Source: Anadara kagoshimensis
Lineage: Eukaryota; Mollusca; Bivalvia; Arcoida; Arcidae
Assembly: GCA_021292105.1 (NCBI GenBank)
Contig: CM037874.1
Location: 20,953,534-21,017,533, forward strand
Reading direction: 5' to 3'
Length of the DNA: 64,000 nucleotides
Under the pieces are notes generated by a model. The model did no database searches. It was not told the origin of the DNA and saw nothing but the letters and a program-made list of their open reading frames with translations. The position numbers and the translations under genes are program-made. The first letter of the stretch is position 1; each line of letters starts with the position of its first letter. Positions 1 through 64,000 of the stretch are shown here, one piece after another.

Positions 1-2
1 CA

Positions 3-1487
3 AGTGCATATGCGCACGGACCTTGTGCAACAACCGAGACGCAGTTCAAATCAGAAATAGACCATTTACGTTGTTTTTCATGCAAGACATGGCCTCGAAT
101 AGCATCTGAATGGCTTGACAGAATCAGAAATAATAACTGGCCATCCGCTGAACTTATTACAAATATCTCAAGTGATGGATGTTTACTCGTCCCTATAGGA
201 AATCCTAATTCACAAGAGGGACATATGCAGTGGCGAATTTCCTTTTCACTTGCGGAGAAAAAGCTAGTCCATTCGTTTAACCATACTCAGTTGTTGTGCT
301 ATGCTCTTCTGAAATTGTATCTGAAGCATGCGATAAATTCGAATGTTGAAGTTAAGGGTCTACTCTGCTCGTATTTCCTAAAAACATCTCTATTCTTTTG
401 TATTGAAGACCAAAACATTGTCTGGAGCAAAGAGAACTTTATTGATTGCTTTTGGACGTGTTTAAGACGGTTGATGGCGTGGGTTCGGGACGAATACTGT
501 CCAAACTATTTTATCAAGGAAAACAACATGTTTGAGGGAAAGGTTAGCGGCAGAAAGGCAAGGTTACTGTTTGACCATTTGTTTAAACTGTATAACGACG
601 GACTGGATAGTTTGCGGTTAATTCCGTGTTTATCAAAGTTACACATATTTGTAAACACTAACAGGGCAATACAGCCACGACTCGGTACGGAAGTGTCATT
701 AAGTAATGAAGACAAGGAATGCCTCTGTGACATTGAAATATTACATCAATCAACTGGGTTTTTTGAAATGGAAAATTCAACAAAAATGAATGTTGTTATC
801 GGCGAAATTATGCAACAAGCATCTAATCCAATTGACAAAGGAATACTTAGCATGATGGTTTACAGCACATTCAGTAAAACTGTACCTTCAATGTATAAAG
901 ATATACAAACAACTACGTCACATAAAATTCGTTATAAACAAATAAACGGAATAAAACGGTTCATTATACAGAACTGTATGATCGCTGATGTATGTAGCGG
1001 GATGTTAATGCTAGCTACCTTATGTTACCTAGATGGAGAATACCAGGAAGTGGTTACCGTTGTTCAAAAAGTTTTACAAAAGTTTAAACCTTACACGGTG
1101 TATGTAGGATTAGGACAAACTAAATGCGCTCATCAAGCTTACATAAATGAAATGTGTGGAAAAGGATTTACTATCAACCAAAAACTAGCACGTAAAGCCC
1201 TGGCAATCCCATTTGTCTGTGATATAAATAACAAGTTCCATGCACAAGAAATAGAGCCAGAACTTGTACAACATTCAACTGAAAGAAGGACATTTATACC
1301 TCCAAAGGTGTACTCTTACGTCCTGTTGTTTCTTTCGTATTATCATATGGGACGTAGAGAAAACATGAGTTACACTCTGACTGAACTATATACAGCAACA
1401 CATGATGAGCGTTTTGTAACTGAATTTGAAAAACCGTTAGCGAACGCGCTGTTAAGGAAATGTCTCCAAATGCTGGAAACGTATTAA
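3..1487 (+). CDS. Mab-21/cGAS-like domain protein, 3' part (5' end outside window)
   Basis: The reading frame is open from the left edge (first full codon at 3) to a TAA at 1485-1487, giving 494 residues. The ATG at 225 is internal, because family-conserved sequence continues upstream of it. Visible Mab-21 landmarks are WP plus EWLDR (about residues 30-40), WPSAELI (46-52), LVPIG (62-66), WRISFSLAEKKLV (77-89), SYFLKT (123-128) and CPNYFIKENNMF (166-177). The N-terminal nucleotidyltransferase half with its catalytic acidic residues would lie left of the window, so activity cannot be judged. Roughly the last 250 residues form a C-terminal extension, probably helical, with a VYSYVLLFLSYYHMGR stretch. 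I recall such extensions from the large mollusc Mab-21 families. The superfamily includes nucleotide-sensing cGAS-like receptors, but a sensing role here is inference. No intron is seen in the visible part. Confidence 0.85.
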   Translation, partial: SAYAHGPCATTETQFKSEIDHLRCFSCKTWPRIASEWLDRIRNNNWPSAELITNISSDGCLLVPIGNPNSQEGHMQWRISFSLAEKKLVHSFNHTQLLCYALLKLYLKHAINSNVEVKGLLCSYFLKTSLFFCIEDQNIVWSKENFIDCFWTCLRRLMAWVRDEYCPNYFIKENNMFEGKVSGRKARLLFDHLFKLYNDGLDSLRLIPCLSKLHIFVNTNRAIQPRLGTEVSLSNEDKECLCDIEILHQSTGFFEMENSTKMNVVIGEIMQQASNPIDKGILSMMVYSTFSKTVPSMYKDIQTTTSHKIRYKQINGIKRFIIQNCMIADVCSGMLMLATLCYLDGEYQEVVTVVQKVLQKFKPYTVYVGLGQTKCAHQAYINEMCGKGFTINQKLARKALAIPFVCDINNKFHAQEIEPELVQHSTERRTFIPPKVYSYVLLFLSYYHMGRRENMSYTLTELYTATHDERFVTEFEKPLANALLRKCLQMLETY

Positions 1488-2205
1488 CAACGTTAAGGAC
1501 ATTTTTCATGTTGCCGTTTCGATAGCAACTGCTACAAATTTCCAAAATTCCTTTTTTCAAAACAAAAAAATGAAAGAAAGAAAGGAAAAAGAAAACGGAC
1601 AAAAATAAATGTACACCGTTCAGTATCAATTGACAATAGAAAGTGACTAAAGTGTGATGATGGTGTTATATAGAAAAACAACACCAAACTTTCGCAAATT
1701 TTTAACAGGAAGTGAAAAAAGGGAAATTACTCTGAAGTTAACAGCGCGCTTGAAATTGTCCGTCTATAGTCTGTTTTATAAACTTATAAAAGTTTCACTG
1801 GAAAGACAACTCGAGTTCAATGAACAAAACATGTAATATTTAACTAGATGTCATTGTTATAAACTGTTAATGCAATTATTGTAATAATTTTAAAGAAACC
1901 ATCGGTCATTCGAGCCGTCTGTGCACCCGGAAGCAACACAGCGTCACATGACAAAGTATCAAATATGAAAAACAAATTCGAGAAACCTCGGACCGAAACT
2001 AAATTTGCGACATACACCTCAGGATACATCGTGCAATGTCTATTAGACTAAATGAGAATCGTATATTTCTAGTATTTTCTTCACGTAATATTTTCTCTTC
2101 TGTTCATTTAATGTTGTTGAAAATTTTCCTCAGCATTCACATCAGCATTTTAATTCGTTTAATTTATGTTACAATTATAAAGTATATAATAATCAGCAGA
2201 CCATA
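1488..2205. other. AT-rich intergenic DNA after the Mab-21 gene
   Basis: Apart from the candidate poly(A) signal I see no gene, repeat or RNA structure here. Short open frames exist on both strands but resemble no family. Confidence 0.5.
1604..1609 (+). promoter_or_regulatory. candidate polyadenylation signal
   Basis: An AATAAA hexamer lies about 117 bases after the Mab-21 stop codon, within an A-rich stretch. This is a plausible 3' end signal, but the hexamer is common in AT-rich DNA. Confidence 0.35.
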
Positions 2206-2396
2206 CAGTACAGACCTGTCGAAAGTTTAACACGAAACTAACGAATTAGTGTCGAATCGTCAGCTCGTTTTAGCCCCTCGTTATCTGTATATCGACATCT
2301 TTTCGGCCACAAGTTGTCAACATTTAGACCCATTGTCGACCGAGCTTCGACTCCTTATGGTGAGCTCGGTGTTAAATTTACGACATGTCTGTATTG
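2206..2396 (+). mobile_element. MITE with TA duplication (mariner-like, family A)
   Basis: A 191-bp non-autonomous DNA element. The left end reads CAGTACAGACCTGTCGAAAG. The right end is a diverged inverted copy ending CTGTATTG. Both ends abut TA (2204-2205 and 2397-2398). The same ends recur at 4,363-5,262, at 38,717-38,908 and inside every 1.6-kb unit of the right-hand array. TA duplication and CAGT tips fit Tc1/mariner-type MITEs; no transposase is present. Confidence 0.7.
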
Positions 2397-4362
2397 TAAT
2401 TTGATAACGACCATTAATTCAATAATATTTTATTCCAGTTTATTGCAGCCCATTTTAAGATAAAAATTTAAACAATCAGACATTCCAGGAAGTAGTTAAA
2501 TAAAGAGACATTGATACTTTGATTTATATTTTAATCAGGTTGTTTGTTCTCCAAACGTTTACTAATGGCCCTGTTGTATAAATCCGTATCGGATATCATT
2601 GTGTTATTGACGAGTTCGGCGTCGTTTAGACACGTCTAAAATATCAAACCGTATAAAACACAGCATGACAACTATTAGATCTTAATATGTTATATAATAG
2701 TCTACTAATAAATTCCGATTAATTGTTTGAAAATTACGGGAAAATTTGCCTGCCTTGCAATATCGTTTTGTAAAACACTCCGATATCGAGCTGAGCATTC
2801 AGATTCTATTTTATATGAATGGTAGAAAAGCAAGTTTTAATCGATGTAGTCCATATTCATGGCGTTGTTGATTATATTGAAATCCTCGGCCGATTTATTT
2901 CATATAGTATCCAAAATTTCCCTAGATATATTTGGCGTCACACTGTTAGTTCCATGTTCCTTTTATTCCCCATTTTGATTACACAGGTGGTGGGTGTAAC
3001 TAGCTAAATAGGAGGTGCTTACCGTTCTAGAGTACCTGGTCTCACTTTCTGAGTGCAAGTTCACGTGTTTAATCTATGTCAGTTTCAAGGGTTTTACTTT
3101 ACTTTGGGATTGTGGTTTTGGCACAGATTGGCCTGTTTGATTTTTATCCTATGAAAGCTAGAGTAACGAAGCGGGTTAAAAGCTGTCTTGTCTGCATTGA
3201 GGGCGTTGGATATTATATTGGGACCTTTGGCCGATTTATATTTTATTACGTGCAAATTTTGATAGGAAGAATGCAGACAAGTTCAATATGATTTCAGTTT
3301 AACAAATTACAGACTTGAGACTGTCATCAGACAAAAGACAATGTTTTCAATGTTTCAATGATCGCATTTTGAGGTAAATAAATAAAATGGCAAAATTTAA
3401 GACCCTCCAGAATTACTTAACACCACACTACTGGATACAATTTGGCCATTTGATCGTATGCACATTCGAAGCCGGAGGTTATATGATCAATGGTTTTGTA
3501 ATTGGCTTAAGTTGTCCTGTTGTGTATTAAGTTTCACCGTTAATTGCCAAGACCATGTATTGGGTTTCGCTTTCACTTTATTTTATTGACAGAAAATGGT
3601 AATAAAAAGTTTAAACGTGTAACATCTACAAGAAATTTTTATTGGTGTGACCAAATACAGTAGAGCGATGTCGAACTATCAATGTTCTAAACCTTACCAT
3701 CTCCAGTTTGTTTGAAGATGTGCATCTAGTCATTCTCTACTGAATCTTCAATAACATTCAGTCATAAGTGAGGTTTGAAGCAAAAAGTAAACGGACCCTG
3801 TCCTTGCAATTTAAGCTGATTGTTAGAAGTAAAAGTCAAAGAATTAAGCCTTGACGATAAAACTAGCATAAAAATATACTGAAAGCTGAAAAATCAAAAT
3901 TCAACATGTTGAAACACCCTTATATAGTTAGTATGGTTACAGACAGAACCACTTTACTCTATCACCAAGAACCAATTATGAAGTATTTTCTTTAAAAAAT
4001 CTTTAAAATTATGGTTGCAGATAGAACCACAACATACTATCACTCACCTAGAACTAATTATAAACAATTTTCTTATAACAATTTTCTTTACAAAATTGAA
4101 AAAAAAATGTTTTCAAACCTATGGAATTGATTTAAGAAAAAATGGTTCCTGGAAGTTGAAATGTCAAACTTCAACATGTTGAAACACCCTTATGTCTATG
4201 GTTACAGATATAACTACATGATAGTTATACTCACCTAGAGGCCAAGCTGTTGATCTCAAGAAACCTTTCTTCACTGTCACAAGCAACTGTTGTCAATAAG
4301 TCTATTTCACTAGTGTAATATCACAACATATGTTATGTCCTATATTGATATTCCGTCCTATA
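2397..4362. other. intergenic DNA with one dispersed repeat and a degenerate duplication
   Basis: No gene is supported. About 2,925-3,075 matches 39,530-39,690 in the same orientation (shared GGAGGTGCTTACC and CACGTGTTTAA blocks). The motif TCAACATGTTGAAACACCCT occurs near 3,901 and again near 4,170, with similar following sequence, so about 270 bp is duplicated and diverged. Confidence 0.5.
2925..3075 (+). repeat. dispersed repeat, copy 1
   Basis: Shares an ordered set of blocks with 39,530-39,690: TCCATGTTCCTT, CCCATTTTGATT/CCAATTTTGATT, then AGGTGCTTACC, a CACTT block and CACGTGTTTAA. The tandem 145-bp unit at 4,430-4,965 matches the last half in reverse complement. The family is unidentified. 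Confidence 0.55.
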
Positions 4363-4429
4363 TAATACAGATCTGTCGAAAGTTTAACACTGAACTAACG
4401 AAATCAAAAACAAGCATACCAATTCATGT

Positions 4430-4965
4430 CCAAACTACAGTCAGAAAGCAAGGTAAAATGCGTAGACACGTGAACTTCCACGAGGGAAGTGAGGCCAAGT
4501 GCTCCGTGAGGAAAATCGTCTTCTGTTTTCTTACCCAAACACACAAATCTACGTGCAAACCACAATACCAAAGCAAAGTAAAATTTTCAAGCTGGCAAAT
4601 TAGGTAAAGACATTTAGACTTCCACCAGGGAAGTGAGGCCAAGTGCTCCGGGAGGAAAATCGTCTTCTGTTTCCTTACCCAAACACACAAATCTACGTGC
4701 AAACCACAATCCCAAAGCAAAGTAAAATATTCAAGCTGGCAAATTAGGTAAAGACACTTAGACTTCCACCAGGGAAGTGAGGCCAAGTGCTCCGGAAGAG
4801 TAAGCATCTGCTGTTACCCTACCCAAACACACAAATCAACGTGCAAACACACAATCCCAAAGCAAAGTAAAAACTTTCAAGCAGACAAATTAGGTTAAGA
4901 CACGTGAACTTTCTCAAGGGAAGTGAGGCTGGGTACTCCGGAAGAGTAAGCATCTGCTGTTTAGC
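4430..4965. repeat. 145-bp tandem repeat, about 3.7 copies
   Basis: The marker AGACAC/AGACAT followed by a TTCCAC-type block recurs at 4,464, 4,608, 4,752 and 4,898 (spacing 144, 144, 146). Each unit contains GGGAAGTGAGGC and CCCAAACACACAAATC. The reverse complement of the GGGAAGTGAGGC side matches the dispersed repeats at about 2,985-3,075 and 39,600-39,690. Confidence 0.85.
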
Positions 4966-4975
4966 TAGCTACAAT

Positions 4976-5083
4976 CTAGTCCGACTAATCAGCTCACTAA
5001 AACCCCTAATTTTAATTTTTGACTTGTTGGGGGTTCGTTTCAAAATTAAAATTGGGGTTTAGTGGGCTGATTAGTCGGACTAG
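4976..5083. mobile_element. 108-bp foldback MITE with 7-bp duplication
   Basis: The two arms are imperfect reverse complements over about 44 bp, starting CTAGTCCGACTAATCAGC and ending in the mirror image, with a loop of about 20 bases. CTACAAT occurs immediately on both sides (4,969-4,975 and 5,084-5,090). It has no coding capacity. A 7-8 bp duplication suggests hAT- or P-like mobilisation, but the superfamily is not determined. Confidence 0.75.
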
Positions 5084-5295
5084 CTACAATCGCTTCGTGT
5101 GTATTCCAAGTTAGGAATGATGGGACTCTAAGAACGGCTGTAAAGTAACCTAAAACCTTTCGAGAGTCATCTCAACAAGCTAGTTTACGAGGGGTCGAAT
5201 TCAGGTGTCGATTCGGTGCTTATTCGTCTGTTTGGCGTTAATCATTCGACGGGCCTGTGCTGTAGATACTGGACAATGATTTATTCATCTGTCTA
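5084..5295. other. left flank of the giant element
   Basis: Short spacer holding the second copy of CTACAAT and the right end of the split family A MITE. No gene seen. Confidence 0.5.
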
Positions 5296-5306
5296 TGTAT
5301 AAGATA
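5296..5306. repeat. 11-bp target site duplication, left copy
   Basis: TGTATAAGATA occurs here and, without mismatch, at 38,695-38,705. Each copy directly abuts one end of the inverted repeat pair. Confidence 0.85.
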
Positions 5307-5535
5307 CTGGTGTGAAGCTAGCCCGCAATTCTAGCCCGCAATTTTTTTAAATATCATCAAGCGAGCAATTCGATTTTATTTAAATACGGTTAATCCTAAC
5401 ATCATTCCATTTATTAATATTTGATATTTAGGGCGACCTGGTATTGCACACAACTTTTTATAAAGACCACCTGTATATTAAGACCACAGGAACCGTGATT
5501 CTAAGTGTGATTACGAAATTACGCATAGGGCGTAA
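5307..5535 (+). repeat. outer terminal inverted repeat, left (unique part)
   Basis: 229 bp that match 38,466-38,694 in reverse complement with one difference seen by eye (GCGAGC versus GCGGGC). It includes a TATAAAGACCACCTGTATAT-like stretch resembling the MITE at 38,939-39,118. Confidence 0.9.
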
Positions 5536-8500
5536 AATGCGTTTCCCCATCTAGGGCTTTTAACCACGGGTAGATCTATCCAATTGCAACATTTGGTGAA
5601 AATTTCAAGAACCCTAGAGGGGTAGAACGGGTCTTACGAGAGCTCAGAAGGACCATACCCCCCCCCCCTTTTGATATGTGATTTCGTAAGGACGTGCTAT
5701 GTTTGAAGTGGCGTACACAGAGAAAATGCATTTCCCCATCTAGGCCTTTTAACCACGGGTAGATCTATCCAATTGCAACATTTGGTGAAAATTTCAAGAA
5801 CCCTAGAGGGGTAGAACGGGTCTTACGAAAGCTCAGAAGGACCATACCCCCCTTTTGATATGTGATTTCGTAAGGACCTGCTACGTTTGAAGTGGCGTAC
5901 ACAGAGAAAATGCGTTTCCCCATCTAGGCCTTTTAACCACGAATAGATTGATCCAATTGCAACATTTGGTGAAAATTTCAAGAACCCCAGAGGGGTAGAA
6001 CGGGTCTTACGGGAGCTCAGAAGGACCATACCCCCCTTTTGATATGTGATTTCGTAAGGACCTGCTACATTTGAAGTGGCGTACACAGAGAAAATGCGTT
6101 TCCCCATCTAGGGCTTTTAACTACGGGTAGATCTATCCAATTGCAACATTTGGTGAAAATTTCAAGAACCCTAGAGGGGTAGAACGGGTCTTACGAGAGC
6201 TCAGAATGACCATTCCCCCCTTTTGATATGTGATTTCGTAAGGACCTGCTACGTTTGAAGTGGCGTACACAGAGAAAATGCGTTTCCCCATTTAAGCCTT
6301 TTAACCACGCGTAGATCTATCCAATTGCAACATTTGGTGAAAATTTCAAGAACCCTAGAGGGGTAGAACAGGTCTTACGAGAGCTCAGAAGGTTCATACC
6401 CCCCTTTTGATATGTGATTTCGTAAGGACCTGCTACGTTTGAAGTGGCGTACACAGAGAAAATGCGTTTCCCCATCTAGGCCTTTTAACCACGAGTAGAT
6501 CTATCCAATTGCAACATTTGGTGAAAATTTCAAGAACCCTAGAGGGGTAGAACAGGTCTTACGAGAGCTCAGAAGGTTCATACCCCCCTTTTGATATGTG
6601 ATTTCGTAAGGACCTGCTACGTTTGAAGTGGCGTACACAGAGAAAATGCGTTTCCCCATCTAGGCCTTTTAACCACGGGTAGATCTGTCCAATTGCAACA
6701 TTTGGTGAAAATTTCAAGAACCCTAGAGGGGTAGAACGGGTCTTACGAGAGCTCAGAAGGACCATACCCCCTTTTTGATATGTGATTTCGTAAGGACCTG
6801 CTACGTTTGAAGTGGCGTACACAGAGAAAATGCGTTTCCCATCTAGACCTTTTAACCACGGGTAGATCTGTCCAATTGCAACATTTGGTGAAAATTTCAA
6901 GAACCCTAGAGGGGTAGAACGGGTCTTACGAGAGCTCAGAAGGACCATACCCCCCTTTTGATATGTGATTTCGTAAGGACCTGCTACGTTTGAAGTGGCG
7001 TACACAGAGAAAATGCGTTTCCCCATCTAGACCTTTTAACCACGGGTAGATCTATCCAATTGCAACATTTGGTGAAAATTTCAAGAACCCTAGAGGGGTA
7101 GAACGGGTCTTACGAGAGCTCAGAAGGTTCATACCCCCTTTTGATATGTGATTTCGTAAGGACCTGCTACGTTTGAAGTGGCGTACACAGAGAAAATGCG
7201 TTTCCCCATCTAGGCCTTTTAACCACGAATAGATTGATCCAATTGCAACATTTGGTGAAAATTTCAAGAACCCTAGAGGGGTAGAACGGGTCTTACGAGA
7301 GCTCAGAAGGACCATACCCCCCTTTTGATATGTGATTTCGTAAGGACCTGCTACGTTTGAAGTGGCGTACACAGAGAAAATGCGTTTCCCCATCTAGGCC
7401 TTTTAACCACGGGTAGATCTATCCAATTGCAAATTTGGTGAAAATTTCAAGAACCCTAGAGGGGTAGAACAGGTCTTACGAGAGCTCAGAAGGTTCATAC
7501 CCCCCTTTTGATATGTGATTTCGTAAGGACCTGCTACGTTTGAAGTGGCGTACACAGAGAAAATGCGTTTCCCCATCTAGGCCTTTTAACCACGAGTAGA
7601 TCTATCCAATTGCAACATTTGGTGAAAATTTCAAGAACCCTAGAGGGGTAGAACAGGTCTTACGAGAGCTCAGAAGGTTCATACCCCCCTTTTGATATGT
7701 GATTTCGTAAGGACCTGCTACGTTTGAAGTGGCGTACACAGAGAAAATGCGTTTCCCCATCTAGGCCTTTTAACCACGAGTAGATCTATCCAATTGCAAC
7801 ATTTGGTGAAAATTTCAAGAACCCTAGAGGGGTAGAACAGGTCTTACGAGAGCTCAGAAGGTTCATACCCCCCTTTTGATATGTGATTTCGTAAGGACCT
7901 GCTACGTTTGAAGTGGCGTACACAGAGAAAATGCGTTTCCCCATCTAGGCCTTTTAACCACGGGTAGATCTGTCCAATTGCAACATTTGGTGAAAATTTC
8001 AAGAACCCTAGAGGGGTAGAACGGGTCTTACGAGTGCTCAGAAGGACCATACCCCCTTTTTGATATGTGATTTCGTAAGGACCTGCTACGTTTGAAGTGG
8101 CGTACACAGAGAAAATGCGTTTCCCCATCTAGACCTTTTAACCACGGGTAGATCTGTCCAATTGCAACATTTGGTGAAAATTTCAAGAACCCTAGAGGGG
8201 TAGAACGGGTCTTACGAGAGCTCAGAAGGACCATACCCCCCTTTTGATATGTGATTTCGTAAGGACCTGCTACGTTTGAAGTGGCGTACACAGAGAAAAT
8301 GCGTTTTCCCATCTAGGCCTTTTAACCACGAATAGATTGTTCCAATTGCAACATTTGGTGAAAATTTCAAGAACCCTAGAGGGGTAGAACGGGTCTTACG
8401 AGAGCTCAGAAGGACCATACCCCCTTTTGATATGTGATTTCGTAAGGACCTGCTATGTTTGAAGTGGCGTACACAGAGAAAATGCGTTTCCCCATCTAGG

Positions 8501-11500
8501 CCTTTTAACCACGGGTAGATGTATCCAATTGCAACATTTGGTGAAAATTTCAAGAACCCTAGAGGGGTAGAACAGGTCTTACGAGAGCTCAGAAGGTTCA
8601 TACCCCCCTTTTGATATGTGATTTCGTAAGGACCTGCTACGTTTGAAGTGGCGTACACAGAGAAAATGCGTTTCCCCATCTAGGCCTTTTAACCACGAAT
8701 AGATTGATCCAATTGCAACATTTGGTGAAAATTTCAAGAACCCTAGAGGGGTAGAACGGGTCTTACGAGAGCTCAGAAGGACCATACCCCCCTTTTGATA
8801 TGTGATTTCGTAAGGACCTGCTACATTTGAAGTGGCGTACACAGAGAAATGCGTTTCCCCATCTAGGGCTTTTAACTACGGGTAGATCTATCCAATTGCA
8901 ACATTTGGTGAAAATTTCAAGAACCCTAGAGGGGTAGAACGGGTCTTACGAGAGCTCAGAATGACCATTCCCCCCTTTTGATATGTGATTTCGTAAGGAC
9001 CTGCTACGTTTGAAGTGGCGTACACAGAGAAAATGCGTTTCCCCATTTAAGCCTTTTAACCACGCGTAGATCTATCCAATTGCAACATTTGGTGAAAATT
9101 TCAAGAACCCTAGAGGGGTAGAACAGGTTTACGAGAGCTCAGAAGGTTCATACCCCCCTTTTGATATGTGATTTCGTAAGGACCTGCTACGTTTGAAGTG
9201 GCGTACACAGAGAAAATGCGTTTCCCCATCTAGGCCTTTTAACCACGAGTAGATCTATCCAATTGCAACATTTGGTGAAAATTTCAAGAACCCTAGAGGG
9301 TAGAACAGGTCTTACGAGAGCTCAGAAGGTTCATACCCCCCTTTTGATATGTGATTTCGTAAGGACCTGCTACGTTTGAAGTGGCGTACACAGAGAAAAT
9401 GCGTTTCCCCATCTAGGCCTTTTAACCACGGGTAGATCTGTCCAATTGCAACATTTGGTGAAAATTTCAAGAACCCTAGAGGGGTAGAACGGGTCTTACG
9501 AGAGCTCAGAAGGACCATACCCCCTTTTTGATATGTGATTTCGTAAGGACCTGCTACGTTTGAAGTGGCGTACACAGAGAAAATGCGTTTCCCCATCTAG
9601 ACCTTTTAACCACGGGTAGATCTGTCCAATTGCAACATTTGGTGAAAATTTCAAGAACCCTAGAGGGGTAGAACGGGTCTTACGAGAGCTCAGAAGGACC
9701 ATACCCCCCTTTTGATATGTGATTTCGTAAGGACCTGCTACGTTTGAAGTGGCGTACACAGAGAAAATGCGTTTCCCCATCTAGACCTTTTAACCACGGG
9801 TAGTAGATCTATCCAATTGCAACATTTGGTGAAAATTTCAAGAACCCTAGAGGGGTAGAACGGGTCTTACGAGAGCTCAGAAGGTTCATACCCCTTTTGA
9901 TATGTGATTTCGTAAGGACCTGCTACGTTTGAAGTGGCGTACACAGAGAAAATGCGTTTCCCCATCTAGGCCTTTTAACCACGAATAGATTGATCCAATT
10001 GCAACATTTGGTGAAAATTTCAAGAACCCTAGAGGGGTAGAACGGGTCTTACGAGAGCTCAGAAGGACCATACCCCCCTTTTGATATGTGATTTCGTAAG
10101 GACCTGCTACGTTTGAAGTGGCGTACACAGAGAAAATGCGTTTCCCCATCTAGGCCTTTTAACCACGGGTAGATCTATCCAATTGCAACATTTGGTGAAA
10201 ATTTCAAGAACCCTAGAGGGGTAGAACAGGTCTTACGAGAGCTCAGAAGGTTCATACCCCCTTTTGATATGTGATTTCGTAAGGACCTGCTACGTTTGAA
10301 GTGGCGTACACAGAGAAAATGCGTTTCCCCATCTAGGCCTTTTAACCACGGTAGATCTATCCAATTGCAACATTTGGTGAAAATTTCAAGAACCCTAGAG
10401 GGGTAGAACGGGTCTTACGAGAGCTCAGAAGGACCATACCCCCCTTTTGATATGTGATTTCGTAGGACCTGCTACGTTTGAAGTGGCGTACACAGAGAAA
10501 ATGCGTTCCCCATCTAGGCCTTTTAACACGGTAGATCTATCCAATTGCAACATTTGGTGAAATTTCAAGAACCCTAGAGGGGTAGAACGGTCTTACGAGA
10601 GCTCAGAAGGACTACCCCCTTTTGATATGTGATTTCGTAAGGACCTGCTACGTTTGAAGTGCGTACACAGAGAAAATGCGTTTCCCCATCTAGGCCTTTT
10701 AACCACGGGTAGATCTATCCAATTGCAACATTTGGTGAAAATTTCAAGAACCCTAGAGGGGTAGAACGGGTCTTACGAGGCTCAGAAGGACCATACCCCC
10801 CTTTTGATATGTGATTTCGTAAGGACCTGCTACGTTTGAAGTAGGCGTACACAGAGAAAATGCGTTTCCCCATCTAGGCCTTTTAACCACGGGTAGATCT
10901 ATCCAATTGCAACATTTGGTGAAAATTCAAGAACCTAGAGGGGTAGACGGGTCTTACGAGAGCTCAGAAGGACCATAACCCCCCTTTTGATATGTGATTT
11001 CGTAGGACCTGCTACGTTTGAAGTAGCGTACACAGAGAAATGCGTTTCCCCATCTAGGCCTTTTAACCACGGTAGATCTATCCATTGCAACATTTGGTGA
11101 AATTTCAGAACCCTAGAGGGGTAGAACGGGTCCTTACGAGAGCTCAGAAGACCATACCCCCCTTTTGATATGTGATTTCGTAAGGACCTGCTACGTTTGA
11201 AGTAGCGTACACAGAGAAAATGCGTTTCCCCATCTAGGCCTTTTAACCACGGTAGATCTATCCAATTGCAACATTTGGTGAAAATTCAAGAACCCTAGAG
11301 GGGTAGAACGGGTCTTACGAGAGCTCAGAAGGACCATACCCCCCTTTTGATATGTGATTTCGTAAGGACCTGCTATGTTTGAAGTGGCGTACACAGAGAA
11401 AATGCGTTTCCCCATCTAGGCCTTTTAACCACGGGTAGATCTATCCAATTGCAACATTTGGTGAAAATTTCAAGAACCCTAGAGGGGTAGAACAGGTCTT

Positions 11501-14500
11501 ACGAGAGCTCAGAAGGTTCATACCCCCCTTTTGATATGTGATTTCGTAAGGACCTGCTACGTTTGAAGTGGCGTACACAGAGAAAATGCGTTTCCCCATC
11601 TAGGCCTTTTAACCACGAATAGATTGATCCAATTGCAACATTTGGTGAAAATTTCAAGAACCCTAGAGGGGTAGAACGGGTCTTACGAGAGCTCAGAAGG
11701 ACCATACCCCCTTTTGATATGTGATTTCGTAAGGACCTGCTACGTTTGAAGTGGCGTACACAGAGAAAATGCGTTTCCCCATCTAGGCCTTTTAACCACG
11801 GGTAGATCTATCCAATTGCAACATTTGGTGAAAATTTCAAGAACCCTAGAGGGGTAGAACAGGTCTTACGAGAGCTCAGAAGGTTCATACCCCCCTTTTG
11901 ATATGTGATTTCGTAAGGACCTGCTACGTTTGAAGTGGCGTACACAGAGAAAATGCGTTTCCCCATCTAGGCCTTTTAACCACGGGTAGATCTGTCCAAT
12001 TGCAACATTTGGTGAAAATTTCAAGAACCCTAGAGGGGTAGAACGGGTCTTACGAGAGCTCAGAAGGACCATACCCCCCTTTTGATATGTGATTTCGTAA
12101 GGACCTGCTACGTTTGAAGTGGCGTACACAGAGAAAATGCGTTTCCCCATCTAGGCCTTTTAACCACGAGTAGATCTATCCAATTGCAACATTTGGTGAA
12201 AATTTCAAAACCCTAGAGGGGTAGAACGGGTCTTACGAGAGCTCAGAAGGTTCATACCCCCCTTTTGATATGTGATTTCGTAAGGACCTGCTACGTTTGA
12301 AGTGGCGTACACAGAGAAAATGCGTTTCCCCATCTAGGCCTTTTAACCACGAGTAGATCTATCCAATTGCAACATTTGGTGAAAATTTCAAGAACCCTAG
12401 AGGGGTAGAACAGGTCTTACGAGAGCTCAGAAGGTTCATACCCCCCTTTTGATATGTGATTTCGTAAGGACCTGCTACGTTTGAAGTGGCGTACACAGAG
12501 AAGATGCGTTTCCCCATCTAGGCCTTTTAACCACGAGTAGATCTATCCAATTGCAACATTTGGTGAAAATTTCAAGAACCCTAGAGGGGTAGAACAGGTC
12601 TTACGAGAGCTCAGAAGGTTCATACCCCCTTTTGATATGTGATTTCGTAAGGACCTGCTACGTTTGAAGTGGCGTACACAGAGAAAATGCGTTTCCCCAT
12701 CTAGGCCTTTTAACCACGGGTAGATCTGTCCAATTGCAACATTTGGTGAAAATTTCAAGAACCCTAGAGGGGTAGAACGGGTCTTACGAGAGCTCAGAAG
12801 GACCATACCCCCTTTTTGATATGTGATTTCGTAAGGACCTGCTACGTTTGAAGTGGCGTACACAGAGAAAATGCGTTTCCCCATCTAGACCTTTTAACCA
12901 CGGGTAGATCTGTCCAATTGCAACATTTGGTGAAAATTTCAAGAACCCTAGAGGGGTAGAACGGGTCTTACGAGAGCTCAGAAGGACCATACCCCCCTTT
13001 TGATATGTGATTTCGTAAGGACCTGCTACGTTTGAAGTGGCGTACACAGAGAAAATGCGTTTCCCCATCTAGGCCTTTTAACCACGGGTAGATCTATCCA
13101 ATTGCAACATTTGGTGAAAATTCAAGAACCCTAGAGGGGTAGAACAGGTCTTACGAGAGCTCAGAAGGTTCATACCCCCCTTTTGATATGTGATTTCGTA
13201 AGGACCTGCTACGTTTGAAGTGGCGTACACAGAGAAAATGCGTTTCCCCATCTAGGCCTTTTAACCACGGGTAGATCTGTCCAATTGCAACATTTGGTGA
13301 AAATTTCAAGAACCATAGAGGGGTAGAACAGGTCTTACGAGAGCTCAGAAGGTTCATACCCCCCTTTTGATATGTGATTTCGTAAGGACCTGCTACGTTT
13401 GAAGTGGCGTACACAGAGAAAATGCGTTTCCCCATCTAGGCCTTTTAACCACGAGTAGATCTATCCAATTGCAACATTTGGTGAAAATTTCAAGAACCCT
13501 AGAGGGGTAGAACAGGTCTTACGAGAGCTCAGAAGGTTCATACCCCCCTTTTGATATGTGATTTCGTAAGGACCTGCTACGTTTGAAGTGGCGTACACAG
13601 AGAAAATGCGTTTCCCCATCTAGGCCTTTTAACACGGGTAGATCTGTCCAATTGCAACATTTGGTGAAAATTTCAAGAACCCTAGAGGGGTAGAACGGGT
13701 CTTACGAGAGCTCAGAAGGACCATACCCCCTTTTTGATATGTGATTTCGTAAGGACCTGCTACGTTTGAAGTGGCGTACACAGAGAAAATGCGTTTCCCC
13801 ATCTAGACCTTTTAACCACGGGTAGATCTGTCCAATTGCAACATTTGGTGAAAATTTCAAGAACCCTAGAGGGGTAGAACGGGTCTTACGAGAGCTCAGA
13901 AGGACCATACCCCCCTTTTGATATGTGATTTCGTAAGGACCTGCTACGTTTGAAGTGGCGTACACAGAGAAAATGCGTTTCCCCATCTAGGCCTTTTAAC
14001 CACGGGTAGATCTATCCAATTGCAACATTTGGTGAAAATTTCAAGAACCCTAGAGGGGTAGAACAGGTCTTACGAGAGCTCAGAAGGTTCATACCCCCCT
14101 TTTGATATGTGATTTCGTAAGGACCTGCTACGTTTGAAGTGGCGTACACAGAGAAAATGCGTTTCCCCATCTAGGCCTTTTAACCACGGGTAGATCTGTC
14201 CAATTGCAACATTTGGTGAAAATTTCAAGAACCCTAGAGGGGTAGAACGGGTCTTACGAGAGCTCAGAAGGACCATACCCCTTTTTGATATGTGATTTCG
14301 TAAGGACCTGCTACGTTTGAAGTGGCGTACACAGAGAAAATGCGTTTCCCCATCTAGACCTTTTAACCACGGGTAGATCTGTCCAATTGCAACATTTGGT
14401 GAAAATTTCAAGAACCCTAGAGGGGTAGAACGGGTCTTACGAGAGCTCAGAAGGACCATACCCCCTTTTGATATGTGATTTCGTAAGGACCTGCTACGTT

Positions 14501-16885
14501 TGAAGTGGCGTACACAGAGAAAATGCGTTTCCCCATCTAGGCCTTTTAACCACGGGTAGATCTATCCAATTGCAACATTTGGTGAAAATTTCAAGAACCC
14601 TAGAGGGGTAGAACAGGTCTTACGAGAGCTCAGAAGGTTCATACCCCCCTTTTGATATGTGATTTCGTAAGGACCTGCTACGTTTGAAGTGGCGTACACA
14701 GAGAAAATGCGTTTCCCCATCTAGGCCTTTTAACCACGGGTAGATCTGTCCAATTGCAACATTTGGTGAAAATTTCAAGAACCATAGAGGGGTAGAACAG
14801 GTCTTACGAGAGCTCAGAAGGTTCATACCCCCCTTTTGATATGTGATTTCGTAAGGACCTGCTACGTTTGAAGTGGCGTACACAGAGAAAATGCGTTTCC
14901 CCATCTAGGCCTTTTAACCACGAGTAGATCTATCCAATTGCAACATTTGGTGAAAATTTCAAGAACCCTAGAGGGGTAGAACAGGTCTTACGAGAGCTCA
15001 GAAGGTTCATACCCCCCTTTTGATATGTGATTTCGTAAGGACCTGCTACGTTTGAAGTGGCGTACACAGAGAAAATGCGTTTCCCCATCTAGGCCTTTTA
15101 ACCACGGGTAGATCTGTCCAATTGCAACATTTGGTGAAAATTTCAAGAACCCTAGAGGGGTAGAACGGGTCTTACGAGAGCTCAGAAGGACCATACCCCC
15201 TTTTTGATATGTGATTTCGTAAGGACCTGCTACGTTTGAAGTGGCGTACACAGAGAAAATGCGTTTCCCCATCTAGACCTTTTAACCACGGGTAGATCTG
15301 TCCAATTGCAACATTTGGTGAAAATTTCAAGAACCCTAGAGGGGTAGAACGGGTCTTACGAGAGCTCAGAAGGACCATACCCCCTTTTGATATGTGATTT
15401 CGTAAGGACCTGCTACGTTTGAAGTGGCGTACACAGAGAAAATGCGTTTCCCCATCTAGGCCTTTTAACCACGGGTAGATCTATCCAATTGCAACATTTG
15501 GTGAAAATTTCAAGAACCCTAGAGGGGTAGAACAGGTCTTACGAGAGCTCAGAAGGTTCATACCCCCCTTTTGATATGTGATTTCGTAAGGACCTGCTAC
15601 GTTTGAAGTGGCGTACACAGAGAAAATGCGTTTCCCCATCTAGGCCTTTTAACCACGGGTAGATCTGTCCAATTGCAACATTTGGTGAAAATTTCAAGAA
15701 CCATAGAGGGGTAGAACGGGTCTTACGAGAGCTCAGAAGGACCATACCCCCCTTTTGATATGTGATTTCGTAAGGACCTGCTACGTTTGAAGTGGCGTAC
15801 ACAGAGAAAATGCGTTTCCCCATCTAGGCCTTTTAACCACGGGTAGATCTGTCCAATTGCAACATTTGGTGAAAATTTCAAGAACCATAGAGGGGTAGAA
15901 CGGGTCTTACGAGAGCTCAGAAGGACCATACCCCCTTTTGATATGTGATTTCGTAAGGACCTGCTACGTTTGAAGTGGCGTACACAGAGAAAATGCGTTT
16001 CCCCATCTAGACCTTTTAACCACGGGTAGATCTATCCAATTGCAACATTTGGTGAAAATTTCAAGAACCCTAGAGGGGTAGAACGGGTCTTACGAGAGCT
16101 CAGAAGGACCATACCCCCCTTTTGATATGTGATTTCGTAAGGACCTGCTACGTTTGAAGTGGCGTACACAGAGAAAATGCGTTTCCCCATCTAGGCCTTT
16201 TAACCACGGGTAGATCTATCCAATTGCAACATTTGGTGAAAATTTCAAGAACCCTAGAGGGGTAGAACAGGTCTTACGAGAGCTCAGAAGGTTCATACCC
16301 CCCTTTTGATATGTGATTTCGTAAGGACCTGCTACGTTTGAAGTGGCGTACACAGAGAAAATGCGTTTCCCCATCTAGGCCTTTTAACCACGGGTAGATC
16401 TGTCCAATTGCAACATTTGGTGAAAATTTCAAGAACCATAGAGGGGTAGAACGGGTCTTACGAGAGCTCAGAAGGACCATACCCCCCTTTTGATATGTGA
16501 TTTCGTAAGGACCTGCTACGTTTGAAGTGGCGTACACAGAGAAAATGCGTTTCCCCATCTAGGCCTTTTAACCACGGGTAGATCTGTCCAATTGCAACAT
16601 TTGGTGAAAATTTCAAGAACCATAGAGGGGTAGAACGGGTCTTACGAGAGCTCAGAAGGACCATACCCCCCTTTTGATATGTGATTTCGTAAGGACCTGC
16701 TACGTTTGAAGTGGCGTACACAGAGAAAATGCGTTTCCCATCTAGACCTTTTAACCACGGTAGATCTATCCAATTGCAACATTTGGTGAAAATTTCAAGA
16801 ACCCTAGAGGGGTAGAACGGGTCTTACGAGAGCTCAGAAGGACCATACCCCCCTTTTGATATGTGATTTCGTAAGGACCTGCTAC
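5536..16885 (-). repeat. 184-bp satellite array, left (about 62 monomers)
   Basis: Monomer landmarks are CGTTTCCCCATCTAGGCC, AGATCTATCCAATTGC, CCCTAGAGGGGTAGAAC and GATATGTGATTTCGTAAGG. Marker-to-marker spacing is 184 bp. Variant classes alternate at the AGATCTATCC site (AGATCTGTCC, GAATAGATTGATCC, GAGTAGATC, GCGTAGATC), and this exposes higher-order structure. The series of about eight monomers beginning near 5,931 recurs in the same order near 8,690, an offset of about 2,760 bp (15 monomers). A rarer ACCATAGAGG variant at 13,311 recurs at 14,780 (8 monomers). 184 is not a multiple of 3, so the 94-residue open frames on the minus strand are by-products and not genes. Confidence 0.95.
10440..11300. 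other. indel-rich stretch of the satellite array
   Basis: Monomers here carry many single-base losses, mostly in homopolymers (CGTAGGACC for CGTAAGGACC, GCGTTCCCC, GGTGAAATTTC, GAAGTGCGTAC). Monomers on both sides are nearly clean. This looks more like uncorrected consensus error than biology. Confidence 0.6.
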
Positions 16886-18850
16886 ATTTTGGAACCCTAC
16901 ATATAAATAAGGTCCAATTTTTGGTGTTTAAAAAGCTCGTTTTAAATACTACAAAATATGGGGGAAAATAACAACCCTTAACAGCTCGTTTTGGAGATAA
17001 ATTACGTACCGTCTAAGGTACAAAACAGCACTATTAACATGTCGCATGAGACTACCGGGGTCATTATGAGCTGGCCATAGATTCGTACACACACAACACA
17101 ATTTACCGCTGTTTATATATTCAAGTACGATAGCACTACATCTTCCTTTCTAATTTTTTTTATTTAATCATCATTTTCTGGTTGTTAGGGCAACAAGTCG
17201 TTGCTATGGCAATTTTCTTGATTATTTTTTAAGTTTAGACCGTGGACGAAAATACGAAACTGTTGTATGATAAGTGGCGTACATGGAGTAAAATAAGCCC
17301 TCGGTCTTTAGGCTTGTTAGGTAATCATATTACTACGCGAATATTACAGTATTTCAAACGTAATTGCCTTTCTAAATGAAATATAATGCCCCTTTTTCCA
17401 TTCATTTGTAATTTTAACTTTTTTTAAAAAAATCTTTGTACGAAGCACATGGCCGCATATTGTGTTACGCACTATTTGGGTCCCTTGCACAGAATTACCT
17501 AAAACTGGAGCGCACGGAATATAATCATATTAAAAACCAAACTTTGGTTTGCCATTATTCTTAGCCTACACGTTTTGAGGACTTTCTTCGGGGGTCTTTG
17601 TATGGAGTAAATCTAAAAGCTATTTATGAGAAATAAGCAACGTATGTAAAGAATGTTTTGTATTTTGCATCAGTGAAATAGTATTCCAAGGAATACTAAT
17701 TCACTGAATTTTCTTGTTACGTTTCTTTTTCTTTTTTTTTTTTTTCACAAAAAAATCATATGACTTTTGGTCATTAAGATGATGCGATATTTGACGTTTT
17801 AAGGATCTGAAACTTGTAATTTGTTCAGAATGAAAGGTCAAGATCATGACTTAATTTATAACTCCGTGTTTTGTTTGATTTTACATATTTGATATACATT
17901 TGTCTATAACTTTTTATGTTTAGAAGCAATGATTTTCAACACGGAGACAAAGTCAAACTCGACAATTAAAACTGTATTGTTGATAAACTTTTAAAACTTT
18001 ATGTGAGCTTAGGCCATTTTCATGTTTTCATAGCATGGCATTCAAAACGGAGTAAATGTCAAAGCTCTGGATTAGTTTTGAAATTGTGAGCTTTTTCCTC
18101 TATATTTGTTACATTTCATTTTTGAGTTTTTACTTACACTGCTCTTTTACCATTGATCTAAGTTTAAAAGCCAAGGTACTGACCTCATTTGAAAATTAAT
18201 CCTTAAAATGCTAAATCTAGACTATATTTTTTGCAATGCTCTTCATAATCATAATAGAGTTTTATATCTTTATGAGTTATAATTATGAATATATTTGAAG
18301 CCGAGTTTAATTTAGATTTTAATTTTTGTATTTTTAAATAGACATTTTTGGTCATGTGTAATGTGTAATTTCATGACTAAGATATTGATTTTGTTTGCAT
18401 ATATATATATTGGAAAAGCCGAGACTTCGAAGCTTTTTGGTAAATTTTAAAGAAGTAAGCTAATGGAATTTAGTCGAGTTTGCAACTAAGCATATGATAC
18501 ACGCCAGGATGGATGACGCATTGCAAAAAATGAGGTTAAAGGTCACTGAATGGAAAAATATTAAATCATATTCTGGACATAATGTGCCCTTATCTTGCAA
18601 AAAACAGTTTAACTTTTATTTGCAATAATTTTGAGATAAATAGAACATATTGTATAGTGATGACTGTTTTTATAATTGCATGACGTTAAATCAACAAAAT
18701 TTTAAGATAAATTTTGCCAAAATTTTGTCCAAATACATGTAGAATAATTAATTTTTTAAACATAAATTGTGATGTCGTAAAAAATCATATCCACCAAGTT
18801 TACTATGCCAGTCTGCAAAACATATAGAAATGAATCAAAGTACTGAGAGT
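16886..18850. other. AT-rich interior of the giant element, left of the CACTA element
   Basis: Starts where the satellite breaks off after GACCTGCTACATTTTGG. No coding region, satellite or terminal repeat is seen on either strand. Confidence 0.6.
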
Positions 18851-18853
18851 ACT

Positions 18854-19296
18854 CACTAGAAGGGGGTTTTACCGGAATAATTGCGAAATTCCGGAATAGT
18901 TAGACTCTTTCCGTAATGTTTGGAAAAATCCGGAATCTTAAGACAAAAATCCGGAATAATAAGTCAAAATCCGAAATATTTGGGCAAAATCCGGAATAAT
19001 CAGACAAAATCCGTAATTATCGGTCAAAATCCGGAATAATTGGGCTATATTTTTTACGGTAAATTTTCCGGAATCTAAAGATTCCGGATTTTGTCTGATT
19101 ATTCCGGATTTTGTCTAATTATTTCGGATTTTGCCTAATTATTTCGGATTTTGACTAATTATTCCGGAAAATGTCCAATTATTACGGTAAAGTATTTTAA
19201 AAAATTTAAATTTTCAATTCGCGCCATTTTGTCTTATTTCGCCGACGTGCAAATAGCCACACTTTCAATGAGCATGTGTAAGGGGGAAAAATACCT
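18854..19296 (+). repeat. CACTA terminal region, left (443 bp)
   Basis: Matches 28,293-28,735 in reverse complement with scattered differences. Within it the iterons run as CCGGAATAAT up to a pivot at 19,068-19,087 (CCGGAATCT, AA, AGATTCCGG) and then as ATTATTCCGG. The terminal region is therefore itself close to palindromic. Confidence 0.85.
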
Positions 19297-20180
19297 TACA
19301 AATACTTGTAATAAATGTTCCGCCCTCGATCAGCCGCCATTTTTAATTTGCCTGTATGGTGTTCACCGTGCCGATGTATTTATTTCATTAAGTTTTCTAA
19401 ACTACGGTAAATAAAATATCAGAAATTTATTTATAAATAAATATGTCCTTTGTAAATAGGAAGAATTTAAATGTTTATTATACTTCCACGAACAAAAATA
19501 CAGTAGACTTATATCGAGTGTAGATGATTTCAAAATAATGTACATTGAATGGGAATGTAATGTAATGGTTTATTTTATCCATATGGAATATTTTCATAGG
19601 ATAATATTTTCTTTGATCCATGGCTAATATTTTACAGGTAAATATTGTTCATATACAATATTGTAAGGATAAGCCATGGCATTTATTTCGCCGGATAGAT
19701 TTTGCCATGCAAGTATATCCTCGCGGACACATTTTCACCCAGATAAAATTATCGATTACGTAACCACTTGGCTGTGATGACTTTTTATTTTCTTAATACC
19801 CTGTATGAACCTTGAACGCTTGATTTACACCATCCCGCGGATACTCCAAACCCCATAATTTCTGACTTGCTATGGTAGATATATATGCTGTATAATTAAA
19901 TATAGTTATTAATTTACCATGTTTCACAGTTCAATTGTTATGCAATGTTCGTTCACGTGTCCTCTTATATAATTAGTTAAGATACATAATTATGTAACTA
20001 TATCACATATAATGGGGATAACAATAAATGATTATGATGACATTAAAATACAGGTAAATTATAGGTAAAATTACGGGTAAAACACCCTTGAATAGGCCCC
20101 TTAATCCCCATCTCTCATGAGGTTAGGCATTTGGGGACATGTGATTAATTATACTAATTACTTTTTTAAATGTTAACGAC

Positions 20181-20871
20181 TTGAAATCTAACTCTGGTAA
20201 TAAATCCTACGCTGAAGTCACGCGATCGCCCATCACTCCTGCTAATAAGGGCGAAATGGCTGCCGAAACACCCGTATGTTCTACCTCTATAGCATCGGTA
20301 AATCTTAACTGGAATGACAGTTCTGTCAGTGATGATGAACCACAGGACGCGATATTGACAGTTGAGGACAGCATACAAAGAGATACCACGTCAAGTTATA
20401 GTCAGAGAATAGAAAGTAATCAAAGAAGTACGTAAACAAGTTTCCATTGAGGAAAATGCTGTTCACCAAATGGCAATTAGAGTAAGTCCTTCTGGAACGC
20501 GAAGTGTTACGCACACACACAATAGTGACAAACCAATAAGTGCTTCATTCAACCCCGAAGTAAATGCAGACAATGAACCCGACATTTTTGTTGGCATTAG
20601 GCGGGACAAAGTTGCGAAATATTACGTCACAAATATTGGATCCGAATCAACCAGAACGGGTATATCAAGATTCCTGCAAAGAAACGGTGTCTATGTGACA
20701 CATATTCGACTTTTCAAACCTAAGCGGGGTAAAATTTCTGCAAAGATAAACGTGCGAGCGGAACATGGTAGAATGCTGGAGTCTCGCTATTTCTGGCCGG
20801 ATGAAATTATATGCCGTCCATGGTACTCCAACACTCAATGGCAACGGCATCTTGAACAAGAACAGTGGTGA
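20181..20871 (+). pseudogene. LINE ORF1, frameshifted
   Basis: The N-terminal part (20,181-20,435) is polar and low complexity. After a frame change, 20,470-20,871 encodes a conserved basic C-terminal block with FVGIRRDKVAKYYVTNIG, then LFKPKRGKISAKINV and FWPDEIICRPW. I recall blocks like this from ORF1 proteins of invertebrate LINEs, where ORF1 binds the element RNA. No zinc knuckle is seen. ORF2 starts 45 bases after the stop. Confidence 0.65.
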
Positions 20872-20916
20872 ACGATATCAAGTTAATTAATATAGTGTTT
20901 GAAATAATAATTAACA

Positions 20917-23900
20917 ATGGGTCTTGTTGCAAACTTTTTGATGTTATCGTTGTTAACTTGGAATGTTAGAGGGGTTATCTCCTCTTCTCTTTGCTTAGCT
21001 CAGATACTTACAAAATATGATATTGATATAGCTTTTCTAAGTGAGCATAAGCTAAGAGAAGAAACGAAAATATTTTTAGATAGTATTGACACTAATTATA
21101 GTAATGTTGTTCATATAGACAATACAGGTAGCACTGGGCACGGTAAAGCCGGGGTAGCGATTTTATACAAAAAGTCGCTTGAATTCAGCATTGTCGAGAT
21201 AACAGAAACTTATTCTAACCGTATTGTAGGTATTGAACTCAAATCGAAGTGTAGCGGTTCAGTGTTCATGTTCAGTGTCTATCTTCCATCGAAAACTCTA
21301 TAGACCTATATAGACAAGAGTTAGATAAGGTTAATGATATTTACCAGTACTACAGTCAGTTTGGTAAAGTAATCATAGCTGGGGATTTTAATGCTAGTTG
21401 TAAAGAGTCAGATTACAACAAAACCAACAGGTATAAGTCAAATGAACTCATTAAATTTATTTTAAACAATGACATTGTACCAATAAATCTTAGTACACAT
21501 TCTAAGGGCCCAACTTACACATTTGTTAGGAATGAAACCCTACTAGATTACATTATGGCAGATTCTGTAATTGCAGCTCAGGCTCAGTGTGAGATCATTG
21601 CTGAGGGCACTCTCAGTAGTACATCAGACCATTTACCTATACTTACTAAGATTGACATAGATAGTAGTATCAACATCAATCACTTATTAAATGCATCATC
21701 GGCTAATGTAGCATGGCATAAAGCAAAAGCTGAACATTTAGAGTCATATAGAAACAAGCTTGATTCTTTACTGAATGGTATAGATTTGTCAAATATAACT
21801 TCTGAAAGTGCCATTGATAACATTGTGAATACATTAACTTATATATTGTATCAGTGTTCCATTGAAACTATTCCACTATCTAGATACAATCCTTATACTA
21901 AGCCATATTGGAATGAAGAAGTTAAAGCTTCTCATCTCTATGAGCGAGAGATGCGCAAAATATGGTGTGGCGAAGGTAGACCCAGAGGCGTCCAACATAA
22001 CTCGTTTAAGAATTATAAGCAAGCTAAACGTCAGTTCCGTATTGCTCTAGACAAAGCGGCCGAGGAATATTACAGTACATATACAAGGACATCGAGGAAG
22101 CTGCTGATGTTGATATACGTTTATTCTGGAAATTGGTGAAGAAGCTGCAGCCCAGACAGAAGAAAATATATCCAGAAATTATATACAATGATTTACACTG
22201 TAATGATCCTGAGAGTATTGCAAAAGCGTTTGCTGAATTTTATAGGGCTATATATAACCTAAGGAGGACAGCAGTTATAATATACAGTTTAAACGTAATG
22301 TTGAATCACAGTTTTATGATATTCTGGGTGATTGTAAGTGGAATCAGGACATTTTGATAGGTGGTCCAATCAGACTTGCTGAAGTGAGTAACCATATTAC
22401 TCAATTGAAACTCCGAAAGGCTCCAGGTCACGATCTTGTCCAGAGTGAGCATTTAAAATATGGAAGTAATGTGCTGCATGATCTTGTTGCAAAGCTATTC
22501 AATATTGTTGTTGAGACTGGTTATATTCCTAAAGCATGGCGCAAGGGACTAATTGTCCAATTCATAAAGGCGGTAATAAGCCTAAAACGGCACCTGAAAA
22601 TTATAGACCTGTTATGTTACTTCCAACGTTTCAGAAACTCTTTGAGAGAATACTTATGTCTAGAATCAAAATGCTTGACTTCTTTAAAAACTTTCCTGAG
22701 TGCCAACAGCAAGGATTTCAGTCTGGTCTGAGCTGCATAACAGCATCATTTAATTTACAGGAAACTATATATAGTAATTTAGAGCTACGTAGCAAAGTTT
22801 TTGTTGCCTTTCTGGATATACAGAAAGCCTTTGACACTGTATGGCGTGAGGGCTTAATGGTTAAACTATATCATTTAGGTATAAACGGTAAACTGTGGTA
22901 CTTGTTACATCATGTCATGATGATACAGTAAGTTCCGTTGTAGTAAATTCTGTACAATCTGCTTGGTTTCCTGTTGCTCAAGGTGTAAGACAAGGAGGAG
23001 TATTATCTACCTTTTTGTACCTTGTCTTCATTAATGACTTACTTATACATACTAAGCCAGTGTAATATAGGTGCAAAAATAAATGATGTTGTGGCCTCAA
23101 ACCCATGCTTTGCAGATGATCTAGCCTTGATAAGTACATCCCCTTGTCATTTGCAAAGTATGCTTAATATTGCTTATAAGTATGCATGTGAATGGCGTTT
23201 TACATTCAATGCCAATAAATCTAGTGTTTTAGCATATGGCATGGATAGCTTGGCAAATGAGTCAGACAGTTTATTGTTTAAACTCGGAAATGTACAGATA
23301 CCACACGCAGAAAGTTGTGTACACCTAGGAATAGAACTGAATACTTCTTTAAACTCCACTGATCGTACTCGCAATAGAATTGACAAAGGCAGAAAATCAT
23401 TTTTCGGCATAGTTGGGTTTTCAGGATGTAACATTAACCCTTTAGTTATGGTTAAACTTTATAAATCAGTGGTTATTCCGATTGTGTTATATGGGTGTGA
23501 ACTATGGAATTTTTTACGGAATTCTGAATTAAAGGTTGTGAATAGATTTCAACATTTTGTGTGTAAAAATATTCAAGGTTTCCCGGTGCTGACTAGGTCA
23601 GATATATGTGAATCTATGTTAGGTTTATACAAGTTAACAGTCGAGATTGACAGAAGAAAACTTATTTTCTTGGAAAAGTTGTGTAATATGAACTGTCATA
23701 ATTTAACAAAACAAATATTTATTTATAGACTGTATTCGTATTTAGCAGATCCATCAAGGAAACAATATGGTTTTATTCCAGATATTTGGATTCTACTTAG
23801 AAAATACTCACTGACCACTTATATCTTAGACTTTCTTGGTAATAATGTTTTCCCTAGTCATCACGTCTGGAAAAGTATAGTGAGAGATTCGGTTCACCGG

Positions 23901-24372
23901 ACAGAGCTATTAATTGGATTAACAGAACAAGCAGAGATTCGGATTTTAATATGTTTTTAGATATAGCAGCAAATAATTTTCCATTTCTAATTTGGACTAT
24001 TCCTGTAACACGCCAAGATCTCAATATCCATAAATTCATCGCTAAACTTTGGGCTACTCCAATATCAAAAACAAAAAACCTGTGTCAATTATGTGGTTAT
24101 GACTTTATGATGTTTTTCAACATGCCAGTTGCTCATGTGCATCCTTGCTATTGATTAGGGACGAATTCTGGACTTTAGTTACAGACAGATTTGGTGTACA
24201 ATTGAATATAGAACTCAACGGATTGGATACCACTGAACAATACAGAATATTACTAGGAAAACCTTTGAAGTGTTTAACAGGCAATGAATGGAAGCTATTT
24301 CTGCAGCTATCGTTTCGATACATCCATAAATCAGCAGCTTTTTACAACAGACTAATATATCTTAACGCTTAG
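20917..24372 (+). pseudogene. LINE ORF2 (endonuclease-reverse transcriptase), broken
   Basis: Endonuclease motifs: LTWNVRG near the N-terminus, FLSEHKL, AGDFNAS (from about 21,384) and SSTSDHLP (about 21,620). RT motifs: KLRKAPGHD (about 22,400), ENYRPVMLLP, VAFLDIQKAFDTVW, GVRQGGVLSTFLY and FADD (about 23,110), the last replacing YADD. Frame changes occur near 21,300, 22,090, 22,260-22,350, 22,560, 22,930, 23,030-23,070 and beyond 23,940, so it cannot make an active protein. The region after the RT has LYGCELWNFL, common downstream of the RT in this LINE group. No RNase H domain is recognised. Confidence 0.8.
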
Positions 24373-24580
24373 GACACTGGATCATTTGCCAAGCTATCCA
24401 TCCTATGTCAGTTATTAATTAAGAATTATTGACACAACTGTACTATGTATATACGTTATGTGTTATAATTTAATTAGTTTACAGTGATATTGTAGTCACT
24501 TTGTACATATTATTATTGCTCATGTTAGTTAATGTTATAATCTCTTTAAGAGGAAATAAAGTAATGATGATGATGATGAT

Positions 24581-25819
24581 CACAGATCATGCAGCAGGCG
24601 TGTTCATCGTTAAATTTAGTTTCTTGCTTTCCAGAACGGATGCTTCGTCGGTTAGATCACAATTACTGGCACTAGTGGTTGACGTCATTACATAACCATC
24701 TACTACTTTCCCGGTAAAAACGATAAATTACACATGTACTAATACAAATGTTGCTGCTAATATATAAACAAGGAATGCGCGTTGTCAAAAGATGAAAATA
24801 TGGTAACATATAACACTGTGCACATCGCAGATGGGATCAACCTTGCTTTGAACGCCAATATAAAACCAACACTGTATTAAATGTTGTAGATGGAACCGAT
24901 ATGATAATTTTTTTTTTTTCACACGAAAATCCAAAAGAGCGACCGGTCATAAATTAATGATTGTAAAGTAACGCTCCGACTGATGATTAAATGTGTTATG
25001 ATCATGGCCCTCTTCTACGATTATAAAACCTTGCAGTATTGACAAATTTTATAAACGTTCGTTTGTGGAAAAAAATTTCGATTGACAAAATCTCTCTCTC
25101 TCTCTCTATATATATATATACTAAAATCAGGTCAGGAAATACATTTTTATTAGATCCAAGGATCTTCACATGAAGACGATAGTGACTAGTTTTACTTGAT
25201 GAAATGGTGGTTTATTTATTTATTTATTTAAATACAAATTTATGAACCGCGAAGTCATAAAATAAGAAATATTAAATCATGACAGTTTAAAACTGATGTG
25301 TGTAATTTAAAGATGCTGTAGTCTTCTCTCCATCACTAACCCCCTCTCCCTCTATAATATTTATTTATTTATTTCAATTCAAAGATACAGTAGTATTCTC
25401 TCCGTCAATAACCCCCTCTCTATTTATTTATTTATTTATTTGAATACACACGGGTATTTAATGGTAAAAGTTGTCATATCATGCATATTACTACTATTGG
25501 GAACAGAGATTGGGAAGAAGATTACCTCGGTAAGTTTCCATTCAAATAAATCTAGGTAATTAACGAGATTAACACCATACCGGTAAATTTGTCACGTGGA
25601 CTATACCATTCGTCTGCCACGGTTAAAGGGTTTTGAATTTGCTTCCGTTATCAATAGTTACGTAAGTTGTTGGTGAAGTATGCCGATGGTAATTAATTAG
25701 TAACCGTGATATGTTTATTATACTTAATTTACACCTTCCTAATTTTAACGACTAGTAGTCAAATTGTCACTATTGAAATTATTAATTGTTTGAATCCCGG
25801 ACCTGTGTTTGATTGATCA

Positions 25820-25887
<68 letters not shown>

Positions 25888-25965
25888 AAAAATATGAGCC
25901 CTCTACTCAATATTTGTTTGTTGTCTGAAAATATTATAATGAAAGAATTTTGAATTTAAACATAT
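24581..25965. repeat. AT-rich stretch with simple repeats
   Basis: Contains a CT/TA run near 25,090-25,120, ATTT runs near 25,205-25,230, and two diverged copies of a 72-bp block (25,311-25,445; CTCTCC and TAACCCCCTCTC blocks followed by ATTT runs). No gene seen. Confidence 0.6.
25789..25889 (+). repeat. SINE-like 3' fragment with AAAT microsatellite
   Basis: GTTTGAATCCCGGACCTGTG and GATTGATCATTAA run straight into about 17 copies of AAAT (25,821-25,889). The same unique block recurs at 26,491-26,526. GTTTGAATCCCGG resembles a tRNA B box, so this may be the end of a short tRNA-derived element with an AAAT tail. Confidence 0.45.
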
Positions 25966-26429
25966 CAGGGGCGGATCCAGAGTCTTGTTCAAAGGGGGGG
26001 CACAAGTTCGCACCGAAAACGCGATGTCCTAGGAACGTCTGGGGGCATGTTTCCCCTTAAAAATTTACTTTTTCATTACATATGATGCGATTTCCTGCAT
26101 CTAGAACCCTGTCGTAACTCCTTCTTACCTTACATTCAAGGTGGATGTAATCGAGTTAAAGAACTAATCAGCCTTTTTCAAAAAATTAACATTGACGGCA
26201 GACTGACAGGAGTCTATTAGTGTCAATGAGTCAGAAACTGTACTGTCGAAATTCGTCGCCGTCGGTAACTTGCCGTGTCAGTCTCTTTATCTGTCGAGGT
26301 GTAGTCGTGCAACGCATTTCCAGAAGAGAGGTTGTTGGCCCCTTGGAAATGGTAGATCGATAAGTCGATCCTTCTGAGGGATACCAGTGTTTTGATTTAA
26401 ATTGGTCGATAATGGATGGACGTGATCTG

Positions 26430-26526
26430 GTGGTCAGGGTGATTCAGTCGGGTTGATAAACTTCACGCTCATGAGTGGAAAATATCTTTGTTTGAATCCC
26501 GGACCTGTGGCTGATTGATCATTAAT
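26430..26526 (+). repeat. tRNA-like SINE relic
   Basis: GTGATTCAGTCGGGTTGATA resembles an A-box region and TTTGAATCCCGG a B box about 50 bp later, the spacing of a tRNA head. It ends in the same GATTGATCATTAA block seen at 25,807-25,820. It directly abuts the minus-strand SINE. Confidence 0.35.
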
Positions 26527-26838
26527 TAAGGGGGTTTAACGTCCAAGTAAGGAATATTTCACTTTTATCGAGAGGTCACCAGCTACAGGTGTAGGTGCAG
26601 AATAATTTACCTGTGCTTTGCGCTGGTGGCATTATGAGTAAGGATTTTTCACCGTGCCATGCCTGCGGTGACAAGGGGCCTCGGTTTTTAAGGTTTGTCC
26701 GAAAGACCCGCTTTCATTTCTAATGCCGAGCGAACAGTCACTACCATTTTTCAAGTCTTGGGTCAGACCGAGGGACAAAACCTGCGACCTCAAATTTACA
26801 GAGCGAGCACTTTACCAATTATGCTGGCTGCTACCGAA
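26527..26838 (-). mobile_element. tRNA-derived SINE with conserved core
   Basis: Read on the minus strand, the head has CAGCATAATTGGTAAAGTG (A-box region) and GAGGTCGCAGGTTTTGTCCC (diverged B box), the order and spacing of a tRNA. The tail side has a core containing, on the plus strand, AATATTTCACTTTTATCGAG and a GGTGGCATTAT block. The same core, diverged, is in every 1.6-kb unit (for example 54,970-55,080). Shared cores joined to tRNA heads are typical of metazoan SINE superfamilies, including molluscan ones. It is too degenerate to be a functional tRNA. Confidence 0.7.
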
Positions 26839-26937
26839 GTGGTAGGTCTCCTACCTCTCCTGTACTTTCAAGTGAATGTTATTATATTATTAGTTTTAAA
26901 ATGAATAATTAGTCAGTTTCAGCATTGTGTATTAAAG

Positions 26938-27091
26938 GTGTGTCATGCGGATACCATACTACTTATATACTATTTTTTGAATTTGATATAAAAAATACAT
27001 TCAAAAAATGGTATATGACATGGACAATACCGTTTTTTGAATGTAGTTTTTGATTAAATTTAAAAAATGGTATATCACAGGTGCGACACAC
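26938..27091. mobile_element. 154-bp foldback MITE with AAG duplication
   Basis: Starts GTGTGTC and ends GACACAC. The arms carry ATACCAT/ATGGTAT and TTTTTTGAATTT-type mirrored blocks. AAG lies on both sides (26,935-26,937; 27,092-27,094). A 3-bp duplication suggests PIF/Harbinger- or CACTA-type mobilisation; this is tentative. Confidence 0.55.
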
Positions 27092-27290
27092 AAGAATTCC
27101 GTCATCAGAAAATAGCACTGATCATTTTAGATGGATTAGTTTCATATAACCGATAAACGGACGAATAGACTGATTTTTGTAATTTGAACCAATTAAATTT
27201 TTTTAATGCATAAAAAGTGGGGCTTTTATTAGCGCTATAAAAGTATACAAAAATGATAATCGTGTGCTAAAAAATGTAATATTCTGAATT

Positions 27291-27292
<2 letters not shown>

Positions 27293-27350
<58 letters not shown>
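27293..27350. repeat. CT dinucleotide microsatellite
   Basis: 29 uninterrupted CT units. They produce a meaningless Arg-Glu run on the minus strand. Confidence 0.95.
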
Positions 27351-27352
<2 letters not shown>

Positions 27353-27534
27353 GTCATGTCCTTTGGTTTGAACAGTCAAATTAAATAATTCACGTATGAT
27401 TGATGAAATCACATGCTTTATGGAATCTTTCCTCGAAGAAGAATTACGCTTGGAGTATTGATAACGATCATGTTTAAAATTCAGTCTTTTTGACAAGACC
27501 GAAGTCTCTTAATTAGTATTCCTAATTAACGTCA

Positions 27535-27665
27535 TCTACTGATTTCTTTCATGCCTCAGCGATCAGGTAAATAACATTATCACTTAAGACTGGTCAGTAC
27601 TACCTGAATTCTTTCATGCCTCAGCGAACTGGCACATTACATCATCACCTGATAGCAATTTACTA
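27535..27665 (+). repeat. diverged 71-bp tandem duplication
   Basis: CTTTCATGCCTCAGCGA occurs twice, near 27,547 and 27,611, followed by similar blocks with ATTATCAC and CATCATCAC. Two copies only. Confidence 0.45.
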
Positions 27666-28159
27666 CCTGTACGCAGATAATTAACCAGTGCCACTAATTA
27701 ACTGGTCCACTGGTTGAGTGACAATTTGCGGTGTGAGAGACAATCCCCAACCCCCGCTGGACCCGCCACTGCATATTTGTTGAAATTAACTTTTTAAGTG
27801 ATGCATGTGGATATAAATGGTAGGCATATGAATGAATGAAGCAGTTTATTTTATTTTATCCACATACCTGTATCAGTTTATCATAGGTATCATGTCATAT
27901 TTTTACGTAAAAACCTGTTTTTTAAATAAAAGTTAAATAGCCCCAAAATCTTATTAAATAATTTTTTTATATTACCCTCTTTATCTATATTGAAAGCTTA
28001 AAAATTTCAAACGTAAAAAGTCCCAAAATCTCTAAAATTACTCAAAAACATCAAACTTATACTTTTTCATGATATGAAGAATAAATTAATGTTTTTAATA
28101 TTTCAAAACTTTATTAAGAAATTAAAGTATATCCTTCATAAATCTTTGTTAGCTTCAGC

Positions 28160-28181
28160 CAGAGACATATATATGTCTCTG
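28160..28181. repeat. perfect 22-bp palindrome between direct repeats
   Basis: CAGAGACATATATATGTCTC plus TG reads the same on both strands. GCTTCAGC lies on both sides (28,152-28,159 and 28,181-28,188), so it resembles a tiny insertion with an 8-bp duplication. Confidence 0.6.
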
Positions 28182-28292
28182 CTTCAGCATGGTATCAACA
28201 CGATACATCCGCGCATGCGCACACGCGTTCGTACGGAAAGCCTCTGTATGAAAGGATGTCGACTGCTGTCGAGCTAAGTGATAGATAGTTTT

Positions 28293-28735
28293 AGGTATTT
28301 TTTTCCCCTTACACAGTTTTCTTGAAAGTGCGGCTATTTGCACGTTGGTGAAAAACGACAAAATGGCGCGAATTGAAAATTTAAATTTTTTAAAATACTT
28401 TACCGTAATAATTGGACATTTTCCGGAATAATAAGTCAAAATCCGAAATAATTAGGCAAAATCCGAAATAATTAGACAAAATCCGGAATAATCAGACAGA
28501 ATCCGGAATCTTTAGATTCCGGAAAATTTACCGTAAAAAATATAGCCTTATTATTCCGGATTTTGACCGATTATTCCGGATTTTGTCTGATTATTCCGGA
28601 TTTTGCCTAATTATTTCGGATTTTGACTTATTATTCCGGATTTTCGTCTTAAAATTCCGGATTTTTCCAAACATTACGGATAGTGTCTAACTATTCCGGA
28701 ATTTCGCAATTATTCCGGTAAAACCCCTTCTAGTG
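28293..28735 (-). repeat. CACTA terminal region, right (443 bp)
   Basis: Inverted partner of 18,854-19,296, of equal length, with the same iterons, the same internal pivot and the same GAATTGCGCGCC-like inner flank in diverged form. It ends CTTCTAGTG before the ACT duplication. Confidence 0.85.
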
Positions 28736-28738
28736 ACT

Positions 28739-30100
28739 CTAGGTAGAGATTTGGCTTTTAGCTATATAAAAATATTAATATATGTTATGTTCTGAATGTT
28801 ACAATAAAACAGAAGTGAAATAAATATTTTCATCAGATAATAATATTACTAAGGACATATGTTTAATCGATATGAATCTGATGTTTTCAATGGCGTTTAA
28901 GTAATATTTAGTGCTAAGATGCTGTTGATTTTGTGACAATTGGATTACTCTGATTATCAAAATGGACATAGTAAACACTTATACACTTTTTAACGTAGTA
29001 ATATAAAAGAGAACAATTTGCAATTGAAAACATTTTTAATGCCCTATGCAAATAAGAATGTAAAACAATAAATGATGCAACAGACAAACAAGACCAGATA
29101 AATACATATCGGCACCACTGAGTATAAAATCCCGAGATTTGGAGGGGAATAGATGTTAATCACCAGTAATTCAAAGGCAAAACCCGCTTTTTTATTAAAA
29201 AGTATATAGATGATAGGACAAAAACGAGGAATAAATAAATAAGGAAATATTATACATGTACCTTCTTTTGATGTTAGTTTTCTTAATGGCTGCCATTCAT
29301 GTTTAAATAATTTCTTGAAATGTGAAGATCATCACTAGGGTTTGGTACTGAAGATCATAAAAAGGTCAAAGGTCAAATCAGTGAATTATATCATGAAATA
29401 TACATGTAAACTTTCTAATACTAGAAAATTCGGCATATTTATGAGTAATTAAATCAGAATAATATAAAACTAAGTTTTAGAAGTATATATTTTAAACAAA
29501 ATCGACCAGAATTTGCACTTGAGGTAGACCAAAGTATAGTGGATGAATCAAATATTTTATTTTCAGTGTTGATGGCATATATTGTTTAACAATCTTGATG
29601 ATATTAAAATATATATTAGTAATATTTGTTTTTATAATGCTTTGGTTTAGACATGGATTTGTATGTTTGTTATGATCACTTCATATTTATGATATGATGC
29701 AATGCTGAAAACTTTTATTCTTTTTCACTTTTTCTCGATTCTTGGAGGTTTTGACAGTTCTAATGCAACTTTTTCCTCACTACTTTCCAAAAGAAAATTT
29801 ATGTTTGAAATTGAAAATGTTGGAATTGTTCATTTTCTTACAGACATAACAACATCATTATGATCTCGTACTTGTGTTTTGACAAATATATTAACATTGA
29901 TAATGATATGTAATGATTCCTTAAACTGTCTCAGTTTTGCAGCACTAGAAGTCAGCCAAAATAGGCGCTTAGTAAGACCACTCGTGCAGTTTGTATGTAC
30001 TAATCTGTAAAAATTGGTGTAATGATGTTTTGGTGTTTTTCTCAAAATGTGGTTGATAATTTTTCGTGTCAATAACTTTAAGGCAGGAAGATATAACTTG
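28739..30100. other. AT-rich interior of the giant element
   Basis: No coding region, inverted repeat or tandem repeat that I can support. Short frames on both strands resemble nothing known. Confidence 0.5.
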
Positions 30101-30129
30101 TTTGCCTAAAAAGAAAAACCAAAACATTT

Positions 30130-31980
30130 TCTACAAAATTAGCGCCCTATATCTTTTTAAATGTAGACTATAAAATTGCATCAACTGTGTTTGCTAAACG
30201 AATTAAAACAGTCCTAGATGGCCTTATATCAGAATCACAAGTTGGTTTAATGAAAAGGAGATTTTTGGAAAATGTAACCGATTACTTATGGATCTTATTG
30301 ACAAAACAGAGAAAGCAGGTGTTCCGTGAATTTTACTTCTTTTAGATTTCAAAAAAAAGTTATGATTCACTTTACTGGTCTTTTATCAAAGTTTAAGTTT
30401 TTTTTGGTTTCGGTGATTTAATAAATAAATTGTTTTACACTTTTTATAATATTGCTAACAGTTTTATTATAAATAATGATTTTTGCTCTCATTTTCAAAA
30501 TTTAACGAGGAGTGAGTCAGGGTGATACCTTATTCCCATACATATTCATTCTAGCAGTAGAAGTACTTAGTGCAGTAATAAAATACGACGGCACTGATAC
30601 TAGTATTTATGGCATCAAGATCAAAGTCACTGAATATTTGATAAATCAATATGCTGATGACACTGTTTTGATACTTGACTATGCCCCAAAAACTCTAAAA
30701 AAGCATTAAATTTAGTAGATTACTTGTCCGTCTGTTCCGGTTTAAAACCTAATTTCGATAAAAACAAGTTATTTAGATGGGGTAAACGGGGTTGTGGTGA
30801 TAAACTTAGAACTGACAGAAAAAAAATGGAATTTAAACTTTTGGGTATAAAATATAATTTAGGAGATATAGATTTTTACCCAGAAAATTATACAGATGAA
30901 CTTGAGTCCTTTAAGAAGCTTCTGAATGATTTGTCATTCTTAAGTGCCAGATCTTCCAAATGACATAATAAATGAAATAAATAGATTGGTGTTCTCTTTC
31001 ATATGGAACATCAAAGTGAATAGAACATAACGAGATGTATTGGTTTTTTTAAATTATGATGAAGGTAGTTTAAAGGTATCCCATATCAGGTTCTTTTGTC
31101 AAAAGATTTCATGGGTACAGAAAATCCGCTCTGTCATTTACCATGGAAATGTCTGCTTCTGGATGATCTCGAAGAGTTCGAGGGTGCTAATGTTTTTAAA
31201 GATGGGTTTGCTTTGTTGATTAATAAATTCTGGTGATCGGTGATCACTGCATGGGCAAATTTACCAAATAATTACATCACAAACACAAATGATGTAATGT
31301 CACAATATCTCTGGTAAAATCCTAACATTAAAACAAATAACAAAACTTTTGGAAAATGTGGGCAAAAGAAAATATTAATTTTATAAAGGTTTTAACAAAT
31401 GATGAAGGAAATATTATGTCTTATAATGAGTTTACAGCTAAGTTTGATTTTAATATTAATAATTTAAATTATTATACCTTGATTGATACAATTGCGGAAA
31501 TCTGGAAAAGTGCAATCCAGCTACAAGAAAATCCGCTTAGAGAAGTCAGAAATAGTTTTATAACTAAATTTAAAGAAAGGAAAATAGTTTCCAAAATATT
31601 TTACATATATATCTAAAAGAAATTAGAAATTTTACACAAAAATTAGAGATTGGATGTGTTGATTAATTATGTTTTCTTGTCACCGATGAAACAAAAATTC
31701 AAGATTTCCAGTATAAAATTAAACACAATATTTATTTTACGAACAGCCGATCAACGAAATGCAAGCTTCTTGAAACTGAACTATGCAGTTTTTGTTGGGG
31801 AGTTAAAGAAACTGAACAACATTTATTTTTAAAATGTCAGTATGTAAAAAATATATTAAACATATTTTTCGATCAAGATAAAAATCAAATCCCACGTGAT
31901 TATAGAAAATGAAGTAAATAATGTTTTATTTGGACAGAAGCACAAATTAATTATTTTTGGCATTTTACATTTATGCATTT
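30130..31980 (+). mobile_element. L1/Tx1-like LINE fragment (RT and C-terminal part), decayed
   Basis: Recognisable pieces in order: VDYKIASTVFAKRIKTVLDG (about 30,165-30,225), SESQVGL, then MSQGDTLFPYIFILAVEVL (30,512 on), QYADDTVLIL with the RT catalytic YADD intact (about 30,647), SGLKPNFDKNK (30,734 on) and FKLLGIKYNLGDIDFYPENY (from about 30,832). After that comes a diverged C-terminal part with CGVKETEQHLFLKCQYV (about 31,790). The QYADD and FKLLGI patterns fit the L1/Tx1 group and not the LINE at 20-24.6 kb. The endonuclease and ORF1 are missing and many frame breaks are present. Confidence 0.7.
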
Positions 31981-33270
31981 AAATAATTAAATAGTATATC
32001 CATATATGTAGAATGTCCAATACATTTCCCCAGTACAATATTGCAATAGAAAAGATGTGTCTCTACAAACGGGTCGAAATGTATTTCATATATCAGTATT
32101 CCACGACAAGGGCACACAAAATTAGAATAAACTGGAAATTTGTTGAGGTAGACCCATACATTGAAAACATATTTTGAAATTTTAATACGTTGTACATGGG
32201 CATTAACCACTCAACATGCTAAAATATCAAGATAGGTATTCGGAATACTTAAAAAATTCTGAAGCGCCATCTGGTGGCCATTTTCACGACATAAATGATA
32301 AAAATAATAAGCTTTAATACTTTTTGCCATGCTTAGAATCCAAAAGAGTCTTGCATTTAAATTTAACATTATGTCATAAAGATAATTTGGACTAATTGAT
32401 TTTACTTCCTGACATGCGGTATTTTTCTACTGCGCCACCTATCAAGAAAGAACATTAAAATTTCAGAAAACTAAAAGTAACACCCTTTCGTTATTTTGAT
32501 GTTTTATAAAAATACGATCGCTGATTTGAACATATGTTGCGCATGAATATATAAGTTTGGAAAAATATGGGTAGTCAAGCTACTTGTTTCATAAAATTGC
32601 ATCAAAAACGAAACCAAGAAAAGAAACCTTATTCCTTACATAAGAAGTCACCATTAATGTCCTAGGATACTATTTTAAACTCAATATTTTTCGTTTGGTG
32701 TTAACAGATAAGCAAAAACAGTAATTATGAGCTATTTGGTTTGCAAAACAAAACGAATTTGAAATACCATATTATCTGTACCCCTAGCAACCGTTACCCA
32801 ATACCAACGAATTAAATTGGAAAGGGGAGTCGTATACATTGATGAAGGGTTCTTGATTCTAGGCCGCTGAAATGAAAAGCAAATACAAGAGCATAGTCAA
32901 AATTTGACACTGAGAAAAATTATTATGAAGTAATGTTTATTCAACAACCGTACCTTTGCGTCGTACTATTTTTATTTGAATAACCCTCCTCTCAAAAAAG
33001 TCACATGAAGCAGCGATATAAAACACAGTACCTCAAATTTTAAACGACGTCCTTAAATCTTTCAAATATTTAGATTTGTGCCCTCAAAAGTGTAGATCTT
33101 CCTTATTTTCGTTAAATTATACATTTTGTTCTTTAAAATAATACACAACATTGGTATTGTGAATTATAAGCTTTTGTGAATGCAGATAATTATTCTAAAT
33201 GATACGCATTAGAGCGTCCCCGCCATAATTCGGTAGGTGCCGAATACCATTTATTCGTGACGTCATTTTG
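31981..33270. other. AT-rich interior next to the right satellite array
   Basis: No gene or repeat supported. The satellite starts abruptly at CAATTGGATAGATC after ATTCGTGACGTCATTTTG. This junction does not mirror the left inner junction at 16,885. Confidence 0.5.
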
Positions 33271-36200
33271 CAATTGGATAGATCTACCCGTGGTTAAAAG
33301 GTCTAGATGGGGAAACGCATTTTCTTTGTGAACGCCACTTCAAACGTAGCAGGTCCTTACGAAATCACATATCAAAAGGGGGGTATGGTCTTTCTGAGCT
33401 CTCGGAAGACCCGTTCTACCCCTCTAGGGTTCTTGAAATTTTCACCAAATGTTGCAATTGGATCAGTCTATGCGTGGTTAAAAGGCCTAGATGGGGAAAC
33501 GCATTTTCTCTGTGTACGCCACTTCAAACGTAGCAGGTCCTTACGAAATCACATATCAAAAGGGGGGTATGGTCCTTCTGAGCTCTCGTAAGACCCGTTC
33601 TACCCCTCTAGGGTTCTTGAAATTTTCACCAAATGTTGCAATTGGATAGATCTACCCGTGGTTAAAAGGCCTAGATGGGGAAACGCATTTTCTCTGTGTA
33701 CGCCACTTCAAACGTAGCAGGTCCTTACGAAATCACATATCAAAAGGGGGGTATGGTCCTTCTGAGCTCTCGTAAGACCCGTTCTACCCCTCTAGGGTTC
33801 TTGAAATTTTCACCAAGTGTTGCAATTGGATAGATCTACCCGTGGTTAAAAGGCCTAGATGGGGAAACGCATTTTCTCTGTGTACGCCACTTCAAACGCA
33901 GCAGGTCCTTACGAATTCACATATCAAAAGGGGGGTATGGTCCTTCTGAGCTCTCGGAAGACCCGTTCTGCCCCTCTAGGGTTCTTGAAATTTTCACCAA
34001 ATGTTGCAATTGAATAGATCTACCCGTGGTTAAAAGGCCTAGATGGGGAAACGCATTTTCTCTGTGTACGCCACTTCAAACGTAGCAGGTCCTTACGAAA
34101 TCACATATCAAAAGGGGGGTATGGTCCTTCTGAGCTCTCGTAAGACCCGTTCTACCCTCTAGGGTTCTTGAAATTTTCACCAAATGTTGCAATTGGATAG
34201 ATCTACGCGTGGTTAAAAGGCTTAAATGGGGAAACGCATTTTCTGTGTATGCCACTTCAAACGTAGCAGGTCCTTACGAAATCACATATCAAAAGGGGGG
34301 TATGGTCCTTCTGAGCTCTCGTAAGACCCGTTCTACCCCTCTAGGGTTCTTGAAATTTTCACCAAATGTTGCAATTGGATAGATCTACCCGTGGTTAAAA
34401 GCCCTAGATGGGGAAACGCATTTTCTCTGTGTACGCCACTTCAAACGCAGCAGGTTCTTACGAAATCACATATCAAAAGGGGGGTATGGTCCTTCTGAGC
34501 TCTCGGAAGACCCGTTCTTCCCCTCTAGGGTTCTTGAAATTTTCACCAAATGTTGCAATTGAATAGATCTACCCGTGGTTAAAAGGCCTAGATGGGGAAA
34601 CGCATTTTCTCTGTGTACGCCACTTCAAACGCAGCAGGTCCTTACGGAATCACATATCAAAAGGGGGGTATGGTCCTTCTGAGCTCTCGGAAGATCCGTT
34701 CTTCCCCTCTAGGGTTCTTGAAATTTTCACCAAATGTTGCAATTGAATAGATCTACCCGTGGTTAAAAGGCCTAGATGGGGAAACGCATTTTCTCTGTGT
34801 ACGCCACTTCAAACGTAGCAGGTCCTTACGAAATCACATATCAAAAGGGGGGTATGGTCCTTCTGAGCTCTCGTAAGACCCGTTCTACCCCTCTAGGGTT
34901 CTTGAAATTTTCACCAAATGTTGCAATTGGATCAATCTATTCGTGGTTAAAAGGCCTAGATGGGGAAACGCATTTTTTCTGTGTACGCCACTTCAAACGT
35001 AGCAGGTCCTTACGAAATCACATATCAAAAGGGGGGTATGAACCTTCTGAGCTCTCGTAACACCCGTTCTACCCCTCTAGGGTTCTTGAAATTTTCACCA
35101 AATGTTGCAATTGGATAGATCTACCCGTGTTTAAAAGGCCTAGATGGGGAAACGCATTTTCTTTGTGAACGCCACTTCAAACGTAGCAGGTCCTTACGAA
35201 ATCACATATCAAAAGGGGGGTATGGTCTTTCTGAGCTCTCGGAAGACCCGTTCTACCCCTCTAGGGTTCTTGAAATTTTCACCAAATGTTGCAATTGGAT
35301 CAGTCTATGCGTGGTTAAAAGGCCTAGATGGGGAAACGCATTTTCTCTGTGTACGCCACTTCAAACGTAGCAGGTCCTTACGAAATCACATATCAAAAGG
35401 GGGGTATGGTCCTTCTGAGCTCTCGTAAGACCCGTTCTACCCCTCTAGGGTTCTTGAAATTTTCACCAAATGTTGCAATTGGATAGATCTACCCGTGGTT
35501 AAAAGGCCTAGATGGGGAAACGCATTTTCTCTGTGTACGCCACTTCAAACGTAGCAGGTCCTTACGAAATCACATATCAAAAGGGGGGTATGGTCCTTCT
35601 GAGCTCTCGTAAGACCCGTTCTACCCCTCTAGGGTTCTTGAAATTTTCACCAAGTGTTGCAATTGGATAGATCTACCCGTGGTTAAAAGGCCTAGATGGG
35701 GAAACGCATTTTCTCTGTGTACGCCACTTCAAACGCAGCAGGTCCTTACGAATTCACATATCAAAAGGGGGGTATGGTCCTTCTGAGCTCTCGGAAGACC
35801 CGTTCTGCCCCTCTAGGGTTCTTGAAATTTTCACCAAATGTTGCAATTGAATAGATCTACCCGTGGTTAAAAGGCCTAGATGGGGAAACGCATTTTCTCT
35901 GTGTACGCCACTTCAAACGTAGCAGGTCCTTACGAAATCACATATCAAAAGGGGGGTATGGTCCTTCTGAGCTCTCGTAAGACCCGTTCTACCCCTCTAG
36001 GGTTCTTGAAATTTTCACCAAATGTTGCAATTGGATAGATCTACGCGTGGTTAAAAGGCCTAAATGGGGAAACGCATTTTCTCTGTGTATGCCACTTCAA
36101 ACATAGCAGATCCTTACGAAATCACATATCAAAAGGGGGGTATGGTCCTTCTGAGCTCTCGTAAGACCCGTTCTACCCCTCTAGGGTTCTTGAAATTTTC

Positions 36201-38465
36201 ACCAAATGTTGCAATTGGATAGATCTACCCGTGGTTAAAAGGCCTAGATGGGGAAACGCATTTTCTTTGTGAACGCCACTTCAAACGTAGCAGGTCCTTA
36301 CGAAATCACATATCAAAAGGGGGGTATGGTCCTTCTGAGCTCTCGGAAGACCCGTTCTACCCCTCTAGGGTTCTTGAACTTTTCACCAAATGTTGCAATT
36401 GGATCAGTCTATGCGTGGTTAAAAGGCCTAGATGGGGAAACGCATTTTCTCTGTGTACGCCACTTCAAACGTAGCAGGTCCTTACGAAATCACATATCAA
36501 AAGGGGGGTATGAACCTTCTGAGCTCTCGTAAGACCCGTTCTACCCCTCTAGGGTTCTTGAAATTTTCACCAAATGTTGCAATTGGATAGATCTACCCGT
36601 GGTTAAAAGGCCTAGATGGGGAAACGCATTTTCTCTGTGTACGCCACTTCAAACGTAGCAGGTCCTTACGAAATCACATATCAAAAGGGGGGTATGGTCC
36701 TTCTGAGCTCTCGTAAGACCCGTTCTACCCCTCTAGGGTTCTTGAAATTTTCACCAAGTGTTGCAATTGGATAGATCTACCCGTGGTTAAAAGGCCTAGA
36801 TGGGGAAACGCATTTTCTCTGTGTACGCCACTTCAAACGCAGCAGGTCCTTACGAATTCACATATCAAAAGGGGGGTATGGTCCTTCTGAGCTCTCGGAA
36901 GACCCGTTCTACCCCTCTAGGGTTCTTGAAATTTTCACCAAATGTTGCAATTGAATAGATCTACCCGTGGTTAAAAGGCCTAGATGGGGAAACGCATTTT
37001 CTCTGTGTACGCCACTTCAAACGTAGCAGGTCCTTACGAAATCACATATCAAAAGGGGGGTATGGTCCTTCTGAGCTCTCGTAAGACCCGTTCTACCCCT
37101 CTAGGGTTCTTGAAATTTTCACCAAATGTTGCAATTGGATAGATCTACGCGTGGTTAAAAGGCTTAAATGGGGAAACGCATTTTCTGTGTATGCCACTTC
37201 AAACGTAGCAGGTCCTTACGAAATCACATATCAAAAGGGGGGTATGGTCCTTCTGAGCTCTCGTAAGACCCGTTCTACCCCTCTAGGGTTCTTGAAATTT
37301 TCACCAAATGTTGCAATTGGATATATCTACCCGTGGTTAAAAGGCCTAAATGGGGAAACGCATTTTCTCTGTGTATGCCACTTCAAACATAGCAGATCCT
37401 TACGAAATCACATATCAAAAGGGGTATGGTCCTTCTGAGCTCTCGTAAGACCCGTTCTACCCCTCTAGGGTTCTTGAAATTTTCACCAAATGTTGCAATT
37501 GGATAGATCTACCCGTGGTTAAAAGCCCTAGATGGGGAAACGCATTTTCTCTGTGTACGCCACTTCAAACGTAGCAGGTCCTTACGAAATCACATATCAA
37601 AAGGGGGGTATGGTCCTTCTGAGCTCTCGTAAGACCCGTTCTACCCCTCTAGGGTTCTTGAAATTTTCACCAAATGTTGCAATTGGATATATCTACCCGT
37701 GGTTAAAAGGCCTAAATGGGGAAACGCATTTTCTCTGTGTATGCCACTTCAAACATAGCAGGTCCTTACGAAATCACATATCAAAAGGGGGGTATGGTCC
37801 TTCTGAGCTCTCGTAAGACCCGTTCTACCCCTCTAGGGTTCTTGAAATTTTCACCAAATGTTGCAATTGGATAGATCTACGCGTGGTTAAAAGGCCTAGA
37901 TGGGGAAACGCATTTTCTCTGTGTACGCCACTTCAAACGTAGCAGGTCCTTACGAAATCACATATCAAAAGGGGGGTATGGTCCTTCTGAGCTCTCGTAA
38001 GACCCGTTCTACCCCTCTAGGGTTCTTGAAATTTTCACCAAATGTTGCAATTGGATATATCTACCCGTGGTTAAAAGGCCTAAATGGGGAAACGCATTTT
38101 CTCTGTGTATGCCACTTCAAACATAGCAGGTCCTTACGAAATCACATATCAAAAGGGGGGTATGGTCCTTCTGAGCTCTCGTAAGACCCGTTCTACCCCT
38201 CTAGGGTTCTTGAAATTTTCACCAAATGTTGCAATTGGATAGATCTACCCGTGGTTAAAAGGCCTAGATGGGAAACGCATTTTCTCTGTGTACGCCACTT
38301 CAAACATAGCAGGTCCTTACGAAATCACATATCAAAAGGGGGGTATGGTCCTTCTGAGCTCTCGTAAGACCCGTTCTACCCCTCTAGGGTTCTTGAAATT
38401 TTCACCAAATGTTGCAATTTGATCGATCTATCCGTGGTTAAAAGCCCTAGATGGGGAAACGCATT
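33271..38465 (+). repeat. 184-bp satellite array, right (about 28 monomers)
   Basis: The same monomer as the left array in reverse complement. Marker variants recur as blocks: the TTTCTTTGTGAACGCC monomer near 33,315 is repeated near 35,153 and 36,257, and CACCAAGTGTTGC at 33,811 recurs at 35,648 and 36,752. The offsets are 1,837 bp (10 monomers) and 1,104 bp (6 monomers). Open frames on the plus strand are by-products of the repeat. Confidence 0.95.
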
Positions 38466-38694
38466 TTACGCCCTATGCGTAATTTCGTAATCACACTTAG
38501 AATCACGGTTCCTGTGGTCTTAATATACAGGTGGTCTTTATAAAAAGTTGTGTGCAATACCAGGTCGCCCTAAATATCAAATATTAATAAATGGAATGAT
38601 GTTAGGATTAACCGTATTTAAATAAAATCGAATTGCCCGCTTGATGATATTTAAAAAAATTGCGGGCTAGAATTGCGGGCTAGCTTCACACCAG
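38466..38694 (-). repeat. outer terminal inverted repeat, right (unique part)
   Basis: Inverted partner of 5,307-5,535, of equal length, with one difference seen. It ends GCTTCACACCAG and abuts the 11-bp duplication. Confidence 0.9.
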
Positions 38695-38705
38695 TGTATA
38701 AGATA
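38695..38705. repeat. 11-bp target site duplication, right copy
   Basis: TGTATAAGATA, identical to 5,296-5,306. Confidence 0.85.
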
Positions 38706-38716
38706 AGTAATAAATA

Positions 38717-38908
38717 CAGTACAGGCCTGTCTAAAGTTTAACACTTAGCTAACGAATTAGTACCGAATCGGCAGCTCATCATTTATAAGCTATATCTTGA
38801 TAGCTTTCGGCAGCAGCTATCTATCTTTCGACAGCTTTTGGTCTCTAGCTATCGGTAACTCGACAGCTGAACTTCGACCCCCTTTGAACTTTCGACAGGG
38901 CTGTACTT
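38717..38908 (+). mobile_element. family A MITE, intact single copy
   Basis: 192 bp between TA dinucleotides (38,715-38,716; 38,909-38,910). The left end is CAGTACAGGCCTGTCTAAAG. The right end is GAACTTTCGACAGGGCTGTA plus CTT. The internal blocks CAGCTATCTATCTTTCGACA and CGGCAGC link it to the composite MITEs in the 1.6-kb units. It begins 22 bp after the end of the giant element. Confidence 0.8.
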
Positions 38909-38938
38909 TATTTGACATCACGATCAAAATATGGTACA

Positions 38939-39118
38939 ACAGTCGAACCTGCTTTAAAGGTCACCTCTATATAAGAACCACCTGCTTATAAAGGCCAGTA
39001 AAATTGTATCCCAATTGTGTTTTATTCATATATTTTGAACCTGTATATAAAGGCCACCTGCCCATAAAGACCACTTTTACTGGTTCCCTTTGGTGGCCTT
39101 TATAGACAAATTTGACTG
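38939..39118 (+). mobile_element. second MITE family (ACAGTC ends)
   Basis: Starts ACAGTCGAACCTGC and ends with the mirror-type sequence AAATTTGACTGT. The inside is rich in ATAAAGACCAC and TATAAAGGCCACCTG direct and inverted blocks. I recall similar short elements with ACAGTCAAACCTG tips from many invertebrate genomes, usually with a TA duplication. The duplication is not clean here. Confidence 0.5.
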
Positions 39119-40826
39119 TATGTTATACTTAGCTGTTCAATATTAATCCATTGCCCTTCCAATATGTCTTATTTCTTTTCAAACTTTATAATCAGATCTG
39201 ACATTCAATACACAGATGTCTACAAATAAATATTATCATTGATACTATCTATATAGATAAGTTTAACCTTCGATTAAATGATTCACAAACCTGTCGTCTG
39301 CTTACAATTTATTTTATTGAATGTACAGGATTTCTTTCAAACTGATAAATTAGATTTATGGTAGGCTTGTCCCAACTGCGAAATCTATATACAACGAAGC
39401 AAGCTGCTAACAAATCTCTTGTTGACGCAAGGATATTGCCGTTCTAGGCTTATCAACGGCCCTCAAAAAGATTCACGGTCGTCTTTGCGATAGTATTGAT
39501 GGGTATGATGATTCTGTATTCAAAATTACCATGGCTATATTTGAGTCACATTGCTCCATGTTCCTTATTCCCAATTTTGATTGCACACGTGGCGGAGGTA
39601 TACGTAGCTAGCTAAACGGGAGGTGCTTACCCTTCCGGAGCACCCGGCGTCACTTCCGTGTTGGAAATTTACGTGTTTAAAGTGTAAGTTAAACGATTTT
39701 CGATAATTTGAGTATAAATAGTAAATGCCGTAATTAAAACAATGTCGAAAACCCCATGATCGTACATGGTCTCCTTTTCGAGATATACGTGGTGAAACCT
39801 CCAATTTTGCACCTGGAAAAATTTGTAATCAAGCCTGTACAGGCAACTTCCGGTTTTCGACGATCACACTTGTGACGTCATCAATAAGTACATGTAGCGC
39901 GAAAGTGCGCGTGATGCACTAACAACTGTCTGGGTTACAACGACTGAAAGGTGCGCTTCAGCTCTCCGATCAACGGCGGAATTTACGGGAATACAAAATA
40001 CTGACAGACTTCAAGGTGTAAACATGACAGAACATTCAGTAAATTTTACGAGCCATACGAAACTGTGACGTGGAAAATGTATCAGATTCATCAGAAGAAA
40101 CTGTCTGACAAGGTTAATGCTGTACATGGTAGTGTATATTGTAATTTCTACGAACTATTTTCTCTTTTTTTTTTTACAGCAGATCTACAGTGTATTGTCA
40201 TTTTTTTTATTTCCTTGCGTTTGAGTGTCAATTTTTAATGAAAGTAGGTGTCTATGTGTCACAACCACACCACATGCAGGTTTTAGTACAGGCAACCGGC
40301 TCCACATACCACAATCATGACAATGACCAGCTGACAATCCTATTATTTTGACTTATACGGGTACAAATTCCAATGCATTCTGGGGTTTTAGGTTTACATT
40401 TGCATAGGTTGTTATAACCACTATCTTGGCACTGCTTGTTAAAAATATAATATAGTGCGATATGAAGTTACTGGTTGGCTACTTGCCTTAGGTTTGAACC
40501 CCATAATCCTTACTTTCACAACTTGAGCTGATCAGCTAGTGTCAGTTTCAACATGTCAAAACATCATAATAATAAAAATAATAATAATTATAAATCTGTT
40601 AAAGTCTAGTTTTAAAACATCACCACTCGGGATTATATATATTGTAAATTGAAAAAAATGTATTTGATTATTCTTTTCTGTTACATGGGTATCTAAGGAA
40701 GACATTCAACATATCCATCATTAATCAGTTTGTGCTGTTTAATAGGTATACAGTGAGGAGGATGTACAATTTTGTATCAGGCAGATGAATTGAAATATCC
40801 ATAATCTGTGAATACCCAACCTCATG
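39119..40826. other. intergenic AT-rich DNA
   Basis: Contains the dispersed repeat listed separately and short AT-rich runs. No gene supported. Confidence 0.5.
39530..39690 (+). repeat. dispersed repeat, copy 2
   Basis: Same family as 2,925-3,075. Carries GGAGGTGCTTACCCTTCCGG, AGCACCCGGCGTCACTTCC and TTACGTGTTTAA. Its latter half matches the reverse complement of the 145-bp tandem unit at 4,430-4,965. Confidence 0.55.
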
Positions 40827-41009
40827 TTCAATTCAATTCTTTATTAACCAAAAGTATACACTTATAGGTTTAACTTTACGACAAAATCAATTGTATGGCG
40901 GCATAATGATATAAGTGTGTGACAATAAATATAATACTAACATTAAACACAATGCAATATATATGTAATGTAATGCGGCGGTGGATGGACAAAACAATAT
41001 GTAATAATA

Positions 41010-44000
41010 TTAACATCTCCTTTTAGTTGCTATGGCTAGATATAAGCCTAGATTACGTAAACTTAATATTTGTACACTTAATAACTGTACTAATTTATAA
41101 CTAGAAGGTTTAGACCAATAATATTTTTTTATATGAGCTGATCTGAGATCTGAGTAGAACGGACAAACAAGTATGAAATGAAATTCGTCCTCTACTTCTT
41201 GTAAAGTACATTTGGTACACAACCTCTGATCACGTGGTGTGTTGTTATAACGTCCTATTTCTACTGAAAGCCGATGTGCAGAACATCTATACCTAGTTAA
41301 TAATAGCCTGAATTTCTTAGGTATCAATTTTGTTAAATAATATTGCAGACAGAAATTGTCTGTTAAATGTCTATATATATAACATTTCGAAGATTCCTGT
41401 AAAAAACTATATTTTCCTGCAAAAATGCATCTTTAAGTCTACAAAAAACCTCTGATATAAAACTATTATTAGGCACAACCTGATTGTTCCATATATATAA
41501 CATACCAATGGAAGCTAGTATATTCCTTACATAAGTAGCCCAATTTTGGGATGTATTACAACAAGAAAATAATTCCTTATACAATTCTTTCAGAATACAA
41601 TTATCCGTGTTTAACAAATGTACCCAGTATTTTATAACAGAAACTTATGTCTTATACTCAAAGGGAGTCGACCCGACTCATTGTAAACCATACAGTTGGT
41701 TGTTTTACAATTAACACCTAATACCTGTTTTAAGTACTTTAAATGCAGCTTTTCTAAATCTTTAACATTACTGTAACCCCATAGTTCACTACAATAACTT
41801 ATAACTGGTAATATATACAGTCAAATAAATAAAATTCCGTTTCAACATTTAAACACATACCTTTGGATGATTTCTTAAGACAGAACAATGCCTTATTACC
41901 CTGAGTATACAAATGTTTTAGCGTTACACTGAATTTCCCATTATAATTAAACAATAAACCTAGATAATTGAAGCTTTCCACGACTTCAATTTCTTGATTC
42001 TGAAAATAAAATTTCTCATTAGTTTTCAGATTGCCCCTTTTTCGAAACACCATAATTTTAGTCTTTTGAATGTTAACACACAAGTTCCAATCTGAACAAT
42101 AACCAGACAGACAATCAATCTGACGCTGAAGCCCCTCAATGGACTCGGAAAAATAACCGTGTCGTCGCATACAATAGCAGAAATAGTTGCAAGGGTCCTA
42201 ACTCCAAGCTTCACAATTATGTTCAACCAAGTAATCCTCGAAGTCGTTGATATAAATTGAAAATAAGAACGGAGATAACGGCTCTCCTTGTAACAGTCCC
42301 GAGGTAACTATAAACTTATCGCCCAACTGACCATTGGCTTTAACTGATGCTTTAAAATTTGTATAAAGCCCTTGTATAAGGTTAAGTATTTTCCCCGAAA
42401 TACCAGCTTTCAACAGTTTTCTCCAAAGGGATACCCTGTCAATGGAGTCAAACGCCTTTTTATAATCAATAAAACAGCAGTACAGACGTTTTTCTGAGAA
42501 AGTGTCTTGGATATAATTCCATGCAATGCAAAATAGCGTCCTTAGTCCCAAATCCAGGCTTAAAACCCATTTGCGCATCGATATAATATTATAATTTCCA
42601 CTCCAATCTAACAATCTATTATTCAATATAGATGTAAATATCTTGCTAAGCAGCTGACAAGGGAGATCCCTCTAAAACTATTAACATCATCCTTAACCCT
42701 TCTTGTATACAGGTACAATTATTGACTCTGCCCACGAATTAGGAAAGTGACCGGAATTCATAATTTTATTGAATAATAACGTCAAAATTGGAATAAGAGT
42801 CACAAAGAATTTGATAAAAAGCTCGTTCAACAGCCTATCCGGTCCCGTACTTTGTCACTTTTAAGCTTGTGGATTACGCTAAGAACTTCCTCTTCTTTAA
42901 TATGTTCATTTAATTCCGGATAATACCTATTATCTTCAAAATTATCTCCAGTTACGTCATTACGATTGACATGAAGTAATTCCTCAAAATATTTTGAAAA
43001 GTCACCAACACTGATTTTATCTGATGTAATGTTTCGCTTTTTAAAACGTCTATGGAATTCTTTTGGGTTAGTTTTTCGTAAAATAGACAATTTATTCCCC
43101 TCAGTGCGTTCAAACGAAAGTTTCTTCCGGTTAATAATACGTTTATAATCCGATCTTGCCAAGTTCAAAATTTCACGGTTACTAGCGGTTTTCCAACGGT
43201 TAAAATTCCTCAAAGACACTAAATATGTCTTTCGCGCCTTTTTACAGTCATCATCGAACCACAATTTATCCTCAACTTTTTGTTTAACAACACCTTTGTG
43301 AATTTTAACAATTTTTTCACACTCTTTAGTAATATGACGCAGCAACTCACTAAATTCTAACACACTGTCATCTACCGAATCACTCGAATAAGTTTTTATT
43401 TGATTCACTATGCGAAGCAATTCCTCGGCATTGTTCATAAGTTTATCTTGTATTACATGATTGAAATCATTATCCCACTTAAACTGGCTTATATACGTAA
43501 CATCAGACGGTTCGGAGCTAAATGTCTTGTTTAACACAACCTTAGACGACAATTGTACGATAATCGGGGCATGGTCCGAAAACTCATTAAACCTGTCAAC
43601 ATAAAAATTGTGAACATAACACTGCATACTTCTAGATACACAACAGTAGTCAATGACACTTGTACCCAAACTATTTTGAAACGTTATTGCACCTGTAGCA
43701 TCACCACAAAGTCTACCATTTAATATTACTAAACCAGAAGATTTACACATTTGAAGTAATTTCCTACCCAAACAATTTATTTTAGAGTCCATAGATTTAC
43801 GAGGGGGCAGATTATCTAACTCATTATATTGCATAAAAGGATACATGTTTTCAGATGCTTCTTCGTTCAGCTTGTCATTGCATATATCTTCCATATTAGT
43901 ACCTATTCTGAATTGAAGTCCCCCATTAACATAACATACCCCTCTGAAATAAAGCTTGCTATATCATTTTCAATACATTCATATACGTCAACATCATAGC

Positions 44001-44376
44001 TATCATAATATTTACTTTTAGCATCAGGTATGTAGCAAAAACATATATAAACATCTTTTTCATAACCTAAAATATAACCATTTAATTTTACCCATAAATA
44101 TGTATCAGCACATTTCTTAACTAAATGAATATATTTTTGTAACCATTTTTTGTAATATAACAACACACCACCGCCGCTACATCTTGAACGAGTAACACAT
44201 ATTGGTTGACAAAAACCATCAATTTCAAGATCTTCCTGATCATTTCCTGAAATCCAACATTCACTTAAACAGATAATATCATAACTTGATATGTATTTAA
44301 CAAAAATGTCTAAGTCTAGTTTTTCCCTAAGAGACCTGGCAACATTCCAAGTGCAAATGTTTATCTGTCCATCCAC
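41010..44376 (-). pseudogene. LINE ORF2 (endonuclease-reverse transcriptase), broken
   Basis: Endonuclease: INICTWNVARSLREKLD at the N-terminus, LSECWISG, GGGVLLYYKKW, MLMGDFNSE (frame change right after, near 43,910) and EFSDHAPIIVQL (about 43,555-43,590). RT: LKSDKVRDR (about 42,850), CCFIDYKKAFDSIDRVSLWR, GLLQGEPLSPFLFSIYINDF, then the catalytic motif. At 42,161-42,171 the coding strand reads TATGCGACGAC, so one base is missing inside YADD. C-terminus: LCTKCTLQEVEDEFHFILVC, a Cys/His cluster common at the end of such ORF2 proteins. About five breaks in total. Confidence 0.8.
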
Positions 44377-44493
44377 GACTTCCTATCTTTGTGTCGACCT
44401 GTTCTCCGCATTCGCTGGGTTGTACAATCGACCTTCGATATATAGTTTATTATATGATATAAGCTTTCTTTCCATCTTTACGCGCCTGTATCA

Positions 44494-45256
44494 TTATCGG
44501 TAGAGCTCTTTCCGCTGACGGACTATTTCTGGTGGATATTGCTGAAAGATAGCATGCTTTGTGCCCGCTAGTTCCTTTGCTCTACGCTTTATGGCCTCCC
44601 TATCCTTTGTTGATGGAATTTTCGCAATAATGTTTCTTGGAGTACCCTTTCTAGTATCTGAGGACATCCTGTGCACCCGATCAATTGAAATTTTAATATC
44701 TGACACTTTCATTTTCAGTTTTTCAACCAGAAAGTCACGTAATTTCTGTTCAGTTTCTTCAGCATGCTCATTAGTAGCTTCACAATATTCGTGAAAATGA
44801 GATTTTCTCGCATAGATCTCGACTCAATGTCCAAAACACTTTTTTTGAGTTTTTCGTTTTCAGCTTCAAGTTTCAAAAATTTTTCAGACGTTTCCCGCGC
44901 AAATGTAGTAACTTGCATGACATGAGAGTTAATAGACTGTATGTCATCCTTCATGGACTTCATATTCTGCTCAAAAATTCCCAAAACACTAAGTCTTTTT
45001 GACATTTCATCCATTCTGTTATGAAGAACATGCATTTGATTAAATAATTCATTCACCCATGGGGGTGGATAGCCACCAAGTACCTGGGTAGGTGACTGGA
45101 CCACTGGCGGCATATATAAAATTGAGTGTTAATATTCGAGTCCTGGGGTGTAATATTTACATTAGAATGTGTCATCTGGTTCAAATTATCAGAGTTATTA
45201 TCATTCGACTTATCCATGTTCATATTCACGGGGTATTGACCGTATATATAATACAA
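44494..45256 (-). pseudogene. LINE ORF1, coiled coil plus L1-type RRM and CTD, frameshifted
   Basis: The N-terminal part is Asn/Ser-rich. A heptad-like coiled coil follows (VNELFNQMHVLHNRMDEMSK through FLKLEAENEKLKKSVLDIE). Then comes SMRENLIFTNI, the start of an L1-type RNA-recognition domain, and after a frame change KVSDIKISIDRVHRM, PRNIIAKIPSTKDREAIKRR and QQYPPEIVRQRKELY. These match the RRM and C-terminal domain pattern of L1 ORF1 proteins, which trimerise and bind RNA. At least two frame changes are present (near 45,055-45,113 and 44,700-44,790). Confidence 0.7.
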
Positions 45257-47867
45257 CGTGTTACTTGTAAGGATGTACTTAGTGAAGCGTGACTATCATG
45301 AATGTCTGTCGCGCCGGTAAATAGCCGGTCCGAATCCAGGTTGAAAAAATATATTTTTCAAATACTCACTCAATTGTCCACCAATAACAAAAACAGTAAC
45401 GCCGTTAACTGCCCAATGTACTGATACTTTTCACTATCTATATTGTAACTCGACAACAACAGAACAACTGTTAGAAAAATTATGAAATTCCACACCACAA
45501 AGTTACACCTGTGGACACTTTACCGCCATATTGTCCATGTGTGTATGCAAATCACTTGTTTTAATCCTGACTGGATAATAGCTGTTATCCAATTTGTGGT
45601 CAAGACAGTCTAATGACCATCTTGTTCTCTGGTAAATATGATTATGACATTGTCCAACTTTCTTTCCAGAAGAACTTATTACACATGTATATGGTTAATC
45701 TGCTGTTGTGTCTATCTGTTTTACCCTACCATACACTCTTGATAGCATGTCCTACCCCAGGTACCAATTATGTGTCTAATTATGTTGGGTTAGATTTAAA
45801 TGTAAAAAAAAAAATGTTTTCAAACAATCAAACTTCATTGCACTTTAAATAACTTGGTATACATAATTATGATATAGCAGAAATTAATGGTTAATTATTT
45901 CATTGTTTTCAATGAAGCCTCTTTTAATACTTAAAATATTTCTCTTTTCAGATAAAACAAATTGCATAAAAAGATAATGAAGGCTTAACAAATACAGTAT
46001 AGCAGTCACATGATGGGATTTACATTGATCTGTCATGATAACAGTGGGATTCAAAATTGACAAGATTTTGACAGTCCTTGTAATATTTAACTTCTTCAGT
46101 AGATTTGGGACATATCCTCAGTTGAGTGTTAATTAAGGCATATGTGACTCTTGTTTAATATATAAATAAGGGGTTCAAAATTTCATAACATATTTTTTTA
46201 ATTAAAGGTCCAGGACCTTTTGCCTTTTTCATGGGTTCAACATAATTTTTTGAAAGACAAATATCACTGAAAGTTCCATGTGCAATTGAGTTAACATTTG
46301 AAAATATGTAATCATTTTAAAAAAGTAGTATTTTCTTGTTAAGAGAAAAATTTTGGGTCCATCAGACTTTTCAAGTTTTAACTTTTAACTTTTCAAGGGT
46401 CCCAACACCAAATATATCCCAGACCAAGACAATTTTGAACCTCTGTATATTCATATGTCTCACAGGCCAAATATGGCCAAGTTCTATTTTTCATTATATT
46501 GAATACATGTAATTCAGAGTTGTATATTTATACTGAGTGCAAACAAAGTTGGGGCCCACTGGGTTATATGGGAATCACCCTGTCCATCTGTCCAAATATA
46601 ATGTACACTCTATATCTTCTATGTCTATGGATCAATTTTAATGAAACTTGCAACAAATGAAAACAACATGAGACAATATGTTGCATACCAAATTAAGGTG
46701 AATAGAACAAGGAATAAATCTTAAAAATGACAACTAGCAAGATGGGGGGGGGGGCTGTCTAAAGAGCTGCTCTAGTTATGTGAAGTAAACTTCATATATT
46801 GTGTGATTATTATCTTACATTCATGACAAATTCTTGTTTATTTTGGCTATTGTGTGATTTGTATGATCAAATTCAATAGAAAATACAGTGTATTAATTTA
46901 TATTTTGATAGGTACACATTCATTGCAATGCAGATTCAACCTGATATTGATAGAGAATTCAAAATTCAGAGAGGAAGTGAAATATCCGAGACAAGTTTAA
47001 AGGAAAAGAAACTATGTATAATATTTCATTTTGTACTAGTCAGCATGCATTTAATTATTTAAATTTTTTGTATTGGTTTAATTACTTCAATATACACAGC
47101 TTAGCATTTAAAGATGACATACTGGACATGAGACAGCTGAACATCAAGTGCAAGGTCTAGATTCTCAACTACAGTTTTGCAACCACTTGACCAGATTGCT
47201 CAATAACTTTACCAAAATGCAAAAAAGATAAATTATATGTTAGCACAAATTTGTCTAATTGAAGAGCAGCAAGGTATTTTCATTACATGAATTTGTTTAT
47301 GTATCGTACATGTATTAAAATTATTGTTGAGAAATAGTTTGTTTTTACTACCAGTACTCAGAGTTTTTCATAGATCTTACTCAAAAACTATCTGATTGAA
47401 ATTAATTTGGAATGGGTGGGGTGGGGTGGGGGGGTAATCAGATTTTATGGCACAGGTTCACTGCCACAAGTACATGTAACAGGTACCCACAATATTGGTA
47501 CTGGCTAACTTCATCTACACAGCTATCCATAAATAACTATACAATTTTATAGTCAAATTCCATCCATATGGCCAATATATCAGAGGTTTTGCAGTATTTT
47601 GAAATGGTAATAATGATCTTAATTTTCATGTCATTTTTTTAAAACCAGTTTTTATGGAATTTATTTTTAATTTGAGAAAAAATATAAAAATCTGTGAAAA
47701 ATATATTTTCAAGTTAAAAACAATATTTTACCTAAAACAACACTCAGATTTACAAACATGATATTTTGATAAAGTAATTTTGTGAAGATTTTCTGCCTAT
47801 AATGAAATGACCAGTTTGAAATGTGTATAAATTTATGGATAGCAGTGTATATGTAGACCTATTCCAA

Positions 47868-48060
47868 GGGGGTTGGTGGCACATTGGTCTCTATTACACC
47901 TTTTAATTTCAAGGCTTAAATCCCACTTGGGACTGATCCTAGTGTAAAAAATTTTGTCAATCTGTCTGTTTATGTCAGTGGTTATCTCTAGACACTCCAG
48001 ATTCCTCTACATTTTGAAATCATCACCTTGATATAAGTAAAATGATTTTGATTTTGATTG
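47868..48060 (+). mobile_element. tRNA-derived SINE, second family
   Basis: GGTGGCACATTGGTCTCTAT (A-box region) and AAGGCTTAAATCCCACTTGG (B-box region), at tRNA spacing and ending as a class II tRNA would, are followed by a non-tRNA body and a GATTTTGATTTTGATTG tail. It is diverged and not a functional tRNA gene. Confidence 0.55.
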
Positions 48061-48084
48061 GGTGTACTCCAACACATATATTTA

Positions 48085-48275
48085 GGAAGATGCCACTTGG
48101 GACTTATCCTAGTGTGAAAAATTGTCAATTTGTTTGTTGATGTCAGTGGTTTTCTCCAGTCCAGATTCCTCCAAAATTCCAGAGATGTCCACCTTGATAT
48201 AAGTAAAATAATTCTGGTTGGATGGAAACTTTACTCCAACACTTATATTTAGAAAGAGGTATCTATGGCCCAACT
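48085..48275 (+). repeat. headless second copy of the SINE body
   Basis: Repeats the body of the preceding SINE from CACTTGGGAC(T)TATCCTAGTG through CCACCTTGATATAAGTAAAA, about 175 bp downstream, but lacks the tRNA head. Confidence 0.5.
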
Positions 48276-48356
48276 TTGATATGTACAAAATGATTCCATA
48301 GAAGCTTGGCTCTGTGCATGTAGGTACTTAGTGCAAGAATATATGAGTGGCTTTAA

Positions 48357-49356
48357 NNNNNNNNNNNNNNNNNNNNNNNNNNNNNNNNNNNNNNNNNNNN
48401 NNNNNNNNNNNNNNNNNNNNNNNNNNNNNNNNNNNNNNNNNNNNNNNNNNNNNNNNNNNNNNNNNNNNNNNNNNNNNNNNNNNNNNNNNNNNNNNNNNNN
48501 NNNNNNNNNNNNNNNNNNNNNNNNNNNNNNNNNNNNNNNNNNNNNNNNNNNNNNNNNNNNNNNNNNNNNNNNNNNNNNNNNNNNNNNNNNNNNNNNNNNN
48601 NNNNNNNNNNNNNNNNNNNNNNNNNNNNNNNNNNNNNNNNNNNNNNNNNNNNNNNNNNNNNNNNNNNNNNNNNNNNNNNNNNNNNNNNNNNNNNNNNNNN
48701 NNNNNNNNNNNNNNNNNNNNNNNNNNNNNNNNNNNNNNNNNNNNNNNNNNNNNNNNNNNNNNNNNNNNNNNNNNNNNNNNNNNNNNNNNNNNNNNNNNNN
48801 NNNNNNNNNNNNNNNNNNNNNNNNNNNNNNNNNNNNNNNNNNNNNNNNNNNNNNNNNNNNNNNNNNNNNNNNNNNNNNNNNNNNNNNNNNNNNNNNNNNN
48901 NNNNNNNNNNNNNNNNNNNNNNNNNNNNNNNNNNNNNNNNNNNNNNNNNNNNNNNNNNNNNNNNNNNNNNNNNNNNNNNNNNNNNNNNNNNNNNNNNNNN
49001 NNNNNNNNNNNNNNNNNNNNNNNNNNNNNNNNNNNNNNNNNNNNNNNNNNNNNNNNNNNNNNNNNNNNNNNNNNNNNNNNNNNNNNNNNNNNNNNNNNNN
49101 NNNNNNNNNNNNNNNNNNNNNNNNNNNNNNNNNNNNNNNNNNNNNNNNNNNNNNNNNNNNNNNNNNNNNNNNNNNNNNNNNNNNNNNNNNNNNNNNNNNN
49201 NNNNNNNNNNNNNNNNNNNNNNNNNNNNNNNNNNNNNNNNNNNNNNNNNNNNNNNNNNNNNNNNNNNNNNNNNNNNNNNNNNNNNNNNNNNNNNNNNNNN
49301 NNNNNNNNNNNNNNNNNNNNNNNNNNNNNNNNNNNNNNNNNNNNNNNNNNNNNNNN
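48357..49356. other. assembly gap, exactly 1,000 N
   Basis: A round-number run of N, so the true size is unknown. The sequence resumes in the middle of a 1.6-kb repeat unit, so missing units probably lie in the gap. Confidence 0.99.
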
Positions 49357-52300
49357 AATTGTACCGTTTATCTCGGCCCTTGTTCGCTACATTCCACAGC
49401 TTTTTGGCAGCTTTGCAGCTGTTATGTATCTGTCTCGTCGGAATTACGTTTTGATAACATATATATAACGGGTCATGTACAGTACAGGTCTGTCGAAAGT
49501 TTAACATTAAGAAATTGTACCGTTTATCTCAGCCCCTCGTTAGCTACATTTCCACAGCTTTTCGGCAGCGTGGCAGCTGTTATCTATCTCTCGACAGTTT
49601 TTCGATCACTAGCTGTCAGTAGAAATTCCTAAAACTGCTATTATACGCTTCGTCGAATTACGTTTTAATAACATATAACGGCTAATGTACAGTACAGACC
49701 CGTCGAAAGTTAACATTAAGGTAACGAGATAGTGGCCCTCGTAAGCTACATTTCCACAGCTTTTTGGCAGTGATATCTATCTCTCAACATTTTTTAGTCA
49801 ATAAAAATCCATACCCCGGTCACTCGGTTGCCGGGATTTCACTACTTTTTCTTAGCTACTTTTTGTTAAACTTTCGACAGGTCTGTACTTAACATGCGGG
49901 CGCTTTTGAATACACTAAAACGGACAGTCTGCATGGTTTCACAGATGTCCTGAATACTATGCGATATTAATTGTGACGTCATAGAGAGGATGCTCTTCTC
50001 TATGACCACAATAAGTTCTTTCTATGACGCCACAATCGATTCTTAGTAACGGGATCGAACCCGAGATTGTTATGTTTTTCTGACTCTCTTCATGCATTCA
50101 GCGCAATCAACAAAGTGTGAATAAAACAAAATGTAACTTAACAATCACTAAAAGGAGTTGAATTGAGTTGATTAATAGTGTTTATTGTCCCAGTCAAGAA
50201 TATTTCACTTATATCGAGACGTCGCCAGCTATAGGCGAAGGTGCATAAAATTTGCCTGGCGTTACGTCGATGGCATTATACAGCAGGGTTCTTTAGGGTG
50301 CAAAGGAGGAAATGTGTAAAAACGTGGAAATTGATGAAGAAAAAAGAACAAAATGTGATGATAAGAAAAGATGAGATGTAGACAATCGGAAAATTGTATT
50401 TATATGAAATGCATGATGTTAAAGTTGGTAGTGCAGTGTTTTCTTTCCATATAAGTAAGTAGGGCCTGCACACTAAAGCACGCTCGCGTACGCATACAGC
50501 GGCGAACTGTGTATTGGGCTGATTGCTCTTTGGAAGCAATCCTAACTGTACTACAACCGTTAAGCCTTTGCTCTAAATCCTACTTATCACCGTATTACAC
50601 TAAAGGGGAAACGCGCCTCGCTTTTTTCTCTTCTCATGTTTGACTTATGCTTTCTCAAACAAACAATAACACCGTGTGTTGTGTGAAACGGCACTATTTC
50701 TATCAAACTCTAAGAGATAAAACTAATCAGAAGTTGCATTACACATTTTTTAATTATTCTTGTAATTTTGGTAATTCGGAAAACTGAATTGTTACAGATT
50801 TGTTACCAAATACTTAAAAAATATACTCAAAAATTCCTTAAATCGCTTTTACAAACTTCGTCGACTTACGTTTTTGATAGCATATATCACGGGTCATGTA
50901 CAGTACAGGCCTGTCGAAAGTTTTACATTAAAATAACGAAATTGTACCTTTATCTCGGCCCCTTGTTCGCTACATTTCCACAGCTTTTTGGCAGCTTTGC
51001 AGCTGTTATGTATCTGTCTCGTCGGAATTACGTTTTTGATAACATATATATAACGGGTCATGTACAGTACAGGTCTGTCGAAAGTTTAACATTAAGAAAT
51101 TGTACCGTTTATCTCAGCCCCTCGTTAGCTACATTTCCACAGCTTTTCGGCAGCGTGGCAGCTGTTATCTATCTCTCGACAGTTTTTCGATCACTAGCTG
51201 TCAGTAGAAATCTCCAAAACTGCTATTATACGCTTCGTCGACATTACGTTTTAATAACATATAACGGCTAATGTACAGTACAGACCGTCGAAAGTTTAAC
51301 ATTAAGGTAACGAGATAGTGGCCCCTCGTAAGCTACATTTCCACAGCTTTTTGGCAGGTGATATCTATCTCTCAACATTTTTTTTAGTCAATAAAAATCC
51401 ATACCCCGGTCACTCGGTTTGCCGGGATTTCACTACTTTTCTTAGCTAACTTTTTTGTTAAACTTTCGACAGGTCTGTACTTAACATGCGGGCGCTTTTG
51501 AATACACTAAAACGGACAGTCTGCATGTTGTTTCACAGATGTCCTGAATACTATGCGATATTAATTGTGACGTCATAGAGAGGATGCTCTTCTCTATGAC
51601 GCCACAATAAGTTCTTTCTATGACGCCACAATCGATTCTTAGTAACGGGATCGAACCCGAGATTGTTATGTTTTTCTGACTCTCTTCATGCATTCAGCGC
51701 AATCAACAAAGTGTGAATAAAACAAAATGTAACTTAACAATCACTAAAAGGAGTTGAATTGAGTTGATTAATAGTGTTTTATTGTCCCAGTCAAGAATAT
51801 TCACTTATATCGAGACGTCGCCAGCTATAGGCGAAGGTGCATAAAATTTGCCTGTGCGTTACGTCGATGGCATTATACAGCAGGGTTCTTTAGGGTGCAA
51901 AGGAGGAAATGTGTAAAAACGTGGAAATTGATGAAGAAAAAAAGAACAAAATGTTGATGATAAGAAAAGATGAGATGTAGACAATCGGAAAAATTGTATT
52001 TATATGAAAATGCATGATGTTAAAGTTGGTATGTGCAGTGTTTTCTTTCCATATAAGTAAGTAGGGGCCTGCACACTAAAGCACGCTCGCGTACGCATAC
52101 AGCGGCGAACTGTGTATTGGGCTGATTGCTCTTTGGAAGCAATCCTAACTGTACTACAACCGTTAAGCCTTTGCTCTAAATCCTACTTATCACCGTATTA
52201 CACTAACGGGGAAAAGCGCCTCGCTTTTTCTCTTCTCATGTTTGACTTATGCTTTCTCAAACAAACAATAACACCGTGTGTTGTGTGAAACGGCACTATT

Positions 52301-54101
52301 TCTATCAAACTCTAAGAGATAAAACTAATCAGAAGTTGCATTACACATTTTTTAATTATTCTTGTAATTTTGGTAATTTCGGAAAACTGAATTGTTACAG
52401 ATTTGTTACCAAAATACTTAAAAATATACTAAAAATTCCTTAAATCGCTTTTACAAACTTCGTCGGACTTACGTTTTTGATAGCATATATCACGGGTCAT
52501 GTACAGTACAGGCCTGTCGAAAGTTTTACATTAAAATAACGAAATTGTACCGTTTATCTCGGCCCCTTGTTCGCTACATTTCCACAGCTTTTTGGCAGCT
52601 TTGCAGCTGTTATGTATCTGTCTCGTCGGATTACGTTTTTGATAACATAATATAACGGGTCATGTACAGTACAGGTCTGTCGAAAGTTTAACATTAAGAA
52701 ATTGTACCGTTTATCTCAGCCCTCGTTAGCTACATTTCCACAGCTTTTCGGCAGCGTGGCAGCTGTTATCTATCTCTCGACAGTTTTTCGATCACTAGCT
52801 GTCAGTAGAAATTCCTAAAACTGCTATTATACGCTTCGTCGACATTACGTTTTAATAACATATAACGGCTAATGTACAGTACAGACCCGTCGAAAGTTTA
52901 ACATTAAGGTAACGAGATAGTGGCCCCTCGTAAGCTACATTTCCACAGCTTTTTGGCAGGTGATATCTATCTCTCAACATTTTTTTAGTCAATAAAATCC
53001 ATATCCCGGTCACTCGGTTGCCGGGATTTCACTACTTTTTCTTAGCTAACTTTTTTGTTAAACTTTTGACAGGTCTGTACTTAACATGCGGGCGCTTTTG
53101 AATACACTAAAACGGACAGTCTGCATGTTGTTTCACAGATGTCCTGAATACTATGCGATATTAATTGTGACGTCATAGAGAGGATGCTCTTCTCTATGAC
53201 GCCACAATAAGTTCTTTCTATGACGCCACAATCGATTCTTAGTAACGGGATCGAACCGAGATTGTTATGTTTTTCTGACTCTCTTCATGCATTCAGCGCA
53301 ATCAACAAAGTGTGAATAAAAAAAATGTAACTTAACAATCACTAAAAGGAGTTGAATTGAGTTGATTAATAGTGTTTATTGTCCCAGTCAAGAATATTTC
53401 ACTTATATCGAGACGTCGCCAGCTATAGGCGAAGGTGCATAAAATTTGCCTGTGCGTTACGTCGATGGCATTATACAGCAGGGTTCTTTAGGGTGCAAAG
53501 GAGGAAATGTGTAAAAACGTGGAAATTGATGAAGAAAAAAAGACAAATGTTGATGATAAGAAAAGATGAGTTGTAGACAATCGGAAAAATTGTATTTATA
53601 TGAAAATGCATGATGTTAAAGTTGGTATGTGCAGTGTTTTCTTTCCATATAAGTAAGTAGGGGCCTCCACACTAAAGCACGCTCGCGTACGCATACAGCG
53701 GCGAACTGTGTATTGGGCTGATTGCTCTTTGGAAGCAATCCTAACTGTACTACAACAGTTAAGCCTTTGCTCTAAATCCTACTTATCACCGTATTACACT
53801 AACGGGGAAAAGCGCCTCGCTTTTTTCTCTTCTCATGTTCGACTTATGCTTTCTCAAACAAACAATAACACCGTGTGTTGTGTGAAACGGCACTATTTCT
53901 ATCAAACTCTAAGAGATAAAACTAATCAGAAGTTGCATTACACATTTTTTAATTATTCTTGTAATTTTGGTAATTTCGGAAAACTGAATTGTTACAGATT
54001 TGTTACCAAAATACTTAAAAATATACTAAAAAATTCCTTAAATCGCTTTTACAAACTTCGTCGGACTTACGTTTTTGATAGCATATATCACGGGTCATGT
54101 A

Positions 54102-54684
54102 CAGTACAGGCCTGTCGAAAGTTTTACATTAAAATAACGAAATTGTACCGTTTATCTCGGCCCCTTGTTCGCTACATTTCCACAGCTTTTTGGCAGCTTT
54201 GCAGCTGTTATGTATCTGTCTCGTCGGAATTACGTTTTTGATAACATATATATAACGGGTCATGTACAGTACAGGTCTGTCGAAAGTTTAACATTAAGAA
54301 ATTGTACCGTTTATCTCAGCCCCTCGTTAGCTACATTTCCACAGCTTTTCGGCAGCGTGGCAGCTGTTATCTATCTCTCGACAGTTTTTCGATCACTAGC
54401 TGTCAGTAGAAATTCCTAAAACTGCTATTATACGCTTCGTCGACATTACGTTTTAATAACATATAACGGCTAATGTACAGTACAGACCCGTCGAAAGTTT
54501 AACATTAAGGTAACGAGATAGTGGCCCCTCGTAAGCTACATTTCCACAGCTTTTTGGCAGGTGATATCTATCTCTCAACATTTTTTTAGTCAATAAAAAT
54601 CCATATCCCGGTCACTCGGTTGCCGGGATTTCACTACTTTTTCTTAGCTAACTTTTTTGTTAAACTTTCGACAGGTCTGTACTT
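54102..54684 (+). mobile_element. composite family A MITE in a representative 1.6-kb unit
   Basis: Three left ends (CAGTACAGGCCTGTCGAAAG, then CAGTACAGGTCTGTCG, then CAGTACAGACCCGTCG), spaced about 163 and 210 bp, lead to a single right end, TTAAACTTTCGACAGGTCTG plus TACTT. Each subrepeat repeats TACATTTCCACAGCTTTT and a GGCAGC block. Equivalent segments occur in every unit, with one or two extra subrepeats near 57,480 and 59,220. Confidence 0.75.
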
Positions 54685-54765
54685 AACATGCGGGCGCTTT
54701 TGAATACACTAAAACGGACAGTCTGCATGTTGTTTCACAGATGTCCTGAATACTATGCGATATTA

Positions 54766-54810
54766 ATTGTGACGTCATAGAGAGGATGCTCTTCTCTATG
54801 ACGCCACAAT
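54766..54810. repeat. 45-bp hairpin carrying a TGACGTCA site
   Basis: ATTGTGACGTCATAGAGA and TCTCTATGACGCCACAAT are near-perfect mirror arms around a 9-base loop, followed by a third TCTATGACGCCACAATCG copy. TGACGTCA is the CRE consensus. Any regulatory role is untested. One per 1.6-kb unit. Confidence 0.6.
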
Positions 54811-54842
54811 AAGTTCTTTCTATGACGCCACAATCGATTCTT

Positions 54843-54908
54843 AGTAACGGGATCGAACCCGAGATTGTTATGTTTTTCTGACTCTCTTCATGCATTCAGC
54901 GCAATCAA
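54843..54908 (-). repeat. tRNA-type B box and SINE head relic in the repeat unit
   Basis: The minus strand reads CTCGGGTTCGATCCCGTTAC, an exact match to the B-box pattern GGTTCGATCC. The expected A-box area upstream (GCGCTGAATGCATGAAGAG) is weak. The acceptor stem cannot be formed, so this is not a tRNA gene. Confidence 0.5.
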
Positions 54909-54969
54909 CAAAGTGTGAATAAAACAAAATGTAACTTAACAATCACTAAAAGGAGTTGAATTGAGTTGA

Positions 54970-55080
54970 TTAATAGTGTTTATTGTCCCAGTCAAGAATA
55001 TTTCACTTATATCGAGACGTCGCCAGCTATAGGCGAAGGTGCATAAAATTTGCCTGTGCGTTACGTCGATGGCATTATAC
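54970..55080 (-). repeat. SINE core domain in the repeat unit
   Basis: Closely matches the tail-side core of the SINE at 26,527-26,838: GAATATTTCACTTATATCGA, GCCAGCTATAGGCGAAGGTG and GATGGCATTATA blocks in the same order. Present in each unit. Confidence 0.65.
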
Positions 55081-58000
55081 AGCAGGGTTCTTTAGGGTGC
55101 AAAGGAGGAAATGTGTAAAAACGTGGAAATTGATGAAGAAAAAAAGAACAAAATGTTGATGATAAGAAAAGATGAGTTGTAGACAATCGGAAAAATTGTA
55201 TTTATATGAAAATGCATGATGTTAAAGTTGGTATGTGCAGTGTTTTCTTTCCATATAAGTAAGTAGGGGCCTCCACACTAAAGCACGCTCGCGTACGCAT
55301 ACAGCGGCGAACTGTGTATTGGGCTGATTGCTCTTTGGAAGCAATCCTAACTGTACTACAACAGTTAAGCCTTTGCTCTAAATCCTACTTATCACCGTAT
55401 TACACTAACGGGGAAAAGCGCCTCGCTTTTTTCTCTTCTCATGTTCGACTTATGCTTTCTCAAACAAACAATAACACCGTGTGTTGTGTGAAACGGCACT
55501 ATTTCTATCAAACTCTAAGAGATAAAACTAATCAGAAGTTGCATTACACATTTTTTAATTATTCTTGTAATTTTGGTAATTTCGGAAAACTGAATTGTTA
55601 CAGATTTGTTACCAAAATACTTAAAAATATACTAAAAAATTCCTTAAATCGCTTTTACAAACTTCGTCGGACTTACGTTTTTGATAGCATATATCACGGG
55701 TCATGTACAGTACAGGCCTGTCGAAAGTTTTACATTAAATAACGAAATTGTACCGTTTATCTCGGCCCTTGTTCGCTACATTTCCACAGCTTTTTGGCAG
55801 CTTTGCAGCTGTTATGTATCTGTCTCGTCGGAATTACGTTTTTGATAACATATATATAACGGGTCATGTACAGTACAGGTCTGTCGAAAGTTTAACATTA
55901 AGAAATTGTACCGTTTATCTCAGCCCCTCGTTAGCTACATTTCCACAGCTTTTCGGCAGCGTGGCAGCTGTTATCTATCTCTCGACAGTTTTTCGATCAC
56001 TAGCTGTCAGTAGAAATTCCTAAAACTGCTATTATACGCTTCGTCGACATTACGTTTTAATAACATATAACGGCTAATGTACAGTACAGACCCGTCGAAA
56101 GTTTAACATTAAGGTAACGAGATAGTGGCCCCTCGTAAGCTACATTTCCACAGCTTTTGGCAGGTGATATCTATCTCTCAACATTTTTTTAGTCAATAAA
56201 AATCCATATCCCGGTCACTCGGTTGCCGGGATTTCACTACTTTTTCTTAGCTAACTTTTTTGTTAAACTTTCGACAGGTCTGTACTTAACATGCGGGCGC
56301 TTTTGAATACACTAAAACGGACAGTCTGCATGTTGTTTCACAGATGTCCTGAATACTATGCGATATTAATTGTGACGTCATAGAGAGGATGCTCTTCTCT
56401 ATGACGCCACAATAAGTTCTTTCTATGACGCCACAATCGATTCTTAGTAACGGGATCGAACCCGAGATTGTTATGTTTTTCTGACTCTCTTCATGCATTC
56501 AGCGCAATCAACAAAGTGTGAATAAAACAAAATGTAACTTAACAATCACTAAAAGGAGTTGAATTGAGTTGATTAATAGTGTTTATTGTCCCAGTCAAGA
56601 ATATTTCACTTATATCGAGACGTCGCCAGCTATAGGCGAAGGTGCATAAAATTTGCCTGTGCGTTACGTCGATGGCATTATACAGCAGGGTTCTTTAGGG
56701 TGCAAAGGAGGAAATGTGTAAAAACGTGGAAATTGATGAAGAAAAAAGAACAAAATGTTGATGATAAGAAAAGATGAGATGTAGACAATCGGAAAAATTG
56801 TATTTATATGAAAATGCATGATGTTAAAGTTGGTATGTGCAGTGTTTTCTTTCCATATAAGTAAGTAGGGGCCTGCACACTAAAGCACGCTCGCGTACGC
56901 ATACAGCGGCGAACTGTGTATTGGGCTGATTGCTCTTTGGAAGCAATCCTAACTGTACTACAACCGTTAAGCCTTGCTCTAAATCCTACTTATCACCGTA
57001 TTACACTAACGGGGAAAAGCGCCTCGCTTTTTTCTCTTCTCATGTTTGACTTATGCTTTCTCAAACAAACAATAACACCGTGTGTTGTGTGAAACGGCAC
57101 TATTTCTATCAAACTCTAAGAGATAAAACTAATCAGAAGTTGCATTACACATTTTTTAATTATTCTTGTAATTTTGGTAATTTCGGAAAACTGAATTGTT
57201 ACAGATTTGTTACCAAAATACTTAAAAATATACTAAAAAATTCCTTAAATCGCTTTTACAAACTTCGTCGGACTTACGTTTTTGATAGCATATATCACGG
57301 GTCATGTACAGTACAGGCCTGTCGAAAGTTTTACATTAAAATAACGAAATTGTACCGTTTATCTCGGCCCCTTGTTCGCTACATTTCCACAGCTTTTTGG
57401 CAGCTTTGCAGCTGTTATGTATCTGTCTCGTCGGAATTACGTTTTTGATAACATATATATAACGGGTCATGTACAGTACAGGTCTGTCGAAAGTTTTACA
57501 TTAAAATAACGAAATTGTACCGTTTATCTCGGCCCCTTGTTCACTACATTTCCACAGCTTTTTGGCAGCTTTGCAGCTGTTATGTATCTGTGTCGTCGGA
57601 ATTACGTTTTGATAACATATATATAACGGGTCATGTACAGTACAGGTCTGTCGAAAGTTTAACATTAAGAAATTGTACCGTTTATCTCAGCCCTCATTAG
57701 CTACATTTCCACAGCTTTTCGGCAGCGTGGCAGCTGTTATCTATCTCTCGACAGTTTTCGATCACTAGCTGTCAGTAGAAATTCCTAAAACTGCTATTAT
57801 ACGCTTCGTCGACATTACGTTTTAATAACATATAACGGCTAATGTACAGTACAGACCCGTCGAAAGTTTAACATTAAGGTAACGAGATAGTGGCCCCTCG
57901 TAAGCTACATTTCCACAGCTTTTGGCAGGTGATATCTATCTCTCAACATTTTTTTAGTCAATAAAATCCATACCCCGGTCACTCGGTTGCCGGGATTTCA

Positions 58001-60916
58001 CTACTTTTTCTTAGCTAACTTTTTTGTTAAACTTTCGACAGGTCTGTACTTAACATGCGGGCGCTTTTGAATACACTAAAACGGACAGTCTGCATGTTGT
58101 TTCACAGATGTCCTGAATACTATGCGATATTAATTGTGACGTCATAGAGAGGATGCTCTTCTCTATGACGCCACAATAAGTTCTTTCTATGACGCCACAA
58201 TCGATTCTTAGTAACGGGATCGAACCCGAGATTGTTATGTTTTTCTGACTCTCTTCATGCATTCAGCGCAATCAACAAAGTGTGAATAAAACAAAATGTA
58301 ACTTAACAATCACTAAAAGGAGTTGAATTGAGTTGATTAATAGTGTTTATTGTCCCAGTCAAGAATATTTCACTTATATCGAGACGTCGCCAGCTATAGG
58401 CGGGGGTGCATAAAATTTGCCTGTGCGTTACGTCGATGGCATTATACAGCAGGGTTCTTTAGGGTGCAAAGGAGGAAATGTGTAAAAACGTGGAAATTGA
58501 TGAAGAAAAAAAAGAACAAAATGTTGATGATAAGAAAAGATGAGATGTAGACAATCGGAAAAATTGTATTTATATGAAAATGCATGATGTTAAAGTTGGT
58601 ATGTGCAGTGTTTTCTTTCCATAAGTAAGTAGGGGCCTGCACACTAAAGCACGCTCGCGTACGCATACAGCGGCGAACTGTGTATTGGGCTGATTGCTCT
58701 TTGGAAGCAATCCTAACTGTACTACAACCGTTAAGACTTTGCTCTAAATCCTACTTATCACCGTATTACACTAACGGGGAAAAGCGCCTCGCTTTTTTCT
58801 CTTCTCATGTTTGACTTATGCTTTCTCAAACAAACAATAACACCGTGTGTTGTGTGAAACGGCACTATTTCTATCAAACTCTAAGAGATAAAACTAATCA
58901 GAAGTTGCATTACACATTTTTTAATTATTCTTGTAATTTTGGTAATTTCGGAAAACTGAATTGTTACAGATTTGTTACCAAAATACTTAAAAATATACTC
59001 AAAAATTCCTTAAATCGCTTTTACAAACTTCGTCGGACTTACGTTTTTGATAGCATATATCACGGGTCATGTACAGTACAGGCCTGTCGAAAGTTTTACA
59101 TTAAGATCACGAAATTGTACCGTTTATCTCGGCCCCTTGTTCGCTACATTTCCTCAGCTTTTGGCAGCTTTGCAGCTGTTATCTATCTCTCTCGTCGGAC
59201 TTACGTTTTTGATAACATATATCACGGGTCATGTACAGTACAGGCCTGTCAACAGTTTTACATTAAGATCACGAAATTGTACCGTTTATCTCGGCCCCTT
59301 GTTAGCTACATTTCCACAGCTTTTTGGCAGCTTTGCAGCTGTTATCTATCTCTCTCTTCGAACTTACGTTTTTGATATATATAACGGGTCATGCACAGTA
59401 CAGGTCTGTCGAAAGTTTAACATTAAGAAATTGTACCGTTTATCTCAGCCCCTCGTTAGCTACATTTCCACAGCTTTTCGGCAGCGTGGCAGCTGTTATC
59501 TATCTCTCGACAGTTTTTCGATCACTAGCTGTCAGTAGAAATTCCTAAAACTGCTATTATACGCTTCGTCGATATTACGTTTTAATAACATATAACGGCT
59601 AATGTACAGTACAGACCCGTCGAAAGTTTAACATTAAGGTAACAAGATAGTGGCCCCTCGTAAGCTACATTTCCACAGCTTTTTGACAGCTGTTATCTAT
59701 CTCTCGACATTTTTTTAGTCAATAAAGATCCATATCCCGGTCACTCGGTTGCCGGGCTTTCGCTGCTTTTTCTTAGCTAACTTTTTTGTTAAACTTTCGA
59801 CAGGTCTGTACTTTACATGCGGACGCTTTTGAATACACTAAAACGGACAGTCTGCATGTTGTTTCACAGATGTCCTGAATACTATGCGATATTAATTGTG
59901 ACGTCATAGAGAGGATGCTCTTCTCTATGACGCCACAATAAGTTCTTTCTATGACGCCACAATCGATTCTTAGTAACGGGATCGAACCCGAGATTGTTAT
60001 GTTTTTTCTGACTCTCTTCATGCATTCAGCGCAATCAACAAAGTGTGAATAAAACAAAATGTAACTTAACAATCACTCAAAGGAGTTGAGTTGAGTTGAT
60101 TAATAGTGTTTATTGTCCCAGTCAAGAATATTTCACTTATATCGAGACATCGCCAGCTATTGGCGAAGGTGCATAAAATTTGCCTGTGCGTTACGCCGAT
60201 GGCATTATACAGCAGGGTTCTTTAGGGTGCAAAGGAGGAAATGTGTAAAAACGTGGAAATTGATGAAGAAAAAAAGAACAAAATGTTGATGATAAGAAAA
60301 GATGAGTTGTAGACAATCGGAAAAATTGTATTTATATGAAAATGCATGATGTTAAAGTTGGTATGTGCAGTGTTTTCTTTTCATATAAGTAAGTAGGAGT
60401 CTGCACACTAAAGCACGCTCGCGTACGCATACAGCGGCGAACTGTGTATTGTGCTCTTCTACTTATCACCGTATTACACTAACGGGGAAAAAGCGCCTCG
60501 CTTTTATTCCCTTCTCATGTTTGACTTATGCTTTCTCAAACAAACAATAAAACCGTGTGTTGTGTGAAACGGCACTATTTCTATCAAATTCTAAGAGATA
60601 AAACTAATCAGATGTTGCATTACACATGTTTTAATTATTCTTGTAATTTTGGTAATTTCGGAAAACTGAATTGTTACAGTTTTGTTGCCAAAATACTTAA
60701 AATACACTCAAAAATTCCTTAAATCGTTTTTACAAACTTCGTCGGACTTAGTTTTTGATAACATGTACAGTACAAACATGTCGAAAGTTTTACATTAAGA
60801 TGACGAAATTCTACCGTTTATCTCGGCCCCTTGTTCGCTACATTTCCACAGCTTTTTGGCAGCTTTGCAGCTGTTATCTATCTCTCTCGTCGAACTTACG
60901 TTTTTGATAATATATA

Positions 60917-63900
60917 ACATGTATCAGATAGCACTATACCTCATAGTACTTCACACTTTGTCACTATACCTGATGACATGTGTCAGGTAGCACTATACCT
61001 CATAGTACTTCACACTTTGTCACTAGACCTGATGACATGTGTCAGGTAGCACTATACCTCATAGTACTTCACACTTTGTCACTAGACCTGATGACATGTG
61101 TCAGGTAGCACTATACCTCATAGTACTTCACACTTTGTCACTAGACCTGATGACATGTGTCAGGTAGCTCTATACCTCATAGTACTTCACACTTTGTCAC
61201 TATACCTGATGACATGTGTCAGGTAGCTCTATACCTCATAGTACTTCACACTTTGTCACTAGACCTGATGACATGTGTCAGGTAGCTCTATACCTCATAG
61301 TACTTCACACTTTGTCACTAGACCTGATGACATGTGTCAGGTAGCACTATACCTCATAGTACTTCACACTTTGTCACTATACCTGATGACATGTCTCAGG
61401 TAGCTCTATACCTCATAGTACTTCACACTTTGTCACTATACCTGATGACATGTCTCAGGTAGCTCTATACCTCATAGTACTTCACACTTTGGCACTATAC
61501 CTGATGACATATGTCAGATAGCACTATACCTCATAGTACTTCACACTTTGTCACTATACCTGATGACATGTGTCAGATAGCACTATACCTCATAGTACTT
61601 CACACTTTGTCATTATACCTGATGACATGTGTCAGATAGCACTATACCTCATAGTACTTCACACTTTGTCATTATACCTGATGACATGTGTTAGATATCA
61701 CTATACCTCATAGTACTTCACATATTGTCACTATACCTGATGACATGTGTCAGGTAGCTCTATACCTCATAGTACTTCACACTTTGTCACTATCCCTGGT
61801 GACATGTGTCAGATAGCAGTATACCTCATAGTACTTCACACTTTGTCATTATACCTGATGATATATCTCAGATAGCACTATACCTCATAGTACTTCACAC
61901 TTTGTCACTATACCTGATGATATATCTCGGATAGCACTATACCTCATAGTACTTCACACTTTGTCACTATACCTGATGATATATCTCAGATGGCACTATA
62001 CCTCATAGTACTTCACACTTTGTCACTATACCTGATGACATGTGTCTGATAGTACTATAACTCATAGTACTTCACACTTTGTCACTATATCTGATGACAT
62101 GTGTCAGATAGCACAATACCTCATAGTACTTCACACTTTGTCACTATATCTGATGACATGTGTCAGATAGCACTATACCTCATAGTACTTCACATTTTGT
62201 CACTATACCTGATGACATGTGTCAGATAGCTCTATACCTCATAGAACTTCACACTTTGTAACTATACTTGATGACATGTGTTAGATAGCACTATACCTCA
62301 TAGTACTTCACACTTTGTCACTATACCCGATGGCATGTGTCAGATAGCACTATACCTCATAGTACTTCACACTTTGTCACTATACCTGATGACATGTGCC
62401 AGTTAGCACTATACCTCATAGTACTTCACACTTTGTCACTATCCCTGGTGACATGTGTCAGATAGCAGTATACCTCATAGTACTTCACACTTTGTCATTA
62501 TACCTGATGATATATCTCAGATAGCACTATACCTCATAGTACTTCACACTTTGTCACTATACCTGATGATATATCTCGGATAGCACTATACCTCATAGTA
62601 CTTCACACTTTGTCACTATACCTGATGATATATCTCAGATGGCACTATACCTCATAGTACTTCACACTTTGTCACTATACCTGATGACATGTGTCAGATA
62701 GTACTATAACTCATAGTACTTCACACTTTGTCACTATATCTGATGACATGTGTCAGATAGCACAATACCTCATAGTACTTCACACTTTGTCACTATATCT
62801 GATGACATGTGTCAGATAGCACTATACCTCATAGTACTTCACACTTTGTCACTATACCTGATGACATGTGTCAGATATCACTATACCTTTTAGTACTTCA
62901 CACTTTGTCACTATACCTGATGACATGTGTCAGATAGCACTATACCTCATAGTACTTCACACTTTGTCACTATACCTGATGACATGTGTCGGGTAGCTCT
63001 ATACCTCATAGAACTTCACACTTTGTCACTATACCTGGTGACATGTGTCAGGTAGCTCTATACCTCATAGTACTTCACACTTTGTCACTATATCTGATGA
63101 CATGTGTCAGATAGCACTATACCTCATAGCACTTCACACTTTGTCACTATACCTGATGACATGTGTCAGATAGCACTATACCTCATAGAACTTCACACAT
63201 TCTCACTATACCTGATGACATGTGTCGGGTAGCTCTATACCTCATAGTACTTCACACTTTGTCACTATACTTGATGACATGTGTCAGGTAGCATTATACC
63301 TCATAGTACTTCACAATTTGTCACTATTCCTGATGACATGTGTCAGATAGCACTATACCTTATAGTACTTCACACTTTGTCACTATACCTGATGGCATGG
63401 GTCGGGTAGCTCTATACCTCATAGTACTTCACACTTTTTCAATATACCTGATGACATGTGTCGGGTAGTTCTATACCTCATAGTACTTCACACTTTGTCA
63501 CTATACCTGATGACATGTGTCGGGTAGCTCTATACCTCATAGTACTTCAAAATTTTTTAATATACCTGATGACATGTGTTAGATAGCACTATACCTCATA
63601 GTACTTCACACTTTTTCAATATACCTGATGACATGTGTCAGATAGCACTATACCTCATAGAACTTCACACTTTGTCACTATACCTGGTGACATGTGTCAG
63701 GTAGCTCTATACCTTATAGTACTTCACACTTTGGCACTATATCTGATGACATGTGTCAGATAGCACTATACCTCATAGAACTTCACACTTTGTCACTATA
63801 TCTGATGACATGTGTCAGATAGCTCTATACCTCATAGAACTTCACACATTGTCACTTTATCTGATGACATGTGTCAGATAGCACTATACCTCATAGAACT

Positions 63901-64000
63901 TCACACTTTGTCACTATACCTGATGACATGTGTCGGGTAGCTCTATACCTCATAGTACTTCACACTTTGTCACTATATCTGATGACATGTGTCAGATAGC
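60917..64000. repeat. 59-bp satellite array, at least 52 monomers, runs off the window
   Basis: Monomer landmarks are ACATGTGTCAGATAGC, CTATACCTCATAGTACTTCA and CACTTTGTCACTATACCTGA, with 59-bp spacing (for example ACATGTGTC at 60,976 and 61,035). A block containing the rare GATGATATATCTC(A/G)G monomers at 61,861 recurs at 62,510, an offset of 649 bp (11 monomers). Each monomer holds the near-palindrome ACCTGATGACATGTGTCAGG. The array begins directly where the last 1.6-kb unit would have continued. Confidence 0.95.

Follow-up and report, generated by a model that had tools for sequence, protein, structure and literature searches.

It is still unsettled in the literature considered here whether short arrays within transposons give rise to satellites, and the question is raised in concrete form by a locus of the bivalve Anadara kagoshimensis at which two long satellite arrays of opposite orientation lie between a pair of inverted termini. 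Are these arrays the ends of a mobile element, or is the satellite an independent tandem repeat? The window, which is the whole 64,000-nucleotide stretch analysed here, was compared with the rest of the 1.1-Gb genome. The likely answer is a family of non-autonomous foldback-type DNA transposons with satellite arms, most probably of the Mutator/Rehavkus kind.

Boundaries of the element

The inverted termini had been described in a sequence-only reading of the locus as having one difference, and this is borne out by a comparison of 240 bases in which only base 5364 differs. The outer terminal inverted repeats are 228 bp each, at 5306..5533 on the plus strand, beginning with ACTGGTGTGAAG, and at 38468..38695 on the minus strand. 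The same reading had proposed a perfect 11-bp target-site duplication, and the 11-bp word TGTATAAGATA does have two occurrences in the window (5296 and 38695). This length had to be given up in favour of 9 bp: an A precedes CTGG at 41 of 42 distinct tips and an exact 9-bp duplication fits 27 of 34 paired copies. Therefore the duplication is GTATAAGAT, with its unstranded left and right copies at 5297..5305 and 38696..38704, and the whole element spans 5306-38695 (33,390 bp), with A as its first base and T as its last. The apparent 11 bp consist of these nine and, per side, one element base and one chance base.

Copies and insertion sites in the genome

The tip has 296 matches in the genome, while the reversed control has none. 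From 101 tips, 30 convergent pairs with a spacing of 5.6-28.3 kb were obtained. The 27 exact duplications are all distinct in sequence, and 1,122 non-cognate pairings used as a control reach an agreement of at most 7 of 9 positions. The locus had been proposed to be a mobile element, with other copies that share its tip and have differing duplications; both kinds of evidence have thus been found, at 9 bp instead of 11. The duplication at C3:1.81M, one of the 27, is nearly all T and less informative. It counts against a transposon family that 41 of the 101 tips have no partner inside 60 kb and that 7 of the 34 pairs have no duplication. In two of these seven, one flank is found again, at 99.4-99.5%, beside a copy on a different chromosome (C3:68.60M with C2:49.69M, and C7:17.48M with C6:28.17M).

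These pairs also bear on the reading that the assembly itself created the array lengths, the identical runs and some of the chimeric copies, through collapsed or misjoined arrays or through retained haplotypes. This would further agree with the recurrence of the window element's right half at C18:21.47 Mb, 0.5 Mb away, with 15 mismatches and 39 gap bases in 10,030 columns. Assembly products are nevertheless improbable, as the correct two flanks are joined in 27 of 34 pairs, a pairing that misjoined arrays would not yield, and satellite lies inside the tips at copy after copy. Misassembly of the overall plan is also opposed by the same two arms having been assembled in seven whole copies, and by the second right half at C18:21.47 Mb.

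Satellite arms and core

The left arm is an array of the 184-bp satellite at 5534-16889 on the plus strand (61.9 copies, about 62 monomers), and the right arm, inverted relative to it, lies at 33268-38467 on the minus strand (28.3 copies, about 28 monomers), with 96% matches in these arrays. This agrees with the earlier description of one monomer in opposite orientations directly inside each terminus. Opposed satellite is present inside both tips in all seven whole copies, which supports the claim that it is part of the transposon's ends and gives these copies the long inverted ends with tandem repeats of foldback elements. The variable array length that had been predicted is seen as well, with 0.35-15.4 kb per arm, or about 2 to about 85 monomers.

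Between the arms, the interior at 16890-33267 is a non-coding core common to other copies, comparison with which delimits its two unstranded parts (16890..18853 and 28736..33267). It is split at 18854..28735 by an unstranded nested CACTA-type element (CACTAG...CTAGTG, with the 3-bp duplication ACT and degraded LINE frames inside), which is outside the family's core and whose site is empty in the core at C19:20.29M. The latter core also has about 2.3 kb adjoining the right arm that are missing from the window copy. The core is present in six of the seven whole copies and in five partly read ones, and its open reading frames are short, in keeping with the middle without apparent coding capacity of foldback elements.

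If the satellite were instead an independent tandem repeat, the tips would be small elements inserted at, or caught by, array borders. In agreement with this, 0 bp of satellite was found at the tips L034, L036, L045, L051 and L052, and the monomer and the tip have only words of 7-9 bases in common; the latter comparison also gives no sign that the monomer was derived from the tip. Array borders of this kind are, however, a highly improbable source of what is observed, namely a tip-array joint at the identical place and opposed arms in all seven whole copies, the duplication outside six of them, and both core junctions identical in four copies.

Search for a transposase

The family met here is probably moved in trans by a transposase of the Mutator/Rehavkus type. 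The 9-bp duplication lies within the range of Mutator (8-11 bp) and, together with satellite-like repeats at inverted ends, matches Rehavkus, for which 9 bp is reported (PMC6446971). The suggestion of a Mutator-like or foldback element made from the locus itself is consistent with this duplication, the long inverted ends and the tandem repeats, while a linked transposase is lacking among the MULE hits compared. The MULE domain (PF10551) has 76 hits in the genome, 75 of which could be compared with the 128 of 296 tips that were placed; none lies within 97 kb of a tip, the nearest pair being 97.7 kb apart. A repeated MULE at C6:47.9M was rejected as the source, as its 25-bp ends differ from the family tip, the first 16 bases of which are unmatched there with up to 3 mismatches allowed.

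Scanning 4 of the 10 frames of at least 100 aa in the window copy (16-34 kb) gave LINE endonuclease and reverse transcriptase domains or nothing, and the LINE frames are inside the nested element. In one further copy, with its core at C19:29.74M, no transposase was found in the 10 of 17 frames of at least 60 aa that were scanned; these gave one weak Sina_TRAF match below its cut-off. Inspection by eye of the 4.5 kb inwards from L034 and L045 revealed no transposase either.

A transposase of another superfamily (e.g. P/Galileo-like or Merlin-like) acting on the same kind of element is conceivable because foldback structure arises in several lineages, and exceptions to Mutator through independent evolution are considered in the excerpted Tetris report (PMC4079207). 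The absence of a Mutator-type transposase tied to the tip, both among the MULE hits compared and at C6:47.9M, would fit this reading. It is nonetheless unlikely, given that 27 of 34 pairs have the 9 bp expected of Mutator and Rehavkus.

Model of movement and amplification

In such a Mutator/Rehavkus-type family, a transposase supplied from outside the element would recognise the tip and move the entire two-armed unit, presumably by cut-and-paste, with insertion at a 9-bp stagger as indicated by the tips, the duplications and the dispersed copies. Transposition apparently needs no more than the outer tips, since a short duplication also encloses a copy of only 222 bp, the two ends of which measure 204 bp and 18 bp. 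As each arm holds a satellite array, transposition would therefore spread kilobase arrays over many chromosomes.

The 184-bp array between tip and core appears to turn over mostly within its own arm, at times as bursts of near-identical monomers. The nearest monomer is in the same arm for 314 of 360 monomers (ties credited to the own arm), and 53 of 54 monomers are alike in one arm, a different one from that with about 85 monomers. In 11 of 13 arms, the outermost monomer resembles its counterparts in other arms more than it does its own arm. Such turnover could result, for example, from gap repair after excision, replication slippage, unequal exchange or rolling-circle copying, and exchange between long arms of separate copies would account for some copies whose flanks do not match. 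A more far-reaching proposal, which we put forward as speculative, is that the transposition cycle itself amplifies the 184-bp unit in bursts, through repair or copying of the arms at excision and insertion. The family would then both make and spread the satellite, the genome's 184-bp satellite would be wholly transposon-borne, and long arms would recombine between copies and carry flanks across chromosomes.

A jump can thus deliver a whole satellite array, already assembled, to another chromosomal site. Arms from about 2 to 85 monomers occur within one genome, and duplications, TIR pairs and the nested insertion order the copies, so that growth, burst amplification and spread become traceable copy by copy.

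Comparison with known systems

A literature search for a 184-bp satellite in scallop found none. Helitrons, to our knowledge, make no 9-bp duplication. Those that carry satellites in bivalves (e.g. Cg170) resemble the present family in their transposon-borne arrays of variable monomer number, but are described in the excerpted reports with one internal array, no inverted satellite arms and at most 48 monomers in those inspected (PMC5139131, PMC8268682). In Crassostrea gigas, the 182-bp satellite CgiSat28 is present on all chromosomes and has a Repbase match to DNA/MuDR, a likeness by description; the excerpted text leaves its carrier element without description (PMC8268682).

The foldback element Tetris of Drosophila virilis is similar, with inverted ends formed by an outer domain and tandem repeats of about 220 bp, a non-coding middle, and no autonomous copy found according to the excerpted report; its 8-10 bp duplications led to its assignment to Mutator by their size (PMC4079207). 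Its TIRs are at most 1,735 bp, with 3 and 4 repeats in the described allelic copies, compared with arms of up to 15.4 kb here, and kilobase-size arrays of its repeat are reported separately from those TIRs (PMC4079207).

Rehavkus, a group defined by a PHD-finger transposase (PMC6446971, PMC10218199), includes Rehavkus-1_TC of Tribolium castaneum, in which arrays of the satellite TCsat23 (164-bp repeat) lie in the inverted termini (PMC10218199). The likeness, again by description, comprises the 9-bp duplication of the group, the satellite arrays in inverted termini and the dispersed element. Rehavkus-1_TC is 9.5 kb long, compared with 33,390 bp for the window element, and its arrays have mostly 5 and 8 monomers, with none beyond 9 in its assembly in the excerpted text, the authors of which hope for longer reads (PMC10218199). 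The earlier remark that no element with satellite arrays of this size was known is thus to be qualified: satellite in inverted termini is already known from Tetris (PMC4079207) and Rehavkus-1_TC (PMC10218199), in short arrays of at most 9 monomers in the excerpted accounts, while one arm of the present family has about 85.

Copies of the element and their target sites

The sequence-only reading, in which other copies with the same tip and with different duplications were expected, is borne out on both points. A search of 1.115 Gb in 36 contigs with the 20-base tip, allowing at most one mismatch, returned 296 matches (133 + 163) and none for the reversed control. The tip places used for pairing, the 100 matches listed (all exact, from C1 to early C9) together with one more on C1, number 101, among which 30 convergent pairs lie 5.6-28.3 kb apart (median 19.3 kb), 41 tips are unpaired and four further neighbouring tips (within 60 kb) have a different arrangement. 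Flanks were compared for 34 pairs, namely 29 of these 30 (leaving out C8:47.19M, named like all copies by contig and position in Mb), the window copy and two pairs each from C14 and C19. An exact 9-bp duplication, with the element running from A to T inside it, is present in 27 of the 34 pairs and all 27 are distinct, that of C3:1.81M being nearly all T and less informative; 1,122 non-cognate left/right pairings gave a best agreement of 7/9, once. The A precedes CTGG in 41 of 42 distinct tips, and the duplications are 70% A+T and share no fixed motif.

The seven pairs that carry no duplication are C1:25.59M, C3:68.60M, C5:40.62M, C5:58.28M, C7:17.48M, C8:9.13M and C8:52.71M. Two of these share a flank with another copy. 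C3:68.60M has on its right, over 1.5 kb, the sequence that lies to the left of C2:49.69M, with 2 mismatches and 7 gaps; C7:17.48M has on its left, over 800 bp, the sequence that lies to the right of C6:28.17M, with 4 gaps and no mismatch. Such sharing could arise by arm-to-arm exchange, by segmental duplication or through a join made during assembly.

The motif ACAGGCCTGTACTGTA (at most 3 substitutions), picked post hoc after being seen, occurs in 11 of 33 distinct 1-kb outer flanks from loci L001-L008 and L029-L058, oriented toward the element and ending 13-41 bp from the tip; further out it is found in 2-5 flanks per 100-bp bin, and in the opposite orientation within 100 bp in two flanks. 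This suggests that the element tends to insert next to a widespread repeat.

Structure of the whole copies

Seven copies were read end to end. The window copy (window C18:20953534-21017533) measures 33,390 bp and has arms of 11,356 (left) and 5,196 bp (right), for which Tandem Repeats Finder reports 61.9 copies of the 184-bp unit at 5534-16889 and 28.3 at 33268-38467. Its inverted ends differ once in 240 bases compared, at 5364, and within the window TGTATAAGATA occurs only at 5296 and 38695. The others, with left and right arms in brackets, are C9:15.68M at 13,581 bp (2,486; 2,740), C19:20.29M at 15,515 bp (3,104; 3,603), C1:25.59M at 11,195 bp (1,269; 1,338), C14:20.57M at 24,794 bp (2,135; 10,096), C19:29.74M at 31,987 bp (15,387; 8,276) and the coreless C14:54.85M at 1,426 bp, whose arms (604; 351) meet. 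Within a copy the two TIRs show 1 to 7 base differences and up to 10 gap columns.

The six whole copies other than C14:54.85M and five partly read ones (L023-L027) have a core in common, for the most part with 88-99% identity; L028, also compared, duplicates the window copy. Both arm-core junctions fall at the same points in C9:15.68M, C14:20.57M, C19:20.29M and C19:29.74M, while the window copy and C1:25.59M share one junction region with these four and differ at the other. The window copy is without about 2.3 kb of core adjoining the right arm, and its core is split by a CACTA-type element (CACTAG...CTAGTG, 18854-28735, 9,882 bp) in a 3-bp duplication, ACT, the uninterrupted counterpart of this site being present in the C19:20.29M core. 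Degraded LINE frames with Exo_endo_phos and RVT_1 matches sit within the nested element, one RVT_1 match falling below the cut-off. The nested element in turn has 20-bp tandem repeats within its inverted termini (18853-19296 and 28293-28736, 94%).

An inverted second copy of the window element's right half and outer flank lies 0.5 Mb away (C18:21466632-21477631, loci L008 and L028), its flank aligning with that of the window copy over 1,562 columns, with 3 gaps and no mismatch; it is either a recent duplication or a retained haplotype. Elsewhere in the window, a 1,000-base N run (48357-49356) adjoins tandem units of about 1.6 kb with internal 159-165-bp repeats (49357-60919), and a 59-bp array of at least 52 copies (60917-64000, Tandem Repeats Finder) continues past the window end.

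Monomer variation in the satellite arms

From the 14 arms of the seven whole copies 360 monomers were compared, excluding partial units and units outside 171-199 bases. Monomers of the same arm differ by 1.5% on average, those of the two arms of an element by 2.3% and those of different elements by 2.4%; large arms weigh most in these means because averaging was over monomer pairs. The nearest neighbour comes from the monomer's own arm for 314 of 360 (ties scored as own arm). One 184-base monomer, the commonest, accounts for 135/360 and is shared by four elements, which lie on C9, C14 and C19; in the right arm of C14:20.57M 53 of 54 monomers are alike over aligned columns, 52 being letter-for-letter this type. 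In 11 of 13 arms the outermost monomer resembles other arms' outermost monomers more than those of its own arm; the exceptions are the right arms of C19:20.29M (a tie) and C14:20.57M (contrary). This fits a process in which tip and edge monomer would be inherited while the array behind turns over, with recent bursts.

Among 30 tips ordered by place (L029-L058), with gaps scored as differences and 1.3 kb inside examined, at least 590 bp of satellite follows all 17 tips whose TIR is 95% or more identical to that of the window copy and 2 of the 13 below 95%, such identity being an imperfect proxy for age. Arrays either expanded within a single young subfamily or shrink with age. Two 222-bp copies (L051/L052; ends of 204 and 18 bp) at two places with flanks 95% alike lie in an 8-bp duplication, AATATATT, and therefore movement does not need arrays. 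At L103 with L045 (C3:28510588-28516607), a 180-bp TIR piece is followed by frames resembling, as judged by eye alone, exons of a host acyltransferase-type membrane protein.

Classification and known relatives

No transposase was found in the 10 of 17 core frames scanned. The genome holds 76 PF10551 matches; when 75 of them were compared with the 128 of 296 tips with known places, the closest lay 97.7 kb from a tip (the remaining match is on C10, a contig without a placed tip). One copy of a repeated MULE was inspected, and its ends differ from the tip. Structure thus makes the family foldback-type, and its placement in Mutator/Rehavkus is purely inferential.

Inverted-end satellite arms of comparable size were not found in the portions searched of open-licence papers, from which the following parallels are drawn. 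Tetris TIRs reach 1,735 bp, the allelic copies holding 3 and 4 units of 220 bp, and kb-size arrays of its repeat are also reported (PMC4079207). The Crassostrea gigas satellite CgiSat28, of 182 bp, is listed as DNA/MuDR, and the monomer maximum among the satellites inspected there is 48 (PMC8268682). Rehavkus combines a 9-bp duplication with a minisatellite (PMC6446971), and the inverted termini of Rehavkus-1_TC contain the 164-bp TCsat23, mostly as 5 and 8 monomers and at most 9, in a paper that cites the model of Scalvenzi and Pollet (PMC10218199).
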